A stretch of DNA of 64,000 nucleotides, taken from contig JBAIAA010000021.1 of NCBI GenBank assembly GCA_037893245.1, positions 2,170,001-2,234,000 of the forward strand, read 5' to 3'. Position numbers and translations under genes: made by a program. This document shows, piece after piece, positions 1-64,000 of this stretch (the first letter of the stretch is position 1; each line of letters starts with the position of its first letter). The notes beneath the pieces are model-generated. The model was not told the DNA's origin. It saw only the letters and a program-made list of their open reading frames with translations, and made no database searches. The stretch comes from Crossaster papposus (taxonomy: Eukaryota > Echinodermata > Asteroidea > Velatida > Solasteridae).

Positions 1-70
1 GGATTAGCTCAAATGGTAGAGCGCTCGCTTTGCATGTGAGATGTACCGGGATCGATACCCGGATCTTCCA
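1..70 (+). tRNA. tRNA-Ala (TGC), 5' cut by window
   Basis: Unit 1; TGC consensus. The first three bases lie before the window. Confidence 0.93.
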
Positions 71-124
71 TATAATATTTGTTGATTTTTACTGCATGGT
101 ATTTCTTCATTTTATAATTTTCAC

Positions 125-152
125 AAATATACTCAAGAATGAGAGATGTGTT
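125..152 (+). promoter_or_regulatory. Upstream TATA-like element of the tRNA unit (example)
   Basis: In both main spacer types an AATATA hexamer lies at -27 to -22 from tRNA base 1, followed by CTCAAGAA and a purine-rich stretch. It is kept in almost every unit although other spacer bases differ. A TATA-like box at this distance is known to help TFIIIB placement at many RNA polymerase III genes; that role here is inferred. Confidence 0.55.
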
Positions 153-225
153 GGGGGATTAGCTCAAATGGTAGAGCGCTCGCTTAGCATGCGAGAGGTA
201 CCGGGATCGATACCCGGATCTTCCA
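153..225 (+). tRNA. tRNA-Ala (AGC)
   Basis: Unit 2; AGC consensus. Anticodon at 186-188. Confidence 0.96.
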
Positions 226-240
226 AATAATATTTGTTCA

Positions 241-245
241 TTTTT
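241..245 (+). terminator. RNA polymerase III T5 terminator (example, unit 2)
   Basis: A run of five T lies 16 to 20 bases after the tRNA 3' end. The same run at the same distance follows nearly all units in every spacer type, which argues that each gene is terminated separately rather than read through to the next. A few spacers (after units 132, 146 and 166) have only four T. Confidence 0.75.
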
Positions 246-307
246 ACTGCATGGTCTTTCTTCATTTTATAATTTTCACAAATATACTCAAGAATAAGAT
301 ATGTGTT

Positions 308-380
308 GGGGGATTAGCTCAAATGGTAGAGCGCTCGCTTTACATGTGAGATGTACCGGGATCGATACCCGGATCTTCCA
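308..380 (+). tRNA. tRNA with Val anticodon (TAC) on an Ala body
   Basis: Unit 3. The body is the TGC type with G35A, so the anticodon at 341-343 is TAC, which would read valine GUA. G3:U70 and A73 are intact, so alanyl-tRNA synthetase is expected to charge it with alanine. Scanners would call it tRNA-Val. It is matched by unit 98. Confidence 0.93.
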
Positions 381-462
381 TATAATATTTGTTGATTTTT
401 ACTGCATGGTATTTCTTCATTTTATAATTTTCACAAATATACTCAAGAATGAGAGATGTGTT

Positions 463-535
463 GGGGGATTAGCTCAAATGGTAGAGCGCTCGCTTAGCAT
501 GCGAGAGGTACCGAGATCGATACCCGGATCTTCCA
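463..535 (+). tRNA. tRNA-Ala (AGC)
   Basis: Unit 4; G52A mispairs in the T stem. Shared with unit 99. Confidence 0.9.
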
Positions 536-617
536 AATAATATTTCTTCATTTTTACTGCATGGTATTTCTTTATTTTATAATTTTCACAAATATACTCA
601 AGAATGAGACATGTGTT

Positions 618-690
618 GGGGGATTAGCTCAAATGGTAGAGCGCTCGCTTAGCATGCGAGAGGTACCGGGATCGATACCCGGATCTTCCA
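618..690 (+). tRNA. tRNA-Ala (AGC)
   Basis: Unit 5; AGC consensus. Confidence 0.95.
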
Positions 691-772
691 AATAATATGT
701 GTTGATTTTTACTGTATGGCATTTCTTCATTTTGTAATTTTCTAAAATATACTCAAGAAAAAGATGTGTGTT

Positions 773-845
773 GGGGGATTAGCTCAAATGGTAGAGCGCT
801 CGCTTTGCATGTGAGATGTACCGGGATCGATACCCGGATCTTCCA
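773..845 (+). tRNA. tRNA-Ala (TGC)
   Basis: Unit 6; TGC consensus. Confidence 0.95.
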
Positions 846-927
846 TATAATATTTGTTGATTTTTACTGCATGGTATTTCTTCATTTTATAATTCTCACA
901 AATATACTCAAGAATGAGAGATGTTTT

Positions 928-1000
928 GGGGGATTAGCTCAAATGGTAGAGCGCTCGCTTAGCATGCGAGAGGTACCGGGATCGATACCCGGATCTTCCA
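928..1000 (+). tRNA. tRNA-Ala (AGC)
   Basis: Unit 7; AGC consensus. Confidence 0.95.
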
Positions 1001-1082
1001 AATAATATTTCTTCATTTTTACTGTATGGCATTTCTTCATTTTGTTATTTTCTAAAATATACTCAAGAAAGAGATGTGTGTT

Positions 1083-1154
1083 GGGGGATTAGCTCAAATG
1101 TTAGAGCGCTCGCTTTGCATGTGAGATGTACCGGATCGATACCCGGATCTTCCA
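1083..1154 (+). tRNA. tRNA-Ala (TGC), 72 nt, defective T stem
   Basis: Unit 8; G19T and one G missing from the T stem. Shared with unit 103. Possibly a pseudogene. Confidence 0.8.
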
Positions 1155-1237
1155 TATAATATTTCTTCATTTTTACTGCATGGTATTTCTTCATTTTTAT
1201 AATTTTCACAAATATACTCAAGAATGAGAGATGTGTT

Positions 1238-1310
1238 GGGGGATTAGCTCAAATGGTAGAGCGCTCGCTTAGCATGCGAGAGGTACCGGGATCGATACCC
1301 GGATCTTCCA
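1238..1310 (+). tRNA. tRNA-Ala (AGC)
   Basis: Unit 9; AGC consensus. Confidence 0.95.
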
Positions 1311-1392
1311 AATAATATGTGTTGATTTTTACTGTATGGCATTTCTTCATTTTGTAATGTTCTAAAATATACTCAAGAAAGAGGTGTGTGTT

Positions 1393-1465
1393 GGGGGATT
1401 AGCTCAAATGTTAGAGCGCTCGCTTTGCATGTGAGATGTACCGGGATCGATACCCGGATCTTCCA
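1393..1465 (+). tRNA. tRNA-Ala (TGC)
   Basis: Unit 10; G19T, which removes one of the two conserved D-loop G bases. Confidence 0.9.
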
Positions 1466-1547
1466 TATAATATTTGTTGATTTTTACTGCATGGTATTTC
1501 TTCATTTTATAATTTTTACAAATATACTCAAGAATGAGAGATGTGTT

Positions 1548-1620
1548 GGGGGATTAGCTCAAATGGTAGAGCGCTCGCTTAGCATGCGAGAGGTACCGGG
1601 ATCGATAGCCGGATCTTCCA
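1548..1620 (+). tRNA. tRNA-Ala (AGC)
   Basis: Unit 11; C61G breaks the 53:61 pair and alters the B box. Confidence 0.87.
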
Positions 1621-1702
1621 AATAATATTTGTTCATTTTTACTGCATGGTATTTCTTCATTTTATAATTTTCACAAATATACTCAAGAATGAGAGATGTG
1701 TT

Positions 1703-1775
1703 GGGGGATTAGCTCAAATGATAGAGCGCTCGCTTAGCATGCGAGAGGTACCGGGATCGATACCCGGATCTTCCA
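1703..1775 (+). tRNA. tRNA-Ala (AGC)
   Basis: Unit 12; G19A. Confidence 0.9.
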
Positions 1776-1857
1776 AATAATATGTGTTGATTTTTACTGT
1801 ATGGCATTTCTTCATTTTGTAATTTTCTAAAATATACTCAAGAAAGAGATGTGTGTC

Positions 1858-1930
1858 GGGGGATTAGCTCAAATGGTAGAGCGCTCGCTTTGCATGTGAG
1901 ATGTACCGGGATCGATACCCGGATCTTCCA
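1858..1930 (+). tRNA. tRNA-Ala (TGC)
   Basis: Unit 13; TGC consensus. Confidence 0.95.
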
Positions 1931-2012
1931 TATAATATTTGTTGATTTTTACTGCATGGTATTTCTTCATTGTATAATTTTCACAAATATACTCAAGAAT
2001 GAGAGATGTGTT

Positions 2013-2085
2013 GGGGGATTAGCTCAAATGGTAGAGCGCTCGCTTAGCATGCGAGAGGTACCGGGATCGATACCCGGATCTTCCA
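2013..2085 (+). tRNA. tRNA-Ala (AGC)
   Basis: Unit 14; AGC consensus. Confidence 0.95.
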
Positions 2086-2167
2086 AATAATATTTCTTCA
2101 TTTTTACTGCATGGTATTTCTTTATTTTATAATTTTCACAAATATACTCAAGATTGAGAGATGTGTT

Positions 2168-2240
2168 GGGGGATTAGCTCAAATGGTAGGGCGCTCGCTT
2201 AGCATGCGAGAGGTACCGGGATCGATACCCGGATCTTCCA
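2168..2240 (+). tRNA. tRNA-Ala (AGC)
   Basis: Unit 15; A23G leaves a wobble pair with U12. Confidence 0.93.
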
Positions 2241-2322
2241 AATAATATTTCTTCATTTTTACTGCATGGTATTTCTTTATTTTATAATTTTCACAAATAT
2301 ACTCAAGAATGAGAGATGTGTT

Positions 2323-2395
2323 GGGGGATTAGCTCAAATGGTAGAGCGCTCGCTTAGCATGCGAGAGGTACCGGGATCGATACCCGGATCTTCCA
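2323..2395 (+). tRNA. tRNA-Ala (AGC)
   Basis: Unit 16; AGC consensus. Confidence 0.95.
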
Positions 2396-2478
2396 AATAA
2401 TTATGTGTTGATTTTTACTGTATGGCATTTCTTCATTTTGTAATTTTCTAAAATATACTCAAGAAAGAGATGTGTGTT

Positions 2479-2551
2479 GGGGGATTAGCTCAAATGGTAG
2501 AGCGCTCGCTTTGCATGTGAGATGTACTGGGATCGATACCCGGATCTTCCA
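2479..2551 (+). tRNA. tRNA-Ala (TGC)
   Basis: Unit 17; C50T, wobble pair kept. Confidence 0.94.
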
Positions 2552-2633
2552 TATAATATTTGTTGATTTTTACTGCATGGTATTTCTTCATTTTATAATT
2601 TTCACAAATATACTCAAGAATGAGAGATGTGTT

Positions 2634-2706
2634 GGGGGATTAGCTCAAATGGTAGAGCGCTCGCTTAGCATGCGAGAGGTACCGGGATCGATACCCGGAT
2701 CTTCCA
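2634..2706 (+). tRNA. tRNA-Ala (AGC)
   Basis: Unit 18; AGC consensus. Confidence 0.95.
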
Positions 2707-2788
2707 AATAATATTTGTTCATTTTTACTGCATGGTATTTCTTCATTTTATAATTTTCACAAATATACTCAAGAATAAGATATGTGTT

Positions 2789-2861
2789 GGGGGATTAGCT
2801 CAAATGGTAGAGCGCTCGCTTAGCATGCGAGAGGTACCGGGATCGATACCCGGATCTTCCA
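2789..2861 (+). tRNA. tRNA-Ala (AGC)
   Basis: Unit 19; AGC consensus. Confidence 0.95.
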
Positions 2862-2943
2862 AATAATATTTCTTCATTTTTACTGCATGGTATTTCTTCA
2901 TTGTATAATTTTCACAAATATACTCAAGAATGAGAGATGTGTT

Positions 2944-3016
2944 GGGGGATTAGCTCAAATGGTAGAGCGCTCGCTTAGCATGCGAGAGGTACCGGGATCG
3001 GTACCCGGATCTTCCA
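2944..3016 (+). tRNA. tRNA-Ala (AGC)
   Basis: Unit 20; A58G in the T loop and B box. Confidence 0.88.
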
Positions 3017-3098
3017 AATAATATTTGTTCATTTTTACTGTATGGCATTTCTTCATTTTGTTATTTTCTAAAATATACTCAAGAAAGAGATGTGTGTT

Positions 3099-3171
3099 GG
3101 GGGATTAGCTCAAATGGTAGAGCTCTCGCTTAGCATGCGAGAGGTACCGGGATCGGTACCCGGATCTTCCA
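3099..3171 (+). tRNA. tRNA-Ala (AGC)
   Basis: Unit 21; G26T and A58G. Confidence 0.87.
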
Positions 3172-3253
3172 AATAATATTTGTTCATTTTTACTGCATGG
3201 TATTTCTTCATTTTATAATTTTCACAAATATACTCAAGAATGAGAGATGTGTT

Positions 3254-3326
3254 GGGGGATTAGCTCAAATGGTAGAGCGCTCGCTTAGCATGCGAGAGGT
3301 ACCGGGATCGATACCCGGATCTTCCA
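3254..3326 (+). tRNA. tRNA-Ala (AGC)
   Basis: Unit 22; AGC consensus. Confidence 0.95.
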
Positions 3327-3409
3327 AATAATTATGTGTTGATTTTTACTGTATGGCATTTCTTCATTTTGTAATTTTCTAAAATATACTCAAGAAAGAG
3401 ATGTGTGTT

Positions 3410-3482
3410 GGGGGATTAGCTCAAATGGTAGAGCGCTCGCTTTGCATGTGAGATGTACCGGGATCGATACCCGGATCTTCCA
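3410..3482 (+). tRNA. tRNA-Ala (TGC)
   Basis: Unit 23; TGC consensus. Confidence 0.95.
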
Positions 3483-3564
3483 TATAATATTTGTTGATTT
3501 TTACTGCATGGTATTTCTTCATTTTATAATTTTCACAAATATACTCAAGAATGAGAGATGTGTT

Positions 3565-3637
3565 GGGGGATTAGCTCAAATGGTAGAGCGCTCGCTTAGC
3601 ATGCGAGAGGTACCGGGATCGATACCCGGATCTTCCA
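3565..3637 (+). tRNA. tRNA-Ala (AGC)
   Basis: Unit 24; AGC consensus. Confidence 0.95.
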
Positions 3638-3719
3638 AATAATATTTGTTCATTTTTACTGCATGGTATTTCTTCATTTTATAATTTTCACAAATATACT
3701 CAAGAATGAGAGATGTTTT

Positions 3720-3792
3720 GGGGGATTAGCTCAAATGGTAGAGCGCTCGCTTAGCATGCGAGAGGTACCGGGATCGATACCCGGATCTTCCA
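3720..3792 (+). tRNA. tRNA-Ala (AGC)
   Basis: Unit 25; AGC consensus. Confidence 0.95.
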
Positions 3793-3874
3793 AATAATAT
3801 TTGTTCATTTTTACTGTATGGTATTTCTTCATTGTATAATTTTCACAAATATACTCAAGAATGAGAGATGTGTT

Positions 3875-3947
3875 GGGGGATTATCTCAAATGGTAGAGCG
3901 CTCGCTTAGCATGCGAGAGGTACCGGGATCGATACCCGGATCTTCCA
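3875..3947 (+). tRNA. tRNA-Ala (AGC)
   Basis: Unit 26; G10T breaks the 10:25 pair and the A box. Confidence 0.86.
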
Positions 3948-4029
3948 AATAATATTTCTTCATTTTTACTGTATGGCATTTCTTCATTTTGTTATTTTCT
4001 AAAATATACTCAAGAAAGAGATGTGTGTT

Positions 4030-4102
4030 GGGGGATTAGCTCAAATGTTAGAGCGCTCGCTTTGCATGTGAGATGTACCGGGATCGATACCCGGATCTTC
4101 CA
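4030..4102 (+). tRNA. tRNA-Ala (TGC)
   Basis: Unit 27; G19T. Confidence 0.9.
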
Positions 4103-4184
4103 TATAATATTTCTTCATTTTTACTGCATGGTATTTCTTCATTTTATAATTTTCACAAATATACTCAAGAATGAGAGATGTGTT

Positions 4185-4257
4185 GGGGGATTAGCTCAAA
4201 TGGTAGAGCGCTCGCTTAGCATGCGAGAGGTACCGGGATCGATACCCGGATCTTCCA
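4185..4257 (+). tRNA. tRNA-Ala (AGC)
   Basis: Unit 28; AGC consensus. Confidence 0.95.
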
Positions 4258-4339
4258 AATAATATGTGTTGATTTTTACTGTATGGCATTTCTTCATTTT
4301 GTAATGTTCTAAAATATACTCAAGAAAGAGGTGTGTGTT

Positions 4340-4412
4340 GGGGGATTAGCTCAAATGTTAGAGCGCTCGCTTTGCATGTGAGATGTACCGGGATCGATAC
4401 CCGGATCTTCCA
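4340..4412 (+). tRNA. tRNA-Ala (TGC)
   Basis: Unit 29; G19T. The spacer after it has a 4-bp TGAT duplication (159-bp step). Confidence 0.9.
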
Positions 4413-4498
4413 TATAATATTTGTTGATTGATTTTTACTGCATGGTATTTCTTCATTTTATAATTTTCACAAATATACTCAAGAATGATAGATGTGTT

Positions 4499-4571
4499 GG
4501 GGGATTAGCTCAAATGGTAGAGCGCTCGCTTAGCATGCGAGAGGTACCGGGATCGATACCCGGATCTTCCA
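4499..4571 (+). tRNA. tRNA-Ala (AGC)
   Basis: Unit 30; AGC consensus. Confidence 0.95.
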
Positions 4572-4653
4572 AATAATATGTGTAGATTTTTACTGTATGG
4601 CATTTCTTCATTTTGTAATTTTCTAAAATATACTCAAGAAAGAGATGTGTGTT

Positions 4654-4726
4654 GGGGGATTAGCTCAAATGGTAGAGCGCTCGCTTTGCATGTGAGATGT
4701 ACCGGGATCGATACCCGGATCTTCCA
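4654..4726 (+). tRNA. tRNA-Ala (TGC)
   Basis: Unit 31; TGC consensus. Confidence 0.95.
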
Positions 4727-4808
4727 TATAATATTTGTTGATTTTTACTGCATGGTATTTCTTCATTTTATAATTTTCACAAATATACTCAAGAATGAGA
4801 GATGTGTT

Positions 4809-4881
4809 GGGGGATTAGCTCAAATGGTAGAGCGCTCGCTTAGCATGCGAGAGGTACCGGGATCGATACCCGGATCTTCCA
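4809..4881 (+). tRNA. tRNA-Ala (AGC)
   Basis: Unit 32; AGC consensus. Confidence 0.95.
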
Positions 4882-4963
4882 AATAATATTTGTTCATTTT
4901 TACTGCATGGTATTTCTTCATTTTATAATTTTCACAAATATACTCAAGAATGAGAGATGTGTT

Positions 4964-5036
4964 GGGGGATTAGCTCAAATGATAGAGCGCTCGCTTAGCA
5001 TGCGAGAGGTACCGGGATCGATACCCGGATCTTCCA
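4964..5036 (+). tRNA. tRNA-Ala (AGC)
   Basis: Unit 33; G19A. Confidence 0.9.
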
Positions 5037-5118
5037 AATAATATGTGTTGATTTTTACTGTATGGCATTTCTTCATTTTGTAATTTTCTAAAATATACTC
5101 AAGAAAGAGATGTGTGTC

Positions 5119-5191
5119 GGGGGATTAGCTCAAATGGTAGAGCGCTCGCTTTGCATGTGAGATGTACCGGGATCGATACCCGGATCTTCCA
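5119..5191 (+). tRNA. tRNA-Ala (TGC)
   Basis: Unit 34; TGC consensus. Confidence 0.95.
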
Positions 5192-5273
5192 TATAATATT
5201 TGTTGATTTTTACTGCATGGTATTTCTTCATTTTATAATTTTCACAAATATACTCAAGAATGAGAGATGTGTT

Positions 5274-5346
5274 GGGGGATTAGCTCAAATGGTAGAGCGC
5301 TCGCTTAGCATGCGAGAGGTACCGGGATCGATACCCGGATCTTCCA
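5274..5346 (+). tRNA. tRNA-Ala (AGC)
   Basis: Unit 35; AGC consensus. Confidence 0.95.
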
Positions 5347-5428
5347 AATAATATTTGTTCATTTTTACTGCATGGTATTTCTTCATTTTATAATTTTCAC
5401 AAATATACTCAAGAATGAGAGATGTTTT

Positions 5429-5501
5429 GGGGGATTAGCTCAAATGGTAGAGCGCTCGCTTAGCATGCGAGAGGTACCGGGATCGATACCCGGATCTTCC
5501 A
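5429..5501 (+). tRNA. tRNA-Ala (AGC)
   Basis: Unit 36; AGC consensus. Confidence 0.95.
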
Positions 5502-5583
5502 AATAATATTAGTTCATTTTTACTGTATGGCATTTCTTCATTTTGTAATTTTCTAAAATATACTCAAGAAAGAGATGTGTGTA

Positions 5584-5656
5584 GGGGGATTAGCTCAAAT
5601 GGTAGAGCGCTCGCTTTGCATGTGAGATGTACCGGGATCGATACCCGGATCTTCCA
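5584..5656 (+). tRNA. tRNA-Ala (TGC)
   Basis: Unit 37; TGC consensus. Confidence 0.95.
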
Positions 5657-5738
5657 TATAATATTTGTTGATTTTTACTGCATGGTATTTCTTCATTTTA
5701 TAATTTTCACAAATATACTCAAGAATGAGAGATGTGTT

Positions 5739-5811
5739 GGGGGATTAGCTCAAATGGTAGAGCGCTCGCTTAGCATGCGATAGGTACCGGGATCGATACC
5801 CGGATCTTCCA
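5739..5811 (+). tRNA. tRNA-Ala (AGC)
   Basis: Unit 38; G43T opens the outer anticodon-stem pair. Confidence 0.89.
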
Positions 5812-5893
5812 AATAATATTTGTTCATTTTTACTGCATGATATTTCTTCATTTTATAATTTTCACAAATATACTCAAGAATGAGAGATGTTTT

Positions 5894-5966
5894 GGGGGAT
5901 TAGCTCAAATGGTAGAGCGCTCGCTTAGCATGCGAGAGGTACCGGGATCGATACCCGGATCTTCCA
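5894..5966 (+). tRNA. tRNA-Ala (AGC)
   Basis: Unit 39; AGC consensus. Confidence 0.95.
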
Positions 5967-6048
5967 AATAATATTAGTTCATTTTTACTGTATGGCATTT
6001 CTTCATTTTGTAATTTTCTAAAATATACTCAAGAAAGAGATGTGTGTC

Positions 6049-6121
6049 GGGGGATTAGCTCAAATGGTAGAGCGCTCGCTTTGCATGTGAGATGTACCGG
6101 GATCGATACCCGGATCTTCCA
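6049..6121 (+). tRNA. tRNA-Ala (TGC)
   Basis: Unit 40; TGC consensus. Confidence 0.95.
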
Positions 6122-6203
6122 TATAATATTTGTTGATTTTTACTGCATGGTATTTCTTCATTTTATAATTTTCACAAATATACTCAAGAATGAGAGATGT
6201 GTT

Positions 6204-6276
6204 GGGGGATTAGCTCAAATGGTAGAGCGCTCGCTTAGCATGCGAGAGGTACCGGGATCGATACCCGGATCTTCCA
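6204..6276 (+). tRNA. tRNA-Ala (AGC)
   Basis: Unit 41; AGC consensus. Confidence 0.95.
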
Positions 6277-6358
6277 AATAATATTTGTTCATTTTTACTG
6301 TATGGTATTTCTTCATTGTATAATTTTCACAAATATACTCAAGAATGAGAGATGTGTT

Positions 6359-6431
6359 GGGGGATTAGCTCAAATGGTAGAGCGGTCGCTTTGCATGTGA
6401 GATGTACCGGGATCGATACCCGGATCTTCCA
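6359..6431 (+). tRNA. tRNA-Ala (TGC)
   Basis: Unit 42; C27G opens the outer anticodon-stem pair. It is preceded by the spacer type normally found before AGC genes. Confidence 0.88.
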
Positions 6432-6513
6432 TATAATATTTGTTGATTTTTACTGCATGGTATTTCTTCATTTTGTAATTTTCTAAAATATACTAAAGAA
6501 AGAGATGTGTGTT

Positions 6514-6586
6514 GGGGGATTAGCTCAAATGGTAGAGCGCTCGCTTTGCATGTGAGATGTACCGGGATCGATACCCGGATCTTCCA
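6514..6586 (+). tRNA. tRNA-Ala (TGC)
   Basis: Unit 43; TGC consensus. Units 42 and 43 are the only adjacent TGC pair. Confidence 0.95.
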
Positions 6587-6668
6587 TATAATATTTGTTG
6601 ATTTTTACTGCATGGTATTTCTTCATTTTATAATTTTCACAAATATACTCAAGAATGAGAGATGTGTT

Positions 6669-6741
6669 GGGGGATTAGCTCAAATGGTAGAGCGCTCGCT
6701 TAGCATGCGATAGGTACCGGGATCGATACCCGGATCTTCCA
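6669..6741 (+). tRNA. tRNA-Ala (AGC)
   Basis: Unit 44; G43T. Confidence 0.89.
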
Positions 6742-6823
6742 AATAATATTAGTTCATTTTTACTGTATGGCATTTCTTCATTTTGTTATTTTCTAAAATA
6801 TACTCAAGAAAGAGATGTGTGTT

Positions 6824-6896
6824 GGGGGATTAGCTCAAATGGTAGAGCGCTCGCTTAGCATGCGAGAGGTACCGGGATCGGTACCCGGATCTTCCA
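6824..6896 (+). tRNA. tRNA-Ala (AGC)
   Basis: Unit 45; A58G. Confidence 0.88.
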
Positions 6897-6978
6897 AATA
6901 ATATTTGTTCTTTTTTACTGCATGGTATTTCTTCATTGTATAATTTTCACAAATATACTCAAGAATGAGAGATGTATT

Positions 6979-7051
6979 GGGGGATTAGCTCAAATGGTAG
7001 AGCGCTCGCTTAGCATGCGAGAGGTACCGGGATCGATACCCGGATCTTCTA
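6979..7051 (+). tRNA. tRNA-Ala (AGC)
   Basis: Unit 46; C72T gives a G1:U72 wobble. Confidence 0.91.
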
Positions 7052-7134
7052 AATAATTATGTGTTGATTTTTACTGTATGGCATTTCTTCATTTTGTAAT
7101 TTTCTAAAATATACTCAAGAAAGAGATGTGTGTC

Positions 7135-7207
7135 GGGGGATTAGCTCAAATGGTAGAGCGCTCGCTTTGCATGTGAGATGTACCGGGATCGATACCCGGA
7201 TCTTCCA
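7135..7207 (+). tRNA. tRNA-Ala (TGC)
   Basis: Unit 47; TGC consensus. Confidence 0.95.
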
Positions 7208-7289
7208 TATAATATTTGTTCTTTTTTACTGCATGGTATTTCTTCATTGTATAATTTTCACAAATATACTCAAGAATGAGAGATGTGTT

Positions 7290-7362
7290 GGGGGATTAGC
7301 TCAAATGGTAGAGCGCTCGCTTAGCATGCGAGAGGTACCGGGATCGATACCCGGATCTTCCA
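7290..7362 (+). tRNA. tRNA-Ala (AGC)
   Basis: Unit 48; AGC consensus. Confidence 0.95.
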
Positions 7363-7444
7363 AATAATATTTCTTCATTTTTACTGCATGGTATTTCTTT
7401 ATTTTATAATTTTCACAAATATACTCAAGATTGAGAGATGTGTT

Positions 7445-7517
7445 GGGGGATTAGCTCAAATGGTAGGGCGCTCGCTTAGCATGCGAGAGGTACCGCTATC
7501 GATACCCGGATCTTCCA
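7445..7517 (+). tRNA. tRNA-Ala (AGC), T stem damaged
   Basis: Unit 49; A23G, G52C and G53T. Two T-stem pairs and the B box are lost; probably a pseudogene. Shared with unit 81. Confidence 0.75.
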
Positions 7518-7599
7518 AATAATATGTGTTGATTTTTACTGTATGGCATTTCTTCATTTTGTAATTTTCTAAAATATACTAAAGAAAGAGATGTGTGTT

Positions 7600-7672
7600 G
7601 GGGGATTAGCTCAAATGGTAGAGCGCTCGCTTTGCATGTGAGATGTACCGGGATCGATACCCGGATCTTCCA
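7600..7672 (+). tRNA. tRNA-Ala (TGC)
   Basis: Unit 50; TGC consensus. Confidence 0.95.
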
Positions 7673-7754
7673 TATAATATTTGTTGATTTTTACTGCATG
7701 GTATTTCTTCATTTTATATTTTTCACAAATATACTCAAGAATGAGAGATGTGTT

Positions 7755-7827
7755 GGGGGATTAGCTCAAATGGTAGAGCGCTCGCTTAGCATGCGAGAGG
7801 TACCGGGATCGATACCCGGATCTTCCA
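7755..7827 (+). tRNA. tRNA-Ala (AGC)
   Basis: Unit 51; AGC consensus. Confidence 0.95.
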
Positions 7828-7909
7828 AATAATATTTGTTCATTTTTACTGCATGGTATTTCTTCATTTTATAATTTTCACAAATATACTCAAGAATAAG
7901 ATATGTGTT

Positions 7910-7982
7910 GGGGGATTAGCTCAAATGGTAGAGCGCTCGCTTTGCATGTGAGATGTACCGGGATCGATACCCGGATCTTCCA
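7910..7982 (+). tRNA. tRNA-Ala (TGC)
   Basis: Unit 52; TGC consensus. Confidence 0.95.
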
Positions 7983-8064
7983 TATAATATTTGTTGATTT
8001 TTACTGCATGGTATTTCTTCATTTTATAATTTTCACAAATATACTCAAGAATGAGAGATGTTTT

Positions 8065-8137
8065 GGGGGATTAGCTCAAATGGTAGAGCGCTCGCTTAGC
8101 ATGCGAGAGGTACCGGGATCGATACCCGGATCTTCCA
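8065..8137 (+). tRNA. tRNA-Ala (AGC)
   Basis: Unit 53; AGC consensus. Confidence 0.95.
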
Positions 8138-8219
8138 AATAATATTAGTTCATTTTTACTGTATGGCATTTCTTCATTTTGTTATTTTCTAAAATATACT
8201 CAAGAAAGAGATGTGTGTT

Positions 8220-8292
8220 GGGGGATTAGCTCAAATGGTAGAGCGCTCGCTTAGCATGCGAGAGGTATCGGGATCGGTACCCGGATCTTCCA
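8220..8292 (+). tRNA. tRNA-Ala (AGC)
   Basis: Unit 54; C49T (wobble kept) and A58G. Confidence 0.87.
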
Positions 8293-8374
8293 AATAATAT
8301 TTGTTCATTTTTACTGCATGGTATTTCTTTATTTTATAATTTTCACAAATATACTCAAGAATGAGAGATGTGTT

Positions 8375-8447
8375 GGGGGATTAGCTCAAATGGTAGAGCG
8401 CTCGCTTAGCATGCGAGAGGTACCGGGATCGATACCCGGATCTTCTA
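8375..8447 (+). tRNA. tRNA-Ala (AGC)
   Basis: Unit 55; C72T. Confidence 0.91.
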
Positions 8448-8529
8448 AATAATATGTGTTGATTTTTACTGTATGGCATTTCTTCATTTTGTAATTTTCT
8501 AAAATATACTCAAGAACGAGGTGTGTGTT

Positions 8530-8602
8530 GGGGGATTAGCTCAAATGGTAGAGCGCTCGCTTTGCATGTGAGATGTACCGGGATCGATACCCGGATCTTC
8601 CA
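8530..8602 (+). tRNA. tRNA-Ala (TGC)
   Basis: Unit 56; TGC consensus. Confidence 0.95.
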
Positions 8603-8684
8603 TATAATATTTGTTGATTTTTACTGCATGGTATTTCTTCATTTTATAATTTTCACAAATATACTCAAGAATGAGAGATGTGTT

Positions 8685-8757
8685 GGGGGATTAGCTCAAA
8701 TGGTAGAGCGCTCGCTTAGCATGCGAGAGGTACCGGGATCGATACCCGGATCTTCCA
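8685..8757 (+). tRNA. tRNA-Ala (AGC)
   Basis: Unit 57; AGC consensus. Confidence 0.95.
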
Positions 8758-8839
8758 AATAATATTTCTTCATTTTTACTGCATGGTATTTCTTTATTTT
8801 ATAATTTTCACAAATATACTCAAGAATGAGACATGTGTT

Positions 8840-8912
8840 TGGGGATTAGCTCAAATGGTGGAGCGCTCGCTTAGCATGCGAGAGGTACCGGGATCGATAC
8901 CCGGATCTTGCA
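8840..8912 (+). tRNA. tRNA-Ala (AGC), degenerate
   Basis: Unit 58; G1T, A21G and C71G open the end of the acceptor stem. Probably a pseudogene; the same set occurs in unit 89. Confidence 0.75.
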
Positions 8913-8994
8913 AATAATATGTGTTGATTTTTACTGTATGGCATTTCTTCATTTTGTAATTTTCTAAAATATACTCAAGAAAGAGATGTGTGTA

Positions 8995-9067
8995 GGGGGA
9001 TTAGCTCAAATGGTAGAGCGCTCGCTTTGCATGTGAGATGTACCGGGATCGATACCCGGATCTTCCA
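8995..9067 (+). tRNA. tRNA-Ala (TGC)
   Basis: Unit 59; TGC consensus. Confidence 0.95.
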
Positions 9068-9149
9068 TATAATATTTGTTGATTTTTACTGCATGGTATT
9101 TCTTCATTTTATAATTTTCACAAATATACTCAAGAATGAGAGATGTGTT

Positions 9150-9222
9150 GGGGGATTAGCTCAAATGGTAGAGCGCTCGCTTAGCATGCGAGAGGTACCG
9201 GGATCGATACCCGGATCTTCCA
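9150..9222 (+). tRNA. tRNA-Ala (AGC)
   Basis: Unit 60; AGC consensus. Confidence 0.95.
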
Positions 9223-9304
9223 AATAATATTTGTTCATTTTTACTGCATGGTATTTCTTCATTTTATAATTTTCACAAATATACTCAAGAATAAGATATG
9301 TGTT

Positions 9305-9377
9305 GGGGGATTAGCTCAAATGGTAGAGCGCTCGCTTAGCATGCGAGAGGTACCGGGATCGATACCCGGATCTTCCA
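9305..9377 (+). tRNA. tRNA-Ala (AGC)
   Basis: Unit 61; AGC consensus. Confidence 0.95.
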
Positions 9378-9459
9378 AATAATATTTCTTCATTTTTACT
9401 GCATGGTATTTCTTCATTGTATAATTTTCACAAATATACTCAAGAATGAGAGATGTGTT

Positions 9460-9532
9460 GGGGGATTAGCTCAAATGGTAGAGCGCTCGCTTAGCATGCG
9501 AGAGGTACCGGGATCGGTACCCGGATCTTCCA
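9460..9532 (+). tRNA. tRNA-Ala (AGC)
   Basis: Unit 62; A58G. Confidence 0.88.
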
Positions 9533-9614
9533 AATAATATTTGTTCATTTTTACTGCATGGCATTTCTTCATTTTGTTATTTTCTAAAATATACTCAAGA
9601 AAGAGATGTGTGTT

Positions 9615-9687
9615 GGGGGATTAGCTCAAATGGTAGAGCTCTCGCTTAGCATGCGAGAGGTACCGGGATCGGTACCCGGATCTTCCA
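9615..9687 (+). tRNA. tRNA-Ala (AGC)
   Basis: Unit 63; G26T and A58G. Confidence 0.87.
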
Positions 9688-9769
9688 AATAATATTTGTT
9701 CATTTTTACTGCATGGTATTTCTTCATTTTATAATTTTCACAAATATACTCAAGAATGAGAGATGTGTT

Positions 9770-9842
9770 GGGGGATTAGCTCAAATGGTAGAGCGCTCGC
9801 TTAGCATGCGAGAGGTACCGGGATCGATACCCGGATCTTCCA
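9770..9842 (+). tRNA. tRNA-Ala (AGC)
   Basis: Unit 64; AGC consensus. Confidence 0.95.
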
Positions 9843-9925
9843 AATAATTATGTGTTGATTTTTACTGTATGGCATTTCTTCATTTTGTAATTTTCTAAAA
9901 TATACTCAAGAAAGAGATGTGTGTT

Positions 9926-9998
9926 GGGGGATTAGCTCAAATGGTAGAGCGCTCGCTTTGCATGTGAGATGTACCGGGATCGATACCCGGATCTTCCA
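9926..9998 (+). tRNA. tRNA-Ala (TGC)
   Basis: Unit 65; TGC consensus. Confidence 0.95.
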
Positions 9999-10080
9999 TA
10001 TAATATTTGTTGATTTTTACTGCATGGTATTTCTTCATTTTATAATTTTCACAAATATACTCAAGAATGAGAGATGTGTT

Positions 10081-10153
10081 GGGGGATTAGCTCAAATGGT
10101 AGAGCGCTCGCTTAGCATGCGAGAGGTACCGGGATCGATACCCGGATCTTCCA
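10081..10153 (+). tRNA. tRNA-Ala (AGC)
   Basis: Unit 66; AGC consensus. Confidence 0.95.
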
Positions 10154-10235
10154 AATAATATTTGTTCATTTTTACTGCATGGTATTTCTTCATTTTATAA
10201 TTTTCACAAATATACTCAAGAATGAGAGATGTTTT

Positions 10236-10308
10236 GGGGGATTAGCTCAAATGGTAGAGCGCTCGCTTAGCATGCGAGAGGTACCGGGATCGATACCCGG
10301 ATCTTCCA
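10236..10308 (+). tRNA. tRNA-Ala (AGC)
   Basis: Unit 67; AGC consensus. Confidence 0.95.
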
Positions 10309-10390
10309 AATAATATTTGTTCATTTTTACTGTATGGTATTTCTTCATTGTATAATTTTCACAAATATACTCAAGAATGAGAGATGTGTT

Positions 10391-10463
10391 GGGGGATTAT
10401 CTCAAATGGTAGAGCGCTCGCTTAGCATGCGAGAGGTACCGGGATCGATACCCGGATCTTCCA
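10391..10463 (+). tRNA. tRNA-Ala (AGC)
   Basis: Unit 68; G10T. Confidence 0.86.
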
Positions 10464-10545
10464 AATAATATTTCTTCATTTTTACTGTATGGCATTTCTT
10501 CATTTTGTTATTTTCTAAAATATACTCAAGAAAGAGATGTGTGTT

Positions 10546-10618
10546 GGGGGATTAGCTCAAATGTTAGAGCGCTCGCTTTGCATGTGAGATGTACCGGGAT
10601 CGATACCCGGATCTTCCA
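10546..10618 (+). tRNA. tRNA-Ala (TGC)
   Basis: Unit 69; G19T. Confidence 0.9.
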
Positions 10619-10700
10619 TATAATATTTCTTCATTTTTACTGCATGGTATTTTTTCATTTTATAATTTTCACAAATATACTCAAGAATGAGAGATGTGTT

Positions 10701-10773
10701 GGGGGATTAGCTCAAATGGTAGAGCGCTCGCTTAGCATGCGAGAGGTACCGGGATCGATACCCGGATCTTCCG
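10701..10773 (+). tRNA. tRNA-Ala (AGC), discriminator changed
   Basis: Unit 70; A73G. This is the only copy seen with a changed discriminator base, which could lower alanylation. Confidence 0.88.
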
Positions 10774-10855
10774 AATAATATGTGTTGATTTTTACTGTAT
10801 GGCATTTCTTCATTTTGTAATGTTCTAAAATATACTCAAGAAAGAGGTGTGTGTT

Positions 10856-10928
10856 GGGGGATTAGCTCAAATGTTAGAGCGCTCGCTTTGCATGTGAGAT
10901 GTACCGGGATCGATACCCGGATCTTCCA
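10856..10928 (+). tRNA. tRNA-Ala (TGC)
   Basis: Unit 71; G19T, followed by the TGAT-duplicated spacer. Confidence 0.9.
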
Positions 10929-11014
10929 TATAATATTTGTTGATTGATTTTTACTGCATGGTATTTCTTCATTTTATAATTTTCACAAATATACTCAAGA
11001 ATGATAGATGTGTT

Positions 11015-11087
11015 GGGGGATTAGCTCAAATTGTAGAGCGCTCGCTTAGCATGCGAGAGGTACCGGGATCGATACCCGGATCTTCCA
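11015..11087 (+). tRNA. tRNA-Ala (AGC), mosaic
   Basis: Unit 72; G18T. The AGC gene is followed by the spacer that normally follows TGC genes. Confidence 0.87.
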
Positions 11088-11169
11088 TATAATATTTGTT
11101 GATTTTTACTGCATGGTATTTCTTCATTTTATAATTTTCACAAATATACTCAAGAATGAGAGATGTGTT

Positions 11170-11242
11170 GGGGGATTAGCTCAAATGGTAGAGCGCTCGC
11201 TTAGCATGCGAGAGGTACCGGGATCGATACCCGGATCTTCCA
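11170..11242 (+). tRNA. tRNA-Ala (AGC)
   Basis: Unit 73; AGC consensus. Confidence 0.95.
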
Positions 11243-11324
11243 AATAATATTTGTTCATTTTTACTGCATGGTATTTCTTCATTTTATAATTTTCACAAAT
11301 ATACTCAAGAATGAGAGATGTTTT

Positions 11325-11397
11325 GGGGGATTAGCTCAAATGGTAGAGCGCTCGCTTTGCATGTGAGATGTACCGGGATCGATACCCGGATCTTCCA
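11325..11397 (+). tRNA. tRNA-Ala (TGC)
   Basis: Unit 74; TGC consensus. Confidence 0.95.
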
Positions 11398-11479
11398 TAT
11401 AATATTTGTTGATTTTTACTGCATGGTATTTCTTCATTTTATAATTTTCACAAATATACTCAAGAATGAGAGATGTGTT

Positions 11480-11552
11480 GGGGGATTAGCTCAAATGGTA
11501 GAGCGCTCGCTTAGCATGCGATAGGTACCGGGATCGATACCCGGATCTTCCA
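11480..11552 (+). tRNA. tRNA-Ala (AGC)
   Basis: Unit 75; G43T. Confidence 0.89.
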
Positions 11553-11634
11553 AATAATATTTGTTCATTTTTACTGCATGATATTTCTTCATTTTATAAT
11601 TTTCACAAATATACTCAAGAATGAGAGATGTTTT

Positions 11635-11707
11635 GGGGGATTAGCTCAAATGGTAGAGCGCTCGCTTAGCATGCGAGAGGTACCGGGATCGATACCCGGA
11701 TCTTCCA
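11635..11707 (+). tRNA. tRNA-Ala (AGC)
   Basis: Unit 76; AGC consensus. Confidence 0.95.
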
Positions 11708-11789
11708 AATAATATTAGTTCATTTTTACTGTATGGCATTTCTTCATTTTGTTATTTTCTAAAATATACTCAAGAAAGAGATGTGTGTT

Positions 11790-11862
11790 GGGGGATTAGC
11801 TCAAATGGTAGAGCGCTCGCTTAGCATGCGAGAGGTACCGGGATCGGTACCCGGATCTTCCA
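11790..11862 (+). tRNA. tRNA-Ala (AGC)
   Basis: Unit 77; A58G. Confidence 0.88.
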
Positions 11863-11944
11863 AATAATATTTGTTCTTTTTTACTGCATGGTATTTCTTC
11901 ATTGTATAATTTTCACAAATATACTCAAGAATGAGAGATGTATT

Positions 11945-12017
11945 GGGGGATTAGCTCAAATGGTAGAGCGCTCGCTTAGCATGCGAGAGGTACCGGGATC
12001 GATACCCGGATCTTCTA
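11945..12017 (+). tRNA. tRNA-Ala (AGC)
   Basis: Unit 78; C72T. Confidence 0.91.
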
Positions 12018-12100
12018 AATAATTATGTGTTGATTTTTACTGTATGGCATTTCTTCATTTTGTAATTTTCTAAAATATACTCAAGAAAGAGATGTGTGTC

Positions 12101-12173
12101 GGGGGATTAGCTCAAATGGTAGAGCGCTCGCTTTGCATGTGAGATGTACCGGGATCGATACCCGGATCTTCCA
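12101..12173 (+). tRNA. tRNA-Ala (TGC)
   Basis: Unit 79; TGC consensus. Confidence 0.95.
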
Positions 12174-12255
12174 TATAATATTTGTTCTTTTTTACTGCAT
12201 GGTATTTCTTCATTGTATAATTTTCACAAATATACTCAAGAATGAGAGATGTGTT

Positions 12256-12328
12256 GGGGGATTAGCTCAAATGGTAGAGCGCTCGCTTAGCATGCGAGAG
12301 GTACCGGGATCGATACCCGGATCTTCCA
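12256..12328 (+). tRNA. tRNA-Ala (AGC)
   Basis: Unit 80; AGC consensus. Confidence 0.95.
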
Positions 12329-12410
12329 AATAATATTTCTTCATTTTTACTGCATGGTATTTCTTTATTTTATAATTTTCACAAATATACTCAAGATTGA
12401 GAGATGTGTT

Positions 12411-12483
12411 GGGGGATTAGCTCAAATGGTAGGGCGCTCGCTTAGCATGCGAGAGGTACCGCTATCGATACCCGGATCTTCCA
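12411..12483 (+). tRNA. tRNA-Ala (AGC), T stem damaged
   Basis: Unit 81; A23G, G52C and G53T, as in unit 49. Confidence 0.75.
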
Positions 12484-12565
12484 AATAATATGTGTTGATT
12501 TTTACTGTATGGCATTTCTTCATTTTGTAATTTTCTAAAATATACTAAAGAAAGAGATGTGTGTT

Positions 12566-12638
12566 GGGGGATTAGCTCAAATGGTAGAGCGCTCGCTTTG
12601 CATGTGAGATGTACCGGGATCGATACCCGGATCTTCCA
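12566..12638 (+). tRNA. tRNA-Ala (TGC)
   Basis: Unit 82; TGC consensus. Confidence 0.95.
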
Positions 12639-12720
12639 TATAATATTTGTTGATTTTTACTGCATGGTATTTCTTCATTTTATATTTTTCACAAATATAC
12701 TCAAGAATGAGAGATGTGTT

Positions 12721-12793
12721 GGGGGATTAGCTCAAATGGTAGAGCGCTCGCTTAGCATGCGAGAGGTACCGGGATCGATACCCGGATCTTCCA
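12721..12793 (+). tRNA. tRNA-Ala (AGC)
   Basis: Unit 83; AGC consensus. Confidence 0.95.
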
Positions 12794-12875
12794 AATAATA
12801 TTTGTTCATTTTTACTGCATGGTATTTCTTCATTTTATAATTTTCACAAATATACTCAAGAATAAGATATGTGTT

Positions 12876-12948
12876 GGGGGATTAGCTCAAATGGTAGAGC
12901 GCTCGCTTTGCATGTGAGATGTACCGGGATCGATACCCGGATCTTCCA
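12876..12948 (+). tRNA. tRNA-Ala (TGC)
   Basis: Unit 84; TGC consensus. Confidence 0.95.
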
Positions 12949-13030
12949 TATAATATTTGTTGATTTTTACTGCATGGTATTTCTTCATTTTATAATTTTC
13001 ACAAATATACTCAAGAATGAGAGATGTTTT

Positions 13031-13103
13031 GGGGGATTAGCTCAAATGGTAGAGCGCTCGCTTAGCATGCGAGAGGTACCGGGATCGATACCCGGATCTT
13101 CCA
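13031..13103 (+). tRNA. tRNA-Ala (AGC)
   Basis: Unit 85; AGC consensus. Confidence 0.95.
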
Positions 13104-13185
13104 AATAATATTAGTTCATTTTTACTGTATGGCATTTCTTCATTTTGTTATTTTCTAAAATATACTCAAGAAAGAGATGTGTGTT

Positions 13186-13258
13186 GGGGGATTAGCTCAA
13201 ATGGTAGAGCGCTCGCTTAGCATGCGAGAGGTATCGGGATCGGTACCCGGATCTTCCA
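13186..13258 (+). tRNA. tRNA-Ala (AGC)
   Basis: Unit 86; C49T and A58G, as in unit 54. Confidence 0.87.
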
Positions 13259-13340
13259 AATAATATTTGTTCATTTTTACTGCATGGTATTTCTTTATTT
13301 TATAATTTTCACAAATATACTCAAGAATGAGAGATGTGTT

Positions 13341-13413
13341 GGGGGATTAGCTCAAATGGTAGAGCGCTCGCTTAGCATGCGAGAGGTACCGGGATCGATA
13401 CCCGGATCTTCTA
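13341..13413 (+). tRNA. tRNA-Ala (AGC)
   Basis: Unit 87; C72T. Confidence 0.91.
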
Positions 13414-13495
13414 AATAATATGTGTTGATTTTTACTGTATGGCATTTCTTCATTTTGTAATTTTCTAAAATATACTCAAGAACGAGGTGTGTGTT

Positions 13496-13568
13496 GGGGG
13501 ATTAGCTCAAATGGTAGAGCGCTCGCTTTGCATGTGAGATGTACCGGGATCGATACCCGGATCTTCCA
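13496..13568 (+). tRNA. tRNA-Ala (TGC)
   Basis: Unit 88; TGC consensus. Confidence 0.95.
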
Positions 13569-13650
13569 TATAATATTTGTTGATTTTTACTGCATGGTAT
13601 TTCTTCATTTTATAATTTTCACAAATATACTCAAGAATGAGACATGTGTT

Positions 13651-13723
13651 TGGGGATTAGCTCAAATGGTGGAGCGCTCGCTTAGCATGCGAGAGGTACC
13701 GGGATCGATACCCGGATCTTGCA
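13651..13723 (+). tRNA. tRNA-Ala (AGC), degenerate
   Basis: Unit 89; G1T, A21G and C71G, as in unit 58. One unit fewer lies before it than in the matching block. Confidence 0.75.
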
Positions 13724-13805
13724 AATAATATGTGTTGATTTTTACTGTATGGCATTTCTTCATTTTGTAATTTTCTAAAATATACTCAAGAAAGAGATGT
13801 GTGTA

Positions 13806-13878
13806 GGGGGATTAGCTCAAATGGTAGAGCGCTCGCTTTGCATGTGAGATGTACCGGGATCGATACCCGGATCTTCCA
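13806..13878 (+). tRNA. tRNA-Ala (TGC)
   Basis: Unit 90; TGC consensus. Confidence 0.95.
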
Positions 13879-13960
13879 TATAATATTTGTTGATTTTTAC
13901 TGCATGGTATTTCTTCATTTTATAATTTTCACAAATATACTCAAGAATGAGAGATGTGTT

Positions 13961-14033
13961 GGGGGATTAGCTCAAATGGTAGAGCGCTCGCTTAGCATGC
14001 GATAGGTACCGGGATCGATACCCGGATCTTCCA
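13961..14033 (+). tRNA. tRNA-Ala (AGC)
   Basis: Unit 91; G43T. Confidence 0.89.
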
Positions 14034-14115
14034 AATAATATTTGTTCATTTTTACTGCATGATATTTCTTCATTTTATAATTTTCACAAATATACTCAAG
14101 AATGAGAAATGTTTT

Positions 14116-14188
14116 GGGGGATTAGCTCAAATGGTAGAGCGCTCGCTTAGCATGCGAGAGGTACCGGGATCGATACCCGGATCTTCCA
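14116..14188 (+). tRNA. tRNA-Ala (AGC)
   Basis: Unit 92; AGC consensus. Confidence 0.95.
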
Positions 14189-14270
14189 AATAATATTAGT
14201 TCATTTTTACTGTATGGCATTTCTTCATTTTGTTATTTTCTAAAATATACTCAAGAAAGAGATGTGTGTT

Positions 14271-14343
14271 GGGGGATTAGCTCAAATGGTAGAGCGCTCG
14301 CTTTGCATGTGAGATGTACCGGGATCGATACCCGGATCTTCCA
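14271..14343 (+). tRNA. tRNA-Ala (TGC)
   Basis: Unit 93; TGC consensus, followed by an AGC-type spacer start. Confidence 0.94.
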
Positions 14344-14425
14344 AATAATATTTGTTGATTTTTACTGCATGGTATTTCTTCATTGTATAATTTTCACAAA
14401 TATACTCAAGAATGAGAAATGTTTT

Positions 14426-14498
14426 GGGGGATTAGCTCAAATGGTAGAGCGCTCGCTTAGCATGCGAGAGGTACCGGGATCGATACCCGGATCTTCCA
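14426..14498 (+). tRNA. tRNA-Ala (AGC)
   Basis: Unit 94; AGC consensus. Confidence 0.95.
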
Positions 14499-14580
14499 AA
14501 TAATAATAGTTCATTTTTACTGTATGGCATTTCTTCATTTTGTTATTTTCTAAAATATACTCAAGAAGGAGATGTGTATT

Positions 14581-14653
14581 GGGGGATTAGCTCAAATGGT
14601 AGAGCGCTCGCTTAGCATGCGAGAGGTACCGGGATCGATACCCGGATCTTCAA
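14581..14653 (+). tRNA. tRNA-Ala (AGC)
   Basis: Unit 95; C72A opens the first acceptor pair. Confidence 0.88.
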
Positions 14654-14735
14654 AATAATATGTGTTGATTTTTACTGTATGGCATTTCTTCATTTTGTAA
14701 TTTTCTAAAATATACTAAAGAAAGAGATGTGTGTT

Positions 14736-14808
14736 GGGGGATTAGCTCAAATGGTAGAGCGCTCGCTTTGCATGTGAGATGTACCGGGATCGATACCCGG
14801 ATCTTCCA
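14736..14808 (+). tRNA. tRNA-Ala (TGC)
   Basis: Unit 96; TGC consensus. First unit of the 28-unit block that repeats units 1-28. Confidence 0.95.
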
Positions 14809-14890
14809 TATAATATTTGTTGATTTTTACTCCATGGTATTTCTTCATTTTATAATTTTCACAAATATACTCAAGAATGAGAGATGTGTT

Positions 14891-14963
14891 GGGGGATTAG
14901 CTCAAATGGTAGAGCGCTCGCTTAGCATGCGAGAGGTACCGGGATCGATACCCGGATCTTCCA
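14891..14963 (+). tRNA. tRNA-Ala (AGC)
   Basis: Unit 97; AGC consensus. Confidence 0.95.
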
Positions 14964-15045
14964 AATAATATTTGTTCATTTTTACTGCATGGTCTTTCTT
15001 CATTTTATAATTTTCACAAATATACTCAAGAATAAGATATGTGTT

Positions 15046-15118
15046 GGGGGATTAGCTCAAATGGTAGAGCGCTCGCTTTACATGTGAGATGTACCGGGAT
15101 CGATACCCGGATCTTCCA
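15046..15118 (+). tRNA. tRNA with Val anticodon (TAC) on an Ala body
   Basis: Unit 98; same G35A change as unit 3, which lies 14,738 bp upstream. Anticodon at 15,079-15,081. G3:U70 intact. Confidence 0.93.
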
Positions 15119-15200
15119 TATAATATTTGTTGATTTTTACTGCATGGTATTTCTTCATTTTATAATTTTCACAAATATACTCAAGAATGAGAGATGTGTT

Positions 15201-15273
15201 GGGGGATTAGCTCAAATGGTAGAGCGCTCGCTTAGCATGCGAGAGGTACCGAGATCGATACCCGGATCTTCCA
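15201..15273 (+). tRNA. tRNA-Ala (AGC)
   Basis: Unit 99; G52A. Confidence 0.9.
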
Positions 15274-15355
15274 AATAATATTTCTTCATTTTTACTGCAT
15301 GGTATTTCTTTATTTTATAATTTTCACAAATATACTCAAGAATGAGACATGTGTT

Positions 15356-15428
15356 GGGGGATTAGCTCAAATGGTAGAGCGCTCGCTTAGCATGCGAGAG
15401 GTACCGGGATCGATACCTGGATCTTCCA
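15356..15428 (+). tRNA. tRNA-Ala (AGC)
   Basis: Unit 100; C63T, wobble kept. Not present in the matching unit 5. Confidence 0.93.
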
Positions 15429-15510
15429 AATAATATGTGTTGATTTTTACTGTATGGCATTTCTTCATTTTGTAATTTTCTAAAATATACTCAAGAAAGA
15501 GATGTGTGTT

Positions 15511-15583
15511 GGGGGATTAGCTCAAATGGTAGAGCGCTCGCTTTGCATGTGAGATGTACCGGGATCGATACCCGGATCTTCCA
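15511..15583 (+). tRNA. tRNA-Ala (TGC)
   Basis: Unit 101; TGC consensus. Confidence 0.95.
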
Positions 15584-15665
15584 TATAATATTTGTTGATT
15601 TTTACTGCATGGTATTTCTTCATTTTATAATTCTCACAAATATACTCAAGAATGAGACATGTTTT

Positions 15666-15738
15666 GGGGGATTAGCTCAAATGGTAGAGCGCTCGCTTAG
15701 CATGCGAGAGGTACCGGGATCGATACCCGGATCTTCCA
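15666..15738 (+). tRNA. tRNA-Ala (AGC)
   Basis: Unit 102; AGC consensus. Confidence 0.95.
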
Positions 15739-15820
15739 AATAATATTTCTTCATTTTTACTGTATGGCATTTCTTCATTTTGTTATTTTCTAAAATATAC
15801 TCAAGAAAGAGATGTGTGTT

Positions 15821-15892
15821 GGGGGATTAGCTCAAATGTTAGAGCGCTCGCTTTGCATGTGAGATGTACCGGATCGATACCCGGATCTTCCA
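15821..15892 (+). tRNA. tRNA-Ala (TGC), 72 nt, defective T stem
   Basis: Unit 103; G19T plus one missing T-stem G, as in unit 8. Confidence 0.8.
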
Positions 15893-15975
15893 TATAATAT
15901 TTCTTCATTTTTACTGCATGGTATTTCTTCATTTTTATAATTTTCACAAATATACTCAAGAATGAGAGATGTGTT

Positions 15976-16048
15976 GGGGGATTAGCTCAAATGGTAGAGC
16001 GCTCGCTTAGCATGCGAGAGGTACCGGGATCGATACCCGGATCTTCCA
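15976..16048 (+). tRNA. tRNA-Ala (AGC)
   Basis: Unit 104; AGC consensus. Confidence 0.95.
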
Positions 16049-16130
16049 AATAATATGTGTTGATTTTTACTGTATGGCATTTCTTCATTTTGTAATGTTC
16101 TAAAATATACTCAAGAAAGAGGTGTGTGTT

Positions 16131-16203
16131 GGGGGATTAGCTCAAATGTTAGAGCGCTCGCTTTGCATGTGAGATGTACCGGGATCGATACCCGGATCTT
16201 CCA
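16131..16203 (+). tRNA. tRNA-Ala (TGC)
   Basis: Unit 105; G19T. Confidence 0.9.
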
Positions 16204-16285
16204 TATAATATTTGTTGATTTTTACTGCATGGTATTTCTTCATTTTATAATTTTCACAAATATACTCAAGAATGAGAGATGTGTT

Positions 16286-16358
16286 GGGGGATTAGCTCAA
16301 ATGGTAGAGCGCTCGCTTAGCATGCGAGAGGTACCGGGATCGATAGCCGGATCTTCCA
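16286..16358 (+). tRNA. tRNA-Ala (AGC)
   Basis: Unit 106; C61G. Confidence 0.87.
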
Positions 16359-16440
16359 AATAATATTTGTTCATTTTTACTGCATGGTATTTCTTCATTT
16401 TATAATTTTCACAAATATACTCAAGAATGAGAGATGTGTT

Positions 16441-16513
16441 GGGGGATTAGCTCAAATGATAGAGCGCTCGCTTAGCATGCGAGAGGTACCGGGATCGATA
16501 CCCGGATCTTCCA
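16441..16513 (+). tRNA. tRNA-Ala (AGC)
   Basis: Unit 107; G19A. Confidence 0.9.
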
Positions 16514-16595
16514 AATAATATGTGTTGATTTTTACTGTATGGCATTTCTTCATTTTGTAATTTTCTAAAATATACTCAAGAAAGAGATGTGTGTC

Positions 16596-16668
16596 GGGGG
16601 ATTAGCTCAAATGGTAGAGCGCTCGCTTTGCATGTGAGATGTACCGGGATCGATACCCGGATCTTCCA
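16596..16668 (+). tRNA. tRNA-Ala (TGC)
   Basis: Unit 108; TGC consensus. Confidence 0.95.
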
Positions 16669-16750
16669 TATAATATTTGTTGATTTTTACTGCATGGTAT
16701 TTCTTCATTGTATAATTTTCACAAATATACTCAAGAATGAGAGATGTGTT

Positions 16751-16823
16751 GGGGGATTAGCTCAAATGGTAGAGCGCTCGCTTAGCATGCGAGAGGTACC
16801 GGGATCGATACCCGGATCTTCCA
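16751..16823 (+). tRNA. tRNA-Ala (AGC)
   Basis: Unit 109; AGC consensus. Confidence 0.95.
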
Positions 16824-16905
16824 AATAATATTTCTTCATTTTTACTGCATGGTATTTCTTTATTTTATAATTTTCACAAATATACTCAAGATTGAGAGAT
16901 GTGTT

Positions 16906-16978
16906 GGGGGATTAGCTCAAATGGTAGGGCGCTCGCTTAGCATGCGAGAGGTACCGGGATCGATACCCGGATCTTCCA
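16906..16978 (+). tRNA. tRNA-Ala (AGC)
   Basis: Unit 110; A23G. Confidence 0.93.
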
Positions 16979-17060
16979 AATAATATTTCTTCATTTTTAC
17001 TGCATGGTATTTCTTTATTTTATAATTTTCACAAATATACTTAAGAATGAGAGATGTGTT

Positions 17061-17133
17061 GGGGGATTAGCTCAAATGGTAGAGCGCTCGCTTAGCATGC
17101 GAGAGGTACCGGGATCGATACCCGGATCTTCCA
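17061..17133 (+). tRNA. tRNA-Ala (AGC)
   Basis: Unit 111; AGC consensus. Confidence 0.95.
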
Positions 17134-17216
17134 AATAATTATGTGTTGATTTTTACTGTATGGCATTTCTTCATTTTGTAATTTTCTAAAATATACTCAA
17201 GAAAGAGATGTGTGTT

Positions 17217-17289
17217 GGGGGATTAGCTCAAATGGTAGAGCGCTCGCTTTGCATGTGAGATGTACTGGGATCGATACCCGGATCTTCCA
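17217..17289 (+). tRNA. tRNA-Ala (TGC)
   Basis: Unit 112; C50T. Confidence 0.94.
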
Positions 17290-17371
17290 TATAATATTTG
17301 TTGATTTTTACTGCATGGTATTTCTTCATTTTATAATTTTCACAAATATACTCAAGAATGAGAGATGTGTT

Positions 17372-17444
17372 GGGGGATTAGCTCAAATGGTAGAGCGCTC
17401 GCTTAGCATGCGAGAGGTACCGGGATCGATACCCGGATCTTCCA
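17372..17444 (+). tRNA. tRNA-Ala (AGC)
   Basis: Unit 113; AGC consensus. Confidence 0.95.
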
Positions 17445-17526
17445 AATAATATTTGTTCATTTTTACTGCATGGTATTTCTTCATTTTATAATTTTCACAA
17501 ATATACTCAAGAATAAGATATGTGTT

Positions 17527-17599
17527 GGGGGATTAGCTCAAATGGTAGAGCGCTCGCTTAGCATGCGAGAGGTACCGGGATCGATACCCGGATCTTCCA
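17527..17599 (+). tRNA. tRNA-Ala (AGC)
   Basis: Unit 114; AGC consensus. Confidence 0.95.
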
Positions 17600-17681
17600 A
17601 ATAATATTTCTTCATTTTTACTGCATGGTATTTCTTCATTGTATAATTTTCACAAATATACTCAAGAATGAGAGATGTGTT

Positions 17682-17754
17682 GGGGGATTAGCTCAAATGG
17701 TAGAGCGCTCGCTTAGCATGCGAGAGGTACCGGGATCGGTACCCGGATCTTCCA
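17682..17754 (+). tRNA. tRNA-Ala (AGC)
   Basis: Unit 115; A58G. Confidence 0.88.
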
Positions 17755-17836
17755 AATAATATTTGTTCATTTTTACTGCATGGCATTTCTTCATTTTGTT
17801 ATTTTCTAAAATATACTCAAGAAAGAGATGTGTGTT

Positions 17837-17909
17837 GGGGGATTAGCTCAAATGGTAGAGCTCTCGCTTAGCATGCGAGAGGTACCGGGATCGGTACCCG
17901 GATCTTCCA
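17837..17909 (+). tRNA. tRNA-Ala (AGC)
   Basis: Unit 116; G26T and A58G. Confidence 0.87.
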
Positions 17910-17991
17910 AATAATATTTGTTCATTTTTACTGCATGGTATTTCTTCATTTTATAATTTTCACAAATATACTCAAGAATGAGAGATGTGTT

Positions 17992-18064
17992 GGGGGATTA
18001 GCTCAAATGGTAGAGCGCTCGCTTAGCATGCGAGAGGTACCGGGATCGATACCCGGATCTTCCA
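17992..18064 (+). tRNA. tRNA-Ala (AGC)
   Basis: Unit 117; AGC consensus. Confidence 0.95.
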
Positions 18065-18147
18065 AATAATTATGTGTTGATTTTTACTGTATGGCATTTC
18101 TTCATTTTGTAATTTTCTAAAATATACTCAAGAAAGAGATGTGTGTT

Positions 18148-18220
18148 GGGGGATTAGCTCAAATGGTAGAGCGCTCGCTTTGCATGTGAGATGTACCGGG
18201 ATCGATACCCGGATCTTCCA
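18148..18220 (+). tRNA. tRNA-Ala (TGC)
   Basis: Unit 118; TGC consensus. Confidence 0.95.
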
Positions 18221-18302
18221 TATAATATTTGTTGATTTTTACTGCATGGTATTTCTTCATTTTATAATTTTCACAAATATACTCAAGAATGAGAGATGTG
18301 TT

Positions 18303-18375
18303 GGGGGATTAGCTCAAATGGTAGAGCGCTCGCTTAGCATGCGAGAGGTACCGGGATCGATACCCGGATCTTCCA
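18303..18375 (+). tRNA. tRNA-Ala (AGC)
   Basis: Unit 119; AGC consensus. Confidence 0.95.
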
Positions 18376-18457
18376 AATAATATTTGTTCATTTTTACTGC
18401 ATGGTATTTCTTCATTTTATAATTTTCACAAATATACTCAAGAATGAGAGATGTTTT

Positions 18458-18530
18458 GGGGGATTAGCTCAAATGGTAGAGCGCTCGCTTAGCATGCGAG
18501 AGGTACCGGGATCGATACCCGGATCTTCCA
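18458..18530 (+). tRNA. tRNA-Ala (AGC)
   Basis: Unit 120; AGC consensus. Confidence 0.95.
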
Positions 18531-18612
18531 AATAATATTTGTTCATTTTTACTGTATGGTATTTCTTCATTGTATAATTTTCACAAATATACTCAAGAAT
18601 GAGAGATGTGTT

Positions 18613-18685
18613 GGGGGATTATCTCAAATGGTAGAGCGCTCGCTTAGCATGCGAGAGGTACCGGGATCGATACCCGGATCTTCCA
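18613..18685 (+). tRNA. tRNA-Ala (AGC)
   Basis: Unit 121; G10T. Confidence 0.86.
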
Positions 18686-18767
18686 AATAATATTTCTTCA
18701 TTTTTACTGTATGGCATTTCTTCATTTTGTTATTTTCTAAAATATACTCAAGAAAGAGATGTGTGTT

Positions 18768-18840
18768 GGGGGATTAGCTCAAATGTTAGAGCGCTCGCTT
18801 TGCATGTGAGATGTACCGGGATCGATACCCGGATCTTCCA
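18768..18840 (+). tRNA. tRNA-Ala (TGC)
   Basis: Unit 122; G19T. Confidence 0.9.
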
Positions 18841-18922
18841 TATAATATTTCTTCATTTTTACTGCATGGTATTTCTTCATTTTATAATTTTCACAAATAT
18901 ACTCAAGAATGAGAGATGTGTT

Positions 18923-18995
18923 GGGGGATTAGCTCAAATGGTAGAGCGCTCGCTTAGCATGCGAGAGGTACCGGGATCGATACCCGGATCTTCCA
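18923..18995 (+). tRNA. tRNA-Ala (AGC)
   Basis: Unit 123; AGC consensus. Last unit of the block repeated from units 1-28. Confidence 0.95.
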
Positions 18996-19077
18996 AATAA
19001 TATTTCTTCATTTTTACTGCATGGTATTTCTTCATTGTATAATTTTCACAAATATACTCAAGAATGAGAGATGTGTT

Positions 19078-19149
19078 GGGGGATTAGCTCAAATGGTAGA
19101 GCGCTCGCTTAGCATGCGAGAGGTACCGGGATCGGTACCGGATCTTCCA
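19078..19149 (+). tRNA. tRNA-Ala (AGC), 72 nt, defective T stem
   Basis: Unit 124; A58G and one C missing from the 3' side of the T stem. Confidence 0.8.
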
Positions 19150-19231
19150 AATAATATTTGTTCATTTTTACTGCATGGCATTTCTTCATTTTGTTATTTT
19201 CTAAAATATACTCAAGAAAGAGATGTGTGTT

Positions 19232-19304
19232 GGGGGATTAGCTCAAATGGTAGAGCTCTCGCTTAGCATGCGAGAGGTACCGGGATCGGTACCCGGATCT
19301 TCCA
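19232..19304 (+). tRNA. tRNA-Ala (AGC)
   Basis: Unit 125; G26T and A58G. Confidence 0.87.
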
Positions 19305-19386
19305 AATAATATTTGTTCATTTTTACTGCATGGTATTTCTTCATTTTATAATTTTCACAAATATACTCAAGAATGAGAGATGTGTT

Positions 19387-19459
19387 GGGGGATTAGCTCA
19401 AATGGTAGAGCGCTCGCTTAGCATGCGAGAGGTACCGGGATCGATACCCGGATCTTCCA
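19387..19459 (+). tRNA. tRNA-Ala (AGC)
   Basis: Unit 126; AGC consensus. Confidence 0.95.
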
Positions 19460-19542
19460 AATAATTATGTGTTGATTTTTACTGTATGGCATTTCTTCAT
19501 TTTGTAATTTTCTAAAATATACTCAAGAAAGAGATGTGTGTT

Positions 19543-19615
19543 GGGGGATTAGCTCAAATGGTAGAGCGCTCGCTTTGCATGTGAGATGTACCGGGATCGA
19601 TACCCGGATCTTCCA
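19543..19615 (+). tRNA. tRNA-Ala (TGC)
   Basis: Unit 127; TGC consensus. Confidence 0.95.
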
Positions 19616-19697
19616 TATAATATTTGTTGATTTTTACTGCATGGTATTTCTTCATTTTATAATTTTCACAAATATACTCAAGAATGAGAGATGTGTT

Positions 19698-19770
19698 GGG
19701 GGATTAGCTCAAATGGTAGAGCGCTCGCTTAGCATGCGAGAGGTACCGGGATCGATACCCGGATCTTCCA
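19698..19770 (+). tRNA. tRNA-Ala (AGC)
   Basis: Unit 128; AGC consensus. Confidence 0.95.
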
Positions 19771-19852
19771 AATAATATTTGTTCATTTTTACTGCATGGT
19801 ATTTCTTCATTTTATAATTTTCACAAATATACTCAAGAATGAGAGATGTTTT

Positions 19853-19925
19853 GGGGGATTAGCTCAAATGGTAGAGCGCTCGCTTAGCATGCGAGAGGTA
19901 CCGGGATCGATACCCGGATCTTCCA
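19853..19925 (+). tRNA. tRNA-Ala (AGC)
   Basis: Unit 129; AGC consensus. Confidence 0.95.
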
Positions 19926-20007
19926 AATAATATTTGTTCATTTTTACTGTATGGTATTTCTTCATTGTATAATTTTCACAAATATACTCAAGAATGAGAG
20001 ATGTGTT

Positions 20008-20080
20008 GGGGGATTATCTCAAATGGTAGAGCGCTCGCTTAGCATGCGAGAGGTACCGGGATCGATACCCGGATCTTCCA
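20008..20080 (+). tRNA. tRNA-Ala (AGC)
   Basis: Unit 130; G10T. Confidence 0.86.
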
Positions 20081-20162
20081 AATAATATTTCTTCATTTTT
20101 ACTGTATGGCATTTCTTCATTTTGTTATTTTCTAAAATATACTCAAGAAAGAGATGTGTGTT

Positions 20163-20235
20163 GGGGGATTAGCTCAAATGTTAGAGCGCTCGCTTTGCAT
20201 GTGAGATGTACCGGGATCGATACCCGGATCTTCCA
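20163..20235 (+). tRNA. tRNA-Ala (TGC)
   Basis: Unit 131; G19T. Confidence 0.9.
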
Positions 20236-20317
20236 TATAATATTTCTTCATTTTTACTGCATGGTATTTCTTCATTTTATAATTTTCACAAATATACTCA
20301 AGAATGAGAGATGTGTT

Positions 20318-20390
20318 GGGGGATTAGCTCAAATGGTAGAGCGCTCGCTTAGCATGCGAGAGGTACCGGGATCGATACCCGGATCTTCCA
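20318..20390 (+). tRNA. tRNA-Ala (AGC)
   Basis: Unit 132; AGC consensus. The spacer after it is 1 bp short. Confidence 0.95.
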
Positions 20391-20471
20391 AATAATATGT
20401 GTTGATTTTACTGTATGGCATTTCTTCATTTTGTAATGTTCTAAAATATACTCAAGAAAGAGGTGTGTGTT

Positions 20472-20544
20472 GGGGGATTAGCTCAAATGTTAGAGCGCTC
20501 GCTTAGCATGCGAGAGGTACCGGGATCGATACCCGGATCTTCCA
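20472..20544 (+). tRNA. tRNA-Ala (AGC), mosaic
   Basis: Unit 133; the 5' half has G19T and its upstream spacer is typical of a TGC gene, but the 3' half and anticodon are AGC type. Looks like a recombination junction inside the gene. Confidence 0.89.
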
Positions 20545-20626
20545 AATAATATTTCTTCATTTTTACTGCATGGTATTTCTTTATTTTATAATTTTCACAA
20601 ATATACTCAAGAATGAGAGATGTGTT

Positions 20627-20699
20627 GGGGGATTAGCTCAAATGGTAGAGCGCTCGCTTAGCATGCGAGAGGTACCGGGATCGATACCCGGATCTTCCA
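20627..20699 (+). tRNA. tRNA-Ala (AGC)
   Basis: Unit 134; AGC consensus. Confidence 0.95.
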
Positions 20700-20782
20700 A
20701 ATAATTATGTGTTGATTTTTACTGTATGGCATTTCTTCATTTTGTAATTTTCTAAAATATACTCAAGAAAGAGATGTGTGTT

Positions 20783-20855
20783 GGGGGATTAGCTCAAATG
20801 GTAGAGCGCTCGCTTTGCATGTGAGATGTACTGGGATCGATACCCGGATCTTCCA
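20783..20855 (+). tRNA. tRNA-Ala (TGC)
   Basis: Unit 135; C50T. Confidence 0.94.
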
Positions 20856-20937
20856 TATAATATTTGTTGATTTTTACTGCATGGTATTTCTTCATTTTAT
20901 AATTTTCACAAATATACTCAAGAATGAGAGATGTGTT

Positions 20938-21010
20938 GGGGGATTAGCTCAAATGGTAGAGCGCTCGCTTAGCATGCGAGAGGTACCGGGATCGATACCC
21001 GGATCTTCCA
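20938..21010 (+). tRNA. tRNA-Ala (AGC)
   Basis: Unit 136; AGC consensus. First unit of the 20-unit direct duplication. Confidence 0.95.
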
Positions 21011-21092
21011 AATAATATTTGTTCATTTTTACTGCATGGTATTTCTTCATTTTATAATTTTCACAAATATACTCAAGAATAAGATATGTGTT

Positions 21093-21165
21093 GGGGGATT
21101 AGCTCAAATGGTAGAGCGCTCGCTTAGCATGCGAGAGGTACCGGGATCGATACCCGGATCTTCCA
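21093..21165 (+). tRNA. tRNA-Ala (AGC)
   Basis: Unit 137; AGC consensus. Confidence 0.95.
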
Positions 21166-21247
21166 AATAATATTTCTTCATTTTTACTGCATGGTATTTC
21201 TTCATTGTATAATTTTCACAAATATACTCAAGAATGAGAGATGTGTT

Positions 21248-21320
21248 GGGGGATTAGCTCAAATGGTAGAGCGCTCGCTTAGCATGCGAGAGGTACCGGG
21301 ATCGGTACCCGGATCTTCCA
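21248..21320 (+). tRNA. tRNA-Ala (AGC)
   Basis: Unit 138; A58G. Confidence 0.88.
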
Positions 21321-21402
21321 AATAATATTTGTTCATTTTTACTGCATGGCATTTCTTCATTTTGTTATTTTCTAAAATATACTCAAGAAAGAGATGTGTG
21401 TT

Positions 21403-21475
21403 GGGGGATTAGCTCAAATGGTAGAGCTCTCGCTTAGCATGCGAGAGGTACCGGGATCGGTACCCGGATCTTCCA
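21403..21475 (+). tRNA. tRNA-Ala (AGC)
   Basis: Unit 139; G26T and A58G. Confidence 0.87.
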
Positions 21476-21557
21476 AATAATATTTGTTCATTTTTACTGC
21501 ATGGTATTTCTTCATTTTATAATTTTCACAAATATACTCAAGAATGAGAGATGTGTT

Positions 21558-21630
21558 GGGGGATTAGCTCAAATGGTAGAGCGCTCGCTTAGCATGCGAG
21601 AGGTACCGGGATCGATACCCGGATCTTCCA
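21558..21630 (+). tRNA. tRNA-Ala (AGC)
   Basis: Unit 140; AGC consensus. Confidence 0.95.
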
Positions 21631-21713
21631 AATAATTATGTGTTGATTTTTACTGTATGGCATTTCTTCATTTTGTAATTTTCTAAAATATACTCAAGAA
21701 AGAGGTGTGTGTT

Positions 21714-21786
21714 GGGGGATTAGCTCAAATGGTAGAGCGCTCGCTTTGCATGTGAGATGTACCGGGATCGATACCCGGATCTTCCA
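21714..21786 (+). tRNA. tRNA-Ala (TGC)
   Basis: Unit 141; TGC consensus. Confidence 0.95.
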
Positions 21787-21868
21787 TATAATATTTGTTG
21801 ATTTTTACTGCATGGTATTTCTTCATTTTATAATTTTCACAAATATACTCAAGAATGAGAGATGTGTT

Positions 21869-21941
21869 GGGGGATTAGCTCAAATGGTAGAGCGCTCGCT
21901 TAGCATGCGAGAGGTACCGGGATCGATACCCGGATCTTCCA
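21869..21941 (+). tRNA. tRNA-Ala (AGC)
   Basis: Unit 142; AGC consensus. Confidence 0.95.
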
Positions 21942-22023
21942 AATAATATTTGTTCATTTTTACTGCATGGTATTTCTTCATTTTATAATTTTCACAAATA
22001 TACTCAAGAATGAGAGATGTTTT

Positions 22024-22096
22024 GGGGGATTAGCTCAAATGGTAGAGCGCTCGCTTAGCATGCGAGAGGTACCGGGATCGATACCCGGATCTTCCA
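22024..22096 (+). tRNA. tRNA-Ala (AGC)
   Basis: Unit 143; AGC consensus. Confidence 0.95.
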
Positions 22097-22178
22097 AATA
22101 ATATTTGTTCATTTTTACTGTATGGTATTTCTTCATTGTATAATTTTCACAAATATACTCAAGAATGAGAGATGTGTT

Positions 22179-22251
22179 GGGGGATTATCTCAAATGGTAG
22201 AGCGCTCGCTTAGCATGCGAGAGGTACCGGGATCGATACCCGGATCTTCCA
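22179..22251 (+). tRNA. tRNA-Ala (AGC)
   Basis: Unit 144; G10T. Confidence 0.86.
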
Positions 22252-22333
22252 AATAATATTTCTTCATTTTTACTGTATGGCATTTCTTCATTTTGTTATT
22301 TTCTAAAATATACTCAAGAAAGAGATGTGTGTT

Positions 22334-22406
22334 GGGGGATTAGCTCAAATGTTAGAGCGCTCGCTTTGCATGTGAGATGTACCGGGATCGATACCCGGAT
22401 CTTCCA
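22334..22406 (+). tRNA. tRNA-Ala (TGC)
   Basis: Unit 145; G19T. Confidence 0.9.
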
Positions 22407-22488
22407 TATAATATTTCTTCATTTTTACTTCATGGTATTTCTTCATTTTATAATTTTCACAAATATACTCAAGAATGAGAGATGTGTT

Positions 22489-22561
22489 GGGGGATTAGCT
22501 CAAATGGTAGAGCGCTCGCTTAGCATGCGAGAGGTACCGGGATCGATACCCGGATCTTCCA
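22489..22561 (+). tRNA. tRNA-Ala (AGC)
   Basis: Unit 146; AGC consensus, 154-bp step to the next gene. Confidence 0.95.
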
Positions 22562-22642
22562 AATAATATGTGTTGATTTTACTGTATGGCATTTCTTCAT
22601 TTTGTAATGTTCTAAAATATACTCAAGAAAGAGGTGTGTGTT

Positions 22643-22715
22643 GGGGGATTAGCTCAAATGTTAGAGCGCTCGCTTTGCATGTGAGATGTACCGGGATCGA
22701 TACCCGGATCTTCCA
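22643..22715 (+). tRNA. tRNA-Ala (TGC)
   Basis: Unit 147; G19T, followed by the TGAT-duplicated spacer. Confidence 0.9.
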
Positions 22716-22801
22716 TATAATATTTGTTGATTGATTTTTACTGCATGGTATTTCTTCATTTTATAATTTTCACAAATATACTCAAGAATGAGAGATGTGT
22801 T

Positions 22802-22874
22802 GGGGGATTAGCTCAAATGGTAGAGCGCTCGCTTAGCATGCGAGAGGTACCGGGATCGATACCCGGATCTTCCA
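22802..22874 (+). tRNA. tRNA-Ala (AGC)
   Basis: Unit 148; AGC consensus. Confidence 0.95.
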
Positions 22875-22956
22875 AATAATATGTGTAGATTTTTACTGTA
22901 TGGCATTTCTTCATTTTGTAATTTTCTAAAATATACTCAAGAAAGAGATGTGTGTT

Positions 22957-23029
22957 GGGGGATTAGCTCAAATGGTAGAGCGCTCGCTTTGCATGTGAGA
23001 TGTACCGGGATCGATACCCGGATCTTCCA
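22957..23029 (+). tRNA. tRNA-Ala (TGC)
   Basis: Unit 149; TGC consensus. Confidence 0.95.
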
Positions 23030-23111
23030 TATAATATTTGTTGATTTTTACTGCATGGTATTTCTTCATTTTATAATTTTCACAAATATACTCAAGAATG
23101 AGAGATGTGTT

Positions 23112-23184
23112 GGGGGATTAGCTCAAATGGTAGAGCGCTCGCTTAGCATGCGAGAGGTACCGGGATCGATACCCGGATCTTCCA
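23112..23184 (+). tRNA. tRNA-Ala (AGC)
   Basis: Unit 150; AGC consensus. Confidence 0.95.
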
Positions 23185-23266
23185 AATAATATTTGTTCAT
23201 TTTTACTGCATGGTATTTCTTCATTTTATAATTTTCACAAATATACTCAAGAATGAGAGATGTGTT

Positions 23267-23339
23267 GGGGGATTAGCTCAAATGATAGAGCGCTCGCTTA
23301 GCATGCGAGAGGTACCGGGATCGATACCCGGATCTTCCA
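23267..23339 (+). tRNA. tRNA-Ala (AGC)
   Basis: Unit 151; G19A. Confidence 0.9.
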
Positions 23340-23421
23340 AATAATATGTGTTGATTTTTACTGTATGGCATTTCTTCATTTTGTAATTTTCTAAAATATA
23401 CTCAAGAAAGAGATGTGTGTC

Positions 23422-23494
23422 GGGGGATTAGCTCAAATGGTAGAGCGCTCGCTTTGCATGTGAGATGTACCGGGATCGATACCCGGATCTTCCA
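23422..23494 (+). tRNA. tRNA-Ala (TGC)
   Basis: Unit 152; TGC consensus. Confidence 0.95.
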
Positions 23495-23576
23495 TATAAT
23501 ATTTGTTGATTTTTACTGCATGGTATTTCTTCATTTTATAATTTTCACAAATATACTCAAGAATGAGAGATGTGTT

Positions 23577-23649
23577 GGGGGATTAGCTCAAATGGTAGAG
23601 CGCTCGCTTAGCATGCGAGAGGTACCGGGATCGATACCCGGATCTTCCA
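23577..23649 (+). tRNA. tRNA-Ala (AGC)
   Basis: Unit 153; AGC consensus. Confidence 0.95.
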
Positions 23650-23731
23650 AATAATATTTGTTCATTTTTACTGCATGGTATTTCTTCATTTTATAATTTT
23701 CACAAATATACTCAAGAATGAGAGATGTTTT

Positions 23732-23804
23732 GGGGGATTAGCTCAAATGGTAGAGCGCTCGCTTAGCATGCGAGAGGTACCGGGATCGATACCCGGATCT
23801 TCCA
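23732..23804 (+). tRNA. tRNA-Ala (AGC)
   Basis: Unit 154; AGC consensus. Confidence 0.95.
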
Positions 23805-23886
23805 AATAATATTTGTTCATTTTTACTGTATGGTATTTCTTCATTGTATAATTTTCACAAATATACTCAAGAATGAGAGATGTGTT

Positions 23887-23959
23887 GGGGGATTAGCTCA
23901 AATGGTAGAGCGCTCGCTTTGCATGTGAGATGTACCGGGATCGATACCCGGATCTTCCA
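23887..23959 (+). tRNA. tRNA-Ala (TGC)
   Basis: Unit 155; TGC consensus. Confidence 0.95.
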
Positions 23960-24041
23960 TATAATATTTGTTGATTTTTACTGCATGGTATTTCTTCATT
24001 TTATAATTTTCACAAATATACTCAAGAATGAGAGATGTGTT

Positions 24042-24114
24042 GGGGGATTAGCTCAAATGGTAGAGCGCTCGCTTAGCATGCGAGAGGTACCGGGATCGAT
24101 ACCCGGATCTTCCA
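24042..24114 (+). tRNA. tRNA-Ala (AGC)
   Basis: Unit 156; AGC consensus. First unit of the second copy of the 20-unit duplication. Confidence 0.95.
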
Positions 24115-24196
24115 AATAATATTTGTTCATTTTTACTGCATGGTATTTCTTCATTTTATAATTTTCACAAATATACTCAAGAATAAGATATGTGTT

Positions 24197-24269
24197 GGGG
24201 GATTAGCTCAAATGGTAGAGCGCTCGCTTAGCATGCGAGAGGTACCGGGATCGATACCCGGATCTTCCA
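24197..24269 (+). tRNA. tRNA-Ala (AGC)
   Basis: Unit 157; AGC consensus. Confidence 0.95.
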
Positions 24270-24351
24270 AATAATATTTCTTCATTTTTACTGCATGGTA
24301 TTTCTTCATTGTATAATTTTCACAAATATACTCAAGAATGAGAGATGTGTT

Positions 24352-24424
24352 GGGGGATTAGCTCAAATGGTAGAGCGCTCGCTTAGCATGCGAGAGGTAC
24401 CGGGATCGGTACCCGGATCTTCCA
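24352..24424 (+). tRNA. tRNA-Ala (AGC)
   Basis: Unit 158; A58G. Confidence 0.88.
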
Positions 24425-24506
24425 AATAATATTTGTTCATTTTTACTGCATGGCATTTCTTCATTTTGTTATTTTCTAAAATATACTCAAGAAAGAGATG
24501 TGTGTT

Positions 24507-24579
24507 GGGGGATTAGCTCAAATGGTAGAGCTCTCGCTTAGCATGCGAGAGGTACCGGGATCGGTACCCGGATCTTCCA
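24507..24579 (+). tRNA. tRNA-Ala (AGC)
   Basis: Unit 159; G26T and A58G. Confidence 0.87.
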
Positions 24580-24661
24580 AATAATATTTGTTCATTTTTA
24601 CTGCATGGTATTTCTTCATTTTATAATTTTCACAAATATACTCAAGAATGAGAGATGTGTT

Positions 24662-24734
24662 GGGGGATTAGCTCAAATGGTAGAGCGCTCGCTTAGCATG
24701 CGAGAGGTACCGGGATCGATACCCGGATCTTCCA
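24662..24734 (+). tRNA. tRNA-Ala (AGC)
   Basis: Unit 160; AGC consensus. Confidence 0.95.
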
Positions 24735-24817
24735 AATAATTATGTGTTGATTTTTACTGTATGGCATTTCTTCATTTTGTAATTTTCTAAAATATACTCA
24801 AGAAAGAGGTGTTTGTT

Positions 24818-24890
24818 GGGGGATTAGCTCAAATGGTAGAGCGCTCGCTTTGCATGTGAGATGTACCGGGATCGATACCCGGATCTTCCA
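24818..24890 (+). tRNA. tRNA-Ala (TGC)
   Basis: Unit 161; TGC consensus. Confidence 0.95.
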
Positions 24891-24972
24891 TATAATATTT
24901 GTTGATTTTTACTGCATGGTATTTCTTCATTTTATAATTTTCACAAATATACTCAAGAATGAGAGATGTGTT

Positions 24973-25045
24973 GGGGGATTAGCTCAAATGGTAGAGCGCT
25001 CGCTTAGCATGCGAGAGGTACCGGGATCGATACCCGGATCTTCCA
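24973..25045 (+). tRNA. tRNA-Ala (AGC)
   Basis: Unit 162; AGC consensus. Confidence 0.95.
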
Positions 25046-25127
25046 AATAATATTTGTTCATTTTTACTGCATGGTATTTCTTCATTTTATAATTTTCACA
25101 AATATACTCAAGAATGAGAGATGTTTT

Positions 25128-25200
25128 GGGGGATTAGCTCAAATGGTAGAGCGCTCGCTTAGCATGCGAGAGGTACCGGGATCGATACCCGGATCTTCCA
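25128..25200 (+). tRNA. tRNA-Ala (AGC)
   Basis: Unit 163; AGC consensus. Confidence 0.95.
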
Positions 25201-25282
25201 AATAATATTTGTTCATTTTTACTGTATGGTATTTCTTCATTGTATAATTTTCACAAATATACTCAAGAATGAGAGATGTGTT

Positions 25283-25355
25283 GGGGGATTATCTCAAATG
25301 GTAGAGCGCTCGCTTAGCATGCGAGAGGTACCGGGATCGATACCCGGATCTTCCA
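25283..25355 (+). tRNA. tRNA-Ala (AGC)
   Basis: Unit 164; G10T. Confidence 0.86.
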
Positions 25356-25437
25356 AATAATATTTCTTCATTTTTACTGTATGGCATTTCTTCATTTTGT
25401 TATTTTCTAAAATATACTCAAGAAAGAGATGTGTGTT

Positions 25438-25510
25438 GTGGGATTAGCTCAAATGTTAGAGCGCTCGCTTTGCATGTGAGATGTACCGGGATCGATACCC
25501 GGATCTTCCA
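25438..25510 (+). tRNA. tRNA-Ala (TGC)
   Basis: Unit 165; G2T opens acceptor pair 2:71, plus G19T. G2T is absent from the matching unit 145, so it arose after the duplication. Confidence 0.85.
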
Positions 25511-25592
25511 TATAATATTTCTTCATTTTTACTTCATGGTATTTCTTCATTTTATAATTTTCACAAATATACTCAAGAATGAGAGATGTGTT

Positions 25593-25665
25593 GGGGGATT
25601 AGCTCAAATGGTAGAGCGCTCGCTTAGCATGCGAGAGGTACCGGGATCGATACCCGGATCTTCCA
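25593..25665 (+). tRNA. tRNA-Ala (AGC)
   Basis: Unit 166; AGC consensus. Confidence 0.95.
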
Positions 25666-25746
25666 AATAATATGTGTTTATTTTACTGTATGGCATTTCT
25701 TCATTTTGTAATGTTCTAAAATATACTCAAGAAAGAGGTGTGTGTT

Positions 25747-25819
25747 GGGGGATTAGCTCAAATGTTAGAGCGCTCGCTTTGCATGTGAGATGTACCGGGA
25801 TCGATACCCGGATCTTCCA
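25747..25819 (+). tRNA. tRNA-Ala (TGC)
   Basis: Unit 167; G19T, followed by the TGAT-duplicated spacer. Confidence 0.9.
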
Positions 25820-25905
25820 TATAATATTTGTTGATTGATTTTTACTGCATGGTATTTCTTCATTTTATAATTTTCACAAATATACTCAAGAATGAGAGAT
25901 GTGTT

Positions 25906-25978
25906 GGGGGATTAGCTCAAATGGTAGAGCGCTCGCTTAGCATGCGAGAGGTACCGGGATCGATACCCGGATCTTCCA
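25906..25978 (+). tRNA. tRNA-Ala (AGC)
   Basis: Unit 168; AGC consensus. Confidence 0.95.
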
Positions 25979-26060
25979 AATAATATGTGTAGATTTTTAC
26001 TGTATGGCATTTCTTCATTTTGTAATTTTCTAAAATATACTCAAGAAAGAGATGTGTGTT

Positions 26061-26133
26061 GGGGGATTAGCTCAAATGGTAGAGCGCTCGCTTTGCATGT
26101 GAGATGTACCGGGATCGATACCCGGATCTTCCA
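26061..26133 (+). tRNA. tRNA-Ala (TGC)
   Basis: Unit 169; TGC consensus. Confidence 0.95.
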
Positions 26134-26215
26134 TATAATATTTGTTGATTTTTACTGCATGGTATTTCTTCATTTTATAATTTTCACAAATATACTCAAG
26201 AATGAGAGATGTGTT

Positions 26216-26288
26216 GGGGGATTAGCTCAAATGGTAGAGCGCTCGCTTAGCATGCGAGAGGTACCGGGATCGATACCCGGATCTTCCA
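26216..26288 (+). tRNA. tRNA-Ala (AGC)
   Basis: Unit 170; AGC consensus. Confidence 0.95.
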
Positions 26289-26370
26289 AATAATATTTGT
26301 TCATTTTTACTGCATGGTATTTCTTCATTTTATAATTTTCACAAATATACTCAAGAATGAGAGATGTGTT

Positions 26371-26443
26371 GGGGGATTAGCTCAAATGATAGAGCGCTCG
26401 CTTAGCATGCGAGAGGTACCGGGATCGATACCCGGATCTTCCA
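26371..26443 (+). tRNA. tRNA-Ala (AGC)
   Basis: Unit 171; G19A. Confidence 0.9.
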
Positions 26444-26525
26444 AATAATATGTGTTGATTTTTACTGTATGGCATTTCTTCATTTTGTAATTTTCTAAAA
26501 TATACTCAAGAAAGAGATGTGTGTC

Positions 26526-26598
26526 GGGGGATTAGCTCAAATGGTAGAGCGCTCGCTTTGCATGTGAGATGTACCGGGATCGATACCCGGATCTTCCA
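26526..26598 (+). tRNA. tRNA-Ala (TGC)
   Basis: Unit 172; TGC consensus. Confidence 0.95.
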
Positions 26599-26680
26599 TA
26601 TAATATTTGTTGATTTTTACTGCATGGTATTTCTTCATTTTATAATTTTCACAAATATACTCAAGAATGAGAGATGTGTT

Positions 26681-26753
26681 GGGGGATTAGCTCAAATGGT
26701 AGAGCGCTCGCTTAGCATGCGAGAGGTACCGGGATCGATACCCGGATCTTCCA
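26681..26753 (+). tRNA. tRNA-Ala (AGC)
   Basis: Unit 173; AGC consensus. Confidence 0.95.
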
Positions 26754-26835
26754 AATAATATTTGTTCATTTTTACTGCATGGTATTTCTTCATTTTATAA
26801 TTTTCACAAATATACTCAAGAATGAGAGATGTTTT

Positions 26836-26908
26836 GGGGGATTAGCTCAAATGGTAGAGCGCTCGCTTAGCATGCGAGAGGTACCGGGATCGATACCCGG
26901 ATCTTCCA
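26836..26908 (+). tRNA. tRNA-Ala (AGC)
   Basis: Unit 174; AGC consensus. Confidence 0.95.
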
Positions 26909-26990
26909 AATAATATTTGTTCATTTTTACTGTATGGTATTTCTTCATTGTATAATTTTCACAAATATACTCAAGAATGAGAGATGTGTT

Positions 26991-27063
26991 GGGGGATTAG
27001 CTCAAATGGTAGAGCGCTCGCTTTGCATGTGAGATGTACCGGGATCGATACCCGGATCTTCCA
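26991..27063 (+). tRNA. tRNA-Ala (TGC)
   Basis: Unit 175; TGC consensus. Confidence 0.95.
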
Positions 27064-27145
27064 TATAATATTTGTTGATTTTTACTGCATGGTATTTCTT
27101 CATTTTATAATTTTCACAAATATACTCAAGAATGAGAGATGTGTT

Positions 27146-27218
27146 GGGGGATTAGCTCAAATGGTAGAGCGCTCGCTTAGCATGCGAGAGGTACCGGGAT
27201 CGATACCCGGATCTTCCA
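27146..27218 (+). tRNA. tRNA-Ala (AGC)
   Basis: Unit 176; AGC consensus. Confidence 0.95.
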
Positions 27219-27300
27219 AATAATATTTGTTCATTTTTACTGCATGGTATTTCTTCATTTTATAATTTTCACAAATATACTCAAGAATGAGAGATGTGTT

Positions 27301-27373
27301 GGGGGATTAGCTCAAATGATAGAGCGCTCGCTTAGCATGCGAGAGGTACCGGGATCGATACCCGGATCTTCCA
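27301..27373 (+). tRNA. tRNA-Ala (AGC)
   Basis: Unit 177; G19A. Confidence 0.9.
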
Positions 27374-27455
27374 AATAATATGTGTTGATTTTTACTGTAT
27401 GGCATTTCTTCATTTTGTAATTTTCTAAAATATACTCAAGAAAGAGATGTGTGTC

Positions 27456-27528
27456 GGGGGATTAGCTCAAATGGTAGAGCGCTCGCTTTGCATGTGAGAT
27501 GTACCGGGATCGATACCCGGATCTTCCA
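27456..27528 (+). tRNA. tRNA-Ala (TGC)
   Basis: Unit 178; TGC consensus. The spacer after it carries a unique 6-bp insertion near 27,590. Confidence 0.95.
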
Positions 27529-27616
27529 TATAATATTTGTTGATTTTTACTGCATGGTATTTCTTCATTTTATAATTTTCACAAATATAGGCCTACTCAA
27601 GAATGAGAGATGTGTT

Positions 27617-27689
27617 GGGGGATTAGCTCAAATGGTAGAGCGCTCGCTTAGCATGCGAGAGGTACCGGGATCGATACCCGGATCTTCCA
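27617..27689 (+). tRNA. tRNA-Ala (AGC)
   Basis: Unit 179; AGC consensus. Confidence 0.95.
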
Positions 27690-27771
27690 AATAATATTTG
27701 TTCATTTTTACTGCATGGTATTTCTTCATTTTATAATTTTCACAAATATACTCAAGAATGAGAGATGTTTT

Positions 27772-27844
27772 GGGGGATTAGCTCAAATGGTAGAGCGCTC
27801 GCTTAGCATGCGAGAGGTACCGGGATCGATACCCGGATCTTCCA
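27772..27844 (+). tRNA. tRNA-Ala (AGC)
   Basis: Unit 180; AGC consensus. Confidence 0.95.
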
Positions 27845-27926
27845 AATAATATTTGTTCATTTTTACTGTATGGTATTTCTTCATTGTATAATTTTCACAA
27901 ATATACTCAAGAATGAGAGATGTGTT

Positions 27927-27999
27927 GGGGGATTATCTCAAATGGTAGAGCGCTCGCTTAGCATGCGAGAGGTACCGGGATCGATACCCGGATCTTCCA
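27927..27999 (+). tRNA. tRNA-Ala (AGC)
   Basis: Unit 181; G10T. Confidence 0.86.
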
Positions 28000-28081
28000 A
28001 ATAATATTTCTTCATTTTTACTGCATGGTATTTCTTTATTTTATAATTTTCACAAATATACTCAAGAATGAGAGATGTGTT

Positions 28082-28154
28082 GGGGGATTAGCTCAAATGG
28101 TAGAGCGCTCGCTTAGCATGCGAGAGGTACCGGGATCGATACCCGGATCTTCCA
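28082..28154 (+). tRNA. tRNA-Ala (AGC)
   Basis: Unit 182; AGC consensus. Confidence 0.95.
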
Positions 28155-28236
28155 AATAATATGTGTTGATTTTTACTGCATGGTATTTCTTCATTTTATA
28201 ATTTTCACAAATATACTCAAGAATGAGAGATGTGTT

Positions 28237-28309
28237 GGGGGATTAGCTCAAATGGTAGAGCGCTCGCTTAGCATGCGAGAGGTACCGGGATCGATACCCG
28301 GATCTTCCA
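28237..28309 (+). tRNA. tRNA-Ala (AGC)
   Basis: Unit 183; AGC consensus. Confidence 0.95.
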
Positions 28310-28391
28310 AATAATATTTCTTCATTTTTACTGCATGGTATTTCTTCATTTTATAATTTTCACAAATATACTCAAGAATGAGAGATGTGTT

Positions 28392-28464
28392 GGGGGATTA
28401 GCTCAAATGGTAGAGCGCTCGCTTAGCATGCGAGATGTACCGGGATCGATACCCGGATCTTCCA
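28392..28464 (+). tRNA. tRNA-Ala (AGC), mosaic
   Basis: Unit 184, the last of the array. G45T and the following spacer are TGC type while the anticodon is AGC. Confidence 0.92.
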
Positions 28465-28615
28465 TATAATATTTGTTGATTTTTACTGCATGGTATTTCT
28501 TCTCTTTATAATTTTCACAAATATACTTAAATTTAATTCCATTGCCGTACATATAGCTGACGCAAGTTTGCATAGTTAATGCGTAGCAAGTGCAAAGCTG
28601 TACGGGTTTTACAAA

Positions 28616-28803
28616 GCTGACTTAGTGCTTGATGCTGACTTAGTGCTTGATGCTGACTTAGTGCTTGATGCTGACTTAGTGCTTGATGCTGACTTAGTGC
28701 TTGATGCTGACTTAGTGCTTGATGCTGACTTAGTGCTTGATGCTGACTTAGTGCTTGATGCTGACTTAGTGCTTGATGCTGACTTAGTGCTTGATGCTGA
28801 CTT
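28616..28803. repeat. 18-bp minisatellite, 10 copies
   Basis: Ten head-to-tail copies of GCTGACTTAGTGCTTGAT with no difference that I saw, then a partial copy. Since 18 is a multiple of 3, all frames stay open and give hexapeptide repeats (LDADLV on +, SQHQAL on -). I read this as non-coding. It starts about 90 bp after the tRNA array ends. Confidence 0.95.
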
Positions 28804-29895
28804 GGCACGCGCTGCTCTGACTAGGCTTGTGTAATGTTTATGCTGGCTCTTGCGTTCTGCGCAATTCGAGCGATTCACAATAACTAGAAGCTGCCGTTGG
28901 AGGCGCAAATCCTGCTATACCCGCAGTGCATCATGGGAAAAAGTCGGCATCAGTTTGAAAAACGGTATTCATTTTGCATGAACTCATCAGTTTTTACGTC
29001 TTTTTGGACGCGCACGATTAAAGTTCAATTTTTTTCTGCAAATAACAATGTTTTAATCAACGACGCTTCCGGATACATTTATATTTGTGTTGTACCTCGC
29101 GTGAACAACGAAGAATAGATATTTCACTACAGTAATATACGGAAGAAGTCGACCGTAAAGTTTAAAAGTGGCTCTTTTGAGTCAAACGCTTGGTGGCGCA
29201 CTGCATTGTGAATCGCCCGAATTAAAACAGCCCACTTAATTCCCAATTACTGTACAAACGGACCAGCACCCAGCCTTGAACTAGGTAGATCTGAGTGATC
29301 TCTCCTAGGAAAGAGCCTTAGGTTGAGAAAATTGTCGCCGCTCTATAGGTGTCCAACTTATGCTAACAGCCTTAAGTTAGCCCAGGAGTTCCCGCCTCAA
29401 TATATATTTAAATATCTCTTATACTACACAAATAAACCACAATAGAAACTGACTAGGTAAATATTTTTTTCTTGAATAATCATGCACACAAGCGCAGTAG
29501 TACATACCATGTAAAAACATGTACATTATTTATGTTCTGTTGAAATAGTCTAGAACTATATTGGGGCCTTGGCGGCTTTAAAACACTTACTGAATCCGCT
29601 TTGGAGATTCTCAAAAAGATCATGACCTTGAACGAATTGAATTTTGAAATGAGGAATACCCAGCGTTTTGGCTGCAAACGCAAGAGCATCGTCGAGTCGA
29701 TCAGCGCGCAGCAGCCATAATGACCACGCGCATACGTTAAACCCGTGTCTTACCGTTGACGGACAGAACGGTTGTTCACATCGTACTTGGACACGAAGGT
29801 GTACGCATACGCATAGGCGAACACTTTCCGACTGCCAAGGAACCATGACTATACACCCATAAAGGAAAGAATAGACCCAAACAACTCAAGTTCTA
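28804..29895. other. Unannotated DNA
   Basis: No coding frame, RNA gene or repeat that I recognise. Short frames here have no exon-like or domain features. Confidence 0.5.
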
Positions 29896-29927
29896 TTCGG
29901 GAGTCACTTTAATTTGTGACTCCCGAA
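29896..29927. repeat. 12-bp perfect hairpin
   Basis: TTCGGGAGTCAC, an 8-nt A/T loop, then its exact complement, followed by a long A run at about 29,941. Perhaps the centre or remnant of a foldback element. Confidence 0.6.
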
Positions 29928-30449
29928 AACTCGTTTTACTAAAAAAAAAAAAAATATTCAGTGCTCTTTTCGATGAACATCATCAAAACGCGTGTTAGGT
30001 ATAGCCCGGCAAATTGAGCGACACGGATTCCAGACATTTTGAACAACTTGAAATTGGGGCTTGTTATTACCCGTCCCTATATTTTAAAAACATTGGAAAT
30101 TTGCTCGGTCCCAATCCCCGGCGCCCATGCTAGCCACGGGTGCTGGGCGTGGAAAGCGGTCACGGATGCAATTTGAGCTCTGATTGGATAGATATGAAAT
30201 GGAGGTCAGCGCAGTTCCGTGGCTCAGCTGCGGTGCGTGCAATTCGAAAGGTCACAGTACGCTACGGGATCTGATTGGTCTTTGGTTGCATCGTCACGTT
30301 GAATAGCATTTGCATGATTTTAAGATAGAAGCTGATTGGACATTCTGAAATGCGATAATTCAGGAGTATGATGCAAACCAACAGTCGGTGATCTGAGATT
30401 GACCATTGAGAAATAAACATAAATTAATAGGGATAATTTGCATACGCAC
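29928..30449. other. Unannotated DNA
   Basis: A poly-A run, then moderately GC-rich DNA to about 30,300. No feature that I can support. Confidence 0.45.
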
Positions 30450-30503
30450 TCACCCCCCCCCCCCCACCCCCCCCCCCCCCCCCCCCCCACCCCCTCCTCC
30501 CCC
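30450..30503. repeat. Poly-C tract
   Basis: About 50 bases that are nearly all C, with a few A and T breaks. The - strand is a G-run able to form G-quadruplex or triplex DNA. Its length may be inexact because assemblies handle such tracts badly. Confidence 0.9.
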
Positions 30504-30751
30504 ATTCGCCTTGGATTCGCGAAGCATAGTAAAGAAAAACATAAAAACTTCAAGGATGTAAATGAAACTGCCAGTGATTAGACTCCACATGGGTGGCCAG
30601 TAGTACACATGTACAATGCAAACATGTACAATGCGGCACGCGATTTTTTTGCCCGTCAATTTGCCCGTTTCATTCGAATTGGGCGACTTGAATGGAGACC
30701 AAAGCGCGCGCTTCAATACGAATCGATTTTGATACGCGCGGAACGTGAAGA

Positions 30752-30789
30752 CCATGGAGGAATAAGAAGGCCTTCTTATTCCTCCATGG
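30752..30789. mobile_element. 38-bp palindromic mini-element with 6-bp target duplication
   Basis: A perfect palindrome of 19-bp arms, CCATGGAGGAATAAGAAGG and its complement, with no loop. Both sides carry TGAAGA (30,746-30,751 and 30,790-30,795), as expected for a 6-bp target-site duplication. Related copies lie at 39,511-39,546 and, degraded, at about 39,788 and 49,842. Confidence 0.7.
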
Positions 30790-30795
30790 TGAAGA

Positions 30796-31900
30796 CCAAC
30801 GACGTTGACAGCCATAATTCACCAAAATTAATGGATACAGTCCCTAGTTAGTTAATTGTATACAGTCCCTAGTTTTTCGTATACACGACTTGTATACCTT
30901 TTTCTATTAACACAAATTATTGGTTAATAATCTCATCTAGATAGGGTCTTATAGAAAGTCTCTATTCAAGTCGCCCCATTCCAATGAAACGGACAAATTG
31001 ACGCGTTAGTGGTACGGAAAGAAAAATCGCATGCGGCACACACTTATTACATGTAAATACGTTGCAGGGGCTTTTGGGGACCGAGGGAACATTAAAAAGT
31101 GATAGGGCGCCCTCTTTTTTGTATACTTATACATGTACATACTCTTGTGTTGCTTCAAAAACTCCATTTGCTGTTCAAAAATGTAAACATTAAACATTTT
31201 AATAATCCATGATCTTCTTTCCAATTTCATCTTTGTTCCGTAACACCACAAATTGTAAATTTTAAGCGCCTTACATTTATTGTGTGAACTCGTTTGGTTT
31301 CTCATAAGTGTAATAACAAATATATTAAAAACATTCAATATCTTGATCCTTGTTTAGGCATAATAAAATATAGACAATAAACAAAAACACTAGAGAAACA
31401 AAATAGGGGCCAGTAGGAAATGAAAAAAACCACCATTTTGGGTAGTCATCTCACACTCACAAATCTAAGTTTTAGCTCTGTGAATGTTTTATATTTCGAG
31501 AAAATAACATTCTAAGATTTCGATTTTGAACAAACTACTAATGACAATTTCCTAAAATTTGTCTCAGAGACGCATTTTTCGACTCCTTTAATAATTCTCT
31601 TTAAAATGACAGCATGCCAGAATGAATAACTGTACATGGAGTTTAAAGTCATGAATATCTTTATATCAAGTAAGTTTTGAACAATAATTGGGTTTGTTAC
31701 TTTTTAGATAGTTGCAAAAGGTATACTTTCCCTGTAAGTTTAATGATTTTTACCTTATTTGCTTTGTTTTTAGAAATTCAAAATGTTATTCACTTTTGGT
31801 GATCCACCTCCCCCCTTTCTCAAATTAGTTGCATTGGCCCCACCCCCAATTGAGTAATCAGAGCGAAACTGAAATGAAACGCGCATGGATCGGTGCGTCA
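30796..31900. other. Unannotated AT-rich DNA
   Basis: I see no gene or repeat family here. The longest open frames are low-complexity and lack splice context. Confidence 0.45.
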
Positions 31901-32123
31901 TAACATCAACTACACGTTGTTTATATTCGCGGTAGATGGAGCGTGGAATGTGTGCTATTTCACAACGCCTACGTACAGTGTACAGTTAACGCTGAACTTT
32001 ACTTTCAATCGACTTCCGTGATGTTTGGGTCTTTCCGGATCGTTATTTTACTGCTTCGTACGACAGATCTAGGGATTTACGCGGGCTGAGCGTTTCGTGG
32101 TAATGTGCCCAATCCAGAAAGAG
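31901..32123 (+). promoter_or_regulatory. Possible promoter and 5' untranslated exon of the kindlin gene
   Basis: This stretch is richer in GC than its flanks, has CpG and an ETS-like ACTTCCG, and ends in GAAAGAG before GTGAGT, a near-ideal splice donor. Joined to the acceptor at 35,817, it would form a leader exon for the coding exon at 36,027. This is inference from position and splice signals only. Confidence 0.35.
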
Positions 32124-32544
32124 GTGAGTTTTCAGATTTGTAAGGCTTTATGGGGGTTAAAACGAACAATTTGAAGGGGGCTGCAACTATTAGTGCAGAT
32201 ACATGTATGATTGATACGTACAACATGTATAGCCTGAGCTGTATGAAACAAATGATGTGCCATGCGTCACCGGGCCGTGGAGATGTATGCGTGTACGCCC
32301 ATGATGTGGGTATTTGAGTTATGTTTAATTATCCTTAACCAGTGGTGGTATGGCTAGATCTACTAGTAGTAGAATACTCGGTTTTCCTCCTTCCTCTGCG
32401 GATGAACTGTTTGATTTGATTTGATGCAGTAAACAAGATCTGTATCTGTATCAATCAATTTTTTGGGGTGGACAATTTAGGCCCAAGTTTAATTTTAAAA
32501 GTTCACTGACCTCGGTCAATTGTCTGTTGGCTGAATGATATGGA

Positions 32545-32910
32545 GTGTCGTGGCCGAGTGGTTAAGAGCGTGTGTTTTCTGTTCCACAGAGCGTGAGTTC
32601 AAATCCCGGCCGTCGACACGTGTGTCCTTAAGCAAGGCAATTAAACCACTATTGCTTCGTCCTTCAAATTGGACGTAAAGCCGTTGGTCCCGTGTGTGTG
32701 TATTGTGTATATGTATTGAACCAGGACACGCACGTAAAAAAACCCAGTTACGCTTATCGCTAAGAGAAGGGGTTCGCCCCGGTGTTTCTGGCATTTCGTT
32801 CATCCTCCTACTGGTTTCTTCAGGCTTACGAGCTACAGTGCCTTGGGCGCTTTTGAGGAATCCTCGGTTTCATTGCCGAAAAGAAATAATAATAATAATA
32901 ATAATATATT
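32545..32910 (+). mobile_element. tRNA-derived SINE with (AAT)n tail
   Basis: The 5' head looks like a tRNA-Leu/Ser gene: A box TGGCCGAGTGG at 32,551 and B box AGTTCAAATCC near 32,597. A body with GGACGTAAAGCC and a 3' tail follow, ending in about seven AAT repeats. The tail (GGTTTCTTCAGGCTTACGAG) is shared with the SINE at 45,355-45,625. The foldback element at 32,917 inserted just after its tail. Confidence 0.85.
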
Positions 32911-33130
32911 TCTTTATAGTTGCGATAATCGTAACCCTCCATCGACGGTCGAAGACCGAAGGCTTACGAGACAACTAGTGTACAAAATAGGAGATGTTGC
33001 AATTTCGACCATTTTGGCCAGACTAGTCACCAGATTTGCCGGATTTTAACCACTTTTAAACTAAGATCATGACACACATTTCAAGAACACAGATTTGATC
33101 TGCAATGTGTAATGACTCTGCTCATTACAC

Positions 33131-33292
33131 TCAAGACCAAGCTAGCCCGTTCATTTGTTCCGCGGCGTGCCGTCCGTATTATCTGGGCTTATTGAGGGCG
33201 CCCTTAATTTCTTCCCCTAAGGGCGCCCTCAATAAGCCCAGATAATACGGACGGCGCGCCGCGGAACAAATGAACGGGCTAGCTTGGTCTTG
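33131..33292. repeat. Nested palindrome, ~75-bp arms
   Basis: The arms run from 33,131 to 33,206 and back from about 33,218 to 33,292, with an ~11-bp loop and one or two mismatches. They contain GGGCGCCCT next to the loop. It lies against the inner end of the left arm of the larger foldback. Confidence 0.85.
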
Positions 33293-33303
33293 ACCAAGAC
33301 TAA

Positions 33304-33422
33304 GGCCGTGTCCGAAACGGGCTTCTAGAGCTACGGCTACGTCTATTGTCAGCCTGCTCGCGTGTATTTGTAACGGGCGAACACCTAGACAATAGCCGTA
33401 GACAAGAGATTCGGATGCGGCC
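33304..33422. mobile_element. 119-bp inverted-repeat element flanked by TAA
   Basis: The ends GGCCGTGTCCGAA and TTCGGATGCGGCC pair at 11 of 13 positions, with inner pairing (CTACGGCTA / TAGCCGTAG). TAA lies directly outside both ends, as in PIF/Harbinger 3-bp target duplications. It is nested inside the foldback. Confidence 0.7.
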
Positions 33423-33860
33423 TAAGCTAGAGAGAGAATTCTAGAAGCCCGTGCAGTGAGTCCGCAAGCGGGAATAGCCGGTTAGCGGTGTCTGTCTTTC
33501 CTTGGTTTACGCTGATTGGTCGAGATTGTTGCTAGGTTCCGAAGTGCTGTAAACCTCGTTTGGTTAGAATTTCGCTCAGTCTCTGGTAAGTTTTGGTCAT
33601 TTTTTTCCCAAAATATTTTCTCAATGATGTTTAGAGTGTTATGAGTGGAGTCATTACACATTGCAGATCAAATCTGTGTTCTTGAAATGTGTGTCATGAT
33701 CTTTAAAAGTTGTTAAAATCCGGCAAATCTGGTGACTAGTCTGGCCAAAATGGTCGAAATTGCAACATCTCCTATTTTGTACACTACATGTAGTTGTCTC
33801 GTAACCCTCCGGTCTTCGACCGTCGATGGAGGGTTACGATTATCGCAACTAATTTCTTTA

Positions 33861-34502
33861 ATGCTCGTTTCCTGCCTTCTTTTCAATTAGAATTTATTTT
33901 GCCATTTAAAACGTTAACTGTAAATTAATTGGTTTTCATTACGGTAATAATTCCATATCTGGACATCATCCGAGTTCTTGTGCAAAAAACCTAGGCTATT
34001 GTGGCACGGGCGGGCCCTGACAGAAAAGATATTGTCAAGGAGAAATGTACAAGTAGGTGTATTGAACTACCGTACATCATAAAAATTAGTGTTAAGATTA
34101 TGTATTTGGTCTAGTTTTTTCATTCCTATAAAACAGTGTACTCCAAATTTAGGCATTGTTTGCGGTAAAAATTGGGACCTGATCCTAACCTCTGTCGATA
34201 TATCGATATTACTCGAGTACTACATGTACTTGATACTATTTTGAGTTTGACATCTATATCGCTGATGTCACTTTTTTAATCGTATCGTAATACGAAACGA
34301 TCAATTTGAAGCATTTCAAATTGGATTTTCCAAGCTTTTGGGAGTGTGCACAGCCTTTGTGCATTTGTACTAAACAACTGACCAACTAATAAACGAGTGT
34401 ACAAAACAATACCAGTCGAATCATGGCACCAGACCGCACTGACTTGAAGCAGTTTCCTCGGCCTAGCTGACGATTGCAAAAATACCCTTAGGCCATCTTG
34501 TA
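33861..34502. other. Unannotated AT-rich DNA
   Basis: No feature recognised. Confidence 0.45.
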
Positions 34503-34508
34503 ATCGGT

Positions 34509-34807
34509 GGTTGTCGACTGAGGGCGCTTTGACACTCTTCCGCGCATAGTCTTGGATTCAAGTTGTCCAATACATACAGTAGTGCAGCAATACAGTGATT
34601 CACCAACGTGGGCGCCCTTTACATGAACTATTACATGTACAAAAATGTAGATTGAACACATGATGTACAAACAAAATGTGTGGGGCACCCTGAAACATTA
34701 CACTCTGTAGTACAGTGTACATGTACATGTGTACCCGGTATGTCTTGGATTCAAGACTGCTTCTGCATGGAAGAGTGTCAAAGTGCCCTATTGGTAAGTC
34801 GACAACC
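34509..34807. mobile_element. ~300-bp inverted-repeat element
   Basis: GGTTGTCGACT and GCTTTGACACTCTTCC at the left are mirrored at the right by GGAAGAGTGTCAAAG and GTCGACAACC. Arms are about 40 bp with small gaps. I could not settle the target duplication. Confidence 0.65.
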
Positions 34808-34871
34808 TGTGATGACAGACAGCTGAGTGGATATTGGTGAGCAAAATTGTCGTACATTTTGTAAGATTTAA

Positions 34872-35372
34872 AGGTAGGATACACAATTTGATTTGCAGAT
34901 ATTGAACAATTTTACTAATAAATGTGTAATTTATTGATTTATATTGCACCCATTCCATACAATACTAACTACTGTAGTAGTATTCCATACTACCGATTTA
35001 TTAGGAAAAATCTTACTTATTTGAAAGTAAATAATGATTGTAGGCATAGACACGTGTGTACACTGTAGAAAAATTATTGTGCTACATGTAGATGTCCTGT
35101 AATTGTTCCGAAAAAAGTAATTTTGATAAACAAAAAAATTATGATTGCCAGACGGCGATTGTGAAAAAAACAACCTAAGAACAACATACATGTAAGAACT
35201 ATTGCCCGACGCCGGTTCAGAACGAACGCCGTTTTACTTGCTTTTCTCAGCATCCTGATCCATGATTGTAAAACTTCGGACAGGTCAGTTAAATGATAAT
35301 TTACTATAAAATACAACCCTCCAAATCCACCCATTCATGATAATTTAAGCAGACCAATGGTGTATCCTACCT
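34872..35372 (-). mobile_element. TTAA-flanked MITE, family A
   Basis: Bounded by TTAA on both sides (34,868-34,871 and 35,373-35,376). The ends are AGGTAGGATACAC and its complement. Internal sequence matches the other family A copies in reverse orientation, with extra sequence inside (501 bp against ~360). A TTAA target duplication is typical of piggyBac-type elements; the family assignment is inferred. Confidence 0.8.
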
Positions 35373-35376
35373 TTAA

Positions 35377-35817
35377 AGGTTTGTAAGGTACCGGTACTTG
35401 AGTGGTGTGTTTATATAGTCACTTGTGTAAATGGAAGGCATTTGTGGAATGGTGTGATTGAGTTTTAACAAATCGCAGATGTTGCGCCTGTCAGAACTAG
35501 TAATTTGAAGCATTCTGCAGCAATATATTAGTAGAAAATCTCTTTTTTTTACAAAAGAAAACTTTAAAATAAATTGTTTGAGGGAATGGTATGGTACATG
35601 ATGTATGTACATTGTACTGCGTACAGGTTTTTTTTATCGTGTACTTGATGTTCTGTAATTCCAAATAAGTTTAGAAAAAAAAAATCGTTCACTTCCTGTC
35701 TGCTCCACGCACATCCTTCCTCAAATGACAGATTTGACCCTCAAAATAGCACGGCCCAACTCCAGGCTATATTAATTCCACTTTGTTTTTCTACATTTGT
35801 ACCTTCCCAATTCACAG
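35377..35817 (+). other. Probable end of leader intron with splice acceptor
   Basis: AT-rich DNA ending in a pyrimidine-rich tract and TTCACAG at 35,811-35,817, a good acceptor ahead of the coding exon. Confidence 0.4.
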
Positions 35818-36026
35818 GAAGCTTAAAATCGAGGAGTGACGTTAACCTATAAAGCAGTTTAACCAGAACCCAACCGGCCATTCTGTCACTGGAAATCTCC
35901 ATTGGAAGCCGATGGTTTCACTTTGAGTACGAGTAGGAGTCTTCGATCTGCTGGAATATTGTTGGTGGGGAACTTTTGTTTTGTTCTGTTTTGGGAAACC
36001 AGAACTTGTATTTGAATTGGTGAGGC

Positions 36027-36183
36027 ATGGATCCACACATGTACAAACTGCCTGACGGAAAATACGCGGACGGGTCATGGGAGCTAAACATTTACGTGAC
36101 AAACCTGGAGCTTGAGAAGCAGATTCGAGTCACAGGGGACCTTCATGTCGGCGGCGTCATGCTCAAACTGGTGGAGTCTCTTG
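36027..36183 (+). CDS. FERMT: Kindlin (fermitin family), first coding exon
   Basis: Encodes 52 residues plus the first base of codon 53. It opens with M, then LPDGKYADGSWEL, and ends in RVTGDLHVGGVMLKLVE, close to the N-terminal F0 region of vertebrate kindlins (kindlin-1 has RVSGDLHVGGVMLKLVE). Kindlins are FERM-domain adaptors that bind integrin beta tails and activate integrins at cell-matrix adhesions. The start is firm: strong Kozak context (G at -3 and +4) and an in-frame TGA two codons upstream. The exon ends at the donor CTTG/GTAAGA, phase 1. Its first coding intron begins near the equivalent residue in vertebrates as I recall. The next exon, expected to encode a segment like DWSDHALWW, was not found in this window. 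Confidence 0.94.
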
Positions 36184-36244
36184 GTAAGATACAGTGTGTA
36201 TGTCAGTGAGAAATGTGTGTTAATAGTGGGGTACATATGTGTGT

Positions 36245-36582
36245 GGTGCGAAATACGGTACCCTCTGGAGACATGAACACAATGTGTACAATGGAAACAA
36301 AATGTCTCCGGAGGGTAAATTTCTATAGATGAATAGGTCTCCACTGGGAATTTCACGAATTAGATTTTTGGATTTTACTTAAATTACTCAAAAACTAGGA
36401 TTAGGATGTGGGTTAGGGTTAGTGTTTGGGTTAGGGTATAATATAGGGTATATTGGGTCGAAATTTCAACCCAGGAAAAAAAGTATGGTTAAAATGGGAG
36501 CTTTTTGAAAAACGTGCTCGACTTTCTAACCATTTTGTACACGAGAACAAAGCCATGTCTCCACATTATAAAAAAATGCGAA
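36245..36582 (+). repeat. ~340-bp dispersed repeat, family C, copy 1
   Basis: Begins GGTGCGAAATACGGTACCCT and ends near AAAAATGCGAAT. Near its start CTCTGGAGAC and GTCTCCGGAG form a hairpin. Other copies: 45,882-46,220, 55,981-56,310 (-) and 58,269-58,622. No coding content. TTAGGG motifs inside are part of the repeat, not telomere. Confidence 0.85.
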
Positions 36583-37363
36583 TCAATGTACCGGCATGTG
36601 TACAGTGTCCCCACCGCATCTTGGGAAATCTACATTGTAGAAAATAGGCTTCGCTTTTTCCAGTCAGGGAAAAGTCAGGGAATTATAGAAAAAAATGCCT
36701 CAAATCAGGAAAGAGTCCGGGGAATTCAATGGTTAGTCCAAAAGAGAAAGTGGTAAAAGTGTACATGTGTACTTTGTACATCCCATGTGTAAGTCTGTTA
36801 TACATTTGTATTTTGTCTCGTGGCCAAACAGCGTATCCACTGGATGCTATGGTGGCTTTTTAGTGTGGAAATCCTAGCCAGGTCTCCATGTTCACTGCAA
36901 GAACTGGATATTTTGAAGTAATTTATTACCCTGGAATATTACAAATTCATTAGGGAAAACTTAGAGAAAAAAACTAGGGAATTTTGTCTTCATGAAATGG
37001 TCGGATCCCTGATGTGCATTATTCATTGGACTGCTGTAGGGAAAGCGGAGGAGCTGAGTATACCGTTTGACACATTTTAAATACTGAGGGGATAAACTGC
37101 TGAATGCAATGATACGATACATGTATCCAACACAATTGAAATAATGATCCAACAAACTACAATACTGTGTATTTCTGTTGCACTGTGCAGTAAACCAGTA
37201 CATACCGGTACACCAGCCTTGGCACCAAGCTGTTGTCCTGCTAAATGCAACAAAATGCAACAAAGTACAGGGACTTGTTTTGGCTGCTCAATGTAATGAT
37301 ATGCAACAACTTTAACCATTGTGCTTTCTGTTTCATTTGGGTATTATTGTTATTTGTTGGGTA
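36583..37363. other. Unannotated intronic DNA
   Basis: No feature recognised. Confidence 0.4.
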
Positions 37364-37367
37364 TTAA

Positions 37368-37617
37368 CCAGTTTGCGCCGGGATTATTTTAACATCACCA
37401 AGCCGAGGCAGGGAATTTTTTTTTTACGAAACTCGATCTGAGGCGAGTTTTAGGCTGATGGTACCGGAAAGCACACCCACACATTTTTGGCATCGCTCGC
37501 TGATGACAGACATTTCCGGCCTTGCTCGTGACGTGTTTATGCGTCATCTGTTGTGAATCTAGGAAGAACTTTGCGTGTATACCGGTACTTACCGGTACGT
37601 CCTCTGGCGGGAATTGG
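37368..37617 (-). mobile_element. TTAA-flanked MITE, family B
   Basis: TTAA on both sides (37,364-37,367 and 37,618-37,621). The left end is CCAGTTTGCGCCGG; the right end is partly decayed. The interior matches the copies at 38,209 and 38,728 in reverse. Confidence 0.8.
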
Positions 37618-38208
37618 TTAAGAAGATTTAGACTGACACTGACCAAAAGAGCAATGTACATTGTACAGTATACCAGTACATGTACAAATGTAGAATTGTT
37701 TGTATTGCCAATGAATGGGCTGTACCCAGCCCATCACTTTTTTTCTTACACATCACCTGAATCCTGCAAGGATTGAAGGGATTGATGAAGACTAATATTT
37801 TAACGTTTTATTAACAAGCAAATAAAGAAAATTATATACATTTTTAATTTCAATTTATATGTAGGTCCTTTCCAGGAAATAAATTTTGTTACATGCAATA
37901 CATACGGTAGATCAATAAATACTTAATTACATAAAATTTAATTAAATCTATTACTCAATTACAAATGTATTAAATAACCTTTGTAATATTTTACAAGCAA
38001 GATGACCAAAAACAATATTTTAGTATATTGGTCTAAATTGAACTGTTCTGGATTGCGAAATGAAGATCAGAACCAGGTTGTTGGTTAGCGTCAATGCTGG
38101 TCATTAGGAATGCGTATGGAAAAAAGGACAAATGGCTCTTACCAACTGAAATCTCCTACCACTACTACATGTACGTAAAAAGCAGTTTGAAATACCGGTA
38201 AGTGTTAA

Positions 38209-38438
38209 CCAGTTCGCGCCGGATGATGAATATAAACGCAAAGTTTTCCCCAGATTCAAAACGGATGACGCATAAACACGCCACGAGCAAGGCTGGAAAT
38301 GTCTGTCAGCAGCGAGCAAGGCATGTGTGGGTGTGCTTCCTGGTACTGGGGGCCTGAAACCTGTTTCGGATTGAGTTTCGTTAAAAATAATCCCGTGCGT
38401 CGGCTCGGCGATGTTAAAATAATCCCGGCGCGAACTGG
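38209..38438 (+). mobile_element. TTAA-flanked MITE, family B
   Basis: TTAA at both ends, terminal inverted repeats CCAGTTCGCGCCGG and CCGGCGCGAACTGG. Best preserved copy. The interior includes ACGCATAAACACGCC and GTCAGCAGCGAGCAAGGC. Confidence 0.85.
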
Positions 38439-38727
38439 TTAAGGGGATGGTCAGTGCAGAGGGGAAAGTGCAGTGTTTACATAAAACAAGGCAGACAAAT
38501 GCACACAAGGCAGGGGCGTGGCAACTGCATTCTGTGCAATCGAAAAGCGATGGAAACTTTTGTTCGAACACAAGTTGGGAAACACAAGACATTTTAAACA
38601 CTTACCGTAGCTGTCCACATTTTTTAGTCAAAAACATGACAATTAAAAAAAGAAATTGCTGGTACCCGCTAGATGCTTTACCAGGCATGTTGTACCGGTA
38701 CATGTACGAGGAAATGTTTTTTCTTAA

Positions 38728-38963
38728 CCAGTTCGCGCCAGATGACGTACATGTAAACGCCAACATTTCCCCAAATTCAAAACGAATGACGCATAAACAC
38801 GCCAAGTTCAAGTTCGGAAATGTATGTCAGCAGCGAGCAAGGCCGGAAATGCGTGGGTGTGCTTCCCGGCACTATCAGCCTGAACCTGCTTCGGATCGAG
38901 TTTCGTTAAAAATAATCCCGCCCCTCGGCTCGGCGATGTTAAAATAATCCAGGCGCGAACTGG
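38728..38963 (+). mobile_element. TTAA-flanked MITE, family B
   Basis: TTAA on both sides (38,724-38,727 and 38,964-38,967); same ends and interior as the copy 520 bp upstream. The long open frames over this copy and its neighbour are incidental. Confidence 0.85.
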
Positions 38964-39105
38964 TTAAAAGAAAAATTGGAAAATCTTGACATGTGCCAGT
39001 ACATCCGTGTGCAGTTGAAATATCGATCTGGTTTATTGGAGAATGGATTTTGCCAGGATTTCAATTCTGGCCTCTAAATTAATTATGTTCGATTTGTGTG
39101 CGGAG

Positions 39106-39186
39106 TTGTTGAATTTTGTCCTCGGTCGTTAAAGTGTACGATAAGTCTATGGGGTTAGGTTATAGTACAGGAACAAACGGAAACAC
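39106..39186 (+). repeat. Short dispersed repeat, interrupted by a hAT-like element
   Basis: GTCGTTAAAGTGT, CGATAAGTCTA and GGAACAAA followed by GGAAACAC recur at 43,791-43,862. The downstream hAT-like element sits exactly after GGAAACAC here and is absent from the other copy. Confidence 0.7.
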
Positions 39187-39610
39187 CAGGGGCGGACTGG
39201 CCATCGGGACGAATTCCGATGGGCTGGTCCACTTAATCTTAAAGTGGGCCGGCGCGGCGGTGCTCAAGAGTTTTTTTTTTATGATGTACCCCGGTACATG
39301 TACAGTACGTGTGCGACGCGGTCCACAGCCGAGCATGGGCCGGCCCTCCATACATTTGTACTTTGTATGGTACACGTATCTGTCTGTCTGATAAGCATGG
39401 TTTTAGAAACTGTGCATGTGTACAATTTCTTTGTAGGCTACAGTACAAGGGTGGTCTATCTGCACGCATGGGCTGGGACTTGTGTGGGCTAGTGTACGTG
39501 TGGGTCCGTACCATGGAGGAATAAAATGGTGTTTTTATTCCTCCATTCCGTACGGAACTTGGTCTAAAATAACCTCCTGGTGACCGAATTTGTGTTCCAG
39601 TCTGCCCCTG
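39187..39610. mobile_element. hAT-like non-autonomous element, 424 bp
   Basis: The ends are CAGGGGCGGACTGG and CCAGTCTGCCCCTG. The 8-bp repeat GGAAACAC lies directly outside both (39,179-39,186 and 39,611-39,618). CAGGG-type ends and an 8-bp target duplication are the hAT signature. No transposase frame. A palindromic mini-element has inserted within it. Confidence 0.88.
39511..39546. mobile_element. 36-bp palindromic mini-element with 6-bp target duplication
   Basis: CCATGGAGGAATAAAA, a short centre, then the near-complement ending in ATTCCTCCAT. TCCGTA flanks it on both sides (39,505-39,510 and 39,547-39,552). Same family as 30,752-30,789. Confidence 0.7.
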
Positions 39611-39618
39611 GGAAACAC

Positions 39619-40306
39619 AATAGCGAATCGTTGGTCAATATGGTGAAACATGACTCAATGTGTTTACTTTTCAAAGTTTGTGTTTACAAATTGTAATGTT
39701 TTTGAACATACATGTACCGGTACATGTATGCTTGGTCCTGCATTACATGAGAAACACAAATACTTTTGTATGTACCATACATGTAGTTCCTTCTTATTCC
39801 TCCATGGTTAACATTACATTGGATAAAATACCACCAGTACTGGTACCAGTATGTCTGTCAATACAATTGGGAATTATCCCAGTCAAGGTCATACTTTGCA
39901 TTGAAACCAGATTATCTGGAGCCTGGCAAATTGGCAGGAATGGAGTACAGATAAACCCATAGACCTTGAATCATGGTGCCATACAGTGTATTTCAGCATT
40001 GAAGCTGTAGGCAGTTCCCCATAGAAACATTTGCAAAAGGGTGGATGTGTCATTTGTGCATATTTGTGCTGTTAAAACTAGGATATGTAGACAATTTGCA
40101 CTTGCAGAAATAACACAAAATTACTACCGAATTATTTAGAGTATCTTACATTGTACATTTTTGAAAAGTAAATAACTGCTGAAGTACAATACATACTATC
40201 GGTACATACCGTACATCATAGTGTCATAATACTACATTACCAGGCTCTGCCGAAGTACTGGTATTAGGGTCTCTGTTAAAGACCACATGTATGTATGTAC
40301 TGTACC
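39619..40306. other. Unannotated intronic DNA
   Basis: Holds a half copy of the palindromic mini-element near 39,788 (TTCTTATTCCTCCATGG) and many GTAC palindromes. No gene seen. Confidence 0.45.
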
Positions 40307-40970
40307 GTAAGATACACCATTTGATTTGCAGAAATTGAAAATTGTTACTACCGAATTATTAGGAAAACTTGTACCGGTACATGTACCTACCGGTATTTGA
40401 AAGTAAATAATGATTCTAGGCATCCAGCAAAATGATCGCTCTAGATATATCCTGTAATTGTTCCCAAAAATTGAATATTATTAAAAAAAAAAACAATTCG
40501 CCGGAAGGCGATTGCACAAAAACAACAAGAACAACAGGTCAGTTACATGTAAATGTACCGTACATGTACAGTAGGATGTCACCATTTAATTGCTTGAATT
40601 ATCATGAATGGTTGGATTTGGAGGGTTGTATTTTATACTAAATATCGTTTAACTGACCTGTCCAAAGTTTTACAATCATGAATGCCAAGAAGAGCACAAA
40701 AAACGGCGTTTGTTTTCAACCGGCGTCGAGCAGTTATTCTTATGAAGTTTGTGTTTTTTCGCGATCGCGAAAAAACAATCATTTTGCTGGATGCCTAGAA
40801 TCATTCTTTACTTTCAGATGAGTAAGATATTTCTTAATAATTCGGTAGTAAATTTTGTCGATATCTGCAAATGGTGTATCCTACCTTTGAACGATATTTA
40901 CTATAAAATACAACCTCCAAATCCACCTATTCCTGATAATTCAAACAATTACCAATTGTATCCTACCTTT
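40307..40970 (-). mobile_element. Family A MITE (-), split by another family A copy
   Basis: The outer parts (40,307-40,541 and about 40,889-40,970) read as one reverse-orientation family A element. It is interrupted after CAGGTCAGTTA, exactly where other copies continue with AACGATATTTAC. Confidence 0.75.
40545..40888 (+). mobile_element. Family A MITE (+), nested
   Basis: A + copy inserted in a - copy of its own family. The right end GGTGTATCCTACCT is clear; the left end is blurred by a GTAC-rich insertion. Confidence 0.75.
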
Positions 40971-41245
40971 AAACCATGTACATGTAGGTTAAAGCAAAGT
41001 TCAAAGTCAATTTCAACGACACTTGCAAAGGAAATTACAACCCGGACAAAAACAAAAGGGTTACACTTTCAGAGCCACAACACGTGATATGTTGATGGAC
41101 TGACCCTTCTACACGTATATCGGTACATGTACGGTACATACATGTACATTGTACAGTCGCATACAACAATGTACAATGTCCATGGACAGGACTGTTCGAG
41201 TTATATGTTCCTTTTAATAATTACAACTTTTCATAGTATTTTAAC

Positions 41246-41452
41246 CATTTCGTGTCGGAGGACGTACTGTATGTATACACAATGTTTTCCCCAGATTCAA
41301 AACAGATGACGCATAAACACGCCATGAGCAATGCCAGAAATGTCTGTCAGCAGCGAGCAAGGCCTGGAAATGCGTGGGTGTGCTTCCTGGTACTATCGGC
41401 CTTAACCTGCCTCGGATCGAGTTTTGTTTAAAACAATCCTGCGCCTCGGCTC
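41246..41452 (+). mobile_element. TTAA MITE family B, 3' truncated
   Basis: Begins after TTAA with CCATTTCGTGTCGG and follows the family B interior, then stops within the right arm at about 41,452, where a different repeat starts. Confidence 0.75.
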
Positions 41453-41455
41453 GCC

Positions 41456-41642
41456 ATGCAACTCTAACAAACATGGAAGTGGTTATTGGGAAGTTGACTT
41501 TGACATTTCTCAACCAACTGGCATAAATATCCTAAACAAAATTCCACTACACCCCCACATAGCAAAACAACAAAACAAAACCAACTCAACCGGGCAGAAG
41601 TTCCTGTCATTGTGCACTCTGTAATTTATCAATTTAAGCACA
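41456..41642 (+). repeat. ~185-bp direct repeat, copy 1
   Basis: From CTCTAACAAACATGGAAG to about GTGCACTCTGTAATT, repeated at 42,504-42,682 with small differences. Family unknown. Confidence 0.8.
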
Positions 41643-41667
41643 GTCCAGTTCATATATTAGCATTAAA

Positions 41668-41864
41668 AAAAACAAGAAAACCAGCATTTGTTTTCAACCA
41701 CCGTCTGACAATCGGGCAGTTGTTCATGAATTTTGGATTTTTTTATTCATTTTTTTGGGAACAATTACAGGATATCTAGCGCAATCAATTTGGATGCCAA
41801 TACTCCTTAATAATTCGGTAGTAACATTTTCGATATCTGCAAATAATATTCTACCGGTAACTTT
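41668..41864 (+). mobile_element. Family A MITE, 5' truncated
   Basis: Carries the family A interior (ATTACAGGATATCTAGCGCA, AATAATTCGGTAGTAA) and a degraded right end. Confidence 0.7.
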
Positions 41865-42225
41865 AAGGCGGTAATTGATTAAAATGTTGATTATTCAGTT
41901 TCGGTTTTCTATTTGATTAATCTAAAACCTCTTCGTGAAAACCTCTTTTTAGAGAGCGTTAGGAGAGTGGCCTAAAATGTCTAAAAACGGAAATCTCTGT
42001 TATTTCCCATACAGTACGGTACGGTACATACCGGTAGATGTACCGTAGCACTGGACAATATGGTGAAAAAGTACAATTTACGATGTATTGCCATGAATTT
42101 GATGTTTGTCTAAAAAAAATAGGAATCGCATTAAAAACAAATCAAGAAAGTACAAGTACACATGTATAATTTACTTTGTATGTACCGTGCATGTACCGGT
42201 ACATGTAGGCGATTTATTTGTTAAA

Positions 42226-42304
42226 TTGTCCCTATCAGCGCCTTGAGCACCCTGCAGGGTGGATATATGTGCGCTTTACAAATCTCATTATTATTATTAT
42301 TATC
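42226..42304 (+). mobile_element. SINE/LINE 3' tail fragment with (ATT)n
   Basis: CGCCTTGAGCACC, then GTGCGCTTTACAAATC and ATT repeats: the common 3' end of many metazoan SINEs and their LINE partners. Confidence 0.6.
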
Positions 42305-42503
42305 TTTCTCAATCTGCATTTTCTTGAAAAAAAAAATAAAAAATTGGATTAATTGAAACCATAATTAAAAAGGAAATGCTTAATCAATCTGAAAAAAAAT
42401 TCGTAAATAATTGTAAATATTTGTAAATATTTGTACTTGGGGTATAGTTCCTATTGTCATAAATGTCTACAGTCATTCAAAAAAACAAAGCCATATTAAA
42501 TTA

Positions 42504-42682
42504 AAACTCTAACAAACATGGAAGTGGTTATTAGGAAGTTGACTTGACATTTCCCAACCAACAACTGGCATAAATATTGTAAACAAAATTCCACTACACC
42601 CCCACATAGCAAAACAACAAAACCAAACCAAACCAACTCAACCGGGCAGAAGTTCCTGTCATTGTGCACTCTGTAATTCAAA
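42504..42682 (+). repeat. ~185-bp direct repeat, copy 2
   Basis: Second copy of 41,456-41,642. Confidence 0.8.
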
Positions 42683-42794
42683 AGTAAGCGGAGTTCAATT
42701 TATATTTAGCATTCGGTAAATTACTATTAATGCCTTCATTTTGACAATGGATGTTGGTTTGCCAACCACAGAAGCTACCGGTAGTGGGAAATGT

Positions 42795-42989
42795 GTGTGT
42801 AAACACCTTCCATCGTGGACATCGGACAAAAGAATTTGGGGGCAAACAATGGGTCCACGATTGACAGAAGCTCCACGATTCCAAATCGTGTACAAATCCT
42901 ATGAAAGTCTTCCGAAAACGTTTGAGTAAAAACAAAAGAGGGATAACGGTCGGACAATGCCCCGTCCACGATTGAAGGTGTTTACACAC
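42795..42989. mobile_element. ~195-bp inverted-repeat element
   Basis: Left GTGTGTAAACACCTTC plus ATCGTGGAC, mirrored at the right by GTCCACGAT and GAAGGTGTTTACACAC; 24 of 25 bases pair. Target duplication not resolved. Confidence 0.7.
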
Positions 42990-43790
42990 TTGCATGTGTG
43001 TGTGTAGTTCCCAGACTGTTCCCAGACCTTTTATCTTCACTTTCTTATAGCGCGCGCCGGGAACCAGTGCACCATCACTGCAGAAACGCATGCATGCTTT
43101 TCACCACCGCGGCCATGCGCGCACGGTAAAATAGGTTTTCTTTCAAATTAATTGCAATAAATAATGACCGACAAAGAGGAAAGCTTGAAGTTACTTTATT
43201 TACTTATATTGGTTGATATTTCTTCATTTTTTCTCAAATTGTTCTTTAAACAAAAATCAAGGCCGCCTTTAAAAGGGAAGCACGCTAAACATGTTTTTGT
43301 TTTTTACTTGGCCTAATAGGAAGTTTAGCCCTTGCGGCAGCCATCTTGGACGCCATCTTGAATATTGTAAATTGCTCAAAGATGACAGGTCCACACCACT
43401 ATTAGATACACCCAAAGAGGAATAATCTGCCAATGTGTGCGAGCAGAAAACCTCAAGTTAACATAAAAACCATCCGCAACATTCATTAGAAGTTTAGGAA
43501 AGAATGTTGCAACATAATGCTCATTTTTTCTTTATCATCTTTACCAAGGTCAATCAGTGCAAAAATGTAGAAAAGACATGACTCTTGAATCGAGAAACAT
43601 TTCCGATTTTGTTAGAAAATTGTCTTGATTCTCTATACGCTTTGTACACCAGTAGTGTCAGGATACATTCTTGGATGTGTTCAACTTTTGGCATTATGAA
43701 GACATCACAAATTCGCGTTCCTAGTGTTCCTATCAGTACAGAATGTAAAAACTTGAAGTACCTTGTATACTGGTAAATGTTCATCTTTTG
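42990..43790. other. Unannotated intronic DNA
   Basis: No gene or repeat recognised. Confidence 0.4.
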
Positions 43791-43862
43791 TTGAATTTGG
43801 TCCTCCGTCGTTAAAGTGTCGATAAGTCTAGGAGGTACAGGAACAAAGGGAAACACATGAGG
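43791..43862 (+). repeat. Short dispersed repeat, uninterrupted copy
   Basis: Same family as 39,106-39,186. GGAAACAC is followed by ordinary sequence, so this serves as the empty site for the hAT-like insertion. Confidence 0.65.
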
Positions 43863-44155
43863 GCATCCTTGGTCGTTATACATTGTAGCAAAACACAAAT
43901 TGATATGCAAAGTGTTTTTACGCACACACGTTTAGGTTTAGAGGATTTTGAGCTGCTAAAACACTGGAGTTTTCAGAATGTACTGCACATGTTTGCTTTG
44001 CTTGTGGAAAAACTTTTAGTTTGCCCAGAAATGATTTTGCCGACATACAGTATACCGGTATGTACATTGTACACATGTAAGCTCGGAGTCTAAAGTTTTT
44101 TCTGTCACTGCAGTGGTATTCAGTTTGTCACTTGGTAGTGGTACCAGGTAGTTAA

Positions 44156-44514
44156 AGGTAGCATACACCATTGGTCATTACTTGAATTATCATGAATGAG
44201 TAGATTTGGGGGGTTGTGTTTTATAGTAAATTCGTTTAACTGACTTGTCCGAAGTTTTACAATCGTGGATGCCGAGAAAAGCACTAAAAACAGTGTTCGT
44301 TTTCAACTGGCGCCGAGCAGTTATTCTTATGTTATCGCGATCGCGAATTTTTCTTGATAAAATTCAATTTTTCGGGATAATTACAGGATATCTAGCGCAA
44401 TCATTTTGCTGGATGCCTGGAATTATTATTTACATTTGATTTCAAATGAGTAAGATATTTCTTAATAATTCGGTAATAAATATTTTCGATATCTGCAAAT
44501 GGTGTATCCTACCT
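44156..44514 (+). mobile_element. TTAA-flanked MITE, family A, full length
   Basis: TTAA on both sides (44,152-44,155 and 44,515-44,518). The ends are AGGTAGCATACACCATT and AATGGTGTATCCTACCT. About 359 bp. Interior holds GCGATCGCGAA and CAGGATATCTAGCGCA. Confidence 0.88.
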
Positions 44515-44518
44515 TTAA

Positions 44519-45354
44519 GTTTATTGCATGGGCATTCACTCCACCATGCAACACATTATCCTTGGGAAAAGTACTGAAGGTACAGATGTATTTTGCCACC
44601 TCTGCTATTGTGAATAGTTGGGAAGGTCAAATCAGGAAGGAACTGTGGAAATGGTGTTTTTTTTTCTTCTAGTGGTGTAATTTCTGGCCCCAAGGCCTCT
44701 CTGGCTCCCTGATATACAATGTATGTGGTCAACCATGCTCTGTTGATTGCAAAACCGCCACACTTTTATTGGGAAGTTTAGGAAGTGGCTGCTATTCAGG
44801 AAAGCTTAATTTTATTGGTAAGCTGATTAACTCGGAACTGGAAGGAAACCGCAGTTGCAGTGCTAGGCACTGTACAAGGAATCCTAACACGCGTGTATTT
44901 TGTAAAAATGAAACTTCCTGATCAGAAAACCCTTGGGCTTCATTTACAACTAAAATGTGTATGTGGGGAAGTAACAAAGTATGGGCTATTTTTAAGTAAA
45001 GAGTCTTTCATGCAGATAATATAAAGTACCATACTCGACAAAGATTGAAAAATGAAGAAAAAAGGCACTTCCGTTCAATGTACATGTACGGTACTATACA
45101 GTACGTGGCTATGCACATTTTAAATTGGCATAGAACTACCGTTACATCTATCGGTAGTAAAAAGCAGTCAGACTAGTAAACCGTGTGATAAAGTACAGAA
45201 AATGAAGGCTGAATCTCTGTTGATAGCAACAACCCTAACCCTCTTCTATCCTCCAAAATCCTCATTGCAGTTTTGAGGATGAATGGCGATGAATGGCAAC
45301 AAGTTTCCAGTTGATTTTGGAGAATGCAATGCGTAGTGGTCGTACCCCACAATC
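44519..45354. other. Unannotated intronic DNA
   Basis: No gene or repeat recognised. Confidence 0.4.
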
Positions 45355-45625
45355 TTTATTATTATTATTATTTATTTGTGGTAATGAAACCAAGGATGCC
45401 TCGGCACGGTAGCTCGTAAGCCTGAAGAAACCTGTAGAGAGATGACATTGAGAAGAAGTTACAGTTTTAGAGGTGGGAAAAAAAACCCAGAAAAATATCC
45501 TGTGGAAACCCACAGAGTCAGGTAGCTACTGAAAACCCAATCCACATATTGGACCAGCTCGGATTTGAACCCGAGTCATGTAGTGGTGAAAGGCGAGGGA
45601 AGAACCGCTAAACCAACCTGACTGT
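45355..45625 (-). mobile_element. tRNA-derived SINE (minus strand)
   Basis: Read on the - strand: a tRNA-like head with A box TGGTTTAGCGG and B box GGTTCAAATCC, a body, then the tail GGTTTCTTCAGGCTTACGAG and (AAT)n. The tail matches the SINE at 32,545-32,910 though the heads differ. Confidence 0.85.
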
Positions 45626-45881
45626 TCAGGTATGCATAACGCACCGTTCATGGGTGATAAATTGCTTTTGGGCTTCCCCCTCGGCCTCGGGCCATTCTTA
45701 AACCATGAATGGCACGCTCCTCGTGTATTATAGAACGGGTAATTTCAAGGGCTTGTGTTTTTAATTGAATTTTTCGGGAGCCGGTTCCGAAATTTTTAGA
45801 ACGGGAACCGGATCCAGAAATTTTGGAACAGCCCAAACCGTACTGGTACTGTACACAATGTACATGTATATCTCATATACT

Positions 45882-46220
45882 GGTGCGAAATACCGTACCC
45901 TCTGGAGACATGAACACAATGTGTACAATGGAGACAAAACGTCTCCGGAGGGTACATTTCTATAGATGAATAGGTCTCCATTGGGAATTTCACGAATTAG
46001 ATTTTTGGATTTTACTTAAATTACTCAAAAACTAGGATTGGGATGTGGGTTAGGGTTAGTGTTTGGGTTAGGGTATAATATAGGGTATATTGGGTCAAAA
46101 TTTCAACCCAGGAAAAAAATTATGGTTAAAATGGGAGCATTTTGAAAAACATGCTCGACTTTCTAACCATTTTGTACACGAGAACAAAGCCATGTCTCCA
46201 CAGTGATACAAAAATGCGAA
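45882..46220 (+). repeat. Dispersed repeat family C, copy 2
   Basis: Same order of blocks as 36,245-36,582. Confidence 0.85.
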
Positions 46221-46724
46221 TACATACATGTACTAGTGTACATTTGTATGCCTATCAAATCTAAATGGTCCCTTGTCTGCCCCCATGCTGCAGTCAGTCT
46301 GATGTGTACATTATGTCAATTGACTGAAGTGCTTGTGCCTTTTTGTGGTTTTTCTCCTATTGTTGTTGTGTATTCTTTCAATCTTTTAGGGGGTGTTCTT
46401 TTGTTCCCTAAACAATGGCCACACAAAACCAGTATTCCCTCAAAGTCTGCACACTTGTGTGGTTTTGTTGTTCATTTTGACAGGACAAGAGTTGGGGGTG
46501 TGCCTGGAATGTACACAAAGGTTTGACTTCCTAATTGACTGGATAGGTTTGATTGGCGGTTTCATTTGTGTTGAGGTACAATGTAGTTATTCATACAGTT
46601 CAGAGCACCTGCTCAAAACTTTAAAAGCTTTTGTGCCCAAATATTCCACCCAAATATTCCACTAGACACAATCGGCTTTTGTTCCATAAACAGGAGGACA
46701 ATGTGACATTCTGCCAGTCTTGAG
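46221..46724. other. Unannotated intronic DNA
   Basis: A 107-residue open frame lies here but shows no domain, and I give it no support. Confidence 0.4.
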
Positions 46725-46756
46725 CCCTGTTCCCTGTTCCCTGTTCCCTGTTCCCT
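46725..46756. repeat. 7-bp tandem repeat (CCCTGTT)n
   Basis: Four consecutive CCCTGTT copies plus a partial, leading straight into the terminal repeat of the next element. Confidence 0.85.
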
Positions 46757-47486
46757 GTTCGCGCTGGACTTACAAGTATTATGATAAAACATACCTAGAC
46801 AATGGGTACTTTTCCCATTTTAAGTCCAGTGCGGACAGCCTAGGACGTTTTCCTCTCAGTTACTTCTCCCGAGTCCAGTGGTTACTTCTACCGGCCAACT
46901 GCTGCCCGGGAAAACATCCCTGGTCACTTTTCCCTAGACGATAAGTCCAGTGCGAACAGCGCGTGTCGGTAAAAGCGGCCCAGGAAAACGTTCATCTGGC
47001 CTCCCAGTGCGAGGTCATGCTACACAAGACACCGCGCATGCGCTCTTTGCATTGTTTACGTGCGAGCACATTCGCATGTGGTTCTCTGGCTAAAGATTAC
47101 GTAGAGTTGGGGTTCCTTTGGTCAATATTATGGCAGAAATTATTATTGATACAGTCGGAAGTTTGATTGGTGCTACCAGTGCATCATTTCCAGACGATAA
47201 TAAAGAATGTCAACGTGTCTTACGACGAAAGAAAGCACGACGGATGCGTCGGCTAAAAACCGACGATGGCGTCAATAATGCGATCGGACAAAAAAAAGCG
47301 CGCGAATGGGTACACCGGGGTCAATGCAGAAAGGTCACGCAAAGTGCCCTCACGAGTTATTATAATGACAGCTCGGCTACTTCTCCCGCGGTCTCGGTAA
47401 AAGTGCGAACAGCGGTAACATTTGACCATTTTTTATTTTACCATCGTCTCAGTAAAACCTTCCCCAAAAAAAGTCCAGTGCGAACA
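46756..47486. mobile_element. DNA-transposon-like region with TGTTCGCRCTGGACTT ends
   Basis: TGTTCGCGCTGGACTT at the left is mirrored by AAGTCCAGTGCGAACA at 47,471-47,486. A further copy of the right end occurs at about 46,940-46,957, so two elements may be joined or nested. Superfamily uncertain. Confidence 0.6.
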
Positions 47487-47513
47487 CGGCTTTGGACGGA
47501 GAATGATATGTAA
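47118..47513 (+). CDS. Unidentified 131-residue open frame overlapping the transposon-like region
   Basis: After MAEIIIDTVGSLIGATSASF comes a basic run (RRKKARRMRRLK) and a glutamine/serine-rich end. The frame overruns the right terminal repeat, so at least its C-terminal end is not native. It might hold a remnant of an element-encoded DNA-binding protein. I recognise no family and would not rely on it. Confidence 0.15.
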   Translation: MVNIMAEIIIDTVGSLIGATSASFPDDNKECQRVLRRKKARRMRRLKTDDGVNNAIGQKKAREWVHRGQCRKVTQSALTSYYNDSSATSPAVSVKVRTAVTFDHFLFYHRLSKTFPKKSPVRTRLWTENDM

Positions 47514-47998
47514 TGTTAGGTTGTGGTATAAAATCCAAGTGAGAATGCATGTAGAATTACATGAAGGAATGTCGCGAGGGCGCAGACAAAAACATCCATT
47601 AGGAACATGGCTTTAGTAGTGTTTTTGCAAGCAGTGATTTTCATTAATTATTCTATTTTGGTTGTTTTATTTTTCATAAAATACATGTAGTTTCTCATCT
47701 TTGCACGCATCTATTTTGGTGAGCCACTGCAAATGTTTTATTATTTTGTTCCTTATAGTACATGTACATGTACATGTAGTTGTAGTCTTTCATAAAGTAT
47801 GTAGTATGCAGGAGTAGAGTTTAAGTGTCATCATATCATGCAACCAAATGTATAATTCTGCGATAAGGCCAAGTAAACAAACACACAAATTAGTTTTGAA
47901 TGGATGCAGGCACTTTTTTGGTACGGTCGTGTCATATGTAACATGTTATTATTTTCCAACAGTGGTCCAAGGTCATCCAGTCAGACAAGCCTAAAACT
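47487..47998. other. Unannotated intronic DNA
   Basis: AT-rich, with a short CATGTA repeat run at about 47,759-47,779. No gene. Confidence 0.4.
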
Positions 47999-47999
47999 T

Positions 48000-48381
48000 A
48001 CAATGTGCTGTGATGGTTCCCGCCCAATAATGTGGCATTGTTTATCTAATGATTTTTGCTGAATTCTTGTCTTTTTTTTCTTTCTTCAAATACAGCATCT
48101 ATCAACACAAAACTTCACAATAGATCAGTGTTTACTCCATACATGGATGTGTACATAAAATTGTACCAGTATACCGGTAATCTGAATCTCCATCAATTTG
48201 TGAAAATTACAGCAAAGAGTGTACAACCAAAATGACTCCAGCAGTCTGTGGTCTTTTGTACAACATTACAATAGACCAAGTTAATGTTTAGTTCCACCAT
48301 TGATCTCTGGTGACCTATTTCTGTTATAAATAAACAATGCTGCATTATTACTTAAAGGCCGGAACCATCCCAGCGCATTGT
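48000..48381. mobile_element. ~380-bp inverted-repeat element
   Basis: ACAATGTGCTGTGATGGTTCC at the left pairs with GGAACCATCCCAGCGCATTG at the right, and pairing continues inward through AACAATG and CATTGTT. No coding content. Confidence 0.7.
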
Positions 48382-48436
48382 CAACACGGCAGCAACTGTT
48401 GGGCTTTAGACTTTAGACTCAGTTGGAAATGGAATA

Positions 48437-48600
48437 CAGTGGCCTAGTTGTCAGGATCATTGAATTCATGGTCTGCAGGTACGGTAGTTCTGCAGGTTTG
48501 GGGTTCAAACCCGGCCTGGGACACTTCTACACATCCATGTAATATGGGTAGAGGCATTATTAATGCCTTGTTGTGGACTACATACGTACATGTACTGTAT
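48437..48600 (+). mobile_element. tRNA-derived sequence, probable SINE head
   Basis: A box-like TGGCCTAGTTG and B box GGTTCAAACCC (near 48,502), spaced too far apart for an intact tRNA. Followed by AT-rich sequence without a clear tail. Confidence 0.55.
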
Positions 48601-49841
48601 GGGTATCTATGTACAGTACATACTATGTATACCCACTCCAACCCTATTCCTGCTGTGAAGAGATCAGAATGTCTTGTTTCAGTGTGAGGGGCTGGTTCTT
48701 ACACACTTTCCTCTAGTAGCCCACACCTTTAGTGGCCTTTGGCCTTGTGATGGGCGATTTGCATTAAACAAAAATTCAAAATACCCAAGGGAAGAAAGAT
48801 TCTATTTAAATTTAGAAAATAGCAATATGGACTTTGTAGTCGACGTACAGTATTTTGTCAATGGTCAACATTTAGTATTTTCTTCGAATGTACGGGCCGG
48901 AGAGCTTAACATTGAATTGCAGGAGTACATTTTTGTCTTCAGACTTTTTAATCTGAGAGAAAGACGGCAAATGCATCTTTCAGATGTTTCGTCCAATTTT
49001 CTGACTTTTTTGTTTACAATCTCATCTCTGGAACTAATAAAGTATGCAATTGATGTGTCTAGCAGGGTTTCTAGCCAAAATACCCTGGAGGGTTAGGATT
49101 AAATTAAGAGAGTAAAAGATATACCGTACATTGAAATGATTCTTCTTTAGGAGTCGCATTCGTGTAGTTTTCCATCGTGGCACACAGTTTTGTATTAAAG
49201 CTGGGACAATTCTCTTTTCTACCCACGCAGTGTAGGAGTGACATGCCTAGATGCCTAATGAGACTACTGGCTTTATAGTGCAGTGTACCTGTGGAGATTT
49301 TTTTCTGTGTTCATACATGTACATGTACTTTGTGGAACTTGTACCGGTACTTGTGCTTGATCTTCACCTGTCAATATTTAAAGTCCTAAAAGGAGGGGGG
49401 AAAAAAGCACCCTACCGAATTAAAAATCAAGCGATTGAATCTTTTCTGCACTGCTTTCATGTATAATCCAACTAGAATAACAAGACTTCCATGTACATCC
49501 TCCTAATCCTCTAAAGCTAACAGCAGGATAACGATTCAGCCTTGGGTTTTAACAAGGCTTGGACAGAGGATTATTATGGGTCTTCAGTTGCTTGGGTTGA
49601 TGAATGGCATCCAGGCAAGATTTCATAATTGGTAAAAGATTTGGTTGGTGAAAGGGGTCCGATGCCATTTGCCGTTTGCAAAACACGGGAAATTTAATTT
49701 ATCTTGTTGCCCTGTACTATTATTAGTATTAAGGGTTGTTTTTCAATCACCATTGCCAAACTGCATGAACGAAACCAAAAACGGAGATAAAGCGGGGGTT
49801 TGAAAAATGGCCCCAGATAGTGTCTTCTAACCTTGTTCAGG
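48601..49841. other. Unannotated intronic DNA
   Basis: Includes a 140-residue open frame at 48,674-49,096 with no recognisable domain and no flanking splice signals that I trust. No repeat family recognised. Confidence 0.35.
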
Positions 49842-49870
49842 GCATGGAGGAAGAACACATTCCTCCATGA
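49842..49870. mobile_element. Degraded palindromic mini-element
   Basis: GCATGGAGGAA, a short centre, then TTCCTCCATG. Related to 30,752-30,789 but without a visible target duplication. Confidence 0.5.
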
Positions 49871-49880
49871 TAATGGTGAA

Positions 49881-50345
49881 TATGTGACCCGTGCTGCAAA
49901 AATGAGTCTGATGTGTTAAACAAATTGTTTTAAGTTTTACAGTCGGTCAAAAAGAGCAGGAAATAAGCTTTCATTTGACATACCGGTACATGTATGACAC
50001 AACTCTGTAGTGTAATGACTTTGGTCTTTTACGATTGTTTGAAATTTTTCTCAGTTACATGTATATTAAAAATGTCTTTGAACAGAAATGAAGATTTATA
50101 ATTTTAGTGCTTCATTAAATGCTATAGTTAGAGGATGACAAAAACCTTGAATAAATCTACTTTAGGGATCCAAACAACCTTTTCAAATGATCAGTTCTGA
50201 AAAAATAGGTGTCGGAGAAACCAAAATTCCTTAAAACCAAAACATTATTTGTTGAAAGAAAAATCACTTCAATCTGAGACAATAAGCAGTCTTTTACGTG
50301 AAAATGTATTATGCGACAGACTCATTTTTGCAGAGTGGGTCATAT
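49881..50345. mobile_element. TA-flanked inverted-repeat element, family D
   Basis: The left end TATGTGACCCGTGCTGCAAA continues to GAGTCTG; it is mirrored by CAGACTC through GGGTCATAT at the right, about 30 bp with few mismatches. TA at both ends fits a Tc1/mariner-type target. Confidence 0.75.
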
Positions 50346-51146
50346 GTGACCCGCTCTGAGAAAAGGTGACATAAGTCGCAAAAAATAAAAATAGAGTTAC
50401 TGTACATAGTATACATGATTGTAAAGTCCAGGATATAAGCTTTCATTTGGTACATACCGGGTAGTACAGCCTCTATAGCCCCTCCCGTTCCGGTGATATG
50501 ACGTTTTTGCATATTAATGGTTCCATGGAATTCAAAATACACAACTGAGTTAAAGGTAGTATACACCATTGGTAATTGCTTGAATTATCATAAATGGGTA
50601 GATTTGGGGGGTTGTATTTTATAGTAAATATCGTTTAACTGACTTTTCCGAAGTATCATGGACGCCGAGAAAAGCACGAAAAACAGCGTTTGTTTTCAAC
50701 CGGGGTCGAGCAGTTATTCTTATGTTATCTTTGTTTTTTCGCTCTCGCCGTCCGGCGAGAGCGAATTTTTCTTTATAAAATTCAATTTTTTTGAAAAATT
50801 ACAGGATATCTAGCGCAATCCTTTTGCTGAATGCCTAGAATCATTATTTACTTTCAATTGAGTAAGGTATTTCTTAATGTACCTTTAACAGGCTTCGAAA
50901 CACAACAAAACTAAGACAATACATATTGGAACCATGCACTCTTAAAAGTTTTTGTTTCACTTTATTTATCAAATTCCAGCTTTTTGCTAATTAAATCTGA
51001 AACTTTGAATATTAAAGAGTCATTTAAGACAAAAAATGAAAATCAGATTTTGACAAAAATGTTTACCCTATTCAGTACAGGCCATTACACATAAATGCAT
51101 AGCCCGACTTACCGGTATGTCACCTTTTCCTGGAGCAGGTCACATA
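50343..51146. mobile_element. TA-flanked inverted-repeat element, second member, with nested MITE
   Basis: The left end TATGTGACCCGCTCTGAGAA and right end GAGCAGGTCACATA form ~33-bp arms that include AAAAGGTGACATA. It abuts the previous element, sharing the CATATG junction. A family A MITE sits inside. Confidence 0.75.
50554..50884 (+). mobile_element. TTAA-flanked MITE, family A, nested
   Basis: TTAA on both sides (50,550-50,553 and 50,885-50,888). The right arm is mostly deleted down to ACCT. Confidence 0.8.
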
Positions 51147-53118
51147 CATGTATAGTATGCATACAAAAGGACAAATCTTAATTCTTTTCATAACAACCTC
51201 AACATTCTAGAAACTCATTCAAAATTGCTAAAATATATTAAAATGTTGCACATCACAAATATTTACCAACACCAGTATGCAAACTTATGTGACAGTTGTG
51301 TGTGATCCTGTGATATGACCCCTAACTGGGATGCCCTCTGATTGAACTGATGACCTCGTTTGAGTGGACATGTTGTTGCCCCCCTAGGGTGGCCGCTTGT
51401 CACTTGGCATGTCAAAAATGCAAATGGCCTGTAGGAAAACAAAACACACACCAGAAGTCACTGGTAAGGTCAATACTTGACATGAGTTGACCCGGGTCAT
51501 TGCTAAGCAGCTTGAAAATTAAAATTCTTAAGTTTGTTGTTTTGAAAGTACTGTACAATGTACAAAAGAAATGTCAGTCATATTTTGTGTCAACATAATA
51601 CAGACCACATAAGGGCAGAGGGGCTTTTTTTTCTTCTTCTTATCTTCAATATGGCTGCCATTCTTTTTTTACATTTCCGACAACCTATGGTATTTTCAAT
51701 GTTCCAAAATAAAAAACTAAAAGATGTTGGGCAACTAATTTGAACGTTTTTGTAGTAGTTTAATTTCTACTTAAAGGCCAAGTAAAACAAACCAAAAAAT
51801 GATATGTTCAAAAATTAGTGTCTCAGTAAATTGAATAAAATTCTTTCAGCGAGCACAAAGCCGCAGCCAAATCATCAATGCCGACTCTACACCATACATG
51901 TATATGTTGGATTTTGCACGGACCATCAAATGCATGCAGTTGCTCTTAAAATGTTTGCTGCCCTGCTAAAGTTTTCAACTCCTGGGATTTTCCCCGTTAT
52001 CCACTTTACACTTTAATTTGAGTTTAAAGAAGTTTAATAATACATGTAATAGACTCTGTAGAACCCTGATCGACTAACAAAAAAGAAAGTAAAGTGTAAA
52101 CATTTTTCCAAAACTAATTAAACATGTAAGCATTAGCATCACGTATTTACGGAGGTTTTATAGCGCAGAACAGCCAGTGCACCGCGCCTGGCGGCACAAA
52201 ATGTCAGGGAAACACGCGATCTGTATCGGATCCAGTACGAGCAGTAAAATCATTACATGAATGCATGTTTAAACAGAAAATACACAGAAATGAAAGATGA
52301 ATGTTCTGTGAATTAACTTGCAGAAATCTGCGTTCTCCATCGATATTTGCTTGCCATTTTTATGATGTAAAATATACCCAAGGGGTTAGGGTTAATAATG
52401 GGTTGGTCCACCTTCTTATTCAATTACACAAAAAGTGAAAACAATTTATCCCAGCACCTTTCCTCTCAAAAAAGTATAGCTGGTTTTCCTAATTTGCTTT
52501 TATGACATACCCGGTACAGTACATGTACAGTGTAGTTGACTGAATTTTGTTTACCGTAGTTTTGAGTTATAACCAAAAAGTATTTAGGGAGTTTTTTTTT
52601 CCTTTCTAAAGTAACACAACGTTCAATGATTTCAACAGTTCATGTGCATGAAAATCTCATGTGTTGATTTACCGGTATAATGCAGCAAATTAGAAGTTTT
52701 ATAATTAAAATCCACTTTATGATTACTTGCACACTGTTGAATTTGTCCAAAGTTCTTTGCTCTACGGTATGTTGTATTCAACCATAGAGCTACCATACAA
52801 TGTACATGTACAATGTAGGTGTACTCAAGTCAATGGTCTTACACTGTGAAACTGCCAGTAGCGGTACAGTACATGTACAATGTATACACTATCTACTGGT
52901 AGGAATTCAGTGCACTGAGTAGTTTACCATACAAGTTATGTGCAGTGACCGCTCCACATTATATTCAGTCACTAATAACGTTTTGACTGGCATTCCTGCA
53001 CGGTTTCCACATACCACTCACATACTGGGCATGACCAAAAATAGACAGGTGCTGGCACGTACATGTAGTACCGTTTAACCAGGGACACAAAATCTGCTCT
53101 TGTGTGTACAAACCATGC
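51147..53118. other. Unannotated intronic DNA
   Basis: Nearly 2 kb of AT-rich DNA with scattered GTACATGTAC palindromes. No gene, RNA or repeat family recognised. Confidence 0.4.
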
Positions 53119-53397
53119 CCGTAAATATCGTAAATATCGGACTAAGGGTTTGGTTTTTGAGAAGTTTAATATCAGGGTTATATTTTCCTCATTAGTTGAT
53201 ATCTCTAAAGGATTAAATATACAAAGAGGAACTGGTTGCTATTTTGGGTCGGAGGTCAAGAGTAAATACCGGACAGAGGGTTCGGTTTTGGAGAAGTTTA
53301 ATATCGGAGTTATTTTTTCATCATCAGTTGATATCTCTAAAGGGTATACATTGTAAACAAAGAGAAACTGGTTACTATTTTGGGTCGGAGGTCAAGA
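53119..53397 (+). repeat. Two tandem ~138-bp repeats
   Basis: The blocks 53,119-53,254 and about 53,262-53,397 share AGAAGTTTAATATC, GTTGATATCTCTAAAG and TATTTTGGGTCGGAGGTCAA in the same order with moderate divergence. Confidence 0.8.
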
Positions 53398-53536
53398 GAA
53401 TTTGGAGTCTACTGTCTACTGCTCAAATTTATCGCCATGAAGTATTGCGTGAATCTAAAATATGCCATTTATCCCTAACATCCTCAAACAGTCAAACGTT
53501 CTCCAGGTTTTGTTGGAATCTGTTGGGATGGGTACT

Positions 53537-54147
53537 GCAGCCGATTTCACGAAACCTTACGCAATTGCGTAAGCCCCCTTGCGCCACAATTTATTGCGTA
53601 AGCTGCGCTACTTTTGTTGCTGCGCAACATTTCGCTTACGACAGTTTCACGAAAGTTTGACAGTGCGTAAGTCCGCGGCTTACGCAACAAATTAAGGCGT
53701 AGCTTGCGCAGTCAATTTAGGTGGCGTAAGATATGGCGTAGCGACTGAAAATGACCTATTTTACCAGCAAATCGTAATTGACGTGGAGCCCGTTATTGCT
53801 CAACTTATTAAGCTTAATAAAAGACACTCACAGTTTCATGATTGAAGTAAAAGAATCACTATTTTACCCGTGACAGAATTGTTAATGTTGCTACACGATT
53901 TCGCGGAAAGTCGGACAAAACTATTTTCAAAATGGTGGGCGAAGGTGATACAACGACGATTTCGTGAAGAACACAATAATACGCAAACAGTCGCCGTAAA
54001 CGCTGTTTAAAACGTTGCGCAGCTACGCCAAGTTTTGTGAAATGCTCCGTAAGGAAATGGCGCAGCTACGCAACATTTTTGTTGCGTAAGCCTTGCGCTA
54101 CTTTTGAAAATGGCGCAAGCTATGCACTTTTCGTGAAATCTGCTGCT
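53537..54147. mobile_element. ~610-bp inverted-repeat element rich in TTACGCAA-type motifs
   Basis: The ends are GCAGCCGATTTCACGAAA and TTTCGTGAAATCTGCTGC. Sub-terminal sequence carries many GCGTAAG and TACGCAAC motifs in both orientations. Perhaps Harbinger-like; the class is unproved. Confidence 0.7.
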
Positions 54148-54183
54148 GGACACCTAGCAGTCTTTACACTGGGTCAGTCATAA

Positions 54184-55772
54184 GGTGTTTTCACACTATC
54201 TCGGTTTCGAACGGTGTTGAAACTAACCCGGTTCCAACCCAAATCAGCATGGGTTGTTTTCGACACGGATCACGGAGACGCAACGTTCACACTGTTTATG
54301 CCGCAAACAATCCGGCTAGGGTTGCCGTGCATTCATACTACCGGTACACATTTCTCAACACGTATCGCATTAAAAAAGGCACGCTGTGATGATTTTCCCG
54401 ATCCCACAATTGTTAATTTATGCGGCACTGGCTCGGCCTTTTGTCGTGGATTCCCTGGCCTGTACAGTACAGTACAGTACATACATGTATGTACCGTACA
54501 TGCGGAACATTGTGCTGAATACACAGCTACCGTACTACAAACTTTTTTTTCCAGATCACTCCTCATTTCAATTATTTCACGTTCAACAACCGATACAGTA
54601 TATCCCAGCAATGTCCACAACGCTAAAATAAACAAGTCCCAATCCCCGATTGCAGCACACATCATTAGATGCCAAGCTTAATATGACCAACGACGAAGCA
54701 ATAAGATCAAAGACCTTAGGCTATGTCCATATTACTCGGCTAACGGCTTACAGCTACCGGTACATACACCTCTATGGGAAATGGCTACAGCATCTTCCAC
54801 AGTGGCATGTGTGATTGGAAGCCATAGCCTTTTAATTTGGATGCAGTCTCAGGCTGCTTCAAGACGTGGGGCTTACACGTACAGCGTGAGCTTCCTTGGC
54901 TTATGCCCTTCAGATATAATAAGAAGTATCGAGGACTTGTTTTCGACACAGATCACGGAGATGCAACGTTTACACTGTTCATGCCGCGAACCAGCCGCTA
55001 GTGAACCGTGTAACGTTCAATCCGGCTAGGGTCGCCGTGCATTCACACTACACATTTCTCAACACGGATCGCATTTAAAAAGGCGCGCTGTGATGATTTT
55101 CCCAATCCCACAATTGTTAATTTATGCGGCACTGGTTCGGCGTTTTGACGTGGATTCCCTGGCCTTCGAGATCCTCAGACATTTTCGCGAACACCTTATT
55201 TCTTTGCAACTAAACCGCATCGTCCGACCAAATCGTCAACATGGTCTTTACTTCTTTGTCCTTCCACGTCGGTCTTTCAGCTTTATTGTCTGACTTTTTT
55301 TGGGACCTATTTTTTTTCGAACAAAATTGGAGAGAATTAAGTGCCCGAGTGCGTGTTGTTGCTGTTGTGTTAAGGTTTGGTGAAGAACCACGTGTGTGCT
55401 AGCGCATATGCACAACATGCGTGACGTGCCAGTACACGTCGATCGCAGAACTGATTGTTTATTGACCTTTGTATACCGTGTGTCAGATTTCCGTAGGATT
55501 TCGTGCCACAACTCAACACGGATCAACGGTATGCGAACTCAACGCGGGGCGGTTCACACTATAATTTTTGACACGGTTCACGCCGAAAAATGCAATTTCA
55601 ATGAGGGTTCAGATTTTCAACCCTGGTCCCTACCAGGGTCAATTTCAATCCAGCTAGAGCTTGCTACCCGGGTTAGAACCGGGTTGAATTTTTAGTAGTG
55701 TGAAAAGGGTTGAAAATATCTCAGGGTTGGAAGTGGCTCCAACCCCGAGATTTTGGACAGTGTGAAAGCGCC
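54184..55772. mobile_element. ~1.6-kb inverted-repeat element with internal duplication
   Basis: Left GGTGTTTTCACACTATCTCGG and right CTCGG/CCGAG-containing end GTGTGAAAGCGCC are mirrored. Inside, a block of about 200 bp appears twice (54,252-54,462 and 54,936-55,170), separated by a copy of the 430-bp repeat described next. TAA and TAC lie outside the ends. Confidence 0.55.
54497..54932 (+). repeat. ~430-bp repeat, copy 1
   Basis: From CATTGTGCTGAATACACAGC to about TATAATAAGAAGT, closely repeated at 58,691-59,121. It splits the duplicated block of the element around it. Inner GGCTATG/CATAGCC arms suggest a transposable origin. Confidence 0.8.
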
Positions 55773-55980
55773 TACATGTAACATACACATGTACATGTAG
55801 TTTGCAATTGTGTTGGAATTTGCAAGGATGGGTGTGGTTTCCATGTAAATGACACTAGGGAGTTAGGGATACTCTCTGGTTTTTATACTTGACTTGTGTT
55901 GATTTTACATGTAGCCTGTTTAATTTTCGCCTGGTCAACAACATTGGTGAGCATTTGCACAGAAGTACATGTATACATCA

Positions 55981-56310
55981 ATTCGCATTTTTGTATCACT
56001 GTGGAGACATGGCTTTGTTCTCGTGTACAAAATGGTTAGAAAGTCGAGCACGTTTTTCAAAATGCTCCCATTTTAACCATAATTGTTTTCCTGGGTTAAA
56101 ATATACCCGATATTATACCCTAACCCAAACACTAACCATAACCCACATCCTAATCCTAGTTTTTGAGTAATTTAAGTAAAATCCAAAAATCTAATTCTTG
56201 AAATTCCCAGTGGAGACCTATTCATCTATAGAAATTTACCCTCCGGAGACGTTTTGTCTCCATTGTACACATTGTGTTCATGTCTCCAGAGGGTACCGTA
56301 TTTCGCACCA
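55981..56310 (-). repeat. Dispersed repeat family C, copy 3 (minus)
   Basis: Reverse-orientation copy ending in GTATTTCGCACC. Confidence 0.85.
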
Positions 56311-56500
56311 CATGTACCGGTACATGTTAATGCACCGGTACAGTACATGTGTGTGTAACAGTTCTCAGCAGTTCTGAATCAAGCCAGTTGAGGCCAATTG
56401 TTTACATCTTTATACTCAAGATGCTGTACTACAGTATAAGACTTCAGGCAAACCTCCGCATTTGCAACCAGAGCCCACACACTATAATGATGACACATAT

Positions 56501-56532
<32 letters not shown>

Positions 56533-57380
56533 TAGTCGTGCCGCACAGTCCTGTTTCGTACTCTGGTCAATATGCTCTGTATAAGCCCAGCAGGAGCCAG
56601 GCGCCAAAATGCTCTGCCTGCCCTGAAATTAGAGATGGGTTCATGAAGCAATGTGTAAAGGGGCCTGCGTGGAGAGTTGAAGATTTGAAGACGGCCCAGT
56701 GGGGAAAGTATTGAGCTGGAAGTCACCTCGGCCTTTTTTTCTCTCTTATGGCTGATTGGATGAATGGACAATTTAATAAGGATTGACAGACATTTTGATA
56801 TTGGAAACAAATAAAATTTGTGAATGAAGTTGAAACCTGCCTTGTTGTTTTGGGTACTCGCAGAACAAGGACGGATTGATTTTGCAACTGTTTTGTTTTG
56901 GTTTCTTTTCATCAAATCTGTAAAATTGTTTGATTTCTTGTACATGTACATGTAGTTGTATTACTGTTTGAGATTGGTAGGCTAATTTTATTAGCTTCAT
57001 TGTGTTGAAAACCTGACGAAGTTTTCAATTTGTTAACAATAATTTAACACATTTATCATTATTTATAACATTAATTTTTAAAAGTAGGCACTCGGACAGC
57101 CAGACTTCTAAAATCCCTGTCTGGTGCTTTGCCAAACCCAAGGGCCTTAATCTAATATCCAGATCAATGGAGAAATCCTGTTATGTCGATCTGGTATTGA
57201 TCGCTATCCAGCCCTGTCTCACTGCACGACATCGGTACGTGATGTACATCAGTAGGCCTGCCCTGTGGAGTACAAATGTAGAATCAGGCATGACGTTCTT
57301 CATGGCAAGTTCATTTAGTTTATAGTGCCGCGCAGTACATGTACCTGTACATATTTGATCTTTGGATCAGAATAATGTGC
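56311..57380. other. Unannotated intronic DNA
   Basis: Apart from a CAAG microsatellite, nothing recognised. A 190-residue minus-strand open frame (56,379-56,951) spans the microsatellite and gives low-complexity leucine/cysteine runs, so I do not support it. Confidence 0.4.
56501..56532. repeat. (CAAG)8 microsatellite
   Basis: Eight perfect CAAG copies. Confidence 0.97.
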
Positions 57381-57499
57381 ATGTGCACACACAATCACAC
57401 ACTGTAATTGTTAGCAACCAAAAAAAAAATTTCCACACTAGCTTTTTCGTGCGGTCTTGGTATTTTTTGTTTTGATTGTGCTACAAAGTAAAAGTTCAC

Positions 57500-57650
57500 A
57501 CAAAAATGTCTGAGAAATTGGGCCTGAAATCGCCCAAGACCTATTAAACCGTGTTGAAATTTTAAAACGATTTGGTTCTGTGTAGATTTCAACACGGATC
57601 GAACGTACCGGTACATGTACCGGGTACATGTTCATAGTGTGAAAAAACCT
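57500..57650. mobile_element. Fragment related to the 54,184 element
   Basis: Contains TTTCAACACGGATCGAAC and ends in ATAGTGTGAAAAAACCT, like the terminal region of the 1.6-kb element. Left end unclear. Confidence 0.4.
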
Positions 57651-57917
57651 ATATTGCTACGGTACTTATTATTTATTTAAGATGGAATTTGCGTCCGTCC
57701 AAGTGATGTAAATTCAATATTAGATTTTGCTGTTATAATCTCTCGGGACAACACAGATACCGGTACATGTACGTACGGTACATACCGTAAGTACCGGTAT
57801 GTCTGTGTGGGTGAAAAACCAAAGCCAATGAATTGACATCACCCCAACACAAATTCCAACTAATAAAACATTTGCTTTCCGTACCCGTTGCTAAACATAT
57901 TCAAACTCGTCAGCCGA

Positions 57918-57999
57918 CCCTGGCTAGCTCAGTGGTCGAGTTGTAAGACATCTGCACTAGAAAGCAGGAGGTCGTAGGTTCGAGTCCCACCCAGTGATT
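57918..57999 (+). mobile_element. tRNA-like sequence (pseudogene or SINE head)
   Basis: A box TAGCTCAGTGG and B box GGTTCGAGTCC at roughly normal spacing, and an anticodon-like stem TCTGC/GCAGG. The D arm and acceptor ends do not pair and the anticodon loop is 8 nt. No relation to the alanine array. Confidence 0.6.
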
Positions 58000-58154
58000 A
58001 GTTTTTTTGGGGGGATAACACACTGAGTATACATGTATAGTGTTTCTAAAATATGTCCGTGAAGGGCAAAACTTGATATTAAATTTAATATGGCAACATT
58101 TGTGTACATGTCCACATTTTACACGCATGCGTTCAGTTTTGTCTGATGTACTAA

Positions 58155-58260
58155 TACACAGTATGTACATGTATGTACCGGTACATTATACCGGTACATT
58201 GTACACAATGTACGTGTACAATTTGTGTACCGGTACATACATGTATAGTACACTGTATTT
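58155..58260. repeat. Dense GTACCGGTACATGTAC-type palindrome cluster
   Basis: Many overlapping self-complementary words made of GTAC, CCGG and CATG. Similar clusters recur at about 62,484-62,535 and elsewhere in the window. Confidence 0.7.
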
Positions 58261-58268
58261 ACATTAGT

Positions 58269-58622
58269 GGTGCGAAATACGGTAACCTCTGGAGACGTGA
58301 ACACAATGGGGACAGTGGGAGTGAAAAGGTCTCCAAAGGGTAATTTCTATAGATGAATATACATAGGTCTCCACTAGGAATTTCACGAATTAGATTTTTG
58401 GATTGTGCCTAAATTACTCAAAAACTAGGGTTAGGATGTGGGTTAGTGTAAAAAAGGTTATGGTATATAGGGTACCGGTACATGTATATTGGGTCGAAAT
58501 TTCAACCCAAGAAAATAATTGTGGTTAAAATGGGAGCATTTTGAAAAACGTGCTCGACTTTCTAACCATTTTGTACACGAGAACAAAGCCATGTCTCCAC
58601 AGTGATACAAAAATGCGAATAC
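58269..58622 (+). repeat. Dispersed repeat family C, copy 4
   Basis: Most divergent copy, with a GTACCGG-type insertion inside. Confidence 0.82.
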
Positions 58623-58690
58623 ACAATGTACATACTACATGTAGTACATGTATACCGGTACATGTACAGTTGTATGTCCCGTTCCAGTAT

Positions 58691-59121
58691 GCGGTACATT
58701 GTGCTGAATACACAGCTACCGTACTACAAACTTTTTTTCCCAGATCACTCCTCATTTCAATTATTTCTCGTTCAACAACCGATATATATCCCAGCAATGT
58801 CCACAACGCTAAAATAAACAAGTCCCGATCCCCGATTGCAGCACACATCATTAGATGCCAAGCTTAATATGACCAACGACGAAGCAATAAGATCAAAGAC
58901 CTTAGGCTATGTCCATATTACTCGGCTAACGGCTTACAGCAACATACACCTCTATTGGAAATGGCTACAGCATCTTCCACAGTGGCATGTGTGATTGGAA
59001 GCCATAGCCTGGTACCTGTAATTTGGATGCAGTCTCAGGCTGCTTCAAGACGTGGGGCTTACACGTACCGGTACAGCGAGAGCTTCCTTGGCTTATGCCC
59101 TTCAGATATAATAAGAAGTAC
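58691..59121 (+). repeat. ~430-bp repeat, copy 2
   Basis: Matches 54,497-54,932. It follows a family C copy by only ~70 bp. Confidence 0.8.
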
Positions 59122-59628
59122 TGTACCGAGGACTCCGGAAATTAATTTAATTTCTGGCCTCTGGTATTTTCAGCCCAATGGTGTAACACTTTCTCTTGTT
59201 GTCGTGTACATGGTTAGGTTACTTTGTGGCTGCTACACGTGATGTTCAATTATAAAAACAAGCCCGAATTCATGCTGGAGCCGCGTCGTTGTGTAGTGGT
59301 CTAGTTCAAATACACAACAGTATTGCAGACAATTCTCTCTAGCATGTTCATTTCATAATGTTTAGAAGGCACTTTTGGACTCCAATTAAACCGTCACTGT
59401 CGGGCAGCTTTGGTTACGTGGCATCTCTGTTTGGCTTTGGTTGTCATTTTGGTTGCTCCCTTTCAGTGTTTACCAAGAAGTTCCCGGAGAAGAATAAGAA
59501 CAACGCCGTCTGCGATGCGGCAAACAAAAGGACACTTGGTAGACTAGTGCAGACTTCCGCCCAACCGCCAAAATGTCATACAGTATCTCCCAATGTAAAC
59601 AACAACATTCAAAGTGTTCCAGATTCCT
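59122..59628. other. Unannotated intronic DNA
   Basis: A 125-residue open frame (59,358-59,735) begins here but runs into the MITE that follows and has no recognisable domain. Confidence 0.35.
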
Positions 59629-59855
59629 GGGGCCAATTTCATAAAACATGTAAGCACAAACAATTGCTTAGCATAAAAATAGTTTTGCTCAGTAAAAATG
59701 GGTTACCAGCCAAAACACCGTACCTTTCATGCTAAGCAAAATTAAGCTAAATATCAGTCACAAACAATAAACATCATCTGAAAAATTGATTTTTAACCAT
59801 GTTTTCCCCCAGGAAGAAGTTTGATACTAAGCAATTTTTTTATGAAATTGGCCCC
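59629..59855. mobile_element. ~227-bp MITE with GGGGCCAATTTCATAAA ends
   Basis: Terminal inverted repeats GGGGCCAATTTCATAAA and TTTATGAAATTGGCCCC, AT-rich interior with repeated GCTTAGCA/TGCTAAGC. Superfamily not determined. Confidence 0.82.
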
Positions 59856-60368
59856 TGATCTTCATCCAGATCCATCTGAAAATTATTAGAATCATCCTCG
59901 ACCCATAAGCTACTGGTATTTACTCATTCCTACGCATTCTGAATACTTTGTTATTGCACATCTGTACATAATTTGTGTTTAATAACTTCAATTCACATTG
60001 AACTCTTTGGAGAGTGGTGACGTAAACATTATTTTTTTTAGCATCTGAAATGTCAAGCGTATCATAGACGTCACGAACTGGTACATGTACACGTAATGCC
60101 AGGGAAACAAACTGAAAAGCCATCAGAAAAGATGAGCAAAACAAAACGAAAGAATTTACAGCCGCGGAAAGTTTGGGCCGTGCCTTTAAATGTCAGATAA
60201 GCCGCTTGGTGGACTGTGAAATCAACATGAGCAGAATTACTGAAGCTAGATATTGTAAGTTGGCAGAGGAGATGGGACGTGAAGTCTCAAGAATGTGCTG
60301 AGAAGAGGAATTATAGGTTTGGTTCTGCATGGTCTAAAAATAAAGGGGTCTCATCGCTGAGTAAAAAT
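59856..60368. other. Unannotated intronic DNA
   Basis: No feature recognised. Confidence 0.4.
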
Positions 60369-60793
60369 ATGTGACCTGTCATCACAAAATGAGCGTAAAG
60401 TCGGCAAAATCAAAAATTGAGATATGGGTATTTCTAAATTCTGTGGAAACAGAGCTTTCCAATGGTATAACACTTAGAGGTTTGATACTCAATATTATTT
60501 TATTTTTTATTTTTTAGTCTGGAGTCTTAATACAGAGATTATGAAAAAACGGGCATTTCTTGCGAGAAATTGTGTGAAAGGCATAGAAAGGCATAGTCAA
60601 AATTGTCTCAAAAACTTTTTTTTTCTTTTTCTGATCGTCCTGAAAAATTAGGAATTGATTGTTGGGGATTTACTCTTTAAAAAACCCATATAATCTCAAA
60701 ATAGACCACCCCTTCAAATTTAGACTTTGACTGGCCGTACTGGGAAATCACTCCGTGCGACTTTACGCTCATTTTGTGATGACAGGTCACATA
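60369..60793. mobile_element. TA-flanked inverted-repeat element, family D-like
   Basis: The left end TATGTGACCTGTCATCACAA and onward to TAAAGTCGG is mirrored by ACTTTACGC through GACAGGTCACATA at the right, about 36 bp with little mismatch. TA at both ends. Confidence 0.82.
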
Positions 60794-61199
60794 TAATAAT
60801 GATGTTAGGGAAGTACATGTAGGGTGCGTTCGAGTAGCTCACCCGGATCAACTCGGTTAAAGACCGTTGGGTTAGTCACGAAAGCCTAGCTAAACAAACA
60901 CTCAAACCCAGGCCATTATGATCTTCACTTGATGGTCGCATCCATGGTCCTAGCCATTGACAAAACGCCATTTTCGTACCGAGGTGTACTGTGAGATTTA
61001 CTGCTTTTCCATCAGTCACAAACAAGTACATGTAGCAACGCCGGGCTGGAATAACAGCTTATGACGTCACAATGAGCTCAATAAATGTTTAGACCTCCAA
61101 TAAAGTTGATTTTGTGCACTAACTAATCCTCTGTCCGGCCTCCATTTCGTGGGGGGGGGGGGGGGGATTTGAGGTACGGAGAAAAAGTGTCGGAGGAGA
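60794..61199. other. Unannotated intronic DNA with a G run
   Basis: Contains an uninterrupted run of about 17 G at 61,150-61,167. Otherwise nothing recognised. Confidence 0.45.
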
Positions 61200-61400
61200 A
61201 TATACATTACCATTGGTAATTGCTTGAATTTTCTTGAATGAGTAGATTTGGGGGGTTGTATTTTATAGTAAATATCGTTTTTAACTTACCTGTCTGAAGT
61301 TTTACAATTATGGATGTCGAGAAAAGCACGAAAAACACGTTTGTTTTCAACCAGTTATCCTTATGTTATCTTTGTTTTTTTTGCGATCGCCGTTTTTTTA
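61200..61400 (+). mobile_element. Family A MITE, truncated
   Basis: Begins within the left terminal repeat (ACCATTGGTAATTGCTTG) and stops after GCGATCGCC in the middle of the family A sequence. Confidence 0.78.
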
Positions 61401-61712
61401 ATTTCAATACAGTTCCAAAACTGCCAAAGCTGCACACAGAAAATTGTATGGGTGTATGTATACGTACATGTATACTATACACAATGTATATATTGCCTGA
61501 GATCTTATTCAGGGAATAAATAAAGAGAAACATAAATCATAAATGTATTTAATGAGATCTGACATGCAGTGTGAAAATTTGAACCTAAGATTTTCTATTT
61601 CATGTACAGTATAGTACATGTATGCGGTGCTCGAGGCTGCTGTAAGTATAGAAAATGTGTAAAAGAAGAGTTTGTGACAGACATTTTGACTGTACACAAT
61701 GTAGATTATTAA

Positions 61713-62103
61713 AGGTAGGATACATCATTGGTAATTGCTTTGAATTATCATTAATAGGTAGATTTGGGGGTTGTATTTTATAGTAAATATCGTTTAACTG
61801 ACCTGTCCAAAGTTTTACAATCATGGATGCCGAGAAAAGCACGAAAAATAGCGTTTATTTTCAACCGGCGTTGGGCAGTTATTCTTATGTTATCTTTGTT
61901 TTTTCGCGCTTGCCGTCCGGCGATCGCGAATTTTTTTGTATCAAATTATATTTTTTGGAATAATTACAGTGTATGTATATCTAGCGCTATTATTTTGCTC
62001 GATGCCTAGAATCATTATTTACTTTCAAATGAGTAAGATATTTCATAATAATTCGGTAGTAAATATTTCCGATAACCGCAAATGGTGTTTACTACATGTA
62101 CCT
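61713..62103 (+). mobile_element. TTAA-flanked MITE, family A
   Basis: TTAA on both sides (61,709-61,712 and 62,104-62,107). Left end AGGTAGGATACATCATT; the right end is interrupted by TACATG. Confidence 0.83.
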
Positions 62104-62107
62104 TTAA

Positions 62108-63129
62108 GAAACTTGGCTTCAATATTGGTCATTATTTGCTTTCTGATAGCCCTTCCCTTTGAAGATTGAGAGTGCCAGCCAGTCTCGGGCACCATGAGGC
62201 GTCATTTAACACGTTTATTATAAAGACGTCAGTATCAATAATGCTCTGTGTATATAAAGCACCTCGGGCGTAACAAAACGTGGCAGGGAGGATTATACAA
62301 ACGGTTCCCTACTGGTTGGTTAGATTTGAGAAGCATGACAGATGGATTATAAAGAAAACCGCCCGTTGGCTAGTTTGGCTAGTTTCCAACTTCAACCATT
62401 TCCCTGTTTTTATATTTTTTTTATATTTTTGTTTCTCCCCTAAATTCCTTGATTTATGCATAATGTGAACTCTGTGCGTGAACTGTACCGGTACATGGAC
62501 GTATACCTTACACGTACCGGTACATGTACCGGTAGCACGTGGTTTTTAGTGGAAAGTGCTCCAAATCTAAAGACGGGTGCCTAAAGCCCAGTTCACACCG
62601 TACTTCATGCGATTGCGTATGTGAAGCGCATTCGTGTACATGTAAGGTTCATGTAACAGAGAACGTCACAATGAAACATCAATTGTTGACGTCTTGAAAT
62701 TCACTTCACATAATTTGCATGAAGTACTGTACATGTACATTGATTATGTACAATGTACATGTATGTACACCTAAGTTTTACCTCTGTGAATGCTTGATAT
62801 TTTGTAAAAATGCAGCATTGAACGTTTTGGATATATTGATTTTCAATTCAAATTCAAATTCTGCAATTTTTAAGTCACATTTTGAAATGCGCCCTCTTGT
62901 GAGCGTCCCAAAATTAGGATTTGGGAATGGATTATATATTTTAGCTACATGTACATATGTACATGTACCAGTACTTTATGGTAAATGCATGCATTAACAG
63001 CTACTGGCAAACAATTATAAAAGTGTGTTGCTTGGAAATGACCTTTGTCTATCGTTTTTCTTCCCAATGACAGCATGCAAGGAGTAATTTCACAGGGAAT
63101 ACAAATGTTGATAATGTCATTTATTCGCC
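62108..63129. other. Unannotated intronic DNA
   Basis: Includes a GTACCGG cluster at 62,484-62,535 and an imperfect inverted repeat at 62,586-62,733 (CGTACTTCATGC and GCATGAAGTACTG) that may be a decayed element. Confidence 0.4.
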
Positions 63130-63133
63130 TTAA

Positions 63134-63399
63134 CCATTTCGCGCCGGGCGGAAATACCGAGCGCGTGACACGGAGCCGGGCTAGTTTAGCCTGACCTGCA
63201 CGCTCCAGTGACTCCATTGAATTGCGCCCGGAAATAAACGGCCCCATTGTTTGGTCTTGCGTAATCCGCTCTTTGTTACCGAGTCTAGACAATCCTCCAG
63301 CACTATAAAATTTATATAATTTTCGATGCCCGAAACTGGGCACCCGGCTGCGTGGTATCGGGAAAAATGCCCGATTTCGGGTAGCCCGGCGCCAAGTGG
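63134..63399. mobile_element. TTAA-flanked element related to family B
   Basis: TTAA on both sides (63,130-63,133 and 63,400-63,403), ends CCATTTCGCGCCGGGC and GCCCGGCGCCAAGTGG. The interior differs from family B, so only the ends are shared. Confidence 0.75.
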
Positions 63400-63403
63400 T
63401 TAA

Positions 63404-64000
63404 AACAAGTCATTAGCTGGAAGTGGTGGTACTGGTACTCTACCTTAACACATGTCCCCCATACACCCTTGTTTGTGCCTCATAGTACAATGTACAGCAG
63501 TGATGTACGTACATGTACATGTACCTTCTTATCTCTAATTGCCTGCCTCTGATGACAGAGTTTCAAAAAGGAAGTGCAAGAAATACTTTCCTTGCATCAA
63601 CATTGCAATGCACTCAAACCCAGTGATGAAAGACAATCCTTACATCAGAAAGGCAACAAAAAAAACAAAAAAATAACAAAAAACAACCTAAAAAAAACCC
63701 TAAAACATGTATTGACCGCAATCGGAAGTAACCATGCATGAAATCATATTTTCCATGTGTTGCCCCGGAAATTACAAAAGCACACATGCCTAAAGAATGC
63801 ACTCAGTGCATGCAGAAATTAATGCACCATGCCAGCGAGATTGTCACACCAGTTTCTACAATGATTCTGCTATGAATCATTCGAAAGGGCCTCGGAGCCT
63901 CAACGCGACTCAACTACTGTTGTCCACTCACCCCAAATATTTATCACACAATTCTGCCGTCCTAATCCGGTTAAATCAGATTTGTCCCGTTTTTTTCTCC
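63404..64000. other. Unannotated DNA to window end
   Basis: No gene or repeat recognised apart from GTACATGTAC palindromes near 63,510. Confidence 0.4.

Follow-up and report, generated by a model that had tools for sequence, protein, structure and literature searches.

In Nematostella, zebrafish, and stickleback, 89%, 65%, and 87% of tRNA genes, respectively, are reported to be clustered, and more than 17,000 tRNA genes and pseudogenes are given for Nematostella (PMC2888827). The maternally deposited tRNAs of zebrafish were reported to derive from highly repetitive regions, whereas isodecoders expressed late were traced to isolated genes present once or in few copies (PMC11417395). The zebrafish chromosome 4 region also contains maternal 5S genes, and maternal tRNA expression from it was still a hypothesis at the time of that report (PMC11075544). 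The SYY cluster of Arabidopsis is described as active in the root cap and silent in most tissues (PMC12308677), and 2–110 genes are given for plant tRNA clusters (PMC12652284). As described in these sources, single tRNA tandem arrays comprise tens to hundreds of genes (PMC11067881, PMC12652284, PMC4041453); at the locus analyzed here, 1,474 were read and several thousand are estimated. Transfer RNA arrays as such are already known; the size and higher-order structure of this one are unusual.

The window (the whole 64,000-nucleotide stretch of Crossaster papposus DNA that was analyzed) opens within the array, and its first tRNA gene lacks the initial 3 bases, which are cut by the window edge. 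TRF returned positions 1–28527 (forward strand) as a single array with a period of 155, 183.9 copies, 92% matches, and 0% indels. An anchor search located 184 tRNA-Ala units of 155 bp there, head-to-tail, gap-free, and in one orientation, which bears out the claim of the initial annotation that at least 184 tandem alanine tRNA genes form an unbroken array. The spacings between these units (n = 183) were 155 (163 cases), 156 (11), 159 (4), 154 (4), and 161 (1). A chance origin of the array is excluded. The features were as follows:

1..28527, forward strand: the array's right-hand end, made up of 184 tRNA-Ala units (155 bp each; TRF, anchor search, ARAGORN)
125..131, forward strand: AAATATA, a TATA-like element that precedes the gene at 153 by 28 to 22 bp
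153..225, forward strand: tRNA-Ala gene representative of the AGC type; every stem (7-4-5-5) paired, with G3-U70, G4-U69, and A73 (Rfam, 56.5 bits; fold of 152-224; consensus pairs)
241..245, forward strand: TTTTT, a candidate Pol III terminator 16-20 nt past the gene 153-225
308..380, forward strand: variant unit with anticodon TAC (Val), one change from the TGC type (ARAGORN, Rfam)
773..845, forward strand: representative TGC-type tRNA-Ala gene (Rfam, variant alignment)
15046-15118, forward strand: second TAC (Val) variant unit (ARAGORN, Rfam)
28392..28464, forward strand: last tRNA gene of the array (ARAGORN; Rfam, 55 bits)
28528..28841, forward strand: flank common to a second contig, C170 (98.9% over 28398-28659, 96.3% over 28760-28841)

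ARAGORN recognized 176 tRNA genes in the window array, all on the forward strand (174 Ala and 2 Val). Rfam model RF00005 had 142 matches at or above the gathering score in positions 1–22000; because 142 units lie there, those missed by ARAGORN in this interval also match the model. The anticodons of the 184 units were AGC (128), TGC (54), and TAC (2), and the stems were fully paired in 159 of 181 (3 gapped units were excluded). The TGC type differs from the AGC type by A34T, C40T, and G45T and is mostly linked to one spacer type. The flank holds an 18-bp minisatellite (28616-28803) with 10.4 copies here and fewer on C170, and the array ends ca. 7.5 kb from a kindlin-like exon. This kindlin N-terminal exon was the sole Pfam finding in the stop-masked flank frames, a search that covered both strands as far as 43500 and, from there to 64000, the plus strand, with two of its three frames over 58490-64000. 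Because of this exon and of the 1.02-Gb assembly, a tRNA array of bacterial or viral origin was rejected.

The array was also read beyond the window. On the window's contig (C21), 228.5 kb were read gap-free, comprising 1,474 units; the direct reading reaches C21:1,970,047, where it ends while still within the array, and spaced probes trace the array to about 1.62 Mb. The initial annotation had stated that the array continues past the window and that its size is extreme for a single alanine family; the former was thus borne out and the latter proved an understatement, with more than 1,000 units read and thousands estimated. By extrapolation, the C21 array would be ca. 580 kb long (spaced probes) and hold ca. 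3,700 units. The second contig, C170, contains ca. 350 kb of array (ca. 2,200 units by extrapolation) and a flank that matches that of C21; because the flanks are collinear, C170 is probably the other haplotype of C21. A tRNA-derived SINE was rejected: the units are regular and head-to-tail, the 40 full-length genome-wide matches that were scored lie exclusively on C21 and C170, and one isolated array-type copy was read, at C21:1489697.

Assemblies are known to be error-prone in tandem repeats, and one block of 163 units is nearly exact; the assembler might therefore have stacked a few real units into a long array. That this accounts for the whole array is very improbable: hundreds of kilobases of it, in different internal order, stand on each of two contigs whose flanks match, and 554 distinct unit sequences occur among the 1,474. 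Also against it are the ca. 5.6-kb insertion, the inverted block, and the non-array stretches found inside the array, as well as a whole-genome pattern count that calibrates to ca. 5,900 forward units, close to the ca. 5,600 given by the two array lengths. A pure artefact was rejected on these grounds.

In each unit of 155 bp, a near-nucleosomal length, the gene takes up 73 bp and the spacer 82 bp. G3-U70, A73, and an NGC anticodon are the identity elements of alanine tRNA. An alanine anticodon was present in 1,455 of the 1,474 units (974 AGC and 481 TGC); among the 1,444 ungapped units, 1,430 had G3-U70 with A73 and 1,425 an NGC anticodon. Every stem pair of the consensus 7/4/5/5 cloverleaf is standard. 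With the 30 gapped units excluded, all stems were paired in 1,055 of 1,444 units, and every strict test was passed by 877 of 1,444. The gene is followed by a run of five or more T in 1,436 of 1,474 units (four or more in 1,460) and preceded by AAATATA in 1,462. The consensus A box was unchanged in 1,363 units, the B box in 1,271, and both in 1,168; the A box fits the usual Pol III consensus, and the B box differs from it at positions 54 and 60, as it does in the dispersed genes described below. The cloverleaf, the G3-U70/A73/NGC set, and the T-run terminator of a nuclear tRNA-Ala gene were thus all found, and ARAGORN recognized 1,410 of the 1,474 units as tRNA. G4-U69, which adjoins G3-U70, could impair charging. 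A literature search with pieces of the unit gave one Drosophila paper, listed as containing a short T-arm string.

Elsewhere in the genome there are three dispersed tRNA-Ala-AGC genes (exact matches to one pattern only), whose acceptor stem has C69 instead of the U69 of the array. Their T run is 9 or 10 long and starts 4-5 nt past the gene; compared to it, the array terminator, 16-20 nt downstream, is farther and shorter. C68-U69 is specific to the array, as are U40/U45 in the TGC type. As with the zebrafish maternal array, then, a repetitive array is accompanied by distinct isolated isodecoders. Contigs C424 and C479 each carry tandem copies of both 5S and tRNA-Lys genes; next to the Ala array itself, neither a 5S nor a Lys array was observed.

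The array evolves in the manner of satellite DNA: a short unit is repeated head-to-tail over a long distance, and both higher-order repeats and a rapid turnover between the haplotype-like arrays were observed. Similarity is lower between adjacent units (0.916) than between random pairs (0.931), a near-exact duplication is shifted by 163 units (ca. 25.3 kb), the inverted block decays toward its edge, and the C21 and C170 arrays are non-collinear from their shared edge onward (order was compared over the 155 C170 units read). Rare variants are as dense in the gene (117) as in the spacer (110), and those above 1% are depleted in the gene (13 versus 34 in the spacer; Fisher p = 0.0036), a test that overstates independence because common variants are strongly linked within few subfamilies. 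This depletion was taken to indicate selection on spread. Rare stem alleles retained pairing in 16 of 76 cases versus 13.2 expected; this lack of excess, in a test that would have favored per-copy function, means that no per-copy purifying selection is visible, and the mutation pattern speaks against a requirement for every individual copy. The initial annotation had offered a reserve of alanine tRNA or a chromatin satellite as possible readings; these are not mutually exclusive, and the turnover pattern of the array is that of a satellite.

The reading tentatively preferred here is a specialized, stage-specific tRNA-Ala isodecoder array, possibly maternal, maintained by unequal exchange. The locus would be a real multigene array of ca. 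0.58 Mb on one haplotype of an animal genome, each 155-bp unit carrying a putative Pol III gene, its internal boxes, a TATA-like element ahead of it, and T5 as its terminator. The array would be made and homogenized in satellite fashion, through unequal exchange and the amplification of blocks, and single copies would therefore decay freely and changed types rarely spread. It would be inactive in most cells and switched on where very large amounts of tRNA are needed fast, most likely the oocyte or early embryo, with dispersed genes presumably covering the housekeeping supply. The anatomy, the size of the part read, the turnover, the haplotype-type difference, the site pattern, and the existence of dispersed genes were observed; total size, transcription, and stage specificity are inferred. 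The kept signals, the scarcity of common variants within the gene, and the two gene classes (array and dispersed) were counted in its favor, as were the parallels with zebrafish and Arabidopsis SYY and the tandem 5S and Lys copies of this genome; the far, short terminator, the pair of boxes intact in just 1,168 of 1,474 units, G4-U69, the absent pairing bias, the linkage behind the Fisher test, and the lack of a neighboring 5S or Lys array were counted against it. A more specific version, rather doubtful at present, is an "oocyte-type" tRNA-Ala locus, which would be for tRNA what oocyte 5S rDNA is for 5S RNA: its U69-type genes, in the thousands, would be silent in the soma and loaded into eggs as two alanine isoacceptors from one locus, the units would evolve like a satellite under selection only in bulk, and few C69-type genes would supply the soma.

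Nearly as likely as the stage-specific array, and a serious contender, is a mostly silent, heterochromatic satellite, in which a gene and its spacer were caught in tandem amplification and persist by unequal exchange with no function or a structural one only, the conserved gene stemming from few good founder units. The higher-order repeat order with its dissimilar neighbors, the 163-unit duplication, the non-collinear arrays, the edgeward decay of the inverted block, the even density of rare variants without pairing bias, and the near-nucleosomal unit all favor it. It accords less well with common variants being depleted within the gene and with G3-U70, A73, and anticodon that are nearly fixed next to a kept T5 and AAATATA; Lys tRNA and 5S, likewise Pol III genes, are also tandem in this genome, and a kindlin-like exon lies close to the array end. 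A constitutive dosage reserve, in which the array would provide bulk tRNA-Ala for all tissues, is improbable. Most units are indeed recognized as tRNA, by Rfam (142 matches within 22 kb) and by ARAGORN (the count above), and AGC and TGC isoacceptors are both numerous; however, gene numbers in the thousands for a single isotype would presumably exceed ordinary need, per-copy selection was not seen, and complete dispersed genes exist.

Three questions become testable together at this locus: what keeps a gene family functional despite turnover of the satellite type if no individual copy counts, how two isoacceptors stay together, and whether the dosage of tRNA genes serves as a developmental (maternal) device. 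Since C68-U69 is array-specific, expression of the array is readable by ordinary tRNA sequencing.

In its very many tRNA genes the genome resembles those of Nematostella, zebrafish, and stickleback; the neighbors described for Nematostella and zebrafish are mostly heterogeneous and the clusters mostly small, whereas here one isotype forms one array (PMC2888827). Zebrafish chromosome 4, as reported, likewise combines repetitive tRNA genes with few isolated isodecoders, and 5S genes are repeated too (PMC11417395, PMC11075544); the single isotype and the 155-bp unit are particular to the present locus, maternal deposition was measured in zebrafish only, and the parallel is an analogy from another species. 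The human tRNA VNTR at 1q23.3 shares a tandem tRNA repeat with a large copy-number difference between alleles, and differs in its 9-43 units of 7.3 kb and its CTCF site, according to the account consulted (PMC4041453). Arabidopsis SYY and the plant clusters are likewise tandem tRNA genes of few isotypes (PMC12308677, PMC12652284) and, as described, their gene numbers are lower by one to two orders of magnitude. The arrays of Entamoeba are also built of tandem tRNA units but are reported as 25 unit types of at most 5 tRNA genes each, with STRs as spacers (PMC2652664). From the ncRNA tandem arrays described in Hydractinia (PMC11067881), the present array is set apart by its 82-bp spacer, its more than 1,000 units read, and its higher-order repeats.

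The initial annotation had claimed at least 184 tandem alanine-type tRNA genes at window positions 1-28527, and both the count and the coordinates proved correct. A tandem-repeat search returned a single array with a period of 155 and 183.9 copies over this interval, and 184 units at almost constant spacing were counted there by anchor search. ARAGORN called 176 genes in the window (174 Ala and 2 Val), every one on the + strand. For window 1-22000, RF00005 yielded 142 matches at or above the gathering score for 142 units, with scores of 35.1-56.5 bits. Two main gene types (AGC and TGC) were present. The bare-RNA minimum-energy fold of the TGC-type gene at window 773-845 (folded as 772-844) was not the cloverleaf; the AGC type folded as a cloverleaf. 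At the array edge, an 18-bp minisatellite (window 28616-28803) had 10.4 copies, with fewer on C170, the second array-bearing contig. The flank also contained:

Window 36027-36185 (36063-36185 by a narrower delimitation), + strand: exon of the kindlin (FERMT) N-terminal domain, about 7.5 kb beyond the last array unit; it marks the organism as an animal

The assembly comprised 1,023,315,904 bases in 1,841 contigs. The window occupies 2,170,001-2,234,000 of contig C21; positions 1,970,001-2,170,000 of that contig were read and then joined to it. The joined sequence held 1,474 units from 1,970,047 to 2,198,396, with a spacing of exactly 155 in 1,263 of 1,473 cases. The array had also been said to continue past the window; it does, since units were read leftward to 1,970,047 and probes were positive farther on, with the unit on the + strand in 9/9 probes at 1,675,001-1,960,001. 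To the left of the + array, about 2 kb without a recognizable unit preceded an inverted block, in which 10 of 11 probes at 1,620,001-1,670,001 had the unit on the minus strand (1,650,001 was negative). Farther left, no unit was found in nine probes at 1,618,001-1,602,001 or in five at 1,600,001-1,500,001. These probe results place the left array edge between 1,618,161 and about 1,620,000 and give a locus of about 580 kb which, by extrapolation at 155 bp per unit, would hold about 3,700 units. A 4.75-kb reading of the inverted block, taken at its inner edge, contained 18 anchors and 12 ARAGORN genes; within it, the units nearest the edge were changed the most.

The consensus gene had 21/21 standard stem pairs, and its G3-U70 pair adjoined G4-U69. 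Anticodons in the 1,474 units were AGC (974), TGC (481), TTC (7), TAC (7), ACC (4), and ATC (1), and ARAGORN recovered 1,410 units, all on the + strand. Stem and base tests were confined to 1,444 units by excluding 30 gapped ones. All stems were paired in 1,055 of these, invariant bases were present in 1,262, an alanine anticodon in 1,425, and G3-U70 with A73 in 1,430; the four features were combined in 877. Among all 1,474 units, 1,462 had AAATATA 28-22 bp upstream of the gene and 1,436 had a run of T5 or longer downstream of it. The consensus sequence was intact in the A box of 1,363 units and the B box of 1,271; both boxes were intact in 1,168.

On C170, all 17 probes at 606,001-954,001 contained the unit, on the + strand throughout; none was found at 1, 400,001, 600,001, 602,001, or 604,001, nor at 956,001, 958,001, 960,001, 980,001, or 1,000,001. 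Judged from its right flank, this array is probably the other haplotype of the C21 array, and it may instead be a segmental duplication. Three stretches to the right of the C170 array matched the window flank in the same order: 262 bp at the edge (98.9% identity), 516 bp lying about 6 kb farther out (93.8%), and 497 bp lying about 26 kb farther out (85.5%). The probes at 956,001, 958,001, and 1,000,001 had no match to the window past 28,400. A 30-kb reading of C170 gave 155 units and a single 5,727-bp interval at C170:938820-944546, exceeding one unit by 5,572. Within this interval, about 5.6 kb of mobile-element-like DNA (ORFs of at most 254 aa) interrupted one unit's 3' spacer. Exact copies of 100 of the 155 units were found in the C21 set; unit order diverged from the common edge onward, the longest common run being 5 units.

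A pattern for the 3' half of the AGC type, with at most 1 mismatch, had 2,834 forward and 83 reverse matches in the whole genome. It matched 780 of 1,629 read units (48%), and the total so calibrated was about 5,900 forward units, versus about 5,600 from the summed C21 and C170 array lengths. None of the 18 inverted-block units that were read matched this pattern; these units were more decayed.

Across the 1,474 units, distinct sequences numbered 554 for whole units and 229 for gene bodies. A small number of linked gene/spacer types recurred as ordered blocks along the array, and similarity was lower between neighboring units (0.916) than between units paired at random (0.931). Exact runs of up to 39 consecutive units recurred 163 units away and indicated a duplicated block of about 25.3 kb close to the right end. 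Alleles at or below 1% numbered 117 in 73 gene sites versus 110 in 82 spacer sites, while those above 1% numbered 13 versus 34 (Fisher p = 0.0036; 0.039, 0.0025, and 0.0075 at cut-offs of 0.5%, 2%, and 5%, a test weakened by linked sites). Rare alleles per site in gene versus spacer were 1.09 versus 1.24 at A/T sites and 2.00 versus 1.68 at G/C sites. Pairing was kept by 16 of 76 rare stem alleles, versus 13.2 expected from the spacer spectrum. The patterns of rare and common alleles therefore argue for free mutation of individual copies with restricted spread of variants in the gene; descent from a small set of good founder units would look much the same.

With 0 mismatches, the AGC-type pattern found three dispersed genes (C182:1616902, C456:2601956, and C456:2603870). 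All were complete tRNA-Ala-AGC genes with U68-C69 replacing the C68-U69 of the array, and each was followed, from 4-5 nt downstream, by 9 or 10 consecutive T. C68-U69 was present in 1,468 of the 1,474 array units and U68-C69 in 0. A lone array-type gene lay at C21:1,489,697. A genome tRNA search gave 213,984 first-look candidates, of which 63 were scored; 30 of the 61 matches listed fell on C479 (24360-485726). Two 1.8-kb samples of this contig each held three tRNA-Lys(TTT) genes at spacings of 572 to about 795 bp, and one sample of C424 (1322501-1324300) held three at 770 bp. The same contigs bore 5S rRNA matches 217-219 bp apart (C479:13639-15071 and C424:1411851-1534918); thus, tandem Pol III genes also exist outside the tRNA-Ala locus. 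Genes resembling tRNA-Thr(GGT) occurred on eight different contigs and are possibly heads of tRNA-derived SINEs. The tRNA genes of C8 (5.3 Mb) had an encoded CCA end, and this contig appears to come from a bacterial contaminant or symbiont.

Arrays of tRNA genes in animals are already known. Published examples include arrays of tens or even hundreds of copies each in Hydractinia (PMC11067881) and more than 17,000 tRNA genes and pseudogenes, 89% of them clustered, in Nematostella (PMC2888827). No tandem tRNA array of comparable size was found in the parts of the open-licence literature searched. By analogy, the likeliest function of the tRNA-Ala array is tentatively a stage-specific one; a mostly silent tRNA satellite, somewhat less probable, ranks close behind. 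The closest functional precedent for stage-specific use is zebrafish, in which maternal tRNAs come from repeated genes and later tRNAs from isolated genes (PMC11417395), a division matched in form by the split between array and dispersed genes here.
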